A stretch of DNA of 64,000 nucleotides, from NCBI GenBank assembly GCA_015143295.1, contig CM026574.1, forward strand, positions 8,310,938-8,374,937, given 5' to 3'. Below the pieces are notes generated by a model, which made no database searches, was not told the origin of the DNA, and worked only from the letters and a program-made list of their open reading frames with translations. The stretch's first letter is position 1, and every line of letters begins with the position of its first letter. Source of the DNA: Tetracentron sinense. Its lineage: Eukaryota > Streptophyta > Magnoliopsida > Trochodendrales > Trochodendraceae. Below are positions 1 through 64,000 of the stretch, piece by piece. A program made the translations under genes and the position numbers.

Positions 1-368
1 ATAGGGTTGTAACCTTTAGGCTAACATGAAGGAAGAAAGTGATCTTCCCGAGGAGGGAACGAGAAACCTTGACCGTTTCCCATATTATTAGTTGTTATAC
101 TTTAATTTGAGTAAGAGTTGTAATAGATATTGGGGTTAACATGTGATTATATTTTAATGACTTATATGTTGACTTTAAGATTTGAGAATTATGTTGAATG
201 GTTTGAATGTTATGAACTCAGTTGTTAGATAGTTATGATATATTTTGATGAGAAATTTTCAGGTTCATCTTTTAGTATTGCCTTGCATTTGTACAGGTTA
301 ATTCAGGATAAGCAGTGTCACGGGCCTAAAGTCCCGTTTTAGCTAGATGGGGTTTTGGAGTCGTGACA
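1..368 (+). mobile_element. 3' part of an LTR (Gypsy-like), cut by the window edge
   Basis: The last 100 bases resemble the end of the LTR at 39603-42396: both have a 'gccttg...cacaggtt/tacaggtt' stretch, then a spaced 'gtcacggg/gtcacgag' and a final GTGACA or ACGACA. It therefore reads as the 3' end of a related LTR whose start lies left of the window. No coding sequence is visible. The target duplication cannot be tested because the other end is missing. This is a fossil; family assignment rests only on end similarity. Confidence 0.5.
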
Positions 369-406
369 CATATGCTACATGAAAATGGAGTTAATGAATG
401 TACAAT

Positions 407-1548
407 AGGGCCAGGGGTAGTGTAGGTTCTCGCTCTCGATTTTATTTTAGCCCAATGGGTAGAGTAATCGAGCTAATCGAGCTGATGGTTTCCACCATGT
501 TTTACCCCACATAATGAAAAATCCCCTAAAGACGAGATCGGATAGAGTTTAATCACACCCACAATGTCCTTTTTAACACATTAAATGTAGTTAAGATTCA
601 TTATTCCTTAGGGTTCAACAATATAACCTTCGTTTTTAAAAAAATATTAAAAAACATTTTACTCTAGTTAAAAAATTAACACTTATGAATAATATGTTAT
701 AAAAAGGCCAAGTTATATTGTTGTCTGTTGAACCCTAAGGGTTAGTGAATCTCAGCCACAGTTAATATGACACGTGTTGACTTGTGGGTGCAATTGAATT
801 CAAGGAGTGATTGAATTCGAGGAGTTCAATGGTAGTTGACTGTGATCGGATCTCCCTAAAGACAAGTCTTGTCAATTTATGAATAAATTATATAAAATTT
901 CCCTAATTTAATGTTCAGATCAACCCTCCTTAAGATAAGCCCTTTTGGAGTGGTTGCTTGGACTTACCCTATGGTACCGTAGCGGCTACCTTAGGTTTGA
1001 CTGTGTGTGTTAGTTACATGATAACATTTTCATCAAAAAAAATATGTTCAAATCAATCTAATGACTGTTAACCACCATACATTTTGATTTCTTATCAAGT
1101 ATTCTAAGATAAGCATATCAACCATTTACACATCATATTCAGCTCTTGTGCTTAACTTGCATATCTTTATATTAAAATAATTTTTCATATATCAATGATT
1201 ATATAGGCTCACTTCTTAGAAGTCATCCATTCTTCAGTTCTTAGTATTAAGAGAGGAAAGAAAAAGATTGATTACATATCTGTAATCCAGATACTTGAGA
1301 GAAGTAAGAGCATGATAAGCTTCATTACTTGGGGAAAAAAAGAAGTTAAATTCACCATCTCCTAATTAGATTCAAGACATTAATGTTGTTTTGTGGTATG
1401 CTAGTTTGTTTTTTCCAAAGTAATTAGGAAAATGTGGAGGCTTTCAAATGTCTGCATATGTTCAATGGACTTTGAGGATTAAGGCAATGAACAAGTATAT
1501 GATTTATAAATTTACTGATAGTTGTGTCGTTTTAGCATATTCAACTCG
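407..1548 (+). repeat. Left arm of the long inverted repeat
   Basis: It pairs with 11030-10536 and then 3573-2934 on the other strand. Landmarks shared by both arms are the GGGCCAGGGGTAG end, the core-MITE block (545-830), a CCCTAAAGACAAG block near 852, 'cccttttggagt' near 937, a TTACATGATAACA block near 1013, and ATTTATAAATTTA near 1505. Pairing fades at about 1548. No gene lies in it. Confidence 0.8.
545..830. repeat. Core-MITE copy embedded in the left arm
   Basis: Two inverted arms (about 545-625 and 715-800) enclose an AT-rich centre. Each arm holds the core that recurs through the window: a run close to GTTAAGATTCA or TGAATCTCAGCCACAG and then a GTGTTGACTTGTGGGTG-type outer part. Downstream at 799-828 there is a degenerate ATTGAA...TTCAAT palindrome. 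The same block sits at the equivalent place in the right arm, so it was there before the arms diverged or the arms have been homogenised. Confidence 0.7.
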
Positions 1549-2539
1549 GAAGCTCAACAACGGAAAACTGACCCAGGAACATTAATTAAGAAGCCAGAGC
1601 AGTGAGATAAGGTGGAAAAATTGGGAGGTTTATGTTAGAAGCTAAAGCTTCTTGAAGTTATAAACATTGTGATTTGAGGTTTGTGATCAATGTAAAGAAG
1701 TTGTGCAGTAAAAGACCCTCGGATCAAGAACCTTAATTGCTTTTGGATCAAACTATCACTTGTTTGAATATTAACCTTTTCAGGATATGAGGAAGCCCGT
1801 AAACATGTGAATTTGTATTTCAAGAAGAGAACTCTCATGCCAGGTAGTCTTTAATTTCCATAAGATAGAATGGGGACTGGTTTTCTTGTGTATCTACTGA
1901 ACATGTAATACGAGCTGTGAAGAATTTGTCTTGGAGAAATCTAAGGTACTCTTTGGGTAGACCATGAAGATTCTTACGACCTGCATCCTGGGAATATTAA
2001 TTGGAGCAAATGCATGGGTGGTAGACTCTACTTAGCGTCTTCTTATTGGAACTTTGCATTCTAATATTGTAATCTGTGAGCTTCTTTACAGATATCTACC
2101 AAGAACTGGTGGAAGCATGAACTATATACTTTGATGTGATAAATAGAAGAAAAAAAGATTAGAAGGATCCTGAGACGATTACCAATCTGATTTCTAGTTT
2201 ACAACAATTTTTAGCACTGCCTGACCGTATAAAGCTTCTTAAATTTAGATATTATCACTTGGTTAATGTAAAGTAGAGGAGGGTAAGAATGCAGAGGGAA
2301 TTGAGTATGAGTTTGAAGTCCTCAAAACCGAAATCTCTGGGGACAACCTATGTTTTGACTCCAATGATCTCTACAACATAAGTCGAGTATAGGGATACAA
2401 AAGAGTAGTGCAAAAAAATTATAGCTACATTTAACTCATGCTCATGTTTAAAGTATAAAACGTAGGTAAAAAATAAGCTTCAGATTCAAATTTCAAAATA
2501 AATTCAAAGTTGCCTTGAATATATGCAATCCTTAGTGGT
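1549..2539. other. Interior of the long-TIR element, no recognised gene
   Basis: About 1 kb of unique sequence between the arms. Only short reading frames are present, the longest being 67 codons on the minus strand at 1635-1838, with no recognisable motif. No transposase motif was seen. Confidence 0.5.
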
Positions 2540-2815
2540 CCGAATTTCCTGATCTGGCTGCCACCTTTGAAGAGGAGTGAGAGTTGGCAACAATGGTGAG
2601 GTCTTCCAAGAAAGGGATTTTGTTGTGCTTCCTTTACAATATGAAAGTTGGAGATGAGAGTGAGGGCTTCTGGACGTGGGGGACTGTGAAAGGAGAGGAC
2701 TTTGCAGGGAAGATAGGTAGATGAGAGAGTTGCTTAGTGAAGGTGAGATGTGAGAGACTTAGTGTTGCAGACGTGAGAGTGCATTGTTGGTGCGGCAAGT
2801 GATCCCTTATATAAA
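2540..2815 (-). pseudogene. Possible captured 5' gene fragment (transit-peptide-like) inside the long-TIR element
   Basis: On the minus strand a TATA-like TTTATATAAGG near 2806-2818 is followed by a Ser/Thr/Leu/Pro-rich reading frame poor in acidic residues (for example TSATLSLSHLTFTKQL, then PAKSSPFTVPHVQKPSLSS). It runs past one in-frame stop into LEDLTIVANSHSSSKVAARS. The composition is that of a plastid transit peptide. The nearest ATG is one base out of frame, so it is broken. I cannot name the parent gene. MULEs are known to capture gene pieces, which would explain it. It could also be chance low-complexity coding potential. Confidence 0.35.
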
Positions 2816-2933
2816 TCAAGATCAAAAGAGAGAAAATGAAAATTGATTGGGAGACAAAATAGACATACACACGGATAATGAAAAAGCAAAACAGAAAACC
2901 CAAAAAAGGGAGGGAGCACCGTTTCGTTTCCAA

Positions 2934-3573
2934 GTTTAATATGCTAAAACTATAGAACTATCAATAAATTTATAAATATCCTATTTACTCATTATTTTAA
3001 TTCTCAAAGCTCACAGAAGATATGCAGACATTAGAAAACCTCAACATTTTTCTAATTATTTTGGAAAAAACAAAGTAACAAACCATCATACCACAAAAGA
3101 GCATTAATGCATTTGAATCTAATTATGGGAGGCTAGATTTAATTTTTTTTTTCCCCCACGTAATGGAGCTTATCATGCTCTTGCTTCTCTCCAATGTCTC
3201 GATTACAAGTATGTAATCACTCTTTTTTTTCCTCTCTTGATACTAGGAACTAAAGAAGGGGTGACTTATAAGAAGTGAGCCTATTTAATGTTTGATATAT
3301 GTAAAATTATTTTAATATAAAGATATGCAAGTTGAGCATAAGAACTGAATATGGTGTGTAAATGGTTGATGTGCTTTCCTTAGAATGCTTGATAAGAAAT
3401 CAAAATGTATGGTAGTTCACGCTCAGTAGATTGATTTTCTTTTTTTTGCAAAAATGTTATCATGTAACTAACATACACATACTCTAAACTCACACACACA
3501 ACCATACCTAAGGTAGCCGCTAATGTGCCATAAGGGTAAGTCCAAGCAACTACTCCAAAAGGGCTTGTCTTAA
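2934..3573 (-). repeat. Right arm of the long inverted repeat, inner part
   Basis: Inverted match to about 930-1548 of the left arm. It ends at 3573, where the 17-bp direct repeat (3557-3573) marks the LINE insertion; the arm resumes at 10536 after the second copy of that repeat. Confidence 0.8.
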
Positions 3574-3616
3574 ATGATGCAAGGAGGGGGATACACCAAT
3601 GTAAGGGTGGATATCA

Positions 3617-6480
3617 ATGCATAGGCGAATTTTTCAAGTTGAGAGCACGACTTTCAATTTTAGTGAGGAGGGGGATAGCAAGGCGGTTCTAAGAGTGGTG
3701 GAGAGGGGTAGAGGATACTCAGTGGAAATATTCATTGATCCTCAAGCACGGAGTTGGGTGAAGAAATTCATTTCAGATTGTATTTTAACCAAAGTAGAGT
3801 CTTATTGGGTGGCTCGCTTTGTCGACAGCTTCAGCACTCTAGTGATTGAGAGAAAGCTGAATGCCAAAGATGCATTTATCTCCCTTTGGTATCTGCCAGT
3901 TGGTGAGGGTCAGAATAGGTAGGTTATTTTCCCTCAATGGGCCAAGAGTGAAGGATGGAGAGGGGTGTCGGCATTAATGGATCGCTTCCAGATTAGAAAG
4001 GATTATCCAGCTCAGTGGAGGGCATTTGTTGAGAAGGGGGTCCAAGAGTCACCATCAGAATTCCCGTACTTAGATGCCCTTACTAGGGACCTAGGGAAGA
4101 GGATGCCTACTCCTCCAGGGTGGTGGGATTTGGCTTTGATTTGTGTGTTTGTCAAACCATTGGAAAGCTGGTCTCAAATAGAGTGAATCGTAAATGATTT
4201 TTGCCCATAGACGAAAAATCCCCCTTATTCCTCTCGATTTGAATAACGGGGTTATTGTAGTCAAGCGGCTCTCCACAATAAGAGACCTCTGTCGGTGTGA
4301 CCCTTGGCCTTTCCCGACTGGGGGGTCTATCTTAGTAAACAAATGGTGGGGATCTTCCAACAGGGTTAAGGATTCCCAAATTAGGTCTAGCTTTTGGCCG
4401 AAAATTCTCGGTAGTCCCTTGCATCTGTGGACGTTTGAGACGTTTCTCAAAGTTGGGGGGGTTTGTTGGAGGTTGATTTCAGTACTTTATCCTGGGCTGA
4501 TCTCAGGTGGACTCGCATCAAAGTTAAAGAAACTTGCCTAAATGATATTCCTCGAGTGATTCGACTTCCAGATAGAGGGTCCTACATAGAGGTTGTCAAA
4601 GTGTTGTTTGAGGGTTCCGGTGAGTTCACCGGTGAACTTTTCCTCCGATTATGTTCCTGCAAGCGGGAGATTCAAATTTAAAAAATGGTACGGAGGTAGG
4701 GGTTAAGGGAGAGACTTTTCGTGCAAGCAAGGTCTTCGCTCACCAGTTGGAGTCGGAGGATGTCTGCCCTGCTCAGGCCTATGGGAGTTCAAGGGAGGTA
4801 GGGGTGTCAATGGCTGCGATCGGGATGTAGGAGTCCCCCTTAGTTGAGGGCATTATGGAGGGGGATCTGGGTTTACCTCCAACCAGATGGTAGCGTGTCA
4901 GGCTGAATCGACAACACCAGAGAGCAAGAAGGAAAGCCAAGCGTAGAAGGAGGGTACGCCCTAGCCCTACTGGAGAGGGTGAAGTTGGAAACCCTAATCT
5001 AATTTCGAATGCCTTAGGAGTGAAGGTAGCTCTGGGGATGGGTACCACTTGTGACCCTAGCCTATATCTTGCCTCAGGTCCGTGTGGTGGGCCCTAGCAA
5101 AAATCAAGAGACCCTATTCCATTTCGTAAATCCCTTTCATCAAAGAGTAGTCCAAGCCCAAGGTTAAGCCCAAGTCTAAAGTTTGACCCAGTAGACCCAT
5201 TTCTTTTGGATCCTTTAATAAATAGTATGGGCTCGATAAAATTTCCAAAATGGGTGCAGATTGGGCCAGGCCGGAGGTTGAGGGCTGAACCTCTTGGGTT
5301 GGATCCGTTGTTAGCTGAGCTTGGCTCGTTTAAACCTTCACCGTCTTGCTCAGATAAGTTGGTCGACTTAGGTCTCTCGGTGCTTAGGTCGGAGGATCAG
5401 TGTGAGTTGCAGGTAGATCTCTCTGATTCGGTAAGTGCTAAGTCTTCTACCCCCCATAGGTTGGAACATTCTATTTGGTTCAGGAGTGTTGGCAGTGGTT
5501 CCGTTTCTGCAGAGAATAGTCGATCTCAGAGGAGTTCGGGTTCAGGCGTGCTTTCTTCGAGGGTGGAGGTGTTGGAAGGCAGGGATATCCTGTCTCCATT
5601 GTCGCAGAAGTTGCCGGAGCTTATTTGCCTTAACCTTCTCTCAACTCCCATTTCATCGGAGCTCAGGCATCCTATTTCCTCCAACATAGAGTCAACGGTG
5701 TTGAAGGGGCAGGATGGCGTGGGGTCAGTGGTTCTTTTAGTAGCAAGCGAGCCCTTCGTTTCTTCTAGCTTTGTTTCTGCGAGCTCTGATGATTCGTTGG
5801 GGTCCCTAGAGATCTGTAAGCTTCTTGTGGGTTCTATGGTAGCGAAGGTGAGTGTGGAGGGTATCAGACAAGGTGTTATCGAAGCAGGTTCAGTGGGAGT
5901 CGAGGGGAAGGGTTCGAGCCAATTTACAGCATCAGGAGGCATCGGGATCCCATCTTCAGTCCGGACAAGGTGTGTTGCCGCGGAGGCATAGTTTCTCTCC
6001 CTCAGTAGGCACTTAATCAGTGGTTCCAAGACCATCCTGTTTTGTGGGATTGGAGATGGGTCGGGGGTTTTGAATATGTCTTCTCCTTGGGCGGTTGAGG
6101 CAACTAATCCAATAGATGTGTGTTCCCCTTTGAGGGATGCAGCAGGTAGTGAACACTCAAATCCTCTACCTCTTCCCTTGTCAGGTACGCCTAAACCCTC
6201 TTCTCCCTCTATCCAACAGATCCGGTCCTCGAACAGGGATAGGTTGGGTAGAGAGAGTGTTATGGATTCTCTTGCGATGGAAAACTTGTCTCAGTTGCAT
6301 TCATTAGGGATTAGAGTGTCTTTTCCTTATGAGGATTTGGGTACCTCAGGGCAGGTTTATGCTCCAATGGGTAGGGGTGATTTTTCTAATAGTGTATCGG
6401 TTCAGAATCTATGCGAGACCAACATCCAGACTTACTCGGGGGTGGTGGGAGTGAGAGCCCTATCAGGGAGTCGCAGTTGA
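3617..6480 (+). pseudogene. LINE ORF1 relic (RNA-binding, DUF4283-type)
   Basis: Starts at ATG 3617 (MHRRIFQVES...). Pieces spread over several frames include GSPLHLWTFETFLKVGGVC near 4410-4470 and LRWTRIKVKETCLNDIPRVI near 4507-4566, which match the G-PLHLW...G-CGG and WARI-V motifs of plant L1 ORF1. A long Ser-rich stretch follows at 5206-5991 and again at 6070-6480, as is usual for the linker before ORF2. I saw no clear CCHC knuckle. ORF1 proteins bind LINE RNA and act as chaperones. Frames change several times, so it is a pseudogene; the 3' limit is approximate. Confidence 0.75.
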
Positions 6481-6766
6481 GCAAGGAGGAGATCTCGGAA
6501 TAGGTAGTCAGTCATATAGAGGGTTTGAGCAAGTATCTGGGTATATCCATCGAGGGTTGTGAAGTGAAGACAAGGGTGTTATTTCATAAGATAGAGAAGT
6601 GCGGTCTTCAGGGGATGGTGAATTTTGCGACAAAGTTTTCCATTGGGAGGAAAGGGAACTCCTCTATGGAGCTGAGGAGGTTGGTGAGTGGTGTTAATTA
6701 TGAGAGATGAGCGGTTCGGGGTGTGGCTAGCATTTCTAAGCCAGGAAGGGGCCGTAAAGTTTCCAG

Positions 6767-9700
6767 ATGTTAGACCTATTAATCATCTCTTGGAATGTTA
6801 GGGGGTTGGGCATGGAGAGAAGAGAAGGGTAGTCAATTAGTTTGTACGGTCCAAGCGTCCATCCATTTTTTGTATTCCAGAGACAACTAGAAGCAATGCA
6901 GGAGTTTCGTATCCATGACTCTTGGGGAGCAGGTGACCTGGGTTGGATTGAAAATCCATCTTTCGGAGCATCAGGCGGTATATTGATTATGTGGGATAAA
7001 GCAAAGGTGGAGGTGTTGGAGTCTGAAATAGGGGTTTTCTCGACTTCTATTCTTTGTAGATGGATTGGGGAGGACTTCACCTGGGTATTTGCAGGGGTAT
7101 ACGGGCCATCGGGAGGGTCGGAGGACAAGCTTCTATGGAATGGACTAGAGGATGTTAGTATGCGATGGGGGGGCCGATGGTGTTTGGGGGGTGACTTCAA
7201 CTATATTCGATCAGCATAAGGGGGAAGTGCTCTTATAGCTAAAGTGAAGAGGTTTGGGGCGTTTATTCGTAGTCATGAGCTTATAGATTATCCGACTCGG
7301 TGGGCCAAGTTCACGTGGTCTCACTCAGCTTCGAGTGGGAGAGCACATCAGCTAGACAGATTTCTAGTAAGCCCAGATTGGGAGAGCCATTTCCCGAATG
7401 TAATTCAATCTACTCTTTCCAGGCCCATCTCAGACCACATGCTCATTGTGTTAGAATCTGGTTGCTTCAAAGGAGGTCCCTCCTCGTTGCGTTTTGAGAA
7501 TTTGCAACTCAAAGATGAGAGATTTAAAGGTCTAGTGGCTGAAGTATGGAGGAATGAGAGGGGTTGGGGGTCAGCTAGTATGCGCTTTAGTCTGAAGTTG
7601 AAAGCCCTAAAAGCAAGATTAAAGGTTTGGAATAAAGAGGTATTTGGAGATATTCAGGTGTGTCTTAATGGGCTCCTCATGGAGATAACAAAGTTGGATG
7701 TTATGGCCGAATCTAGAGAGTTATCGGAATTGGAAACTTGGAATTATGAGTCAAAGAAATTGGAGTATGTGGAGGTGCTAAATCTAAAGGAGATTAGTTG
7801 GAAACAAAAGGCTAGAACGAGGTGACTTAAGGAGGGCGATCGGAACACCAAGTTTTTCCATTGCACAACTAATTTTAATAGGAAACAGAACTTTATTTCC
7901 AAGATTAGGGTGAATGGGGTTTGAAAGGAGGGTAGAGAGATTGGTGATAGTGTTGTTTCTTACTATGAAGATTTATACAAGAAAGGGAAAGTTGGAAGCC
8001 GAGGCCGGATGGTTTATCCTTTGCAAGTTTGTCCCAAGAGCAAAGGTATTCGTTGGAGGGGCCATTTGAGGAGGATGAGGTGTTAGGAGTTATTCGAGGT
8101 ACGACTGTGGATAAGGCTCCTGGTCCGGATGGATTCACCATTAAGTTTTACAGGGTTTGTTGGGAGATAGTGGGGTCAGACTTCATAGAGGTGATGTGGG
8201 AATTTTATTCTTCAGGCCGATTCGATAAAGTGTTAAACAGTACTTTTGTGGTGTTGATCCCGTAAAAGGAGGGGGCGATGGAGCTTTTGGATTTTTGCCC
8301 GATTAGTCTTGTTAGTAGTGCATACAAGATTTTGTCCAAAGTATTGGCAGCTCGCCTCCAGAGAGTGATGGTCTCCCTGCAACAAGGAGCTTTTGTGGGT
8401 GGAAGGCAGATTCTAGATGGGATTCTAATAGCCAATGAATGTATTGATGCTCGCATTAGATCTCATCCCTGGTCTTATTTGCAAAGTAGATATGGAGAAA
8501 GTGTATGACCATGTTAATTGGGGTTTCTTAGATTATGTCCTTGGCAGAATGGGATTTGGGCAAAGATGGAGAACATGGGTGAAGATGTGTATATCCTCAG
8601 TGTTCTTCTCCATTATCTTAATGGGAGTTCAGTAGGATTTTTCCCTAATTCTAGGGGGTTGCGGTAGGGTGATCCGTTATCTCCGTTTCTATTTGTCCTT
8701 GTCTCGGAAGGTTTGAGCCGTATGTTGGCAAAAGCAGAAGGGGTGGTATTCGAGGGATTTGTGGTTGGTTCAGCTCAGATGCGCATAACCCACCTCCAGT
8801 TTGCCGATGATACTCTGATATTCTGTAATGCATTGTCACGTCAGCTTCTGTACCTTAGGTGTTTACTTCGATGCTTTGAAGCTGTCTTTGGGTTGCGGGT
8901 AAACTTAGCCAAGTCAGAGATTGTGAGCGTAGGATAGGTCCCTAACATGAATCAGTTGGCAGTTTGCTTTGGGTGTAAAGTGGGAGCTCTTCCAACGTCG
9001 TATCTGGGAATGCCATTAAGTGGTGGCTTCAAAGCTAAAACAGTGTGGGTCCCCGTGTTAGAAAGGCGTGCAAAGCGGTTAACAGGTTGGAACGCTCACT
9101 ATCTCTCGAAAGGCGGCAAATTAACTCTAATTCATAGCACCTTGAGTAGCCTCCCGACATATTTTGTCCATTTTATCCATATCAAAGACTGTTGTTGTTT
9201 CGCTCGAGCGTATGTAGAGGGAGTTTCTGTGGAATAAGAAGATGGATTCATTTAGTTATTATCTGGTGGCTTGGAACTAGATTAGCCGGCCTAAAGAAGA
9301 TGGGGGATTGAATCTTAAGTCTCTGATGTTAGTTAATAAGGCATTGTTAGGAAAATGGATTTGGCGGTTTGGAGCGGAGAGGGATAGTTTGTGACGTGAG
9401 GTGATAGTAGCCAAGTATGGGGCGTCTTCGGGTTGGGTCCCGATTCAAGTTAAGAGTACCTATGGCCTGAGTCTCTGGAAGGGGATCATGGCAACATCTA
9501 GCTTGGTGGTGCCTAAATTCAGGTTTAAAGTTGGTCAGGCGTCTTAAGTGAGATTCTAGAAAGATGTGTGGTGTGGCGAGTCTAGATTGCAGGATGACTT
9601 TGGGCACTTATTCTTGTTAGCTGCCAATAGAAATGTGGTGGTTGGAGACTACTTTCAAGAGTAGGGGAGAGGAAGGGGTTTGGTGTCCGGTGTTGAAATT

Positions 9701-10354
9701 TGATTTAAATGATTGGAAATTGATGAAGCATTGCAGTTGTTGGCTCAAATTAGTTCATTTTCCCTATGTGTTGGTGTAAGGGATTGCAGGGTCTGGTCTG
9801 GCAGCAACCATGGTTGTTTATCAGTTAGATCTTTGTTTCAGTCTTTGGGTCAGACCTCCCCAGGTTCGTTTCCGCATCGGGTGGTGTGGAATCCAGACAT
9901 TCCTTCTAAGGTTTTCTTTTTCCTCTGGAATGCAGCCTTGAATAAGATCCTCACTTGTGATCATCTATAGCATAAAGGGTGGAGTTTGGCCAATAGGTGT
10001 TTCCTCTGCCTCCAAGAGGAAGAGACGGTGGATCATCTGCTCTTACATTGTCCCACTGTGTTTGGTATTTGGGGTTACTTCCTTTCCCGCATGGGAGTGG
10101 AATGGGTCTTCCCCTCGACCTTTCTTAATTTCTTAGCTGGTTGGTCTAAGATCGGAGAGGATGATGCTAGGGAGGTGCTTTGTTCAGTGCTTCCGGGGGC
10201 TATTGCTTGGATGATATGGAAAGAGAGAAATCGCAGAGTTTTTGAGGATACTTTAGCGTCTCAATCTCGTATTTGTGCAAGGATTCGGTTGGTTGCATTA
10301 GAATGGACGGGTCTTAAGTTTGACAGGGAGAAGCTTAGGGGGGTGTTGGGTTGA
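6767..10354 (+). pseudogene. LINE ORF2 relic: AP endonuclease, reverse transcriptase, zf-RVT
   Basis: ATG 6767 opens MLDLLIISWNVRGLG, the classic start of the plant LINE endonuclease. GVYGP, GGDFN and the RPISDHMLI histidine motif follow up to about 7450. The reverse transcriptase lies at 8029-9240: [33 protein letters not shown] and the catalytic FADDT near 8800. The zinc-binding end is at 9713-10354 (RCFLCLQEEETVDHLLLHC, then WKERNRRVFEDT). Start and end are in the same frame (1196 codons), but the RT part is spread over two frames and holds several stops, for instance after WNVRGLGMERREG and inside RGLR*GDPLSP. ORF2 performs target-primed reverse transcription; this copy cannot. Confidence 0.93.
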
Positions 10355-10535
10355 GCTTCCTTTTGGGAGGACTTTGTAGGATAGGAGTCAGGGTTCTTGC
10401 CCCATTCGTTTGCTTTTGAGTTTAGTTGCTTGTAAAATCTTGCTTTTGGTCTTGGTTGTTTGTTCTCTTGTATTTTATTTTCCTACTTAATATATTTGCA
10501 TGTTTACCGATTAAAAAAAAAAGGGCTTGTCTTAA

Positions 10536-11030
10536 GGAGGGTGATCTGAACATTAGAGTAGGGAAAATTTATTTAATTTATTTATAAATTGACAAGGCTT
10601 GTCTTTAGGGAGACCGGATGACAATCAATTGCGATTGAACTCGGGGCGAGTTCAATCGCACCCACAGGTCAACACGTGCCCTTTTTAACCCATATTAACT
10701 ATGGTTAAGATTCACTAACCCTTGGGGTTCAACAATATAACTTTGCTTTTAAAAAAAACAATATTAAAAAAATATTAACCCTAAGTGTTAATTTTTTAAT
10801 TAGAGTTAAATGTTTTTTAAAACCAAGGTTATATTGTTTAACCCTAAGGAATAGTGAATCTTAACCATAGTTAATATGGATTAAAAGGGGCACTGTGGGT
10901 GCGATTGAACTCTGTCCAATCTCATTGTTAGGGGATTTTTCATTATGTGGGGTAAACCATGGTGCGCTTGAACTCTGCCCATTGGGGTAAAATAAAATAG
11001 AGAGAGAGACCCTGCCCTACCCCTGGCCCT
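10536..11030 (-). repeat. Right arm of the long inverted repeat, outer part
   Basis: Inverted match to about 407-930 of the left arm, resuming right after the LINE's 3' target duplication. It includes a core-MITE copy and the CTACCCCTGGCCCT terminus. Confidence 0.8.
10630..10915. repeat. Core-MITE copy in the right arm, with perfect terminal palindrome
   Basis: The two inverted arms around an AT-rich centre contain GTTAAGATTCACTAACCC (left) and GTGAATCTTAACCATAGTTA (right). The left outer end holds a 13-bp perfect stem, TGCGATTGAACTC at 10630-10642 and GAGTTCAATCGCA at 10648-10660, with loop GGGGC. It is the counterpart of 545-830. Confidence 0.75.
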
Positions 11031-11040
11031 AGTGTACATT

Positions 11041-12555
11041 CATAGGAATGGCCTTGCCATCTCACAATGTTCCACATTATTGTGATATTCCCCTGACAAT
11101 CCAAAATAAACATGAGAAATAAAATTCCTTGAATTATGATAATTTTTTCTATAACGCATATGTTGTATCCAATTTTTTAACTGGTGCAGACACTTTGTTA
11201 TGGTCAATAGTGTCTCCATTAAGATGAACAAAACAGTCCTTTGATAGGTGATAAGTTACATAATCTGTATCTAGAAATTGGGGCTCCTAACACCCCTAAT
11301 GTTCAATTATAGAATCTTTATTGAAACTGACATCAATGTTATCCCCTGTCTGGATTGGAGGACTCCCAGCTTTCGGTTGCTTTTTATTATTATTATTTTC
11401 TATAGAAGACCTAATTAGTCTAGGTAAAAAAAGAGTTTAATAATTTTTCATTAGATTATATCACTCATATATTATGTAATATTATAAAATATTAATACAT
11501 TTTATGGTGTTCTATTTTAGTAATTAAACTACTTGGAATTCTCTACTTATAGTGTTACACCAATTAAACTACTAGTTAATATTTGTAACAGTCAGCCAAT
11601 GTTCAATGGGCCATTCTTCTTCAATTTATGGAGGCCTTTTTGTTTCTCAAAGATCTCTTGAATCCATTTCCCATCTTACAGTCTTCAAGTGAAGTTTTCA
11701 TCATCTAGGACTTGAAACTATTGCTGCGTTGAAGTTCTCTGTTCAATAATTTCCTTCCCAAAAAAAGACAAGTTCTTAAGGTTTCAGAGTGCTGATCGTG
11801 ACTAAGGCCTTTTCCTCAGTTTAGGGAGTTTCATGAAGTGGTGAGAACTTATTAATGTGTGGAATAAAGCTGTCCTTGTTCTTGGATTTCATGACCGTCA
11901 CTTGAAAAACTTGCCTTAATCTGAGCTGGGTAGTTTCTCTTTGTTATGAATCAGATATTTCATTGAGTTTTTGTCGGCACCTCTAAATTTCTGGGACATA
12001 GTGGGGTTATCCACTTCTATAATTCTCTTTTGCATCTTGTTTAACTGGGGCATACAAAAATAGTCTTAAGTTTCTTTCCTTTGGAGAAGTTTACTGCTAC
12101 TTCATTCCAAGAGAAGTCTGTACTTTCAACTGTGAAGGATTTGGGTTTTGAGTTGAGATAATTGGAATTTCTTTTTTCTTTACTTTATCTGTATCATTAG
12201 AGAAGTTTGTAGTTCTAACTGTGATAAAACACACATATTTATTTATGGGTTTTGTCTGGTTATATGACTATTTGTTTTGATCCGAGTCTTCCTTAATGGC
12301 CTAACTGGTCAACAGTCGACCATCAATCACTAACTATGGGTTAGTATGTGGGCAAACTGTCATTAACGATTGTTTATTTTTTAAACAATAAGATTGGCTA
12401 GTAAGTTACAAACTGGATATGATGTGTACGTTAACGTCCTTAGATTGGATTGGCTTAACATTATTCTAGGAAAATTTCTAGAAGGGCCCGGTGATTAGGC
12501 AGAGGGCCAGTTGATTAGTTTCTGAGTTGATTACAGTTTGGATTTATTTCAGATT
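11041..12555. other. Non-coding stretch upstream of the COBRA-like pseudogene
   Basis: About 1.5 kb with only short reading frames and no repeat I recognise. It may hold the promoter and 5' untranslated part of the COBRA-like gene. No convincing TATA box or upstream exon could be picked. Confidence 0.4.
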
Positions 12556-12740
12556 ATGAATTAAGGTAGTTATTTGTTTTATTTATTTTGTTTATCCTCA
12601 GATGGTTATGATCCCCTAGATCCCAAAGGTAACATCACAATAAGATGGGATGTCTTAACTTGGCTCGACGACTCATACGATGAAAGTCTTAAGATTTGTT
12701 ATTATTAGGGAATATATGGAGTATTGTAATAAGGCGTGAA

Positions 12741-12916
12741 TGAGATACACTAAATCATTCAAGTGTATCTCATCACAATATTGGATTGGCATCAATCAAG
12801 GATATAATAGATTTGATTAAATTAGGTTTCTATATTGAGGTCAATGTAATCTCTATATAAACCCCACTAGAGGTCATTGTAATTATCCAAGTTTATCAAT
12901 AAATCCTTTTCTATCA
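12741..12916 (+). repeat. 5' LTR of the small element
   Basis: 176 bp, with a TATATAA promoter-like motif near 12853 and a likely polyadenylation AATAAA near 12897. Followed at once by the Met-tRNA primer site. Confidence 0.85.
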
Positions 12917-13689
12917 TGGTATCATAGCGGGTTGATCGGACCTTGATTTAAGTTTAGTCTTATTGTTTTTCCTTTGCCAGCGGGTGGCGCTGCTTGCTGC
13001 CTGCCGGACCTAAAACCTTTTTTTTTCCGTTTATTAGTTAACTTCTGTTCTCTTACCACATCTCCTCCTTGCCAGTCACCCATTGTCAAGTGAAAAATGC
13101 ATTCCCCCACTCGTCTTGTATGTATTGAGAAACAAAAAAAAAGTGGTTCTCTTTTGAGAATATCAATCATGGTGACCTCAGTGCTTCTCAGATCTCTTCT
13201 CGATCTCTACGATTTCCCTTCCTCATCCCTATGAGCTTTTAGATGCTTGATTGGCAATGCCACGACATCATGGGCTACCTCTTCCTTGGGTCCCTAGTCG
13301 GCTTGTTTAGAAAGGCCATTCAGCTCAAAGGTTGTTGGGAATGATGTTCTTGTTATTTAGTTGGGTATCACTAACTCGTGTAGCAGTTGTGGAGGAAAGA
13401 ATGCTAAAGTTATTGAAAACTCTGCAGGAGCTCAGACCACACCTTCAGTGGTTGCCTTCAACTAGAAGGGAGAGCTACGTGTTGGTATCATCCCCCATAA
13501 AACGGATCTCTATCATTTGCTTCAGATTCGATGTCTTCTCCGACTACTTTGAATTAAAGTTCAATGATCTCGTCTCAAGCCGCAGACAAATTCTTTTTCA
13601 TTAATTGCTTCGTGATGCAAAAAAAGAGTTGTTTTGAAGATTGAGTTGGAACAACTCACGCTTGTGAGTCGAAGTCAAGTCCACACCCA

Positions 13690-14090
13690 GTTGTCCTACT
13701 GAGGCCCAATCATTTTAAGTCCATTTTGAGGCTTACTATCTAGGCCCCCTTTCTTGGCCCATAGAGGCCTCTTTACAGGCCCATAAAGGCTATCTGTTCA
13801 GGCCTGTAGAGGTTAATTTTCTTGGCCATTGAGCCTTGTTAAGCCTATTAGTGGCACTGTTTTTCAAGCCTATTTGAGGCATTTCCTTTAGGTCCATAAA
13901 GACTTTTCTTTTGGCCCATTAGAGGCCCATTTAATTCAACCCACATGCAACGAAGAACAAAGGTGTCAAGCGGAGATAAAAATGTATCAAGCGAAGATCA
14001 AAGGTGTCAAGCGGTGATATAAAGGTGTCAAGTGAAGATCACAGGCACCAAGCGAAGATCAAAAGCTGTCAAGCAAACTTCTATTAGCGG
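13690..14090 (+). repeat. Two degenerate tandem arrays inside the small LTR element
   Basis: From 13690 to 13925 a roughly 28-bp unit built around GGCCCATAGAGGC recurs about eight times, with drift. From about 13960 to 14085 a 25-30 bp unit built around AGGTGTCAAGCGAAGATC recurs five times. Both lie just upstream of the 3' LTR. Confidence 0.75.
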
Positions 14091-14130
14091 CAAATACATG
14101 GAGATTTTTCAATCTCCATATATTTGAGGG

Positions 14131-14314
14131 GGAGATACATTAAATCATTCAAGTGTATCTCAATATCTCATCACAATATTGGATTGGCATCAATCAAGGA
14201 TATAATGAATTTGATTAGATTAGGTTTCTATCTTGAGGTCAATGTAATCTCTATATAAACCCTACTAGAGGTCATTGTAATTATCCAAGATTATCAATAA
14301 ATCCTTTTCTATCA
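14131..14314 (+). repeat. 3' LTR of the small element
   Basis: 184 bp and nearly identical to 12741-12916. Preceded by the polypurine run. Confidence 0.85.
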
Positions 14315-14764
14315 GTTATTAATTTTTCTCAATATATAGGAAAAAATTAGATGACTTATATTAATTCATACAGTTATTTGTTGTCTGTTCTGAATCCACA
14401 CAATTATTTGTTCACAATTTTAACTCTCCTAAGTAGTGCCAATGATGGGATCGTACTCATGAGTCGCAGGGAAGGAGTAGGGGGTCCTATCTCTCACATT
14501 AAAATGATCCATTCTTGGTGGCATTCTATGCTAGATATGGTTTTGCTTAGTGTAGGAAGTCTTAAATTCAATTTTTATTGTATGAGGTTTTTGTGTCTAA
14601 GTATATAACAGTCCAAATTGTTCTTCAAAGTTTATTTCTATTTGTTGTTTGATGTAATTTTTTTCATGTTCTCCCTTTATTCTCATTCTGTCTCTCTTTT
14701 AACAGCATCAATTAAAGTGAACAGTGAAGACTAAGAAGTCTAAATGGTTAAAAGCCCCACCTTG

Positions 14765-15003
14765 GCTAAGTTCCACCATCACTCCGACCCCGCCTGACTC
14801 ACGATTGAGTGAAGGGCTGTTGCCCCCGAAGGCAAGGAAGCCCAGCCCTGAACCGACCCAGCCTGAAATCTTGCCCTATTAGGCCGAAGAGGATGTTGAG
14901 AGGACACCACCGGCGCCAACTGAGGCCAACTCTGAACTGAAATGCCCTGGAAGGTATTCCTGATGCCCAGAGGCCTGGAATGACTACCATGAGCCGGCAT
15001 CAG
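14765..15003 (-). other. Non-collinear 5' segment of the LINE, possibly inverted
   Basis: Between the 5' target duplication and the RT sequence lie 239 bases with no RT similarity on the plus strand. The minus strand has an open frame (14779-15027) rich in Ser, Pro, Gln and Ala, for example GIRNTFQGISVQSWPQLAPV, which looks like a LINE ORF1-to-ORF2 linker. A 5' inversion from twin priming would give this layout. A template switch to other RNA is the alternative. Confidence 0.5.
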
Positions 15004-15004
15004 C

Positions 15005-17031
15005 ATGCGAATAGCCCTTGCTACCATTGGTCAGGTTATCTCTCAAGAGCAGAGTGCATTTATGGGGGGTCGGCAAATTCTGGATGAGATTCTTATTGCT
15101 AACGAAGTGGTGGATGAGCGTATGAAGAAGGGCGACCCTGTCGTTATTTGTAAGATTGACATGGAGAAGGCTTATGACCATGTTAATTGGCAGTTCCTCG
15201 ATTATAGTCTCAATCGTATGGGTTTTGGGTTGAAATGGCGGGCTTGGATACGGAGTTACTACTCTTCCCCCTCCTTCTTGGTCCTTATCAATGATGTTCC
15301 TTTTGGTTTTTTTAGAAGTTCTAGGGGTTTGCGCCAAGGTGACCCCCTATCTCCTCTTCTTTTTATTATTGTCACTGAAGCTCTTAGTAGGATGATTCGC
15401 AGGGCCGCAGGAGTGGTTTGGGAGGGATTTTTGGTGGGACACCCTCCAGTTATGATTTCTCATCTTCAGTTCGCGGATGATATTCTTCTATTTTGTGGAG
15501 CTTCGCCGGGTCACCTCACTCATAACTGTTATCTCTTTCGGTGTTTTGAGGCAGTGTCAGGGCTGAAAATTAACTTTCAAAAGAGTAAGATTTTTGCGGT
15601 GGGGGAGGTCTCTAATTTGGAGGATTTGGCCGCTTGTCTTGGGTGTGAAACTAATACGCTTCCAACTAGGTACCTTGGGCTTCCCTTGGGGGCTCCGTTC
15701 AACTCTAAGTTGATTTGGAATCCGATTATTGAGAAGTTTCATAAGAGGTTGTCAGGCTGGAAATTGTCGTTCCTCTCTAAAGGTGGGAGGCTCACCTTGC
15801 TGAAGAGTATTCTCTGTAACCTTCCAACATATTTTCTCTCTTTGTTTAGAATTCCAGTCTCTGTAGCGGCAAAGTTAGAAAGGTTGCAGCGGGATTTTTT
15901 ATGGAATGAGAAGGTGGAGATTAAGAAGATCTATCTTGTCAAGTGGAAGTTGGTTTGTTGACCTAAAGAGAAGGGGGGGCTTAATGTGTGGCACATTCGG
16001 GATGTTAATTAGGATTTGTTGGGAAAATGGTTGTGGCGTTTTGGGATTGATCGCGACAGTTTGTGGAAAGAGGTGATTTTGGCTAGGCATGGGCGTAGAG
16101 CTGGTGGGAGCCTAGGCCGCCTAGGGGTCCTCATGGTGTTGGCCTTTGGAAGGTGATCGTGGCGGGTTAGGAGGATTATGTAAAGCATACGCGTCTAGTG
16201 ATTGGGGATGGGACGGATGTTAAGTTCTGGCTTGATCCTTGGTGCGGGCCTTCTCCCTTGAAGCTTGTGTATCCAACGTTCTTCTCTATTGCCTCTGATA
16301 GATTGGCGATAGTGGCAGATATGTTTGATTGGGCTACAGGGGAAGGAAGTTGGAGTCCTTCCTTCTTACGGCCGTTGAATGATTGGGAGGTGCAAGATTT
16401 GGCTCAATTATTGGGAAGGTTAGATTTAGTGCGTTTACTGGCTTCGGCGAGGGATTGTCGGGTTTGGGACAAGAACTCTAATGGCCTTTTCTCCGTTAAA
16501 TCCTTCTTGCAGGCGGTGAAGCCTATCCCTCAATCAGACTTCCCTGTTAGGGCAGTGTGGTATCATGGAGTGCCGTCCAAGGTTTCTTTCTTTATGTGGT
16601 CGGTTGTTTTAGATAAGATTTTGACGTTGGATGACTTGAGAAAGAGAGGATGGAGTCTCCCCAATCGTTGTTTTTTGTGTTTGAGGGAGGAGGAATCGGT
16701 TGATCATCTGTTGTTGGATTGCACTTACGCGAGTCAACTTTGGGGGCACTTTATTTTCCAATTTGGAGTTGTCTGGGTCTTCCCCTCTTCTTTCCAGGAG
16801 TTGCTCTGCGTTTGGTTGTCGGTTCATCTAGAGAGCCCTTGTGATCTCATTTGGGCGTTCCTCCCGGGAGTGATTTCGTGGTCTTTGTGGCAGGAGAGAA
16901 ATAGGAGGGTTTTTGATAATTCTTCTCTGTCTATTGAGAGTCTTTGTTCCTGGTCGAGGTCTTTGTTGCGGGATTGGCTCTCTTATAGAGCTGATGTGGG
17001 GGAGATAGGGTTCGATGAGTTGATTTCGTAG
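15005..17031 (+). pseudogene. LINE ORF2 remnant: reverse transcriptase and zf-RVT
   Basis: An uninterrupted 318-codon piece (15005-15961) holds SAFMGGRQILDEILIANE, KIDMEKAYDHVNWQFLDY, RGLRQGDPLSPLLF and the catalytic FADDIL near 15472. A second piece in another frame (16198-17031) holds WLDPWCG, NRCFLCLREEESVDHLLLDC and WQERNRRVFDNSS. Between them are a stop and a frame change. The endonuclease and the first RT blocks are missing through 5' truncation, so it was dead on arrival. Confidence 0.93.
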
Positions 17032-18925
17032 TTAGTGTCGGGGTTTTTTGTGTGGAGTTTGGGGGTTTTTTCGATGGGTTGTCTTGGGTTGTTTGCTGTT
17101 TTTGTGTTTTGTGTGCTGGTATGGATTCACCTGTTGTGAATTGTTGTTTTCTCTTCTTTTCTTTAATAAAATGATTTTACGGATCAAAAAAAAAAGAAAA
17201 AAAGCCCCACCTTGCAATTGAACTATAGTTTGCATGTGCTTGTCCCAACTAAGGGACTGAAATATCTATTGCCATTGTGGCTCTCAGGAAGATCTAGTTG
17301 CTCTTACGGAGCATGGCTCATGAGTAATCTCACCAGACCTTGTGGTTCTTTTTGCCCGTGGAGTCATTCATGCAACAAACCACATAGATCTTGAATTGTT
17401 TTGTTCTAATTCTAAAGCTTCTAATTAATTTTCTTTTAAATATGCAGGTAATGGTTTCGACATCCAACTTGCATCAATACAGCCATGTGGATAGACCTGG
17501 ATGGAAGCTGGCTGGGAATGGAGTGGAAATGAGGTCATTTGGAAAATCACTGGCGCAAAGGCAACATAACAATGAAATTCTTCTTGGTTCAGGGGGTCAG
17601 AATTACCACATTCTTGTTAGAAGATGCCGGTCATTACTGACCTCCTTCCTGGGGTGCCTTACCACATGCTAGTTCCTGAATGCTGTAAGGGAGGCGTATT
17701 GTTTCCATGATGCAAACCCTATTTGGAACAAAGCTTCCTTCAAAATTGGAGATCATGGAGGCTTCTCTCCATAACAATATGAAGCTTATAATTCCAAAGA
17801 ACTTCAGCATCGGTCTTCCAGGATACACATGTGGATCTCCATTTAAGGTCGTTCCAGCCAAATATAGGGCAGATGGTGGTTGTCGATGGATGCAAGCCTT
17901 GTGTAAGCATTTTATAGTAACAATCGCTTTCATTTACAGCAAAACAAACATATAAACCATTCTTTTGAGTTCATTTCTTCTGTTTTGTAGTGACATGGAA
18001 TATAAAGTGCATCTACTCCCATCTTAGGGCAGTTAGACACCCCACATGATGCATGTCCCTCTCTGCATTCTACAGCGAGACAATAGTTGAGTGCTCTCGG
18101 TGCAGCTGTGGCTGCCATGGAGTAGGAACCAAGTGTATGAAGTAAGCCACTTTTCCTCTTAAGCCATCTCAAACTCTTTTGTTAGGAACTCTTTCTTTTC
18201 CCCTGTAGCATGTACACAGCACATGTGCTCAATTCGGGTGCATTGGCACGTGAAACGCAGTTACAGGGGTTATTGGAGAGTTATGGTGACTGTCACCTAC
18301 TAAAATTTTATAAAGAACTATATACCAGCTGGAACATAGTTGTGCAGCATCCAGACCTGCAAAGTGTAGTGCAGGTCTTCAACCTCCAATATAAGAGTCT
18401 CTATCTGTATGTACCAGAAGTAAGTTGAAAAGTTTATATTTAATAATGTTATATTAACATTTTAAAGAAAAATTGTTTTATTTGGTAATAGGATTTTTTC
18501 AGTTAAATATAATACTGGGATACTCACAATTTGAACTTCTCTGTTTTGTTAATTTTTGATTCTTTGCAGATGATACTGTAGTGTTCTGGGGTTTTATAAT
18601 AGCATACTACTTCAGTCTGAGAGGAGGACAATGGGAATGTGCAGGCTGAGGTTTTACTAAAGGATCGAGGAATGTTCACATTCAAGGAAGGGTGGACCTT
18701 CCCAATGAGAATATATTTCAACGGCGATGAGTTGTAATGCGGCCTACAGAAATATATCTTGGGATCCCTCAGCACATCCAGTCATCTAGATTCTCTCTTT
18801 ACTACGTCTTTTTGCCTTTCATTGCTTTTACTATCTGTTTGTTGTATAGTAGGTCATATGTATTGAACCCAAACATCATCAGGCCCCACTACTTTATAAT
18901 ACATACAGATATACTAAATGTAAAG

Positions 18926-19490
18926 TGATTATACACTTTGTTCTTTTCTATTCATTTAAAAAAGTGATTATACGCCTACTTCCTATCATTGTGGCCATTG
19001 CATCAACATCCCTCAGCAGGATTAATTCTTGGTTGTATATTCATCCAACTAGTATTTACTGTTGGATTTAGATCTTCTCTTCTCAGGACAACCAGCCTAA
19101 GGTGGTCCAGACAATAAGAGGTTGGGGTATAGCCGAACAACAAAAGCCTAAAATTCAATGGTAGTTGCCTAGGATATAAAGCCTTATATGTAGACACCAG
19201 GACTATTTGATTACTGACCAATGCACAGAACAGCAATGGTGCTTGATTCTCTTCTCAAATGGAAGGTTACACCAGTTCAATGGAAAATCATACACTGTAA
19301 AGTTCTAATATTGATTTCATAATCACAATAGCTTCATGTTTACTTTTTGGTGGAATAGTTAGTGCAATAGCTTCTAAGAGAAAGATGAGGCAGAGTGATT
19401 TTACAACCATGACATGTGCTAACTAATGCAAAACAGTTAGTCTCTTAGAAGAATGTTTCTGAAAAAGAAGAAGAAAATATTAACCTTAAT
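18926..19490. other. Non-coding, likely old 3' flank of the COBRA-like gene
   Basis: AT-rich sequence with only short frames. Nothing recognisable. Confidence 0.4.
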
Positions 19491-19494
19491 TTTC

Positions 19495-19570
19495 TTAAGC
19501 TTGACCATGGTTAAAGGAGTGTTAAAAGGGACACGTAGACATGGCATTTGACTACATTGTTAAATGCGTA
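19495..19570 (+). repeat. Single arm of the core MITE
   Basis: Contains CCATGGTTAAAGGAGTG, GTTAAAAGGGACACGTAG and a decayed CATTTGACTAC...AAATG palindrome, matching the arms at 45822-46045. The partner arm is not visible. Confidence 0.6.
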
Positions 19571-19576
19571 GTGGGA

Positions 19577-19690
19577 TAATTACTGCCCTTATATAAATGA
19601 AGTTAATTGATAGAATCTTAACCATTTAGGAAACTCTAATTACTGCCCTTATATAAATGAAGTTAATTGATAGAACCATTTAGGAAACTC
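19577..19690 (+). repeat. Two-copy tandem duplication, about 57 bp
   Basis: The unit starts TAATTACTGCCCTTATATAA and ends CCATTTAGGAAACTC. It is present twice, head to tail, and differs by a 5-base gap. Confidence 0.9.
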
Positions 19691-20067
19691 TTATACATGA
19701 AAATCACAGCCCTACTGATTAGTGGAAGAATTCTATCCATTTAGGAATATCAAATAATCACTGGAGTAGTCTCTCAATCATCTATCACTACAGTTGTGAT
19801 TTTTGAGTTTCTTAAAAGGTAAGAATTCTCACACCAATCACTATATAACTTCTTAAATTGCTAAAATTTTCTAAATAGAAGCTATCACCTACAAATCCTA
19901 CCTTCAAAATCCTACCACCAGTCGAACTGGACCAGACAGGTCGGTTGAACCAGGGAATCGGTATTCGGTCCCCTCAGGCCTCACCTGTCTCCTGTCCAGT
20001 GTTGGTTAGTATGTAAACTATCCTCTTTTTAGAAGTGTTAAAATACTTTGCTTTTTTTTTTTTGGAG

Positions 20068-20346
20068 TTCGGTCTATGAGTACTCCAAAATATACTCCCT
20101 ACTCTTAAACCACCAAGGGCTAGGATTTGTCTTGGCTTATTTTTTCTTTTCTAATGCCACGTCAGCTCTAATCCTAATGGTTTAATAACTAACCACCAAG
20201 GCCTAGGATTTGTCTTGGCTTATTTTTTTTCTTTTCTAATGTCACACTAGCTCTAATCCTAACAGTTTAATAATTGATTTAAACCGTCAGGATTTGGGAG
20301 TATATTTGAAACTTGAGAGTACACTTTGGGATTACTCATAAACTAA
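20068..20346. mobile_element. MITE with an internal tandem duplication
   Basis: The left end TCTATGAGTACTCCAAA and the right end TTTGGGATTACTCATAAA are imperfect inverted repeats that continue inward (AATATACTCCC against GAGTATATTT). Inside, a segment of about 85 bp beginning CCACCAAGG(G/C)CTAGGATTTG occurs twice in tandem (about 20110-20190 and 20193-20275). No coding sequence. Superfamily not decided. Confidence 0.65.
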
Positions 20347-20513
20347 ATTTTTTTTTATGGTACTGCACGCACCCCAAAACTTACTGATTTACAACAAAAA
20401 AACCTAACGAACCATAGAAGACAAAAATGCTATAATCTCCTTCCTTGGTCCTCTAACTCCTTTTTTTTCCTCTCGAGAGAGCTAAAGGAGACTGATTGCA
20501 AGAAAATTTTGGT

Positions 20514-21800
20514 CACTACAAGAAATCTACTGATTAGTAATGCGATTTATGTCCCTAATAGCATTAGAGACGGAATATTTGACCATCACTATTCCATTAC
20601 ATATGTTAGCGTCATTAATGCCCTTATTATCCGTCACTAATTAGAGATGGAAGATTTGGTCACTTTTAATATTAGTGACGGTTTGATTCCCGTCTCTGAT
20701 ACCTTGATTTGGTCACCTTTTATGTCGGTAATTAATGACGGAAGTGTCTTGTTGTGACACAAAACAATTCGTCTCTAATTCTCTATTTGTGATGGAAATC
20801 AGTCTGTCTCTAATATCTCGATTGTGACGGAAAGATATCTGTATCTAATATCGGAATAGATACGGAAACCAAACCATCATTATTATTAAATTTTGACAAA
20901 ACCTATTCTGTTTCTAATATGTCAAATGTGACTGGCATATTTTCGAAGCTAGAGCTCAATTATCCTTAGTGACGGAATTTATTCCGTTTTTAATGGCCTA
21001 TTTTTTTTTCCCAAATCTGCTAGGATCCTATAACTTGTTCAACTTGTAACCTATTCCGCTTTATAACCTGTAACCTGTATCCATTTCATTCACACACAAC
21101 CTATATCGTTTCATCAAACATTCAACCTGTATCCATTTCATTCACACACAACCTATATCATTTCATCAAACATTCAACCTGTATCATGTTTAGTTGCACA
21201 TTCAACATGTAGCTTATTTATTCACACATGCATTCAACCTGTAATCTATTCCAACTATTCATAGCTAAACTACCCAATACACAGGGAAGAACTAGTCCAT
21301 TCTATTCCATAAACTACTGAGAGTAGTAAAAATTAAATCCACAACATATATAAGTTTTAACAATGTTATAAAAAACTAACAGTGTCTAATAACATAATGA
21401 GTTAAGCATCAGCAATCTCATGCAATGGAATAATCTAGGGGGTTAGGGGAATCGGGATCCTAGGATTACCACTGAGATGGTGGCATGGGTAAGGATGGGA
21501 ATGACTTATCCAGACACTACGTCTGGAAGAAATTTGTAAGGCCATGAAGTACTTGTTCGTATTAGTCATTTGAGCCTCCATAGTCGTTTGGCGAGCAAAA
21601 AAACCTGGTTCGCAAACTCAACCTCCTCTCTCCTCCTCCAGTGATCCACATCAGGAGCGCGGAAATGCATTGAGGAAACACCCAGTCCATATGTGCGGAC
21701 GCGTCCGTGTCTGTTTGGACCCATCACCTGGGTCAATATATATCTCGTTTCGGGCGGTGCTACTAGCACCACCCTCAGGACGCTGGCTTCTAAGTTAGTC
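20514..21800 (-). mobile_element. CACTA (En/Spm) relic with one terminus and a Ptta-like fragment
   Basis: 20514 begins CACTACAAGAAATC, the conserved CACTA end. The next 450 bases hold many copies of a GTGACGGAA or TCCGTCAC-type motif, the subterminal repeats bound by CACTA transposases. On the minus strand, 21566-21772 encodes VMGPNRHGRVRTYGLGVSS, the signature of the plant Ptta-type CACTA-associated protein. A 57-bp unit (AACCTGTATCCATTTCATTC...) repeats at 21066-21190. The opposite CACTA end was not found, so the right limit is a guess. Confidence 0.7.
21566..21800 (-). pseudogene. Ptta-type CACTA-associated ORF fragment
   Basis: A 68-codon minus-strand frame with GPNRHGRVRTYGLGVSS, followed by a frame rich in charged residues (DHWRRREEVEFANQVFLLAK). 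The same motif occurs in decayed form at 55765-55830 (PDGHEHVHTYGLGVT). Only this C-terminal motif remains. Confidence 0.7.
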
Positions 21801-21966
21801 CATCTACGTCTGTTATAATAAATAATTCAATCTAGAATTGATTATGACCAAACGAGAAACAGATTGTGTAAAATTGATTCTGGACAAAACTAGAATCTGT
21901 AACTAAACAGAATAGGAGCAAACCTAATCTGGAATGATTGGAAACATGATTAGACTAAACTAGAGT

Positions 21967-22487
21967 CACTACAAGAAAAGATGGCTTTACTGACAGAAAT
22001 TTACCGACGGCTATAAAATTGTCACTACATAACCGTTATACCGACGGTTTGATAGCCGTCGGGGGTTTCCCATCACTATTAATGATAAGAAGTAAATAAT
22101 TGCATTTATAATTATGTTTATTCTATCATTGACGGAAATATAAACTACTGACAGTAAATAAACCATCGGTATTATATTATTAATTACCGATGGAAATAGG
22201 ACCGTCGGTGAAGTTATTTAGTGTCGAAATAATTACCTTCGGTAACAATATGCTAAATTAAATCCCCAAAATGTTTTGCGATTTCTTCCCGCCTTGACAT
22301 CCTCTCCCGCCCTAAAACCTTTCCTCTCTCTCTCTCTTTCCGTTTGCTCCGTGGACATGTTCGTTGCCATGGTTGTCGCCGACGACTTACCGACGGTTAA
22401 AAATTCGTCGGTGATGTTTATACTGACGGAAAAAATTGTATTACCGATGGTTCTGACCCATCGGTAAAAACCTTTTTTTTTGTAGTG
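21967..22487. mobile_element. Non-autonomous CACTA element with TSD
   Basis: The left end CACTACAAGAAAAGATGG and right end TTTTTTTTTGTAGTG are inverted. The 3-bp target duplication AGT is exact at 21964-21966 and 22488-22490. Many copies of TACCGACGG or CCGTCGGT lie within the end regions, the subterminal repeats of a different CACTA family from 20514. A CT run sits at 22325-22340. No transposase. Confidence 0.92.
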
Positions 22488-23534
22488 AGTGGACCTAACC
22501 CTGTAACCAAACAGACCCTTAAACCCTAAAGGGGTAAAATGATCATTTTAGAAATTGACCAAATAATTAGATATTCTCTTTCTATAAATCCAATGGAACT
22601 TTAGGACATTTGAATAAATGACAAACCCTAATTAAATGAATATATATATATATATATACTAGTAAAGGTGCACGTGCTTTGCACATATTAATTTTTTACT
22701 AATAAAATGTAATAATATTTTAAAATAATACTAAAATTATTTAATCATGATTAATATTTTAGTAGTATGATGAGATACTTTATAATTTCATTAACTAAAT
22801 AACTTGTTAACAATTATATAAACAAATATTACTATATTTATAATATAGAGTTATTATCAAAGTAGGTTTGAAGTTATTTTTTTCAAATAGTTAGTGGGTC
22901 TCATATAGAAGTCAGAAAATTTTCATATAAATTTAATAAGTTAAAGAAAATCAAATATATAAAAATCATATCACTTTTGTTAAAAAATAAAAAGAGAGGA
23001 AACTTTTTTTTAAATGTTTTATGAATATCTCTGATTAAGAAAAGACAGTAACCAAGGAAGACTTTGGAGAGTTTTATATCAAAGAGATAATTCTATATAT
23101 TAATTAGGCTTTCTAGCAACAATCATTCCTTATAATTTATAATAAAGAGCGGTCTTGTTAATAATTAACCAAAAATGAAATAGTTGTAGGCTTGCATTAA
23201 TTTATGGGTAACACTTTCTTTCAAAATTACTTTCTTTATGGAAAAGATATGAGTTATTATCTTTCATTCTTTTTTTTTTTGGTAAAACTGTCTTTCATTA
23301 AGAGGACACGTTTTGAACTAACACTCTGTCTAATAAATAAAAAAAGAAAGTCTTAAAAGAGAGTATTGCTAGCATTATCCTTAATTTAATTTAATTATAC
23401 ATCATGCAAGAGAATAAAGTACACACTTGCAATTTATAAGAAATGGTCTAGAAACAAACAATCAAACAAGCAGAGTAAGATGGGTACCTGAAGCACAAAC
23501 TAATTAGCATATTAGAGCATGGATGGACTTTATG

Positions 23535-23612
23535 AATAAGCACTCTTCTAAGAATCTTTCCTGAAGCCGACATTGGGATGATGAATGTTACTCTCCACAA
23601 CCATTTGAAGTT
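23535..23612 (-). pseudogene. Captured C-terminal fragment of an AMP-forming acyl-CoA ligase-like gene
   Basis: The minus strand encodes FKWLWRVTFIIPMSASGKIL followed by RRVLI. The IPxSxSGKILRR block, with its catalytic lysine, is the C-terminal hallmark of the adenylate-forming family (4-coumarate ligases and other acyl-CoA synthetases). It stands alone inside the Helitron, so it is best explained as capture of a last exon. Confidence 0.6.
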
Positions 23613-24180
23613 GAGGGGATGAGTTTCTGGAGTGGCATTCTCGTCTTCTTTCCACGTCTTAATGGTCTTATCGGCTTCTACCAGCTTCACTATCCAATGA
23701 CCTCGAAAGAGTATTTACGTCAAATAAAGTTTAAGTACACTTCTTGCAGCAGTAATTAAAATACTATCCTAAGAATCATCTATCCTTCTCTATCTCCCCC
23801 CTTTATATATACTTCCTTTAATTATACTTTCTTCATCTTTTTCGAGCCCATTATACTATTGAAGACCCAAACATAGACAAAATTCCGGTAAGTTTTGAAT
23901 CTCTTTTGACTCCAATAACACCTACGGATTAACCTGTAAGTTTTGAATCTCCTTCTATTCCAGTAACGTCTAACATCTACTTCAGTAACATCTATAGGTA
24001 ATAGATTCTTTGGTTTCACCACTTGTAGGAGCAAGAACCGGCCACCACATAGTCGAAGGATCCTTCACACGGAGGTTGAAGAAGGGAAATCCCGTATGCA
24101 AGTACCCATTGTCTCTCTATCTTCCACGACTCTCTCTCCCCCTCGAACCCTTGTGAGATTACATATTGCAATGTGGTTGA

Positions 24181-24415
24181 AGCCTTGATACCCTCTTGTG
24201 GGTTGACTCATAATATATCTAAATGAGATACGATAACAATGAGATGTAGGACTCTTTTACAAATATGATAAGAAATAACTCTTGTACAGATAAGAGAGAC
24301 CTTGCTACCCTCTTGTGGGTTGACTCATAATATATCTAAATGAGACACGATAACAATGAGATGTAGGACTCTTTTACAAATAAGATAAGAGACAACTCTT
24401 TCATGGATAAGAGAG
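24181..24415 (+). repeat. Two-copy tandem duplication of about 120 bp inside the Helitron
   Basis: The unit runs from CCTTG(A/C)TACCCTCTTGTGGG to ATAAGAGAGAC and is present twice with few differences. Confidence 0.9.
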
Positions 24416-24689
24416 ACGGTAATATTTGTTACATAGTACACACGTTTGAAATAGATATGAGTTACTGGGACTCTATCAAAACCTTTCTCCCACGATTCTA
24501 ATTATTTTTATAAAAATTTTATAAGAATTATAAAGAGACTATATTTCTACTAATATTTTAATTAGATACCTTATGTTAAAAAGTTAATATTTTTAATTAA
24601 AGGGTATTTTAGTCCAAGTAAAATTTAGGTTACTCCTTGTACTTTTATTAGTAGAATGATATATATATATAATTTGGGCACTTCACCTA

Positions 24690-24810
24690 AAAAGGTATGC
24701 TTTTCATTTTTACTACCCAAAAGGGTATGTTTTTGACATATTTATCAAAAAGGCATGCTTTGCATTTTTATTGCCTAAAAGGGTATGCTTTTGACATATT
24801 TACCCCTTAG
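24690..24810 (+). repeat. Two-copy tandem repeat of about 61 bp
   Basis: The unit, AAAAGG(T/C)ATGCTTT followed by CATTTTTA and GGGTATG(T/C)TTTTGACAT, occurs twice just right of the Helitron. Confidence 0.8.
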
Positions 24811-24954
24811 CTATACATATAAAACCTAAACACTAGTAAGGGTAATATTAGGATACGTACCCTATTTGGTAAAACTTTATAAACCATGCCCTCTTAGGTG
24901 ATATTTTTGATTTAGGGCGACTAAACGACACTTATCCCATTTAATTTTAAAGAG

Positions 24955-25110
24955 CATTCGAAATGAAGATCATAGTAGTGCAAACTCGTTGAGATGATCG
25001 AAGAGAATTTGAGCTGAATTGTATCCCGAAGATAGAACTGTCATATCCCTTGCACATGAGAGGCTTTGATTATCGTCAAGAAAGACTCAATAAGCTATGT
25101 TGACTAGTGA
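24955..25110 (+). mobile_element. Fragment of a Copia LTR
   Basis: It matches the inner part of the 3' LTR at 53340-53510: both have GTAGTGCAAAC, then GAGCTGA(G/A)TTG and a shared CCC(G)GA(A/G)GATAGA block, and CAAGAAAGACTC. It is a detached piece of the same LTR family; a fossil. Confidence 0.7.
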
Positions 25111-25205
25111 CAACATCTTATTGAATGCAACGAGCTACAAAATAATTATACAAAACACATTTTTCAGTTGTATTTCTAATCAATCATTAAAGAGAAATAC
25201 TACTC

Positions 25206-25380
25206 TTTTTTTTTTTAGGTTTCGAGATATACCTTTAAGCCGCAAGTTAGGTGTTAGTATCTGTTCAGTTAGTGGGCGGGGGTGGAGAGTATATACAAAC
25301 TCCTACCCTCTCGGGAATGGAACCCATTACCTCCCCCAAAGCAGGGGATACACTACCACTGGGACAAAGCCCCGGTGTGT
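25206..25380 (-). mobile_element. tRNA-derived SINE
   Basis: On the minus strand it begins GGGGCTTTGTCCCAGTGGTA and carries a pol III box B (GGTTCCATTCC), and it ends TATATCTCGAAACCTAAAA with an A-run. AGAGAAATACTACTC (25191-25205) and AGAGAAAAACTACTC (25381-25395) flank it, a 15-bp target duplication with one mismatch. A second copy of the family is at 30482-30655. No coding capacity. Confidence 0.9.
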
Positions 25381-25395
25381 AGAGAAAAACTACTC

Positions 25396-25770
25396 CAAGA
25401 TCGAGTATAGACTACCAAGCTGTCACCAGTATGTGCACTATCAATATGGACGTAGGGATGGTATACCTAATAACATCCTTTTCTTTTTATGACTTCGTGT
25501 GTCACCAGCTCGAGCCTGAGCCCGAGCCCGAGCCCGTTTATCAGGACTAATCCCTATGATGAGTGCTGCTAATTGTTGATCTTTCTCCTTAAGCACTTCT
25601 TTTGAGATGCCTATTGTACCCCTCCACCACAGCCTCAAGTTTTGGTTGATTGGCTCGTCACTCTGATGGTGATCATCTCGGTAGTTTTTACCGTGCACAC
25701 CACCGCAGCCTTCTAGCAAACCCTGCAGGGCTTGGGGAAAATACGCAGCTAGGTGTTCTATATTAATAAA
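25396..25770. other. Unassigned spacer
   Basis: No gene recognised. A short (GAGCCC)n-like run sits at 25515-25540, which forces an Arg/Ala repeat in the minus frame. No repeat family assigned. Confidence 0.4.
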
Positions 25771-27721
25771 CTAGTAAGAAACCCATGCGATGCACCGGAA
25801 CCCTACAAGAAATAAAAATAGTATAAGTAATAATATGAAAAGACACCAAGAAAAATTAAATGAATCACAATTTAAATAATTAAATTTTTTTTTTCGAAAA
25901 TAAGAGATTATTTATATCCAAAAACATCTTCTATTGTTTCCCATTATTTACAGTAAAAAACCCTGCAAGCACATCATTTTCTTTTTTGGGGTGGGGGATT
26001 GACATCGTATCCTATATGGTTGGGTGGGAATAAGCTTTCTGATGAAAAAACTGGCATGTATTGCAACGGGCAGGTGATGGAATAGGCTTTTTCTACTGGG
26101 AAGACGATAGGACCCATTAAATAAAAGTATCAGAAGTAAATCATCTAAGTAACTTAGATGTCTAATCAAATAAATAAATAGATGAATCTTAATAATATCA
26201 TATATATGGCCCGCAAGTTCTCTGTATCAGATATGCATATTTCCCACAATTTCATGGAGTTCGGCAAGAAGAACATTAGCATATAGCGATATTGCTATTG
26301 CTTCAAGTAACCAATTGTACCTGTTACCCATTGTCAAACATTTGCATATAATATATATTTTTTTTGTTGGGGAGCATTTAGTGATATTGGAAGTAAACCA
26401 ATTATGGCTGTTATCCAACCTAAAGGAACTATGATAGTCCCAGAATATCGCAATACATAAGCACTGTTCACATTGGTGGTAAGGTTGTAAAAGTTTAATA
26501 GGGACACTGTTACTAAGCGAACAGTTCGTGCAAAAAATAAAAGATAAAGAAAACAAGTTAATGATTAGCAATCGCTATTGCTCACGTCTTCTTAAACTCC
26601 TCAAAATTAAGTTCCAACCACCAACATCAATAGAGCTAATCATTCAAGAGCAATCATGCACTGAGCACTTCTCTTGTCCCTATGAAGCCACAACCATTGG
26701 TGTCATCTCAACCATATATATTGTGCTTCGACTCCTTGGGCGATGTATTGGAGCTGAGGGTTTGAAGAACGACGTCGAGGAGATCTTTCACCGAGCTCTA
26801 TTGAGGAGATCTTTCCTGTGCCAATTGCTTCGAATGGATTGAAAACCCTCTCAACCTCCATGTTCTCTAGATGAGTGGCGTTTCTACTTAAATTGGGTAA
26901 AAAGATGTAAAACTCCATTTAAGTTGCGTTGTATCAGCAGAATTAAGATACCCTGTTTTAAGGGAGTTTAAAACGCCCCAATGAAAATTATAACGTGTCA
27001 TTTTTGTTTGGAATTGAAGAGTCTAATTCCATCCTTGTATGAAATTGAAGAGGAGACGAAAACGTTTCATTCCAAATTAAGAATCCATTATAAAAAGGAA
27101 GACACTTGAAGAGTTTTCTAAATGCCAATCACTACTTCAGTTCCGCCATTCCTTGTATGGAATTGAAGAGATGACAAAAACGTTTCATTCCGAATTAAGA
27201 ACCCATTTAAAAAAAGGAAAAAGTTATTTAATAGTGAAAGACACGTGTCACAACATCATAAGCCTTAAGGTGAATGAATGGAAGAAGAGAGAGATATCGA
27301 AGGCTTAATTAGAGAGAGACATCTAGTTTATTGGGGAGATGATAAGGGATGAAATGAGAGAAAAATTAAATGAGAGAAGTTTTCAAAGGAGTGTGGTTTG
27401 GGAGACCAAGGATTTTCGTTGAGAGGTGTTTCTCTCATTGGTAGGTCCCACACATGTAATAAAAGTTTTGGAAAAGTGACATGTGTCATACTTAACTGAA
27501 GAGAATAGGAGAAGAGAGAGAGATATGAGGACATTTATATTGGGAATATGAGAAGAGCTCCTATTTCAATGAGATTTTATTACTTAAGAGAAGCAAGATG
27601 AAGCGAAAGGAGCTATTGATGATTTAGGGGTGCCGTTTAGGATTGGATGTGAAGAAGATAAAGAGGGAGAAAAGCAGTTAATGATAAGGAGAGTTTGGAA
27701 ACGTGTGTGTGAGCTAAGAGG

Positions 27722-27962
27722 GAGTTCGGATGGGCAACAACGCACGCTGTTGCGCTGTTGCCCCTTTGTTTCTTACAAAACAATGGGGTCCTTTTTTTTA
27801 TTCCCAGTTTACCCTTGTTCAAAATTTGCCCCTTTGTTTTTTACAAAGGAAGGCCCCATTTTGAACAAGGGTAAATTGGGAATAAAAAAAAAGGACCCCA
27901 TTGTTTTGTAAGAAACAAAGGGGCAACAGCGCAACAGTGTGCGCTGTTGCCCATCCTAACTT
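27722..27962. mobile_element. MULE-type MITE with hairpin-bearing TIRs
   Basis: A 241-bp element made of two inverted arms of about 105 bp, nearly identical. GCTAAGAGG flanks it exactly at 27713-27721 and 27963-27971, a 9-bp target duplication as made by Mutator-like transposases. Within each arm GGGCAACAGCGCA pairs with TGCGCTGTTGCCC to form its own stem-loop (perfect in the right arm, 27921-27952). No coding sequence. Confidence 0.93.
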
Positions 27963-28157
27963 GCTAAGAGGTGGGGAGTTATTGAGAGAAACTCAAAGGA
28001 GTTATGGAGATTAATGGGAGAGTGACACTTGTCATACTTAACTGAAGAGAAAAATATAAAAAAGCTTCAGGAGAGTGACACGTCAGCCAAGAAAAGTCTG
28101 GCTGCTTATAGAAGTAGATAGATTTTGTAGGAGAGACCAATTCCTTGAGCCGAACCA

Positions 28158-28340
28158 CTATAACCGAGCAAGATCACTGCTTTTATTCTCCACGGTTATT
28201 GCCTTTGCGGCCGCCATTAACAGATCATGCACGAATTTCTCATTGCTTGTTTCATCATCAATAATCGTAGGACTCGTGGAAATCGACTTACACCCATCTT
28301 GAACTACTTCAATCTGGCGGGGTTCATCATTCTCCATCAT
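28158..28340 (-). CDS. Unrecognised 60-codon reading frame in the Helitron
   Basis: Starts MMENDEPRQIEVVQDGCKSI and has a balanced, acidic, protein-like composition (DDETSNEKFVHDLLMAAAKA). I do not recognise the family. It may be a captured first exon, or a spurious frame. Confidence 0.25.
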   Translation of the reverse strand: MMENDEPRQIEVVQDGCKSISTSPTIIDDETSNEKFVHDLLMAAAKAITVENKSSDLARL

Positions 28341-28575
28341 TTATTCATATGATTAACATATTAATTAAGAGTTATCTTCTAATTAGAATTTGTAGAGTTT
28401 TACGTTATTGTAAAGACTAAAGATTAGAAAGAGTTATCTTCTAGTTAGACTTTGTAGAGTTTTAGGATATTGTAAAGACTAAAGATTTAATAACTACCAT
28501 AAGTTAATATTTTTAATTAAAGGCTATTTAGATCCAAATTTTTAATAAACACCTGGTTAATATTTTTAATAGTTA

Positions 28576-29088
28576 CTAGCGGAAGGCACGAGCGTGGCAC
28601 GTGTGTGTAAAGTCCAATGCACGTGAGAGAGAGGGGTGGGGGAGAGCGATTGGGGTGAACCCTAGAGGTGAGTGAATTTTAACCACAATTAAGGAGTGTC
28701 AAAAAGGACACGTGTTAACCTATGGTTGCAATTGATGAGAAAGGGGTGGTTTGAGGTGAGTGAATTTAATCACAGTTAAGGAATGTCAAAAAGTGTAGAT
28801 GAGAAAAGGGTAGTTTGGGAATTAAGTAAAACATTAAACTAAGGTTTTGTCTTAAGGGTAGTTTGAGAATTTAGCAAAAATAGGCAATGGTTTGAGAAAT
28901 GGGTAGTTTGATAGATTATAGATGAGAAAGGGGTAATTTGCGAATTAAGTAAAACATGAAATGGAGGATTTGTAAGGTTTGTAAATAAGGGTAGTTTGGA
29001 AATTGGGAAAAAATCAGGCTACGGTTTGTTAAGGGGGGTAGTTTGGAAATTTCCATAATTAGGGGGGCTTCTATCATTATAGTAGAGA
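28576..29088 (-). mobile_element. Short Helitron (513 bp)
   Basis: Minus strand: starts TCTCTACTATAATGATAGAA and ends GCCTTCCGCTAG after an imperfect GC-rich hairpin. Host bases are A (28575) and T (29089). The interior has repeated GGGTAGTTTG(G/A)GAATT blocks and two arms of the core MITE (28665-28800). A shorter relative is at 61879-62134. Confidence 0.8.
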
Positions 29089-29551
29089 TATACTTAATAG
29101 ATATAAAAATTTAAAACTTAGCTATTACTGTAACTTAAAATATAAATATTAATAATTTTTTTTTTGAAGGGGTTAGCATCGGATTGGTGGATGGGCTCAT
29201 TTATAGTTGATCAGCGTACGTGTATCCTTATCATGTTAATGCTATTGCTTGCCACCCCCCAACAGCCCAACTAAAATGAATTGCACAAAAGTGGCAGTAC
29301 CTTAATCCATACAACACCTTAAATGGAACATCTCGAGATATAGTAAAGATGAAATGCACTCCATGTGACTATGCGACTGAGTATCCTTTGTCAAGTTCTC
29401 CAGCTATATCCATAAGGCCCCACCTCTATTTTGAATTTTTGGGCTTCCCTAACGTGCACCATGCCCATTGAGTTCTATTGTGTGCTCTTTGCACACCTAC
29501 CATCATTAAGCTCTCCAGCTATAAGGGACCCTCGTGACCCTACCAAACACA

Positions 29552-29580
29552 CACACTCTCTCTCTCTCTCTCTCTCTCTC
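29552..29580 (+). repeat. (TC)n microsatellite
   Basis: An uninterrupted TC dinucleotide run of about 29 bases. Confidence 0.95.
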
Positions 29581-29589
29581 GGATTGAAC

Positions 29590-29832
29590 CAGTGTTTTAA
29601 AAATCGGACTGGAGTTGAACAAGTAAAACTAGAGACTGGAACGTCATCCAATCCAAAATAAATGAGATCGGTTCAACTGGAGAACTGGTTATTTACCCAG
29701 GAAAACCGTGAGAACCGGCAAAAAAAGGATTTAAAAATAAATAAATATAGAAGGCTATGATTCATTCGGGCCGATCAAATCGGAACCGGTCACCCTGTTG
29801 GTTTGAAGGGCAGTCCGGTTATTAAAACATTA
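29590..29832. mobile_element. hAT-type MITE
   Basis: The ends CAGTGTTTTAAAAATCGGAC and (reverse complement of the right end) TAATGTTTTAATAACCGGAC form a TIR of about 22 bp. Flanks are GATTGAAC (29582-29589) and GATGGAAC (29833-29840), an 8-bp duplication with one mismatch, the hAT signature. 243 bp, no coding sequence. Confidence 0.85.
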
Positions 29833-29944
29833 GATGGAACGACCAGACAACTGGTTTAAGCAACTCCTTTGGGGGACCACTCCCATGTTACACATACTAT
29901 TCCTTTCATATCGAATCACTTGGTTTAAGCAACACCTCCCTGAT

Positions 29945-30041
29945 TTGTTGCCGTGGTAGTATGTGTCCCCGTATCCCCTTTTGGGTGCTGGGGGGCAGAG
30001 GACTCAGTTCGATTCCAAGCGCTGTGTGTGTGTGTGTGTGT
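29945..30041 (+). mobile_element. Possible SINE head with pol III box B
   Basis: Begins TTGCCGTGGTAGTATG and has AGTTCGATTCC, a good box B, then a (TG)n run at 30022-30041. It resembles the heads of the two SINEs to the right but lacks a clear tail or target duplication. It could be part of a tRNA-like relic. Confidence 0.4.
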
Positions 30042-30044
30042 GGC

Positions 30045-30278
30045 CATTTGTATTAACCTAAACCTTGACCAACCTACTAACCCAAGGATGCCCAAAGAAA
30101 AGAAAAGAAGCAACATGTCATGTAAAGATATGTATATTTTTGGGTCTGTCATATCTGCCCATTTGTATTAACCTAAACCTTGACCAACCTACTAACCCAA
30201 GGATGCCCAAAGAAAAGAAAAGTAAAGAAGCAACATGTCATATAAAGATATGTATATTTTTGAGTCTGTCATGTCTGC
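30045..30278 (+). repeat. 115-bp tandem duplication
   Basis: The unit starting CATTTGTATTAACCTAAACC occurs at 30045 and again at 30160 and differs at a handful of positions plus a small insertion. Confidence 0.93.
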
Positions 30279-30286
30279 ATTCCATA

Positions 30287-30452
30287 CACACACACCATGA
30301 GTTTGTCCCGGTGGTAGTGTATCTTCCTTTGGGGGGAGGTGTAACTCATGTTCAAGTCTTGGTGTGGCTGTTGACGCCCACCATGAGTGCTAACCCTGGT
30401 AACCCCCTAACATAGATAAATGATTAGGATCAGGCCAAAAAAAAAAAAAAAA
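30287..30452 (+). mobile_element. tRNA-derived SINE, second family
   Basis: Head GTTTGTCCCGGTGGTAGTG, box-B-like TGTTCAAGTCT, body with GTTGACGCCCACCATGAG, and a 17-base A-tail ending at 30452. Flanks TCTGCATTCCATA (30274-30286) and TCTTCATTCAATA (30453-30465) agree at 11 of 13 bases, a likely target duplication. The head is shared with the other SINE family; the body is different. Confidence 0.8.
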
Positions 30453-30481
30453 TCTTCATTCAATAAAAATAGTGCACACAC

Positions 30482-30655
30482 TAGGGCTTTGTCCCAGTGG
30501 TAGTGTATCACCTGCTTTGGGGGGAGGTACCGGATTCCATTCTAGAGAGAATGGCAGTTTGCATATACTCTCTACCGGAGTCCACCCGTCCACTAATTGA
30601 ACAAATACTAACACTTAACCGGCATTGCGGCCTAAACGTATATCTAAAAAAAATA
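30482..30655 (+). mobile_element. tRNA-derived SINE, same family as 25206-25380
   Basis: Head GGGCTTTGTCCCAGTGGTAG, box B region GGATTCCATTC, body with GTCCACCCGTCCACTAATTG and tail TATATCTAAAAAAAA. Aligns end to end with the minus copy at 25206-25380. Clear target duplication not found. Confidence 0.85.
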
Positions 30656-30659
30656 TAAA

Positions 30660-31224
30660 AAAACATGAGCACTAAGCTTCACTTTTAAATATTTAATAAT
30701 GACTGTAGGTGCATTAGCAACAACCTTTACCACCTACTACAATCATTAAGGTGGTGGGTGGTGTTTGGATAGACTTCCCTAGCTACTTTTATGGACTTCT
30801 AACTTCTAACTTTAGAAAGCCAAAAGTGGGTCAAGTACATGTTTGGTTTGTCACTTTTATTTTCAATTCCTTAAAAAGTAAAAAGTTAAGGGAAGTTGAA
30901 ATTTCTACTTCCTAAGAAAGTTGGCTGAGTTAGCTTTTGCGGGATGTCCATATATGGACTTCCGTGAGAAGTTGACGGAATGTCCGGAAATAAAAATAAT
31001 CATACGGAAATCAACAAACTGAAACCACCTAACAAACTGGAAACCATCCGGATTTTCCTAAATGACCATCCTTATAAGGATTTTCATAAATAATTCCATT
31101 GGTTCAACTATAAAATATTGTTTTTTTAAGTATTAAAATAATATTTAATTCTAGTTAAGAATTTTTAACATTAGGATTAATAGTTTTTTAATATTTCTTT
31201 TTAAAAACTAAAATTATTATTTTT
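30660..31224. other. Unassigned spacer
   Basis: No gene. It contains GGTGTTTGGATAGACTTCC and ACATGTTTGGTTTGTCAC, phrases typical of ends of plant MITEs, but I could not pair them into an element. Confidence 0.35.
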
Positions 31225-32560
31225 TAACTTCAAGAGTTTGTGAATCTTAACCAAAGTTAGTAAGGGTGTGTTCGGTTGAGGGATAAATGGGTGCAAGAAA
31301 AGAAAGTAAAGTAAAGTAAAGTGAAGTAAAATAAAAGAAAGGGAAAGTGAGTTTTCTCCTGTATGTTTGGTTTGGGAGAAAAGTGGTATAGAAAGTATAT
31401 TTTTTTCTAAATATACCCCTTGTTCACATTTACAAAACTCTTTTGATAAAATAGTAGAATTGGAATAATGATGAGCCTTTTTCACTTTCTCTCACTATTC
31501 CACCAAAAAGTTAGAATATGAAATGGATGTAAGTGCAAGAAAATCTGTCACTATTGAGCATCTTGATTCTCTAGAAAGTGAAAGTTTCTTGCAAACTGAA
31601 CATGGGGTAAGTGGGTGTTTCTCTCACTTTCTTTTACTTCCCCCACTTACCCCCCAAACGAACACACCCTAAGTGTAAAAAAGGACACATGGAAACCTAT
31701 AGGCAAGCATTAACTATGGTTAGGGTAGTTAACTGAAGGTTAATTTCTTTTTAAAAACAAAGGTAGATGGATGAACCCTAGGGGTGAGTGAATCTTAACC
31801 ACAGTTAGTGGGTGTTAAAAGGGCCACGTGGCAACTTATAGGCGCGCGCATTAACTGTGGTTTAGGTTAGTCAACCCAAGATTATTAAATTATTTTTTTT
31901 CTAAAAAACAAGGATAGATGGATGAATCCTAGGGGCAAGTGAATCTTAACCACCGTTAGTGGGTGTTAAAGAGGACACGTGGCAACCAATAGGCATGCAC
32001 ATTAACTGTGGCTTAGGTTAGTCAATCAGGGGTTAATTTTTTTTCTAAAAACAAGGTTAGATGGATGAACCCTAGGGGTGAGTGAATCTTAACCACAGTT
32101 AGTGGGTGTTAAAGGGGCACGTGGCAACCAATAGGCATGCGCATTAACCGTGGTTTAGGTTAGTCAACCCAAGATTAAAAAATAAGGGTAGATGGATGAA
32201 CCCTAGGGGTGAATGAACCTTAACCACAGTTACTTGGTGTTAAAGGGGTCATGTGGCAACTTGTAGGCGTGCACATTAACTGTGCGTTAGGTTACTCAAT
32301 CCAAGGTTAATTTTTTTTCTTAAAAAAAAAAGGATAGGTGGATAACCCTAGGGATGAGTGAATCTTAACCACAATTAGTGGGTGTTAAAGGGGACATGTG
32401 GCAACCTGTAGGCGTGCATGTTAACTATGGTTGAAGTTAGTTAATACAAGGTTAATATTAAAAAAAAAAAAACTAAAAATCAAGGGTAGATGGATGAACC
32501 CTAGAGGTGAGTGAATCTTAACTACAGTTAAATAGTTGTAAAAATGGATTCATGTCAAAC
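31225..32560 (+). repeat. Tandem array of a core-MITE arm, about 140-bp unit
   Basis: After removing the Tourist MITE (31264-31669), seven to eight head-to-tail units are seen. Each has GATGGATGAACCCTAGGGGTG, then GTGAATCTTAACCACAGTTA, GTGTTAAA, (C/A)ACGTGGCAACC, TAGGCGTGC and TTAACTGTGGTTTAGGTTAG followed by a T/A-rich stretch. Units differ by point changes and by the length of the A/T run. The core is the same as in the MITE arms elsewhere in the window. Confidence 0.9.
31264..31669. mobile_element. Tourist-type (PIF/Harbinger) MITE inside the array
   Basis: The ends GGGTGTGTTCGG and CGAACACACCC are inverted, with TAA on both sides (31261-31263 and 31670-31672), the 3-bp duplication of PIF/Harbinger. 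406 bp, with an AAGTAAAGTAAAG run near the left end. It interrupts one array unit between GTTAG and TGTAAAA, so it came later. Confidence 0.9.
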
Positions 32561-33000
32561 AAGGCCGCATGCAGGTTCTGCCAGGCAGTTATCTCTCTTC
32601 AGCTGGAGCTCTGATTTATAATTTTTTTTTTTTGGTTTAAGAGCTCTGATTTATAGTTAATCTCATGTTTTAAAGCGTGCAAATACTAGGGTAACATGAT
32701 AAAACAAATGAGGGTGACTCAACAATGCAACTATGGTTGATGGTGTCGGCTTCACCACATAATAGTCATGAGCCGAACCTTGGTTTTACACCATGGATAA
32801 AACTTTTGTAAGTGTAAACCAAACATAAATTGAATTTTTGGGTTTTTTAAAGTTATTTTTCTGATGTACAAATCAAACGCTATTTTCTCATTCGAATGAC
32901 TTTGTCAACTTTCTTAGGAGTTACTCCGTAAGAAGTAACTCTTGAGAAGTATTTCTCTTCTCTGGAAAGTCAATCGAAACGAGCCCTAAGTTTGTTACTC
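32561..33000. other. Unassigned spacer
   Basis: No gene. A short direct repeat (GAGCTCTGATTTATA) occurs twice near 32605 and 32642. Confidence 0.35.
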
Positions 33001-33405
33001 CAATTAAACTCACTCTAGTTATAGGACATCTACTAGTCTCTCTCTCTCGACCCTTATTAATTATTTACTCTTTACAAATTTCCAGATCTACAGTATGGAG
33101 AGGAATCTCAACTCTCATCATTTCCTCTGTCCAACTCATTTCCGACGATCTTGTATCTCATTCCCTTCATTTTTCCCTGCTTTTTTGTTTGGAGAAGATC
33201 ATTAAGGAAGATCTCTTCCTCTGGCCAGATCTCTAGCCACACCAGTACCCTTTATTCTCTAGTTTTCCTTTTTTCATTTTGGTTGTTAATTTCTAAATCC
33301 TTTGATTTGTGGATTTAAGAGTGATTGAGTGAGACTTATTATTATTATTATTAATTTATTCATCCCAAGCAACGCCTCTCCTTCTCCCAGCACCCAACCA
33401 GTCAG
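33001..33405 (+). other. Possible 5' untranslated exon of a host gene
   Basis: Pyrimidine-rich sequence with CT runs, no long frame, ending at a good donor (CCAGTCAG|GTATGCC at 33406). This is what the 5' leader of a plant gene looks like, and the chromovirus at 33573 would lie in its first intron. No coding exon is visible downstream in this window, so it stays a suggestion. Confidence 0.25.
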
Positions 33406-33572
33406 GTATGCCTCTTACTTCTTCTGGTTTTTATGTGAACAAAACCAGGGATCTGAATGCATGTTTGAAATCTGATTTTGTTCAAGACCATGGTAACAGT
33501 GGCCGGCCGGAGCCAAAACTAATGAGATGGTAGCTTGTTCATAGCTCTGGTTTAAGTTGAGTTATGACAGTT

Positions 33573-34028
33573 TGTCACGGGCAATTTACGTTGCTAGGCA
33601 AATCCCGTGCGACACTTGATCAATCCATCGATCAAGTTAGCTTGTTCGGTCAGTTACCTAAGAAACAAGAGTAAAGCACACCACAATGCACAAGAAAGAA
33701 GCAATGATCAATAATATTGCATAAAGGGAAAGGTTACAAGACACTATACATGTACTAGAAATAAAAGACACTAGGGGAGCAGGTGATCAAGGATGGTGCA
33801 AAGACAATCCACTCAAGTGAACTACCACCTCCCCTACAAGGCGGATGATAAACCTTTTACAAGTTAGCAGAAGGAAACATCTTATGTGCTGGTGGAGTCA
33901 TACTCCCTTATTACAAAAATACCACTAAGACTTTAATGACTAAACTACCTTTTAACAAAAGATAAAAAGACACAATTAGTGCCACCACCAAGGCTATGCA
34001 AACATTGCTGGACGAATGGTCGTGACAC
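33573..34028 (-). repeat. LTR of the chromovirus (3' LTR in element orientation)
   Basis: About 456 bp, aligning along its whole length with 38597-39047. Confidence 0.9.
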
Positions 34029-37000
34029 ACTCCCCCACTTGTTAAGTTGACTCCCTCGTCGATTTGTTCGCTAAGTATTCTTCAATTTTATCTGAAAATG
34101 AGAGAAGGGTAATGCCTAGTTCTCAACTAGCTTCGGTGTTGGATAGCCCTTTCCATATTACCAAATACTCCATATACGCGAGTCTAGTCGGTGAGGTTTA
34201 GACATGACGATCCACAACAATACACTCAACTTCTTTGGGGTACGGTCGTTACGATAGCTGCAGGCCAGTTTGGAGTGTTGTGAGTGGGGTTTTCTTTGTC
34301 TGCATTATACAGCTTTAACACACTGGCATGGAAGATCGGGTGATATCTGTGAGGTGACTCGGTCAGTTTCACCCTGTAGGATGCTTTTCCCACCTTTTCA
34401 GTGATAGGAAATGGTCATTTGTACTTGAGAACTAAGCTTTTATTGCCTTTATGAAAGAACTTCAAGTTATCTGGATTTAACTTTATCAGTACTAAATCTC
34501 CCACCTTGAACTTATCTTGCCTTCGCTTGGGATCCACAAATTTCTTCATTCTTCTAGTGGCTTTCTTAAGGTATGCTCGGGCAATATCCGTATTCTTGTT
34601 CCACTCTTTGGCAAACTTGTAGGCACTGGGACTGGTTCTTTGGTAACCGACAACGACTGTATGAGGCGTTAGTGGTTATTGCCCAGTTACTAGTTCGAAT
34701 GGGCTCTTGTTTGACGAAGAGCTCTGTTGTAAGTTGAAGTAAAATTGAGCGACATCAAGCAAGTTCACCCAATTCTTCTGATTAGCACTGACAAAGTGCC
34801 GAAAGTATTATTCAAGAAGAGCGTTAAAACCAGTTTGGCCATCAGTCTGAGGATGACTACTTGTTGAGAAGTTGAGATTGGTCCCAAGAAGTTTGAACAA
34901 TTTTGACCAAAACATTCCCATGAATCTTGAGTCTCTGTCGCTCATAATGTTCTGAGGCACACCCCAGTATTTCACCATATTCTTCATGAACAAGTAAGCT
35001 GCTTCCTCTGCTGAACAATGCAATGGTGAGGGGATGAAAGTAACATACTTTAAGAATTTGTCGATCACCACCAGGATCGACCCAAACTCCCCCGCTTTTG
35101 GCAATGCCAAGATGAAGTCCATAGAGACACTCTCTCATGGTCTCCTAGGGATAAGTAATGGCTCCAAGAGCCCAAGAGGCCTATTCCTTTCCACCTTATC
35201 TTGTTGGCATACAAGACAAGTCTTCACATATTCTGTAACATCATCTCGCATACGAGGCCAGTAGTAACCCCGTTCTAGCAAGGCAAATGTGCGGCGCTAT
35301 CCCTGATGGTTTGCCCAAAGAGTATCATGACACTCTTTTATAAGATCCTTCCTGAGGTCCCCCATCCTTGGGACAAAGATGCGACTTCCTTTTGTGTAAA
35401 GAAGCTCGTCGTTGATCCAGAAGCGACGAGTCTTGCCACTTTCAACTAGTGGCCAAATTACCTTAGCCTGATGATCGGTCTTTAACCCTTCACGGATCTT
35501 ATCGTGCAAGGTAGACTGTACTCGTTGCACACTCCTATGCATCACTTTCTTTAGGGCTACAAGTTTCGCTTTACGACTTAAAGCATCGGTAACATTATTG
35601 TACCAACTCGGCTTGTACTCTAGCTCGAAGTCAAATTCCGCTAGCAACTTTTGCTAACGTGCTTGCTTGGACATTAACTTCTTCTACGTCATGAAGTGAG
35701 ACACGGCAACATTATCGGTCTTCACCATAAATTTTGATCAAAGTAAGTAATGCCTCCATACTCGAAGGCAATGCACCACTGCAAACAACTCTTTCTCTTG
35801 AGCTGTGTAGCGACGCTCAACTTCAGATAACTTCCGGCTCTCATAAGCAACTGGATGTTCTTCTTGTACCAACACTCCTCCAATAGCATAGTCTGACACA
35901 TCATTCTGTACTTCAAAAGGCTTCACCAAGTTTGGCAGTGCAAGAACAGGATGTTGGGCCACGGTAAGCTTCAGTCTCTTGAAGGCTTCCTGACACTCCC
36001 TTGATCATACCCATGCATGCTCCTTCTTAAGTAGGTCAGTCAATAGTGTTGTAGCTGCTGAGTAGCCTTTAATGAACTTACGGTAGTAGTTCACAAGGCT
36101 TAGGAAAGATCGCAGCTCAGTGGTAGTCGTAGGTGGCTTCCACTCTTGAATGGATCCGATCTTGTCCTCCTCTATTCTCTCTTGTCCCTCTCCCAAGACG
36201 TGGCCAAGGAAACTAATGCGCTCCTACGCAAATTAGCACTTCTCCTTCTTAACATACAAAATGTTCTCCTTTAGCCAACACCTTTTGCAAGTGCTCAACA
36301 TGCTCCTCAAGAGTTGAGCTATACACCACGATATCATCCAAGTAAACCACAACGATCTTGTAAAGGAACTCATGGAATATCTGGTTAATTAGTGTTGAGA
36401 AGGTAGCTGGTGCGTTGGTAAGGCCGAAAGACATTACCATGAATTTGAATGCTCCGTATATCGTCACGCAAGTCGTCTTAGGTTCGTTGTCATCCGCGAC
36501 ACGAACCTGATAGTAGCCTGACCGTAAATCAAGCTTACTGAAGTACTTGGTTGTCCCAAGTTGGTCGAACAAATCAATAATCAATGGGAAGTGATACTTG
36601 TTCTGCACGGTCAACTTGTTCAGTGCTCGGTAATCTATACAAAACCTAAGACTCTCATCATGCTTGCGCTGGAAGAGGATTGGTGTCCCAAAGGGTGCCT
36701 TGGAGGACCGAATGAAGCCTGACTCCAAAAGATCATCAAGTTGTTTCCGAAGTTCTGCAAGCTCCAAAGGGGCCATACGATAACAGGCTTTAGCAAGCGG
36801 CTTAGCGCCGGGAACAAGTTCTATCTCGTGGTCAATTGCTCGACGAGGAGGAAAAGACTTTGGCAACTTGTCATACATGACGCTAGCAAACTTTATCAGC
36901 ACCTCGGTCACTTCCTTCGGAACTGGGCCTTGCTCCAGCTGAGACTCTTCCCTTAACGTAGTCAAGTAAGTCATCTCTCCTTTATTCAAGCCTTTCTTAA

Positions 37001-38596
37001 GTTGTAGGGCCAAAAACATCTTTTCTCTACCTTTGCTTGCCACTGTTGGAATCATACATGGAGAGTCACCAAAGATGCACAGCGATCGTAGGTAAAGCAT
37101 TGACACGGCCTTGGATTCCTGCAAGAACTCTATCCCCACAATGACTTAGAAGTCATCCATGAGAATTGTTGTCAAGTTGGTCTTTCCTGACCAAGCTCCT
37201 ACTTCAATGGGTACCCCCTTGGCTACCCCATGAATAGGCTTCGCTGCTGAGTTCATGGCTTTGATGCGACTTGAATCTTTCTCTAGCTTCAATCTCAGTC
37301 GCTTAGCTTATCTTTTCGTAACAAACTTGTGAGTCGCCCCCGTATCCACCATGGCACAGGTGACATTCCCATTGATTTTCAAATCAACGAACATGAGCCC
37401 CTTCGACTATGGTGCCTTCCCATCATCCTGAGTCTTAAGAGCACTAAGAAACATAATGGCTCCCATCCTAGGCTGCTCTTCCTCATCATCATCACTCTCA
37501 GATAATTCCTCATGCATAGCCGAGTTACCCACTGATACTTGTAGGGCATTAAGGGATTGTTTCTGTGGACAAACTGCTACTCGGTGTGGTCCACCACATA
37601 GAAAGCATTGCATCGGCTTGGAATTTGAACTCTTTGATGTTGAAGCTTCATTGCTCGGACCAGACTTTCCATTGTTATGCTTCTTCCCATTCGATGGTTG
37701 AGAAGATTTGTTGTGACTAGTGGGGTCGAATTTGCCTTCATCTTGTTAGGATCACTTGTGGAGTAATCATTCAGACGCTCTGTTGCTGCTTGTGCTGAAG
37801 CTAAGTCTTAAACACGTTGCCTCTGCAAGTCTGTCTGTACCCAATGTTTCAATACCTCTATGAAGTAGAACATCTTGTCTTTCTCGGACATGTCCTTGAT
37901 GTCTAGCATGAGCCGAGAACCGCTTCACATACTCACACACCGTGCCTGTCTGTTACAACTGTCGCAAGTTCCTCCTAGCGATGCACTCCACATTCTCGGG
38001 CAAGAATTGGGCTTTCAACTCCCTCTTCAAGTCCGCCCAAGAATCAATGATGCATCTCCCATTCTGAATGTCATCGTATTGAGTACGTCACCATAACTTG
38101 GCATCACCTGATAGATACATTGTTGCTGTCGAGACTTTGGCTTCCTCTGATTCCTGTCTCACGGTTTGGAAATATTGTTTCATGTCGAACAAGAAATTCT
38201 CAAGCACTTTTCCATCTCTCGCACCACTGTACGAGCGAGGCTCTGGCACCTTCACCCGACTATATGTCTCAGTAGGGCCATGAGGGTCCTAACCAACTGT
38301 CATGGTAAGCACATTCAACCAGTTTGAGAGCTCCTCAATCTTTGCCTGGAGAGCATCCATTATCCCCTTCACGTACTCGGTTAAGGTCTCTACTGATCCA
38401 GCCAATTCCTGGTGTCCTTGTTCCATGTTGCATACTCGGTCATCCATTTGCACCAAGGTATGCAACATCCCATCAATCTGTGCTGTCTGGGCTTCCAACT
38501 TGTCCAGATGATCCTTGTTAGTGCGCGCTCTTGTCCCCTATGCCATGTCTTCTAGCCTTGAATACATAGTCACGACCTCGCCCTGATACCAACTGT

Positions 38597-39047
38597 CACG
38601 AGCAATTTATATTGTTAGGCAAATCCCATACGAAACTTGATCAATCAGTTGATCAAGCCAACCTGTTCGGTTAGTTACTTAAAAAACAAGAGTAAAACAC
38701 ACCACAATGCACAAGAAAGAAGCAAAGATCAATAATATTGCATAAAGGGAAAGTTTACAAGACACTATACATGTACTGGAAATAAAAGACACTAAGAGAG
38801 CAGGTGATCAAAGATGGTGCAAAGACAACCCACTCAAGTGAACTACCACCTCCCCTCCAAGGGGGATGATAAACCTTTTACAAGTTAGCAGAAGGAAACA
38901 TCCTATGTGCTGGTGGAGTCATACTCCCTTATTACAAAAATGTCACTAAGACTTTGATGACTAAACTACCTTTTCAAAAAAAATAAAAAGACACAAATAG
39001 TCCACCACCAAGGCCATGCAAACATTGCTGGACGAATGGTCATGACA
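38597..39047 (-). repeat. LTR of the chromovirus (5' LTR in element orientation)
   Basis: Followed on the minus strand by TTGGTATCAGGGCGAGG, a primer site close to that for Met-tRNA. Confidence 0.9.
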
Positions 39048-39602
39048 AGTTGCCATTTCCTTTGTTATTCTGGTTTAGAGCATCACTTTCAGTTTACAGG
39101 CTTAACCCTTATTAAGGCCCATGTTTGCCAAAGTCGATTGACCTAGTTCCACCACGGGTCAATTGGCCTTGGGCATAGTAGCTTTAGGTGGGTCCTAATC
39201 TGATATCAGGTTAATTCTTGACCCTGGTTAAAGTGTCTTTCTGAATTTGTTTGTTCTAATTTTAATTGTAATTGTAAGCATTAGACTATCGTAAATCTGG
39301 AGCAGGTCACTGTGTCTAAACCATGCCCTATTTTTCATGGGCCAAGTGGTTTAAGGCCCAGTGAGCCCACCCTACCTTTTCACATTTAGTGGTTAACCAA
39401 TTAATGGTAAGTTGTGCCTATGACAAATTTTTGTTGTCAATTTTAGTTTTAATAGGCATTAGAACACTTATCGTTACACCATTCTAATACTTATAACCAG
39501 CTTATCAAAGAAACAACTTGTTTTTTTCCCTAATTGGTCACATTTTTTTTTTCATAATTAGTGCTTTGATCTCGGAGGAACGACATGGTACAAGGGGTGA
39601 GG
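39048..39602. other. Spacer between chromovirus and solo LTR
   Basis: Continues the sequence that the chromovirus interrupted (33540-33572). No gene recognised. Confidence 0.4.
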
Positions 39603-42396
39603 TGTAGAACCCTGGAATCCGAGTTCACGGAGCTATCAATAGTGTTAGTGAATAGTATCCTTGTATGGTGTGTATAAAGGCCTAAAGCCTTCCATTTTGT
39701 TCTTGGCAGTATGGTGAGTCAAATGAGGGTTTTAGGTGCTTGTGTTGAGGTTCAAAAATAGAGTATAAATATGCTCTATGAAGAACCCCGGAACTTGGGA
39801 TGACTGTAGAGTGAATAGTGCCATGAATATTGTTTTTCAAAGCTTAAAGCCTTGGGTTTTGCAATAGTTGTGTTATGATGCAGAAGAGGGTTTTGGATTC
39901 CACTTTATGTTCATGGTATGATGAGTTTTAAAGTCTTAAGGGAGTTCAATTTCATGTTTGAAAGAGTTAAAAACATAATTTGGAAAAGTTCGAAGTGTGA
40001 AAGAGAGTGAGTATTAACATACCATCAACTTGTGGGAACTCTAGTGTCATCACCACTCATTGGAATTGGTTGATTTTTGAGCCATTAGAAAGATGTGGGA
40101 ACCCTCTTCGAGATTCATGTTCAACATTTTTTCATATTTTGAGTCGAAGTTGGGTCAAACGCCGAATTCCCGGGAACTGGTCTGCCGAAGAATTTCTGGA
40201 ACAGTTTGGACTGGTACACTTGTGGGCTTATTTCGACCCTTTAAAACTCAGAATTTAGTTTTGTGAAAAACATGAAAGTTGTTCCTCTTTGAATTTAGAA
40301 TCCAATGCAAGTTGAATTGTCAAAATTTGATCACCGAGTCAAAAGTTATGGCCGAAACGCCAAGGTAGACAAACAGGGAAGCATGACTGAGAGACCAGCG
40401 GTCGACTCCACTACCGGTCGACCGGTCATGACCAGGGGTTGACTGCTCTCGCACTTTTTTGTATGGGGGTTTATTCCAGAACCCCCCAAGTGAACCGGTC
40501 GACCGGTGGACACCTCCAGTCGACCCCTCCTTGCCTTTTGGTGCCTAAACCGACCTTAGGAGATCTTTTGTGGGGGTATAAGGGGTGTTTGACAACCCCT
40601 TTCCCTATAATACACCCACACTCGTGGCTAAGGGTTTACACAACCCTTAGAAGAGATTTTTGAGGATTTTGAGAAGAAAGTTAGGGTTTTGAAGGGGGCT
40701 TTGCTAGTGTTCTTCGAAGATCAAAAGGTGAAGCTTGTTCTTGCTTCCGAAGTTCGATCTTCACTTCCACGAGTCTTCTTCAAACTTGAAGCTCATCTCT
40801 AAGTCATTTCTCAAGTGCTCAACCAAAGAGATTTGGTTTGAGAAAGGTAGATACACTCTACTAGGTTTTTATGCCATAACCCATATTGTAAAAGTAAGAT
40901 AGAAAATCTGTAATTGTGATGTGAGTTAATTTGTGATGCCTCTATGCCTTAACCCAAAGCATGAAAAACGTGTGTTCTTACTACTTAGTAATTGTGTGAT
41001 GATTCAATTGAGAAAAGCATGATTAAAAGACTGAGTTTTGGGAAAAACCAAGAAGAAAACCTATGTGTTTTGATGAAGACAAGTAGAAAATCCTACTAGT
41101 TATGATATGATGATTCTATGGTTAATACCAACTGAATGAAATGATTATATGATGGATTCAAGCATGTGCCATGTGTAAGTGATTATGTGATTTAGATTAA
41201 ATAAAGTAGAAAAACATGTGCTATATGATCAAGTGTTTCCAATTACCTATCATGTTCACTCCCTATTGTATATGAACACCATATATGCATGATCGAGTTT
41301 TTGTATATGTACATGTATTGTGAAAGCAAGATAAAAGATGGAAAGTAAAGCAAAAGATGAATAGTAAAGCAATTGTAAAGAAAGCAAAGTAAGCAATTGT
41401 ATTGGAAGGATGGTAGTGGGCTCTCACCACAAGCAGGGTGAGCATTATCATCTGATTCCAAGTAAAACCATGAATAAGCATTTATATTGGAAGGAGAATA
41501 GTGGGCTCTCACCACAAGCAGGGTGAGCATTATTCTCAGATTCCAAGTAAAAGTATTTGTATTAGAATGAGGATATTGGGCTCTCACCACAAGTAGGGTG
41601 AGCATTATCTTCTGATTTCAAGTAAAAGCATTTGTATTGGAAGGATGATGGTGGGCTTGCACCACAAGCAGGGTGAGCATTATCATCTGATTCCAAGTAA
41701 AAGTATATATATTAGAAGGATTACAGTTGACTCTTACCACAAGCAGGGTAAGCATTGTCATCTGATTCCAAATGAAAAGCCATGTGTAAAGTAAGTGAAA
41801 CGATAAGAAAGCAAAAGTAAAGTATAAGAAATGAAGCAAAAGATGTATATGTATAGTATTATGCACAGTGTAAGTAAAAAGGGATTTCAGTAATTTTTTA
41901 AAGTATTTGCATGTGTATATGATGAACTGCCATATGAAAGCATGTTATGTTATGACATTATTATCTAGTGGTTTGTAGACGCTGAGTATTCCATGCTTAG
42001 CCGAAGTTGTTATCTTTGACAGGTTTTGATGAGTGTGCTCCTGAGCCTTGGATAGAGGAGAAGTACTATGATCCAAAGCCTACCATGGATCATCCTCATG
42101 AGGATAGAGTACAGAATAGGAGACCCTATTTAGATTATTGGTGAGGGAGAGAACATGTATATTTGATAGTGGGCATGTCCACTTTACACTTATATATTTT
42201 GTATATGTTATGACGGACGAGACTTAGAATACATATGGTTTTATATGTTTAAAAAAAATTGTATGCTTCCGCTATTTTGTGCCTTGTGTATTTCACAGGT
42301 TGGTAAGTACACCTTATGTGTCATCACATGATAGTATGACACGACGGTCACGAGCCAAGTATCCCTAACTCCTAGGGGGTATTTTGGGTCACGACA
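39603..42396 (+). mobile_element. Solo LTR, 2.8 kb, Gypsy-like
   Basis: Starts TGTAGAACCC, ends GTCACGACA, and is flanked by TGAGG on both sides (39598-39602 and 42397-42401), an exact 5-bp target duplication. No primer site or pol is present, so it is the product of LTR-LTR recombination. It holds a tandem array (41395-41790) and CCGGTCGACCGG palindromes near 40415 and 40497. The size and internal arrays fit the large-LTR Gypsy lineages. Confidence 0.88.
41395..41790 (+). repeat. Five-unit tandem array inside the solo LTR
   Basis: The unit is about 80-90 bp, with GTATTGGAAGGA, GTGGGCTCTCACCACAAGC, AGGGTGAGCATTATC and CTGATTCCAAGTAAAA. Five copies, each a little different. Confidence 0.93.
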
Positions 42397-42401
42397 TGAG
42401 G

Positions 42402-42779
42402 GGTCTACTCAACATATTAGAGTTTGCATAATTAGAAGAAAGTGTGTGGGCCTTACCCGAAATATGTGGTTATTGGCTAATGGTTCAAGCTTAGAGGGTG
42501 AAGCCTTAGGGTGCGTTTCGATTTGTGGAATTGGTGTATGGAGTTGGCAATTCCGTTCTTGAATTCCAGTTATGTCGTTTGGCTTGTACTATACAAAAGA
42601 TTGGAATTAGAATCGTTAATTCCGCATGGAATTAAAGCAATGATTTCATAAGCTAAATGAACAAAATTCAAATTCTCGCTAAGAGGTCTTATTTGACAAT
42701 TCCACACTGTTGTGGAATTGAGGGAAAGATACGAACCTTATGAAAGTCTCTCTCGAGTTGCCTATCGTGTGAGTTAAAT
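42402..42779. other. Spacer with a possible half MITE
   Basis: AGGGTGCGTTTCGATTTGTG at 42508 looks like a Tourist-type end. I could not find its partner. No gene. Confidence 0.3.
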
Positions 42780-43250
42780 GAATAATAATTTAATACATTA
42801 AATAGTTTTAATTATTATTTATAATAATATTTAAATTTAGTAAATTCTAATTTGCTATATTAAATAATTATAATTATAAATTAATAAATAAATTATAAGT
42901 TGTAATTTAATAATAATAATAAAGTTATAAATAATAATAATTGCAATATTAATATTTAATAAATAATAATTTAAAGTAATTAAATATTTTATTATTATTA
43001 TTTTATTTAAATCAGATGTAATACATAAAGTAATATTTATAAATCATGCAAATTATATAAAATAATAATTATTAAATTATAATATTAATTAAAGTTTAAT
43101 AAATATATTACTTATATAATTATATTAGAAATTAAAATGTAACACATAAATAATATTTTTAATACATATTATAGTTATTATAACTTATAATTTTAATAAA
43201 TTTATTACTTGTATAATTATATATTTTTATTCTTATTATTATATTCAAAT
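42780..43250. repeat. Extreme AT-rich low-complexity tract
   Basis: About 470 bases made almost only of A and T (TAATAATAA and ATTATTAT phrases). No feature inside. Confidence 0.9.
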
Positions 43251-43497
43251 CTATCTATACTACTACTATAAAACACAGTTATTGTGTTTCTATGGATGCC
43301 ACATAATCCTTTCTTTTAGTGCCACGTATAACTCCTCTTCATTTGTGAGGCCATATCATCAAAAGCTTCTCCTTCTCTCTTTATCTCTCTTAAAATCCAC
43401 TCTTTGTAACGTTTCCTTATCTTTTGAGGGTTTTGTAACATGTGTGACTATAGAGTGCCCAATGGCGTTTCCAAATTCAAAGATTGCATAGAGATAA

Positions 43498-43896
43498 CTA
43501 GTAGATACCGATGCACGGGGTGCACAAAAAAAATTAAGAGAAAAAATAAGAATAAAAAGGAACCTAATTAACATAACTTTTAATTATTAGTAAAACCATT
43601 AATATAGGTTTTGGTACTCTCCTACGATTTTTTATGGCTCATTTAGTAGAGGGTATTTATGATTTGGTTGGGACTTGAATATAAGAATTGAGAGAGAAAA
43701 TGGGGAGTTAAATAAAGGGTATTTATGAATTGGTTGGGACTTGGTAGAGAGATAAGAGTGGAGAGAGAAATAAGGAGAGTTAAGAGAGGGTATTTATAGC
43801 TCCCATCAAGTGATGATGTGGCATCACAAATCTTAGAATGAAGATCAAAGAGGGATGCCACGTAGGCATCCTACTTTCTTTAGTATATAGTATAGA
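43498..43896 (-). mobile_element. Short Helitron (399 bp), opposite orientation
   Basis: Minus strand starts TCTATACTATATACTAAAGA and ends GCAC-CCC-GTGC hairpin, then ATCGGTATCTACTAG, between host A (43497) and T (43897). The 5' 45 bases are nearly identical to those at 46229, so the two are one family. Confidence 0.8.
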
Positions 43897-43918
43897 TAGA
43901 TAGGGAGTTTTCTTTATT

Positions 43919-44140
43919 GGCAAAAGATTAGCTCTGGTGCCTGCCCGAGCTAAGCGCTCGGGCATCCACCCACCATAAAACATGTGGCCTTTTTAAACGA
44001 AAAAATATTCAATTGGTCAGAAGTCAAAATGATGGGACAGAGTGAAATGACTTCTGCCCAGGATTTTTCTCACAGGTGCCTTATGATGGGTGGATGCCCG
44101 AGCGCTTAGCTCGGGCAGGCACCAGAACTAATCTTTTGCC
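43919..44140. mobile_element. MULE-type MITE with hairpin-bearing TIRs
   Basis: 222 bp with inverted ends of about 58 bp that differ at two or three bases and start GGCAAAAGATTAG. TTCTTTATT flanks it exactly (43910-43918 and 44141-44149), a 9-bp duplication. Inside each TIR the stem GCCCGAGC-TAAGC-GCTCGGGC is perfect. Confidence 0.95.
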
Positions 44141-44480
44141 TTCTTTATTTCATACGTTATGGGGTTTTAAACGTTGCGTTTCTCCCCTTATATTTTCTAC
44201 TGCTTCGCATGCTCTACCTTCCTTCTGTCCTTTGTATTCATCTTTTTGGCTGGATAAAGGAAATGATGCAGAAAATGTTAAAAGAAGGGAAAAGGTAGAT
44301 AATAATATAGACTCTTAAAAGATGAACATGTTTAAGTTATAAAAAGGCTTTGTTGTTTGTCATGTTTGCTCCTTTGTCATTGGTGGATCTCTCTGGATCC
44401 ATGCTTGAAGGATTGTATCTAGCTAGCATCTGTTATTTCCTTATGATTTTTTCATCTAACTTGGAATAGTTTCTATTCAG

Positions 44481-44945
44481 GGATTGAGATTGAGAAATCG
44501 GCTCTGATGGAGTAGAAGTTGGAAAAGAAGTTTGGACAGTCTACCGTGTTTGTCGCATCCACCCTACTTGAGAATGGTGTGGGCACTCAATAGTACTAGC
44601 CCTGTATCTCTGCTTAAAGAAGTCATCCATGTTATTAACATGCGGCTATAAGGACGAAACAGACTGGGGGAAAAGAGGTAAGATTTACCGGGGTGGTACT
44701 GTTTCTCAAATCATTCTCTTGATACAGTTAGTTCAATTGCTATTAAAGTTTGGCTCGATCCACTAAGCTATTCTTCTTATCCAGATCGGGTGGATCCACG
44801 ATTTTGTAAAAGAAGATATCTTAACAAGTTTTAAGATGCACTGCCATGGATGGTGATCCATATATTGTATACCTGCAAGGCCGACATTTAAAGGATCTGC
44901 ACCCATCAATATTCATTCCGATCGTCTGCACCAGGTCCTCCGTCC
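44481..44945 (+). pseudogene. Cellulose synthase (CesA) gene fragment, two exons
   Basis: Exon A (44481-44677), with acceptor TTCTATTCAG and donor GTAAGA, encodes EKSALME*KLEKKFGQSTVF and VASTLLENG. Exon B (from 44785, acceptor TTATCCAG) encodes IGWIHDFVKEDILTSFKMHC, then [19 protein letters not shown] and DRLHQVLR. These are consecutive blocks of the plant CesA catalytic region ([42 protein letters not shown]). The ED of VKEDIL precedes the missing QxxRW. In-frame stops (for example W*S where the family has WRS) and loss of both ends make it a pseudogene. Its place inside a candidate Helitron suggests gene capture. Confidence 0.85.
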
Positions 44946-45821
44946 TTTGATGGGCATTTGGTTCTGGGATTTAAAGAGGTTGTTACCATAAGCAACCTCT
45001 ACTATGCGTTGATGTGATTTACTCCATTTGTTTTATAAATATTATTGTTATGGATTATACTTTTCTATATTATGTCAGTTTTTTTTCCTGCTCGTATGTA
45101 TGTATTGTAACGATCATTTTAACGGTTCACCTTAATACACAAGGACTCAACCTTCTAATCATGCTTACAGGTATAGAGATCTTCCTATGTGTACAAAAAT
45201 GTCACCCTATGGAATAATAAAAATACCAATGATATAACTACTATTCTTATCATTTTCAATAAAAATTAATTCCAAGTTTCTTCATTTACAAAGATATTTT
45301 ACACATCCCTACCATGTGGTGGAGGGGAAGAAGTGTCCTGGTGGTTTACAACCCCACTTGCTATTCTAACAGGATCAATAAGGCCCAATCATTGAAATTT
45401 TAAATAATTAATCTAATCAAATGATATTGAATTAAAGAAATCATTTCATCACATTACTTCAATTCCTTCCTTAGAATGTATGTTGCTTGCTCTCTTCTTA
45501 TTATGTATAATAACTTTGTAAATAATATATTTTGTTCTGTTATCAATATGCAGAGGGTTGATGGTGGTGTATCTAACCATTGTACACCTCCATATCTTAC
45601 CATTTGGTGTATATATATTTACCTTTAGATATGGCATAACTCTCACAGGTGACAGGACTAAGTCATTTAAGTTCTAGAAGGGGCTCACCCTACACATAAG
45701 TGTTGGAAATCTATCTAGAAAAAGTGGCATGTTGTGGGATGATAGAGGTGGGAGGTAAACTTTCAAAGTACAAGCGTTAAACCGAAGAATATAATTTTTT
45801 GGGCAATGATTAGCCCACTAC

Positions 45822-46045
45822 ACATTTGACTATGTAGTCAAATGTCATGCCCACGTGTCCCTTTTAACACCCCTTCAACTATGGTTAAGTTAATGAAAAT
45901 TAAGGTTGAAGTTTTTTTTCCTTTTTAAAACCTAAGGTTAGATTGTTTAACCCTATGAGTAAGTGAATTTTAAGCATAGTTGATGAGTGTTAAAAAGAGA
46001 GGCATGGGCCGATGAGGACCACACATGTGACTACATAGTCAAATA
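45822..46045. mobile_element. Core MITE with palindromic ends
   Basis: Left end ACATTTGACTA-TG-TAGTCAAATGT (45822-45845, 11-bp perfect stem), then CACGTGTCCCTTTTAACACC and CAACTATGGTTAAG. On the right are the inverted core (GTGAATTTTAAGCATAGTT, GTGTTAAAAAG) and TGACTA-CA-TAGTCA (46028-46041). AT-rich centre, no coding. Confidence 0.8.
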
Positions 46046-46228
46046 CTGCGATATGACAAATATTTTCCTAATTTTTTGGTGTAAAATGATTTAAATAAAT
46101 TATTCTTTAGGATAATTGGGATTGAAGAGTTGTGTAAAATAATAGAAATAATTCTTTTAATATTGTTTTGCATTTTTGTCTTCTTTTTATCCTTTCCGTG
46201 CATCACACGGGCTTCTTACTAGTTATTA

Positions 46229-47195
46229 TCTATACTATATACTAAAGAAATTAGGATGCCTAGGTGGCACCTTCTTTAGTCTTTATTTTCCCTTAGTTTT
46301 GTCACGTCATCCTCATCATTTATTATATTGTGTTTGCACTCTAAAGTCTTTTATTTCCCTCCTCTTCATTTATGAGTTCACCTAGGTGACACCCATAAAT
46401 CTCTCAACAAACACAATGCTTCCCAAAAAAATTCATAAGAGAACTGACTTACCTCTTCCTATTCTCTCATTCAGAAATGGGGTATCGCGCCCTTCTTCAG
46501 TTTTTATTATTCTCTTACTTTGCCACATCTTCTCTCTACTTTCGGCTTCGGATTCTCTCTAGCAGCAACCCGAGAGGTGCTCTCGGGCAGCCATACATCA
46601 TGCGGCAAGTGGCTGGAGAAGTCATTTCATGGGCCCCATGAATTTTGACTTCTCCCCATTTGATATCTCTTTCCCTTTATCTCACTATTTTATCGCTATG
46701 TGTCAAATAATGTGGGGAGAAGTCAAAATCATGGGCCTCATGATATGACTTCTAGTACAGCCACCTGCGGCATGATGTATGGCTGCCCGAGAGCACCTCT
46801 CGGGATGCTGCCAGAGAGAATCCGAAGCCTCTACTTCTTTCTCCTCTATGCCACATCACCTTTCCTTTAAGTAAAACTTTAGAAGCCGAAATGATCTTCT
46901 TGGGTGCAGATACAAATGCCATTTTCTTACTTCTCTATTGTTTCTTCCACCAAGAATCTAGCATACAGGATTTCACAGACTTCACCTTCCAGAAAGATAG
47001 CGGTTTTCGAAGACTTCATCTCCCAAGAAGAGGCCGTCTCTTTTTCTCCCTTGAATTGTCAAAACTCTCTACCTCTTTTTCTCTCTTAAACTGTTAAACC
47101 CCTTCCCTATTTTAAACGGCGTTTCAAAAATGGAGAAAGACCAGATGTGTGAAATGCATAGTAGAGATTTCTCAGGATGCGCCTTTCGCCATTTC
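46229..47195 (+). mobile_element. Helitron 5' end, family of 43498-43896, right end not found
   Basis: Starts A|TCTATACTATATACTAAAGA, followed by AATTAGGATGCCTAGGTGGC, closely matching the 5' end of the short Helitron on the other strand. It lies six bases after the 3' end of the preceding Helitron. I find no matching hairpin and CTAG before the LTR at 47196, so the right limit is a placeholder. Confidence 0.55.
46544..46829. mobile_element. MULE-type MITE with hairpin-bearing TIRs
   Basis: 286 bp with inverted ends of over 60 bp starting GGCTTCGGATTCTCTCT. Flanks TCTACTTTC (46535-46543) and TCTACTTCT (46830-46838) agree at 7 of 9. Within each TIR CCCGAGAG-GTG-CTCTCGGG is a perfect stem. The layout matches 43919-44140 (GATT, CTCTGG, stem, then CA-CCA), so the two are related families with different stems. 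Confidence 0.9.
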
Positions 47196-50100
47196 TGTAA
47201 CGCCCCATAATTTTAAATAGTAAAATTATGCGTTTATTGGTCCTTAACTGGGTTTAAATACTCAAGTGTTTGTTAAATTAATAAAAAGTGGGTTTTGCTC
47301 GGGATTGAAGTCCACCGAGGAAATCTTAGTATCTTTTCTCAAAAATCACACACAGTGTGCCGATCGACTGCTGGGACACACCCCTATGGTATCGATTCCG
47401 TCAGATATCATTTCGCGGGACCGCGTGACCATTATGTGTGATAAAATTGAGAAAAATGGGAAATTTCCAGATTTCTAGAAATTAAATGGGAACCAATATC
47501 TGTTGGAGATCCTAATTGAAATTTGTGCGGCTGGTACTAATGCATGCCGGTCAGCCGTGGGGACTAATGTCTGTCGTCTCAGCAGTTAGTTATCTCAGAC
47601 AAAGAAACAACGACTTGTTTTGTGTCCGAAATCAGAAAATTAGTGGGTTTTGTAGTTTTCTTCCGGACTAAACTGCAGCTGTCAAAACTCAGTATTTTTC
47701 CCTGAAATTTTTACAGTAGGTGTCAGACTGTGCCAAGTTCGGTCACCTGAAATTTCATCACTATCGGGTATCATATAATAGGATTTCGGATGGCATATTT
47801 ATGAAAAAATGAGAAACTCCGGTCAAACCGGTCAAATTGGTCAAACCAAGTCAAATCAGTCAACGCCACACCATTTTCGTCATGTGTGTCGCACATGATC
47901 TTACCACATATCCTTGCCTATATAAAGGGAGGCAACCCCCCTCATTTCTCACAGAGTTTACAAAGCATTGAAGTGCTGCCCCGACTCCAATCTAGAGAGA
48001 GAAAGTGAGGAGAGAGAAGGGAAGAGAGAGGAAAAGGAAGGTCACCTTAGGGTTTTTTGACGTCCCCGACGCGTTGGCGGCGTTTGATTTTCTCTCTGGT
48101 GTCTCGTTTGACATGTAGTGAGAGAGACAAAAAGGTAGAGAGAGAAAGTTGCATGCACTCTACCTTGGGGTTGATTGTCCTCCCAGACACATTGACGGTG
48201 CCCCTTTTTGAACTAGCTATCTCGAAAAGCGTGAACCAAGTAAAAACTCTTCCATCTCTTCACTTTTCCCTATTATTTGCTATATTTTTTATGTGGAATG
48301 TATGTGCATTGATGGAAAAAGGGTCTGAGACCCCATGGATGTGTTACAGGAAGGTGGTTTTGCGTGAAAAATGAGTAGAGAGGTGTAACCCTCGGTCTTG
48401 GGTCTCAAAACCCCAGATTTAGACTCACTGTGTAAAAGACGTGGATGGAAAAATGGTCGGAGACCTCTATGTGATGTTGTGATTTTATGTGGACCTTCGG
48501 GGAGCCCAGATCGGGTCTCGGGTAAATTGTATCGTCACCCTGGGGTGTGAAAAAATTATTTTGCAGGTCGTATAAGGCTATGGACACATCCATTAGCCTG
48601 GAAGTGTTCCCTAACGGGACGGTGTGTTACTGGATTTGGTTCACGGGCGCGAGGCCCGAGTATTTCAGTTAACCAAGCGAGACTTGGGTTAACTGGGGTT
48701 AACCTGTGGTAGAAAACCTAACCAAGGTTAAAGTATAATCCTCCGTGACTGATAGTCGGGAGTGGGTAGAGTTGATATCCATAGATCCTCTTTAACTAGG
48801 TCAGGGGAGAACAGATTGTTGTGTTATCTGATAGATATGCCATACCGAGGTTAAGTCAGTAGGTTGTGATGCCTCTGATAGATATGTCGTCCGTACCGTG
48901 ACTGAGTCAGATGGTTGTGTTTTCTGATAGATATGCCGTTCCGAGGCTGAGTCAATAGGTTGTGATGCCTCTGATGGATATGTCGTCCGTACCGTGGCTC
49001 AGTCAGATAGTTGTGTTATGGATAGATATGTCATAACGAGGCTGAGTCAGTAGGTTGTGATGCCTCTGATAGATATGCCGTCTGTACCATGGCTGAGTCA
49101 GATGGTTGTATTATCTGATAGATATGCCGTGAGGATAGAAGTCACCAACGTGACTGAGTCAGATGGTTGTGTTATTTGATTGATATGCTATACCGAGGCT
49201 GAGTCAGTAGGTTGTGATGCCTCTGATAGATATGTCATCCGTACCGTGGCTGAGTCAGATGATTGTTTATCTGATAGATATGTCGTACCGAGGCTGAGTC
49301 AGTAGGTTGTGATGCTTCTGATAGATATATTGTCTGTATCGTGACTGAGTCAGATGGTTGTGTTATCTGATAGATATGCCGTACCGAAGCTGAGTCAGTA
49401 GGTTTTGATGCCTCTGATAGATATGTCGTCTGTACCGTGGTTGAGCCAGATGGTTGTGTTATCTGATAAATATGCCGTGAGGATAGAAGTCCCCACCGTA
49501 GCTGAGTCAGATGATTGTGTTGTCTATAATCTGATAGATATGTCGTGAGGATAGAATTCTCCATCGTGGCTGAGTCAGATGGTTGTGTTGTCTGATAGAG
49601 ATACCGTGAGGTTAGAATTCCTCACCGTGGCTGAGATTAGACGATTGTGTTGGTTCTAATGGGTGAAGGCCCGGATTATGTATCGAGTCTATGGACTCAA
49701 GGTTGTACGAAGTCTAATGACTCAAGGTTGTATGGAGTCTATGGACTCAAGGTTGTACGAAGTCTAAGGACTCAAGGTTTGATTTCATTGGGTGTAAGCC
49801 TGGTTGATCTAAATAGTTATCATGGAGGTATGGGACGCCATTGTAACAAAATTAATGTTAACGGATTTGGAAATGGATAGCGAGTCTACGAACTCTAACT
49901 TGGACATTGAGTCTACGGACTCAGGTTAAATACGGGTGAAGGCCAGTTGATTGAGTCTGCGGACTCAAGGATAGAGTGTGAGCAGTTGTCTGGGATGGTA
50001 ACCTAGTGGTGTAGACGATGATTGGATGAACTTGAAAATTGAGGTTGGGAACCTCGAAATAGGGTGAAATAGCCCTGAGTGACCTCGGGTCACGGATTAC

Positions 50101-50531
50101 GAGATTATACATTATTATAATATGAGAATTGTATTGCAACACTATATCGTTATTGATGATGATGATTGTTACTATGTGGAAAATAGCCTAAATGGATTAT
50201 GGATTTTGCTGGCTCTAGAGCTCACTCCTCTTATTTTATGTCTTCAGATTTGGAAGTAGTTGCCGATTGACAAGGAGTTATACTTGATGGATTCTGAAAG
50301 TGTACCGGCGCAGTTGTGGCGCCAAAAGTAATGGCTATTGTAGTAAGTGAGGTAACGTATTTGCTTATGATGGGTTATTGTGATGACTGGTTGTTACTGC
50401 TTATGTAAGCTCATCAGAAAAGTTAAAAAATCCCTGCATTTTCGCGGGTAAAGTCTTCCGTATGCGTGGTTATAACGAACGAGCACGTGTCTTGGAACTT
50501 GATTTCTCAGGCGCAGGTTCGGGGCGTCACA
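47196..50531 (+). mobile_element. Long LTR (3.3 kb), Gypsy-like, no internal region
   Basis: Starts TGTAACGCCCC and ends GGGGCGTCACA, complementary in style as for one LTR. Flanks ATTTC and ATTGC agree at 4 of 5, so a target duplication is possible but not certain. No pol lies between. It contains a large tandem array (48790-49640) and a second one of GAGTCTA(T/C)GGACTCAAGG units (49680-49980). The right side abuts Copia sequence that has no counterpart on the left. Confidence 0.75.
48790..49640 (+). repeat. Tandem array with about 48-bp unit and 100-bp higher order
   Basis: Units alternate between (CC)GAGGCTGAGTCAGTAGG with TTGTGATGCCTCTGATAG, and GTGGCTGAGTCAGATGG with TTGTGTTATCTGATAGATAT. 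About 16-18 units in all. No coding. Confidence 0.92.
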
Positions 50532-53500
50532 ATTGCAATCAGAATCCATGGGATGGGTACGTAGAACCAGAAGATTTTTTCTTGCCAAAGAATAATAAGA
50601 AAGTGTATAAACTGTTAAAATCGCTTTACGGTCTTAAACAAGCACCCAAACAGTGGCATGACAAATTCAGGAGCATTTTCCTCTCTGATGGTTATCAAAT
50701 AAATAGTGGTGATATTTGTGCATACAAAAAATTCAGAGAAAATTTCTTGAGTTATCATTTGTCTCTATGTCGACGATATGCTGATTTTTGGAACAGATTT
50801 GGAAAGTGTTATGAACACTAAAATGTTTCTATCGTTGAATTTTGACATGAAGGATTTGGGCGAAGCTGATGTAATTCTGGGAACTAAGATCATCCGAAGT
50901 AACCAAGGAATTGCTCTATCTCAGCCCAATTACATAGAGAAATTCCTCAGAAGATTTAATCAGTTTAATTACTCCTCTGCCCCAACTCCAGTTAATTCCA
51001 GTATTAAGTTAAGCAAGAATGAAGGCAGAAGTGTATCTCAATTTGAATATTCTCAAATTATTGGCAGTCCCATGTATGTCATGCACTGCACAAGACCGGA
51101 TATTGCCCAAGCAGTGGGCATGTTGTGCAGATACACTAGTAATCCAGGGGAGACACATTGGAGAGCGCTTATCAGAGTTCTCAGATACCTCAATGGTACT
51201 TTAACTTATGGGATACAGTTTGGGAGAGTTCCAACCATACTTGAGGGTTATAGTGATGCAACTTGGAACTCATGACCGAATGAATCAACATCTGTAACGG
51301 CCTGGATGTTTACTTTGGGTGGAGGTGCCATATCTTGGAAATCTAAGAAGCAGACGTGCATTACTCATTCAACTATGGAATCTGAGTTCATCGCCCTGTC
51401 ATCTGTAGGCGAAGAGGCAGAATGACTCAAGAGTGTATTGGTAAATATACCAATATGGGGTACACCTGTACCAACTATCACAATTTATTGTGACAACCAG
51501 GCTGCAATGCTCAAGGCATACAGCGAGAACCACAATCATGTGAGGGGTCTTATAACTGATGGCAAGATAGCTGTTCAGTATGTTAAGTCTAAAGAAAATT
51601 TGACAAATCCTTTATCCAAGGGCTTTGGCACAGACCTTATGATAAAAATTTCGAAGGGAATGAGACTAAAGCCTGTAAAATAGTTATATGAGATGGAAAC
51701 TCAACCTGATAAGTCTCTCAGGTTCAATGGGACAAACAAGCCCATATGTAATAACTATTGAGTACTATCACTAAAGAAAGTATTTCTTTCTATCAATCTT
51801 TTTTGAGATGTGTCTCTTTCTTGTATGTGATAGATAATGCATATCCTGTAGGCTGCCAACCTACAGATGATCTTGTGGTTATAGGTTGAGAATTATTAAG
51901 AATTCTCTTAATGAGTGTTAATTATACGCCTTAAATGGTAGGAGTGTGACAAGAGCACTCTTAATAGACTCACCTTTCTGAGAGTAAGAAGTTCGTCACT
52001 TCTTATGAGTTGAGGCTTATCTCTAGAGCTCTCAGTAAATTGGGATTAAAGCATGGACGTAAAAATGTTGAGCTGTTTGGTGCAAAAAACCTCTGAAAGG
52101 AATGTATGTGCGACAGATCCGGTTAGTCAGTTCAGGTTCATAGTTCAAGATTCTATCCACTGTGTTCCTTGACTATCTTTGATTTGTTTGCACTAAGTGG
52201 AGGTTCAAGTTGAAAGACACCTTCATGTATGCACATGATATTCTTGAATGCCCATATTTATTTTAAAACTAAAATCAAGTGGGGGTTTGTTGGATTTGAT
52301 TTGATTTTTAAAATAATAAAATAATAAATTTATTAGAGTTATATTATTAAATTAAGATTTAATGTGTCTATGAGGGACATGCTAGTGTGTGTCTTAGTCT
52401 TTTGGTTTATTGATCCATTCAATAAATTTGGACCATTTGATCAAGTTGTGATTGAAATCCAAGGGTTGTGATGAAGGGATATGGACTAAACTCTCCTATG
52501 CATCCATCAGTTAAGGAGTTAAAGACTTTAGACTTTTTATTGTCCAACGGTTATTGTAGTGTTGGTTTCTTTAGATTTCAACACTATAACGTATGGGTTC
52601 ATGGGTGTGTTAATGGGTGATAGTTAATACCATAACCCATGATCATGGTGTAATGGGCTTTAAAGCCAAACCGTGTGGCTATTGGTTTGCCCCAATGCTT
52701 GGTCCCTTCACGCACTATAAATAGAGAATGAGTAAGAGAGCCTTGAAGAGTTCATCCTTAGGAACCAAAAGGCGGGTTCGAGGCATACTTTGAAGCTTCT
52801 CTTCTAGATTGATCAACCATATTATGTGGACTGATCTTCCTTGGGATCGGACTATTTAGTTCGGACCCGTTTAATTGATCTAAATGGATTGTCTTTTTAG
52901 ACAGACCTCAAGATTAATTTTTGATAATCCAAATGGATCATCTCTTGACTAGACTAATTGGACAGACTCTTTTGGGTCCGTCCTAACTGGCTAGTATTTT
53001 GAAATAATCCGATCGGATCGTCATTTTTTGGATCGGTCCTTAATTGGGCTAATCCATCAACTTGAAACCGCATATACAAAAGGGAGACTCTGGCAAATTT
53101 TGGACAATTTGCAACACTTAAATAATTTAATTTTAATAATAAAATTTTGAAGTGTTTGAATTAATCAGTAATATAATTTAACCCGACTTTAAATCTCATA
53201 TTGTGAGACGTATGATCATGAGATTAAGTTAATTTTATTAAAATTAATTTTGATGCAATAAAATTAATTTGATTAATTTTACATTTGTGATTAAATTTAA
53301 AGTATATGAAGAAATTCAATTTTAATTTAAAATTAATTTATTCAGGCATTCTAAAGGAGGTTGGGTACCGTCATCTTCCGCCAAGTAGTGCAAACTTGTA
53401 GGGAAAGACCGGATGAATCCGAGCTGAGTTGAATCCCGGAGATAGAGCTGCCTTATCCCTTACACAATGGGAGGTTTCGACTATCTTCAAGAAAGACTCT

Positions 53501-53612
53501 TCGAGCGCCTCTCAATTCGAGTGATTCATTATATAATTATTTATTTTATTTCTTTGTTAATGGTAGCTAATTGTACTCTGATTTGTTAATGTTTTTAGAC
53601 TAACCGTCAACA
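50532..53612 (+). mobile_element. 3' part of a Copia retrotransposon with 3' LTR, broken
   Basis: Reverse transcriptase from SLYGLKQAPKQWHDKF (about 50620) onward, RNase H with [13 protein letters not shown]-like and YCDNQAAMLKA blocks (about 51280-51620), then a non-coding stretch, a polypurine run (GTGGGGGTTT) and the 3' LTR (52288-53612, TGTTGG...CAACA). Gag, protease, integrase, the first part of RT and the 5' LTR are absent. It is a fossil with a few breaks. A piece of the same LTR family is at 24955-25110. Confidence 0.92.
52288..53612 (+). repeat. 3' LTR of the Copia fragment
   Basis: 1.3 kb, TGTTG...CAACA, with a TATAAATA promoter-like motif near 52716 and internal alternations of 'gatcgga' and 'ggaccg' phrases at 52850-53050. 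Confidence 0.85.
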
Positions 53613-54479
53613 AACACTTGAGCATAAGATATTCTCTTCCTGCACTGCACTGACATACGATGTAAACACGACCTAAATTTGGCAAACTGCTTGAAGTAGA
53701 AACTTACATAAACGCAACATATCACAAATTCACCATTTTCATAATTAAAACATCAGAAATTAATTGGTCATGTGAAGTCTAAAAAAAAAATACAATGCCA
53801 TGTGAGTTCTCAAAAATAAATTTCTGTGTTTAGAATGATACAGAATGCATGGTATTAATCATAAGGCACCGAATTGGCAAAATCTTTAACCTGCTTTGAC
53901 TTCACCTCCCATGCTATTTGTCATTTTGATTTTATTTTGAAACAAGGACTGCTCATAAACCAAAAAACAGGAGGGTCACTTTCATAATTTATATCAGTTG
54001 ATGGAGAGCGTTATTAATTACGTATCATTGTTCCGAGGAATTTGAATTCTCCACCTGCTGGCTCTAATAGGAATTCAATGGTTGAGATCATGAACGATGG
54101 TGGTTCCGTGGCTTAGGTATCTCTAGTTACAATGAAAGGCTGGATTTCAATATGATAATATTTATTAGACATTTGCAACATAGAAAAATAAACATCTCTA
54201 CAATCAAACATTGGTTGCTTGCACACCTTAAAAAAAAATGTTTGCAAGAGTGAGTGCACATTGTGTGAAAAAATAGAAAGAAAATATCATATACACCATG
54301 ACAATGGTTTGCCATCTTAGTTTTCTATATACATGAAGGCCACCTCCCCTTATTTGGAAGTATTGTTTGAATGTTTAAACATGCCGAAATCTCTGCACCT
54401 TTTGTGGGTTATTTTGTATTTTAATATATCACTTTGAAAGCAGGCGAAAATGTTTTTTTCAAGAAAAAAAAAATCAGAC
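53613..54479. other. Unassigned spacer
   Basis: About 870 bases with only short frames (longest 62 codons, minus, 54127-54315). Nothing recognised. Confidence 0.4.
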
Positions 54480-56090
54480 TAGTGATCAGTCATCCAGTCA
54501 GGCTGGGCCATCCCAGACTGAAGGTGGGGCATCCCAGTTTGAGGTTGGGCCATCCCAACCTGAGGTTTCTCCATCTAAGCCTGTGATTGGGCCTCCAACA
54601 GGTAAATCAGATCTGATACATGTTAATTACTACGAATCTGAAATCAATGTGATTAATCACTTGTAAATAGCATTTACAATTAATCGATACTTACTTTATA
54701 TATACTATGTTCAGACCCAGTGCAGCCCCGACGGACCAGGAGTTCGAACAAGTCGCAACCAGTGACACATCTCTGTGGCGGTTAACACTTTGAGGCAGCC
54801 CACTGGCCCAACCATGGTGAGTTGTCGCAGTTTATTTGGGTATTGGTGGGATGAGGATGTTATCCCACTGACATACCATGATTGGATAAAGTTCTAGAAA
54901 GACAACTTGTCTACTGAGAAATTTAATGAAATCATTATAAAATGAATTGGTGTATGGATACTGCGAAATATACTCCTTAATTCTAATCACTGTGATGTAG
55001 ACGCGCTACAATATTGAGAGAGCAACGACGAGGGAGTATGTCCTTCCAATGTCATGTGATCACTTCTGGCATGCTTGGAAGAATTATATATTGGAGAAGT
55101 TCTAAATTCTAAACCTCACACTGGAGGAGCAGTACACTTATGTAGATAATAGGGTCACTCTCAACCAGTGGAGACAGCTTGTGGATTATGGAGACAGGAG
55201 GATGTCGAGGTATGAAATGAACATCTCCTTAATTTCCTAGTAGTCTGTTTGTTTGTTTTTTAAATCTTTACACTATCATTCTAATAAATGAATTCATTAT
55301 CTCACAATATGTTATCAGCGCCCGAAATAGGGCGAATAAACATGCAATAGGGATGAGGGCTTACACCCAATATAGGGCGGATGAGGTACATGTGGTACGT
55401 TATTTAATTGTTTTATCCGATCAATAAGTTCATTTTCAATTTCGTATTTATGTCGTAATATAACATTAAGAATAATAACTTTTTTATGAGGTTAGCAAGC
55501 TAAGGGATCTAGGATCACCCATATACGTCGGGATGGTACCTTCTTCGATCGAGCATCTGAGAACATGATGGTATGTTTACGCATTCCATAAATTAATGTT
55601 TCAGAAATTCTATATTTGTCATTAATCTTAATTCACAAACGATATTTTTTGAATGACTTAAGCTAAATTAAATTATTGACTATAAAATGCAAATGCAAAT
55701 AGAACAACTGGTCAACCAGCGTCCTGAGGGTGGTACTAGTAGCACTGTCCGGAATGAGGTATTCATCTAAGTTATGTATCCAGACGGACATGAGCACGTC
55801 CACACATATGGACTAGGTGTTACCCTGCACAGTTTCTGCTCCAAAAGTTAATCATTGGAGGAGGAGACTAGAAGATTTAGAAGTAGCGAACCAATATATA
55901 ACCAATATATAGCGGCTTGCCAAACAGTTATGGAGGCTGAGCTGGTTGATGGCAGAGGCCAGTTGAGGGCCATTTAGGAGTTCGATCAAGCAGCACATGA
56001 GGGCCCAACATTTTTCCTCCGTCCCCACACCATCCCCACCATCCCTTAGTTTTCCGGATCCCGATGCTATCCAACCTCCAAATGATCTCA
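54480..56090 (+). pseudogene. CACTA-associated Ptta-type ORF relic with introns
   Basis: Starts with a Pro/Ser/Gln repeat of about 9-10 residues (QAGPSQTEGG, SQFEVGPSQPEV) ending at a donor (ACAG|GTAAAT near 54601). Then come RRTRSSNKSQPVTHL (from about 54717), a block with VDNRVTLNQWRQLVDYGD near 55145, NRANKHAIGMRAYTQYRADE (near 55330-55385), and PDGHEHVHTYGLGVT (near 55770-55815), the same C-terminal motif as 21566-21772. Stops and frame changes throughout; no CACTA terminus nearby. The introns are inferred from splice-like borders. Confidence 0.65.
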
Positions 56091-56444
56091 TTGGATGACC
56101 ATGTTGCTTGCTAATTTTGTACGCCCATTAGTCTCCACGTAGCATCTCCATTGCACAATGCTTGCTCTTTAGTTTGATGCCACATGTTTGCTTGCATGTC
56201 AAAGTTCATTTAATAGGGCGACGCCAAAAAATTTTCCTTGGAGGGCCAAAATACATGTATCAAAAAAATTAATAGTTTGGGGTTTGGGGTGTAGGCTTCA
56301 ATATTTTCTTTTTTGAGTAATGGGTCTACAGTCGTCATACAATTGCTAATGTTATATTCCAATAAAGTTTTAAATAAATAAAGGCCTAGTAATATGTTGC
56401 TTTTGAGAGAACCATCATATAAATAAAAAAAAAGAAATAGATAT
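56091..56444. other. Unassigned spacer
   Basis: No gene and no repeat family recognised. Confidence 0.35.
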
Positions 56445-56715
56445 ATAGCGGAATGCACATTCGGCTATGCCGGCCTTCATTGATCCATGCTCTCCTTCTT
56501 AATACCCACCAACTGTGCTTAAGATTCACTCACCCCTAGGCTTTATCCATCCAACCTTTATATTTTTACAAAAACATAATTTAGTTAAGCTTAACAATAT
56601 TTAAAAGGGGTGTTAAAAGGGACACGTGGACTGACATTCGGCTTAACAATAGTTAAAAGGAGTGTTAAAAGGGACATGTGGATGGGCATTTGGCTATCTA
56701 GCCGGTTACACAGTC
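56445..56715. mobile_element. Core MITE with palindromic end and a doubled right arm
   Basis: Left palindrome ATAGC-GAATG / CATTCGGCTAT (56445-56468, one mismatch), then TTAAGATTCACTCACCCC (left core). On the right the block GTGTTAAAAGGGACA(C/T)GTGGA with an adjacent GCATTTGGCTATC or ACATTCGGCTTAAC outer part occurs twice in tandem (about 56612-56640 and 56672-56699). Confidence 0.7.
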
Positions 56716-56884
56716 CACTAAGCACTGCTCTAAATAAAATTAACTACAATTTTAAATAAAATTAATTTTATTTTTTATATTATACATATAACAAATTACA
56801 TATATTTTTTAGAGGGGACAAACTTCCCACATAACCAACTAACTAAAGTTATTTTTGGGGGCCACTATATATAGATAATAGAAA

Positions 56885-57196
56885 AATATTTTTACCGACT
56901 AGTCTTCCTTTCCATAGCACATTGTTTGCTCTTCACATGCTTTCTTCACACGCTAAAAGCAAGGTATCAGGGAAACCATAATCATGCTAGAGGGAATTGC
57001 TAATCATAATTAGAGGTGTGCTAGTTCTACTCTCAAACATTCCCAAACATTCCCAATTTTCAGTAAAAAACCAACACCTCTTAAATCAAGAATAGGTGTT
57101 AGTTTTTGGCTAAAAGTAAGAAGATGTGTTTTTTGACGGAGAATTAAGAATGCTTGAGAGAAGGGCTAACACGGCTCTAGTAATTAACATGATGGG
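56885..57196 (+). repeat. Tandem segmental duplication, copy 1, first part
   Basis: Matches 60656-61074: CCGACTAGTCTTCCTTTCCA, AAACCATAATCATG, TTAGAGGTGTGCTA, AAGAATGCTTGAGAGAAGGG and TTAACATGATGGG. Copy 1 continues at 60114 on the other side of the solo LTR. Confidence 0.85.
57008..57186. mobile_element. Small MITE-like inverted repeat
   Basis: The ends AGAGGTGTGCTAG...CTCTCAA and (reverse complement) AGAGCCGTGTTAG...CTCTCAA pair over about 31 bases. A second copy lies in the duplicate at about 60901-61062. Confidence 0.6.
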
Positions 57197-60113
57197 TGTG
57201 AGCACGGATTTCGGTTACCCACATTTGATGAGGATTGTGTTGAGTTTAGAGTCGCCACTTATTAATTCGGTAGGGATAAGTCTCAGGTAATGTATAAGGT
57301 CTTGGTCTGCTTAGAGTTCTAGGTAAGAGGTTCGGTTAAGCCTAGGGAAGATGTTAGGAACCTAATCACTTTCGTTTTACAACGGTTCCCTACTTACTAG
57401 GTTTAAGCCAAATTATCGTCAATGATTAGTCAAATATCATAGGTTTAGTTTATACTAATCCAAGAAAGGAAAAGCTAAACGAGGGTCGAACCCATGCTGG
57501 GTTGCCTACATACTCACATTGGGGTGAGATCAAACTGAGCGTAGTTCTGGCACATAACTCGGTGCCGAGGCTAAGGGAGTGTTGTGTGTGCACCAAGGGT
57601 AGCTTAGGGTCTAGTCCGGTAGACTAAGGTTGGGTTGACTGGGGTTGGTCAAGTGCACGGTATTAGGCTCGATAGGCTAAAGGATAGTCCAATAGACTAG
57701 GGTTTAGGCCCAGTAGGCCAAGGGTGTAAGCTTGAGGTTAGGGTTTAGTCCGGTAGACTAAGGGTTGGGCCCGTAGGCCCGGTAGGCCTTGGATGGATCC
57801 GGAGGTCAAGGGTAAACCGGTAGGCTTAGGGTTAGGCCTGGTAGGCGTTTGATGAACCTGGAGGTCAAGGGTAAGCCCGATAGGCTTAGGGTTAGGCCCG
57901 ATAGGCCAAGATTAGGCCTAGTAGGCCTTGGATGGACCCGGAAGTCAAGGGTAAGCCTGGTAAGCTTAGAGAGGGGTTTAATCGTGATTAGGGTTGCTAA
58001 CTGGGGTTGGGAAAGGTCCAATGTATGTTTATAGTCCTTAAGAGTTGTTTAAACATTTTTGAGGATTTTTTTCCCAAATTTTCCTAAGTTAAATGTGGTT
58101 AACCACGGTTAAGACATGAGTTTAACCATGGTTAGTTCGGATAACCAAGGTTAGATAGTGTACAAAGTCAAATTTGGAATCATACTGCCATTTTAGAATT
58201 TTCATGATTTTTTGACATTTTTCAAGGTTTAAATGGGCTTAACCATAGTTAAACCAAGTGTGAACCATGGTTAAGTTCATCTAACCATGATTAAGCATAA
58301 GCACATAATCCAAAAGTTTCATTTTCCAAGGTTTTGGAATATTCTGGATTTATATGGATTTCTTGGAATTTTTTCATGGGGTTGGACAAATTAACCATGG
58401 TTAACTCTTAATCATGGTTGAGTTAACCATGGTTAAAACAAGGGATGACTTGGGTAGGCTTGGAGTGGACCTCAAGGGCCATGGCAGGTCAGTAGGAGGG
58501 CCCTCATGGGATCTGGGCTCACTGTAGAGAAAAAAAAAAAAACAGAAATCCATACTATCAATAAATGGAGTGCCGACAATTTGGGTGTTTTTTTACCCAG
58601 GTTCACACCCCTATAACTATTGTTAGGGGGTGCTCCACCTATGGTTTTGAAGAGGGGATTCTGAGGAAGAGTTTAAGCCTGAGATGGGCCCCAGGGGTGG
58701 CCTGACGTGGGCCTCCCAGTGTGCCAAAGTGGCACTATCAACATTCACATAAAATGATAAATGTCGGTAATCTTATTACCGACATTCTGGCAGTTTTTGG
58801 TTTTTTAAAATTTAACTCTGGTTAGAGTTAACTACAGGTCTCGAGGTGTTCAGGTAAAATGTAAGGAAGACCGAAGGGTACAACCCATGCCTTTTAGTGG
58901 GCCCTGGGGTGCTCAGGTAGGGTCCATAGGCTCTAAAACAGCAAACGCTCTAGGTGTCGGTACTGAGTTTACCGACACCTTGGGATTTTTCCAGAAACAA
59001 CAATTTGCCCTACGGGGCTGCCAAGGGGGTAGAACCAGGGGTTCCCTCATGACATGAGGGACCCCCAAAAGCTACTGAAGCTACCCGATGTGGTGTTTTA
59101 CCCTTAGGGGGTTCCCCACACCTATGGTGAAGATGGGGGAGCTCCTTTAATGGGTTTTCTAAAAAAATGAAAGAAAACTACTTCCCCTAGAATGGATCAG
59201 GGGCTCACATTGACATCGAAAGCAAATAAAAGAGGGGTAGGGGAAGCCCTACCCTGCTGGTCAGCTGTTGTTGGCCTGGGAACAGTAGTGGTAGTGGTGG
59301 TTCATTGCAGTGTACAGTGCAAGGGAGTAAGGTGATGACTTAAGAAAGCTACAGGGACCTCGTGGGGTTACTAGGAAGAAGGCTAGGAGTCTAGAACTGG
59401 TGTCTGTGGAGTGAGTTCCAGTTGGTGGAGGTGCTGCCCTCTTTATAGGGGAGATCATGGGGACACCCATGTAATAAGGATGAAGGTTGGCAAGATTTAC
59501 ATGGGGCGGAGAGGCGTGTGCAAGTCGGAGGAGTGGTGGTGCAGGCGTGCCTAACCGCATAGGAGAGTTGGTGTGCTGCAGGAAGAAGAAAACAGGATTG
59601 TCGGTAATGTGATTACCGACATCCTCAAAACAATGAATTTTTGAGATGTCGATAATCCTATTACCGACACCATTGGTTTTTAACCAAAGGGCCTGGCCCA
59701 GTGTTGTGCATGCGGCAAGCCCTAGGCCCAGGCCGAGAGGCTTGACCCTTAGGGTTTGTGGACCTAGGGTTTAAGCCCTAAGGGCCTAGGGCTTGTCTAG
59801 GGCTTAGTTTTTCCTAAGTTTTAGACTAGGGTTTGGTCCTAGGGTTAAACTAGGGATTGCCTAGGGTTAACTATTGGTCTAGTCCTAGGGTTAGGCTAGG
59901 GTTTACATAGGGTTAGGCTAGGGCTAGGCTATGGTTTACCTAGGGTATAGGTTGAGTTGAGGGTTTAACTAGGGTTAAAAAATCTAGGGTTTACTAGGGT
60001 TATACCTATGGTCTACTAGGGTTACACGTAGGGTTAAGGGAGTCTACTAGGGTTTAACCATGGTTAAGAACCCTTAACCCTGGTTAGGAGGGTGTAAAAA
60101 TTGGGTGCTTACA
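57197..60113 (+). mobile_element. Solo LTR, 2.9 kb, Gypsy-like, with exact TSD
   Basis: Starts TGTGAGCACGG, ends GGTGCTTACA, and is flanked by ATGGG on both sides (57192-57196 and 60114-60118). No internal region, so an LTR-LTR recombination product. It holds an array of (G/C)GGTAGGC(C/T)-type phrases of about 80 bp (57700-57970), repeated TTAACCATGGTTAA palindromes (58090-58440), four related hairpins (58761-59670) and CTAGGGTTTA-rich sequence (59750-60060). It hit copy 1 of the duplicated block only. Confidence 0.92.
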
Positions 60114-60640
60114 ATGGGAACCAAATCCTCTATGGTTATAACCGGATTTGTGGAGTCCGGTTATGCCCATGAGGTCACCGCGTGTCCCTTTTGACACCCC
60201 TTACTTGAGGCTAAGATTCACCCACCCATCCTTAGTTTTTAAATTACTTTTTTTAATGTTTACTATTTTAATTTTAAAATATTTTTGATGTTTTTTTTTC
60301 TAAAAACTAAGGATGGTTGGGTAAATCCTAAGGGTGGGTGAATCTTAATCACAGTTAAGGAGTGTGAAAAGGAACATGAGGGGACCTCAAGGGCATAACC
60401 GGATTCCCTAAAATCCGGTTATAATTGTAGAGGATTTGGTAAGCACCGTAAGAATGAAGCACAACTACTACTTTATAGCTAGTTTGTAAAAGGAAAATGG
60501 AAAACGGACAGCTTAGAATTTGGCCCGTGATCCCATTGGTCCGCGCCCCCTTTTTACCACCTGTCAACTGTGGTTAAGATCACTCACCCCTAAGGTTAAG
60601 CAATCTAATTATGATTTTCAAAAAAATAAAATTATTTTTT
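60114..60640 (+). repeat. Tandem segmental duplication, copy 1, second part
   Basis: Matches 61070-61590, including the core MITE and the following CTTTATAGCTAGTTTGTAAAA and GTGATCCCATTGGTCC blocks. Confidence 0.85.
60119..60445. mobile_element. Core MITE with CCGGTTAT palindromes, copy 1
   Basis: Both ends start ACCAAATCCTC(T)A and carry a stem ATAACCGGA / TCCGGTTAT (60138-60164) or ATAACCGGATT / AATCCGGTTAT (60395-60422), then the core (GTGTCCCTTTTGACACCCC on the left; GTGAATCTTAATCACAGTTA on the right). TIR over 130 bp, AT-rich centre. The solo LTR lies right at its left edge. Confidence 0.85.
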
Positions 60641-60655
60641 ACTTAATATTTACTT

Positions 60656-61600
60656 AATACCGACTAGTCTTACTTTCCATAGTACATTGTCTGCTCTTCA
60701 CACACTGCATGATCTCCCTTGCACCTGGCTCCGCCATGCATTCAATAATCCAATATAGATATGCCACATCATCCACTTATTATTTACTTAATATGGACTA
60801 GTCTTACTTTCCATAATACAATTTTTGCTCTTCACACGCGCACTAAAAGCAAGTTATGAGGGAAACCATAATCATGTTCCAGGGAATTGCTAATCATAAT
60901 TAGAGGTGTGCTACCTCTACTCTCATCCCTATTTTCACTAAAAACTCAACACCTCTTAAATCAAGAACATGTGTTAGTTTTTGGCCGAAAGTAAGAAGAG
61001 GTGTTTTTTGACGAAGAATTGAGAATGCTTGAGAGAAGGGCTAACGCAGCCCTGGTAATTAACATGATGGGAACCAAATCTTCTACGTTTATAACCGGAT
61101 TTGGGGAATTTGGTTCTGCCCATGAGGTCACCGCTTGTCCCTTCTAACACCCCTTAATTGTGGTTAAGATTCATCCACCCATCCTTAGTTTTTAGAATTT
61201 AAAATTTACTATTTAATTTTAAAATATTTTTAATGTTTTTTTTTTTCCAAAAACTAAGGATGGTTGGATAAATTTTAAGGATGAGTGAATCTTAATCACA
61301 GTTAAGAAGTGTGAAAAGGAGCATGTGACGACCTCAGGCCAAAACCGGATTCCACAAAATCAAATTATAACCGTAGAGATTTGGTAAGCACCGTAATGAA
61401 TGAATCGCAGCCACTACCTTTATAGCTAGTTTGTAAAAGGGAAAATGAAAACGGACAGCTTAGAAGTTGGCCCGTGATCCCATTGGTCCACGCCCCCTTT
61501 CTATCACCTATCAACTGTGGTTAAGATCACTCACCCTTAAGGTTAAGTAATCTAATTATGCTTTTTTTTAAAATAAAATTATTATTTTTAATTTAAATAA
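60656..61600 (+). repeat. Tandem segmental duplication, copy 2
   Basis: Uninterrupted copy of 56885-57196 plus 60114-60640, with an extra stretch at about 60705-60830 that itself partly repeats the opening (GGACTAGTCTTACTTTCCAT). It lacks the solo LTR, so the duplication predates that insertion. Confidence 0.85.
61078..61395. mobile_element. Core MITE with CCGGTTAT palindromes, copy 2
   Basis: Counterpart of 60119-60445. Its palindromes are more decayed (ATAACCGGATTTGGGG on the left, without a perfect partner). Confidence 0.8.
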
Positions 61601-61655
61601 ACTTAATCATGGTTAAACAGGTATTAAAAGGGACACATGCGGTCTGCTTCTCAGG
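61470..61655. mobile_element. Core MITE, GGCCCGTGATCCC subtype
   Basis: Left outer part GGCCCGTGATCCCATTGGTCC, then TCAACTGTGGTTAAGATCAC. Right arm AATCATGGTTAAACAG, then GTATTAAAAGGGACACATG. In copy 1 of the duplication only the left arm remains (60530-60610). Confidence 0.65.
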
Positions 61656-61878
61656 AGTCGGGACCCTTTGTAAAATTATCGAAATATAAATTTTTCGAGC
61701 TGAAGGAAAAAGAAAACCAAACAAATTTTGCTGGCACATGCAGAAGTTGCTTGCAGGAATAGGCAATTGCGTTGTTTGTGCCAGCCAGCTCTGAAGCGCG
61801 TGGTAGATGGACGTATTTACTCTATGTCATGTCAGCTAACAAAAAGGACGAAATGAGTAACACTTTCATACCCTTATA

Positions 61879-62134
61879 CTAGCGGGTGGCACGTGTGATG
61901 CGAGTGAGAGGAAGGAGTTAATCACAGTTAATAGGAGTTAAAAGAAACACGTGTTAACTTGTGGGTGCGATTGAACTTTCCCAGAATTCAATCACGATTG
62001 ACTGTGATTCTATTTTTTAAATAGATAGATGAGGGTAGTTTGGGAGTAAAATATTAAATTAAAGTTTTGTTTTATATAAGGGTAGTTTAGGAATTTTGGA
62101 AAATTCAGGCTACGCCTGCCTCTCCCATAAAGAT
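61879..62134 (-). mobile_element. Short Helitron (256 bp)
   Basis: Minus strand starts TCTTTATGGGAGAGGCAGGC and ends GTGCCACCCGCTAG between host A (61878) and T (62135). It shares CAGGCTACG, GGGTAGTTT and the CTAGCGG(A/G) end with the Helitron at 28576-29088. It contains one core-MITE arm (61915-61970). Confidence 0.65.
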
Positions 62135-63387
62135 GGTGTAACATCGGTAGGTAATTGGGTTTGAATAAAGACAGCTGGTTATTTCCAATTAAGTGGCTGG
62201 TTTCATCTTCCAAAAGTGATGTTTAATCTCTCCATTAGTGCGTTTCCAACGCAGATATTTTGTCTCCCCAATGGTGCATCAACAAGTTCTAAAACAAAGA
62301 AAAGAAGAAGAACACGATTGGGGAGATAAACATCTTAGTGAACAATTGCAAAGTCGTTGAGATTGAGATCCATTAGGAGAGAAATCGTGGAGCCTTTCTA
62401 CGAAAAGAAAGAAGTAGCAAAACTCGCTGTTCAAGATGCTGCTCTTGCCGCTCCCAAGCTTGGGGATGAACAGTAATTCCGTAATATCCCGCAGGTACAC
62501 CTTGTCCTTCTTCTTCTTTGGTTTATCTGTAAATTTCTGAATCAAAAACCCCAGAAGGATTAGGTTATCTTTAAGAGTCATCTGTTAATTTCAGTATTTG
62601 GAGTTTTTTTATTTTTTATTTATATTGATTCTGGTGAAAGGAAGTTGGTAAGAAGATCATGGATTGTGCAATTTGATCCTTTGCAATCCAAAATTTATAG
62701 GTCTTATCAAGATGTAGTTTAGGGTTTTTCTCTCATTCCAATCAAATTTATTCTATATTTCTTGAGATGCCCAGTCGAGATAATTGCTCCCTTGCAAGAA
62801 CGTAACCTAATCCTTTGGTGAATACGTTTTCCTCCATAATCTAAGGTTTTTATTCGTTCAAATGAGGTAATTGATGTTTTGCAAATAAATTCTGCTATTG
62901 GTTATCATCGTCTTCGCCTTTGTTTCATGTAATTTCATGGAATCAGAGTCTGAGGTTTTGCAAATAAGATCTGCACCTTTCTTACAATTTTTAGGAATTA
63001 CTGTTCATCCCCAAGGTAGGTATCCTCTGCCGTGTGCGGGATATAGAGATCCACCAGGAATAAAACATCTGGTGAACAATGCTGTTCTTGCCTTTCTACG
63101 GTAAGGGGAAGAAGATCAGGAGGAAGCACATTTGACAAGGGCTGTGATGTTTTTTCTTTTCATTAAGTTTTCTTTATTAATTATACATGGTAATGATGAT
63201 AACTGGTAAGATTCTCTAACTATTTCATTTTTGTAGTTTTATGATTATGACTTTGATATAAAAAAGAGGAATCAGTTGGTATATTTGAATTAGTTAATAA
63301 ATTTTGGTCCCAAAAAAAAAAAAAAAAAATTCCGGTAGCTCAACTGAAACAAGGCCAAGAAAAAGAGAGTTAACATCATTTCCAGCC
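62135..63387. other. Unassigned, possibly flank of a host gene
   Basis: No family recognised. A donor-like CCGCAG|GTACAC (62494) and short open stretches suggest exon traces on either strand but nothing joins. GGAATTACTGTTCATCCCCA occurs at 62994 and inverted at 62461-62480. An A-run lies at 63312-63330. Confidence 0.35.
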
Positions 63388-63642
63388 TCACTTGGGCTGC
63401 TGGGCACTAGCGTCTGTTCTATATGCTTTGTGTAAATTTTTAACACAACCGTGTTCAAATGGGTTCATATATTTTCTGCTCAAGAAAACACTCTTGGGCA
63501 TTGGTTGCTTAGACAGACTTCCTATGTCACCTACCATGTAAAGTAAAGCTTCTTGTGCACCTGAGAGCTCAAAATTTGTAAAATACCCACTCATAATTTG
63601 AAATTGAACTTGAAGTGGAGGATTTGGTTGCAAAGTCATCAA
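63388..63642 (-). CDS. Unrecognised 84-codon reading frame
   Basis: Minus strand, MMTLQPNPPLQVQFQIMSGY...KNLHKAYRTDASAQQPK. The composition is protein-like, but I recognise no family. It lies about 60 bases right of an A-run (on the minus strand, upstream of a T-run), so it could be part of a retrocopy. May be spurious. Confidence 0.25.
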   Translation of the reverse strand: MMTLQPNPPLQVQFQIMSGYFTNFELSGAQEALLYMVGDIGSLSKQPMPKSVFLSRKYMNPFEHGCVKNLHKAYRTDASAQQPK

Positions 63643-64000
63643 ATTTGGGCAAATATGTACAAGTCGTAGTGGAGCAATTGGGTTATCTTAGGTCGAAGCC
63701 ATGAAGAAAGATACAGCGGTAGGGAATGATTTTCATTGTTCATTTGTTTTGGCTTGACTTTCATCTTTCTCTCTGCCATGTAAGGCTTCTCATACAGCCA
63801 TCAAGGGTTCAAGATGCAGACAAGCCCACAAATATATAGTTTTGTTGCTTCTCTAAAAATATATGTTGCTTCTCTAACAATATATCTTCTTTCAAGTCTT
63901 TAGATTAGTTGTTCGTCGATAACCCACCATATTTAAATGGATGGTAGTCCCATATTTATTTTACATATAAATTTTGTAGCAAGACGTAGGGAATGAATGG
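63643..64000. other. Right edge, nothing recognised
   Basis: AT-rich, with a short near-repeat TTGCTTCTCTAA(A/C)A at 63845 and 63868. Confidence 0.35.

Follow-up and report, generated by a model that had tools for sequence, protein, structure and literature searches.

What a MULE transposase reads at the ends of its elements is little known, and the VANDALs are MULEs. According to the available portions of the respective reports, VANC21/VANDAL21 pairs an element-encoded protein with a family-specific motif in non-coding DNA, a likeness to the case described here, although that motif is short and arrayed in one orientation, and 'palindrom' is absent from the text as available (PMC5735166). MuTAnT, a Medicago truncatula MULE family of 292 bp, is similar in its 144-bp modular TIRs, strong foldback and 9-nt target site duplication (TSD), but it is one family targeting TA repeats, for which the accessible part of the report describes no subfamily-variable subterminal palindrome (PMC4486113). 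Muta1, a MULE of Aedes aegypti, shares a TSD of 8-9 bp, whereas its palindrome is short and located at the very terminus, with tandem subterminal repeats replacing the core (PMC5225508). The Tm1 Mutator/Foldback elements show composite TIRs, asymmetric terminal motifs, a 9-bp TSD and MITE-like forms; unlike the present elements they come from a nematode, and their histone hairpin sits between the inverted repeats (PMC3169594). MULEs with multiple long TIRs, in which TIR motifs are repeated, carry tandem TIR copies resembling an array found here at 31.8-32.5 kb, although covarying palindromes are not described in the available part of that work (PMC3310237). Finally, in piggyBac and piggyBat the transposase dimer binds a near-end palindrome through two C-terminal domains, the palindromes of these two relatives being unrelated; they belong to another superfamily and thus offer a mechanistic precedent only (PMC11707139).

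The window analysed here is a stretch of 64,000 nucleotides from Tetracentron sinense. Its copies belong, with a probability of roughly two in three for the best explanation taken as a whole, to a Mutator-like (MULE) superfamily of MITEs that is very abundant, and the elements themselves are of an already known kind. Genome-wide, the core gave 15,602 matches at up to three mismatches (control, 0), the median element lengths are 352 (A), 331 (B) and 268 bp (C), and in the window none of the six copies overlaps an ORF of at least 100 aa, so that the elements are short, non-coding and of high copy number, as MITEs are. Long inverted repeats together with 9-bp target duplications make them Mutator-like by structure. 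Many B- and A-type places match their query in both orientations, at about 66-79% and over most of its length, as expected of the long TIRs of MULEs (about 100 bp or more), and in C elements a consensus comparison indicates that the two ends have mainly the hairpin and the core in common. At family-defined borders, a 9-bp TSD (at least 8/9, border ±1) was present in 8/36 A, 15/36 B and 21/33 C pairs. Over all pairs, duplications reached at least 8/9 in 44/105 (0-2 per group in shifted controls), at least 9/10 in 28/105 and at least 10/11 in 10/105; some of the 105 pairs have one end in common (L028, L055). L003, L025 and L026 were dropped as overlaps from the TSD, decay, C/D-end, hairpin-score and B-lineage analyses; L001, L031 and L061 were also dropped from one set, in which the window sequence stood in for these three. 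IS200/IS605-like elements and Helitrons carry a hairpin at their ends without TIR or TSD, and both are ruled out by the inverted ends and the 9-bp TSDs.

Within the window, whole elements were delimited without assignment of a strand. Exact duplications (9/9) of about the length typical of MULEs flank the A-type element at 534-854, with degenerate hairpins (CCTAAAGAC at 525-533 and 855-863), and the C-type element at 45801-46068, L061 (TAATTTTTT at 45792-45800 and 46069-46077). A second A-type element (10610-10923) has diverged flanks in common with the first, in inverted orientation (394-946 versus 11043-10519, 75%). The D-type element at 56434-56715 has uncertain borders and a partly duplicated right end. 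Clear TSDs are absent from the two B-type elements, one at 60117-60443 with a hairpin at both ends and another at 61070-61388, whose hairpins have diverged and whose segment is related to 60.1-60.6 kb. Solitary E-type ends lie on the plus strand at 60499-60600, with a core of the C-right type, and at 61446-61560, a paralogue of the former, while the minus strand carries solitary core copies at 19519-19565 (outer sequence C-like) and 28672-28714, and a solitary A-type end at 61911-61997 whose hairpin (about 61966-61997) has diverged. At 31788-32531, also on the minus strand, core-bearing units of about 145 bp each are arranged in tandem; judged by its single units, the array is a candidate MULE with tandem TIRs. 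The core positions given by the initial annotation are borne out, since matches at up to three mismatches were found there (19 for GAATCTTAACCACAGTTAA and 15 for GTGTTAAAAGGGACACGTG in the window; expected, 0.04 and 0.01), and one core is indeed common to groups with different palindromes. A further core match, missing from that earlier list, lies at 60564.

The genome contains at least 150 scored matches to PF10551 (MULE transposase), all over the cut-off, and none of those listed was linked to these TIRs as an autonomous partner. A MULE domain is found within 12 kb of three out of 253 element places, where about 0.8 would be expected, a count that is not decisive for a link. One of them, C13:25367464, is probably a short element, because nearly the whole B query matches it in both orientations; at another, on C3, the MULE domain is on the outer side. 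No binding protein for the palindromes was identified.

From the outside in, an end comprises a family-specific terminus of about 20 bp, a palindrome of 20-35 nt, a spacer of 7-17 bp and then the conserved core (about 45 bp). In thousands of ends of short elements across the genome, a palindrome lies some 20 bases in from the border. A hairpin score of at least 8 was reached by 111/178 ends, against 2/178 mononucleotide shuffles, which rejects chance palindromes at the family level, and against 15/177 flank pieces; ends scoring below 0.5 were left out of the hairpin-score and decay counts, and the hairpin-score set covers 89/105 pairs. Four palindromes had been proposed in the window, just at the element border. 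They start instead some 20-25 bp inside, between terminus and core, and three of them are family-wide hairpins, all on the plus strand: TGCGATTGAACTC-GGGGC-GAGTTCAATCGCA of type A (10630-10660, 20 bp from the terminus), CATTTGACTA-TG-TAGTCAAATG at the C left end (45823-45844) and ATAACCGGATT-CCCTAA-AATCCGGTTAT at the B right end (60395-60422), whose partner end carries ATAACCGGATT-TGTGG-AGTCCGGTTAT (60138-60164) with a single T-G mismatch. The fourth, ATAGC-GAATG/CATTCGGCTAT at 56445, was a misreading, as judged by eye: relatives have CATTCGGCTA-TG-TAGCCGAATG there (L091), and the left hairpin of the window copy lacks its 3' arm. A C element was found nested in an A element (TSD 8/9), the rejoined A aligning to another A copy at 307/352 aligned positions, and the element border therefore lies outside the palindromes. 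Thus, the check suggested with the initial annotation, run on sampled copies, gave stems differing by paired changes between subfamilies and a border beyond the palindrome.

Stem letters differ between subfamilies, and well-preserved copies keep their self-complementarity; this variation with matching halves suggests that symmetry itself may matter. Even the two ends of one C element carry different palindrome letters in about 10 of the 33 sampled C pairs. In the C/D group, six perfect stem types exist, transversion pairs among them. The alignment of 70 C/D ends (2/72 left out) has 94.0% of its cells paired, compared with 87.4 in shuffles, and 46 double-change cells, compared with 13.3, with 0/500 shuffles as high. 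Two of the five measures are not above shuffles, namely the pairs with double changes (3 versus 3.1; 402/500 as high) and the pair types (13 versus 11.6; 71/500 as high), the signal being confined to three adjacent pairs; within the stem, CATT and CTATGTAG are nearly invariant. Slid versions of this stem pair less (30-36%), as expected from a structure read from the same sequences. CATTNNNCTATGTAGNNNAATG has 1,353 matches genome-wide (control, 0), and among the matches listed with letters 33/50 are perfect, where shuffles gave a mean of 12.1 and a maximum of 21 in 10,000. C-right ends at 0 mismatches comprise 31 pure CCA/TGG forms, the two mixed forms numbering 1 and 0; such missing mixed forms are also compatible with a one-step change of both arms. 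In the B lineage, 53 ends show 5 pairs with double changes versus 2.8 (18/500 as high) and 9 double-change cells versus 4.4 (9/500 as high); the B/F alignment leaves out 5/71 listed ends, and the 53-row set also 8 F rows and 5 long-gap B rows. Covariation rests on few independent paired changes, about 8 by our estimate. Compensation can be mimicked where CpG sites decay in both arms (CGG/CCG to CAG/CTG).

In resident A and B copies, single changes are far commoner than double ones, and the latter are not clearly above independence (pair 23/49: 6 seen, 8.05 expected). Maintenance of pairing in resident copies is thus rejected, and since their decay is uncompensated, the symmetry is set in the source copies. 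Two-fold symmetry would be required in those source copies that amplify, and the most likely role of the palindrome, for which we would claim somewhat less than an even chance, is that of a putative two-fold-symmetric site on which a dimeric DNA-binding protein, either the transposase or a partner, would land. piggyBac and piggyBat provide the precedent for dimers on end palindromes (PMC11707139). The half-site preference of such a protein would drift between lineages, and the conserved core may represent a second, slowly evolving binding site.

It is also conceivable, although unlikely, that the palindrome is recognised by its shape, through extrusion of a hairpin or cruciform close to the end, so that any paired sequence would serve. 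The A, B, C/D and G2 types have unrelated stems, and many C elements differ between their two ends, as this would predict. By eye and without counts, the stem extends outward past an asymmetric bulge into outer stems that are also family-specific (CACG/CGTG at C left, ACCGC/GCGGT at C right, GGACYG/CRGTCC in D and GGTG/CACC at the left of L047). Folding is far better than that of shuffles in some copies (z -4.0 for L033, type A; -5.9 for L067, type C; -4.9 for L091, type D), but two of the ten sampled barely exceed them (z -0.66 and -0.95). Moreover, cut-and-paste DDE transposition works on duplex DNA, and the nearly unvarying parts of the C/D stem also count against this reading.

Just as unlikely is neutral copying, in which hairpin-templated copying or inversion transfers one arm to the other and the symmetry regenerates itself, no selection being involved. 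Among A-type sites at up to two mismatches the loop is inverted in 259 versus 2,471, which suggests arm exchange; the scarcity of mixed C-right forms is in line with this, as is L070, where the AGA/TCT of the left stem is repeated in a right stem identical save one letter. However, the fixed position of the palindrome across several families is left unexplained, and the excess of single over double changes in resident A and B copies implies that arm copying is rare outside transposition.

The initial annotation envisaged exchangeable hairpin cassettes on one mobilisation core, which now seems improbable. Among sampled copies the A/B/F and C/D stems are not joined by any intermediate, as cassettes would predict, and group F is weakly mosaic, its terminus being nearer B than A (17/24 versus 13/24 identical) and its spacer nearer A (8/17 with B versus 11/17). 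Nevertheless, its core is equally close to both (36/43 each), as is the inner part (36 and 37 of 45); this speaks against a clear recombinant with an A-like inner part, and F is apparently an intermediate between A and B. A and B align over the whole end, with the GGGGA loop region in common, and paired substitutions connect the stems within C/D and within B. Swappable hairpins are not needed within these lineages, and free swapping of palindromes is not the main mode. That the palindromes are host flank or, as the initial annotation had also proposed, were acquired at insertion has next to no probability, since they lie inside 9-bp TSDs, typically at both ends, and are common to dispersed copies, and this analysis found no support for it.

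Returning to the reading in which symmetry is set in source copies, a more general and still doubtful proposal is that of a MULE end module whose sequence is free but whose symmetry is constrained: subfamilies and even opposite ends of a single element would re-invent the stem letters with pairing kept, so that the machinery or a replication step would read or generate a hairpin and not a fixed word. Natural paired variation of the palindrome beside the core constitutes a ready-made mutational series for transposase end recognition. It also carries the warning that families split by 'different TIR' may be a single lineage. If the symmetry is functional, it would mark the active part of MULE ends and help to pair MITEs with their autonomous partners.

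The core, which lies inwards of terminus, palindrome and spacer at each element end, recurs in the window as the initial annotation had claimed, since its two motifs have 19 and 15 matches where 0.04 and 0.01 would be expected, far above chance. With ≤3 mismatches allowed, the 35-base core CACGTGTCCCTTTTRACACCCCTTAACTRTGGTTA gives 7,823 + 7,779 matches genome-wide, versus none for the reversed sequence used as control. Copies were collected with three window queries, A (10590-10950), B (60080-60480) and C (45790-46070), each standing for a group of ends, which yielded 90 loci, and six further loci were fetched for the D type. Taking 40 scored candidates per search favoured copies resembling the queries, and all counts refer to one plant genome. 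Two MITE-like inverted repeats of the window, 46544-46829 (72 nt at 94%) and 43919-44140 (60 nt at 97%), lie outside the core matches. The window also carries a large near-palindrome at 930-3573, whose central part of about 1.4 kb is enclosed by several matching arms in inverted orientation, among them arms of 215 nt (89%), 175 nt (79%) and 118 nt (83%). Further repeats are inverted arms of 117 nt (27723-27961; 81% complementary, 5 nt apart), and tandem arrays at 48812-49652 (96-bp and higher-order periods) and 41390-41788 (75-bp period).

When the outer 75 bp were examined in the 178 ends of 89 elements with both ends scoring ≥0.5, a hairpin score ≥8 was reached in 111 ends, versus 2/178 mononucleotide shuffles and 15/177 flank pieces taken 35-110 bp outside. 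The 5' arm begins 20-25 bp from the terminus in 95 of these 111 ends. Around 324 core copies, the outer side has peaks of hairpin centres at about 30 bp (126) and 20 bp (31) from the core, the other outer bins holding 0-14; the inner side, where the middle is AT-rich, also has values of up to 46. The palindromes are TGCGATTGAACTC/GAGTTCAATCGCA (loop GGGGA) in A, ATAACCGGATT/AATCCGGTTAT (loop TGGGG) in B, CATTnnnCTA/TAGnnnAATG (loop TG) in C and D, and GTCACCTCCTCGG/CCGAGGAGGTGAC in the G2 type, found at locus L017. Among ten sampled copies that were folded, two were hardly better than shuffles. C left ends have a second small hairpin, GGGC-N8-GCCC, right at their terminus, as predicted in L067 (1501-1516) and L065.

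The C/D stems carry the triplets TGA/TCA, CCA/TGG and AGA/TCT, and D copies CGG/CCG, CAG/CTG and TAG/CTA. The covariation of stems, for which the initial annotation suggested a test, is found in part. In 70 C/D ends, 94.0% of cells are paired versus 87.4 in shuffles, and both partners have changed in 46 cells versus 13.3 (0/500 shuffles as high), but neither the pairs with double changes (3 versus 3.1; 402/500 as high) nor the pair types (13 versus 11.6; 71/500) are in excess, because the variation is confined to three neighbouring pairs. Slid versions of the structure show 30-36% pairing, as expected already from its derivation on these ends. Genome-wide, CATTNNNCTATGTAGNNNAATG has 1,353 matches versus 0 in the control. 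Of 50 sites read among the 100 matches listed, 33 have perfect stems (TGA 19, AGA 9, CCA 3, TAA 1, CCG 1), their shuffles giving a mean of 12.1 and a maximum of 21 in 10,000, which is no strict probability because the sites share a contig and a common descent, and some elements contribute both of their ends. Three forms of C-right end were counted without mismatches: pure CCA has 31 matches, one mixed form has 1 and the other none. In about 10 of 33 C pairs the two ends differ, TGA against CCA. The CGG to CAG change could be explained by CpG decay, to which the G-C/C-G and T-A/A-T changes cannot be attributed.

The covariation signal in B is modest: 53 ends give 5 pairs with double changes versus 2.8 shuffled (18/500 as high), 9 double-change cells versus 4.4 (9/500), 92.1% of cells paired versus 90.9 (5/500) and 11 pair types versus 8.8 (23/500). 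At least one end of the B copies L047, L048, L027 and L028 has other paired inner letters (GATTTG/CAAATC, GATGTG/CACATC, GACT/AGTC). In the 75 ends of A and the 64 of B, changes are mostly single, and doubles show no clear excess over independence, apart from the two innermost B pairs (2 versus 0.22 and 2 versus 0.12). Resident copies therefore only decay, and since this decay is uncompensated, it must be in source copies that the symmetry originates or is selected.

The palindrome may be a dimer site with drifting specificity, which would fit a two-fold symmetry with changing letters, and for which piggyBac and piggyBat offer a precedent (PMC11707139). Neutral copying of one arm onto the other is a live alternative: 259 A-type sites have an inverted loop versus 2,471 (genome-wide, ≤2 mismatches), about one in ten, so that exchange between arms, or inversion, must have taken place. 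Recognition of a hairpin whatever its sequence, or copying templated by one arm, would lead to predictions that overlap those of the dimer site.

Exchange of palindromes between A/B/F and C/D stems is also conceivable, and agrees with the lack of intermediate stems among the sampled copies. Group F, which lies beside the A element at ten of the A loci fetched, is closer to B in its terminus (17/24 versus 13/24 for A) and to A in its spacer (11/17 versus 8/17 for B); its core is equally distant from both (36/43 each), and its inner part nearly equally alike (36/45 A, 37/45 B). By these likenesses, F is more like an intermediate between the two than like a recombinant. The A copies L034, L036, L041, L045, L046, L049, L051, L053, L054 and L058 have alike flanks and, close by, an F-type end with its terminus towards the A element; a larger repeat may have carried them as it spread.

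With family-defined borders (±1), a 9-bp target-site duplication (TSD) with ≥8 matches flanks 44 of 105 paired elements (A 8/36, B 15/36, C 21/33), versus 0-2 per group with borders moved outward. With one mismatch allowed, the 105 pairs give 49, 51, 44, 28 and 10 TSDs at 7, 8, 9, 10 and 11 bp. The 61 pairs without the 9-bp TSD (≥8 matches) are explained by decay, wrong borders or nesting. Window elements 534-854 and 45801-46068 have CCTAAAGAC and TAATTTTTT, respectively, on both sides; the two window B copies had no clear TSD at their borders. At locus L089, an A element is interrupted by an inserted C element; rejoining its flanks gives an A sequence that matches an A copy without insertion at 307 of the 352 positions aligned. 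TSDs and nesting thus locate the palindromes within the elements, and the readings of them as host flank or as picked up at insertion both fall. Copies L064, L066, L069, L072-L074, L077-L084, L087 and L090 of C have alike flanks (..AAACCCTATTTTAAAA..) and a target near ATTTTAAAA, hence a common target repeat. The D border is undefined, because L092-L095 have about 60 bp in common past the presumed terminus, at least the last 34 of which are present in the window D copy (56400-56434).

By TSD and terminal inverted repeat, these are Mutator-like (MULE-like) MITEs, for which a search for a transposase of their own found none. Their closest known systems in the literature searched are MuTAnT, Muta1, Tm1 and tandem-TIR MULEs. 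In PMC2563033, the primer published for the MuDR TIR starts GAGATAATTGCCATTAT and contains, close to the end, an inverted repeat of 5 bp, a lead rather than a test. No title or abstract opening among those listed in searches of the open-licence literature announces covarying subterminal palindromes in MULE ends.
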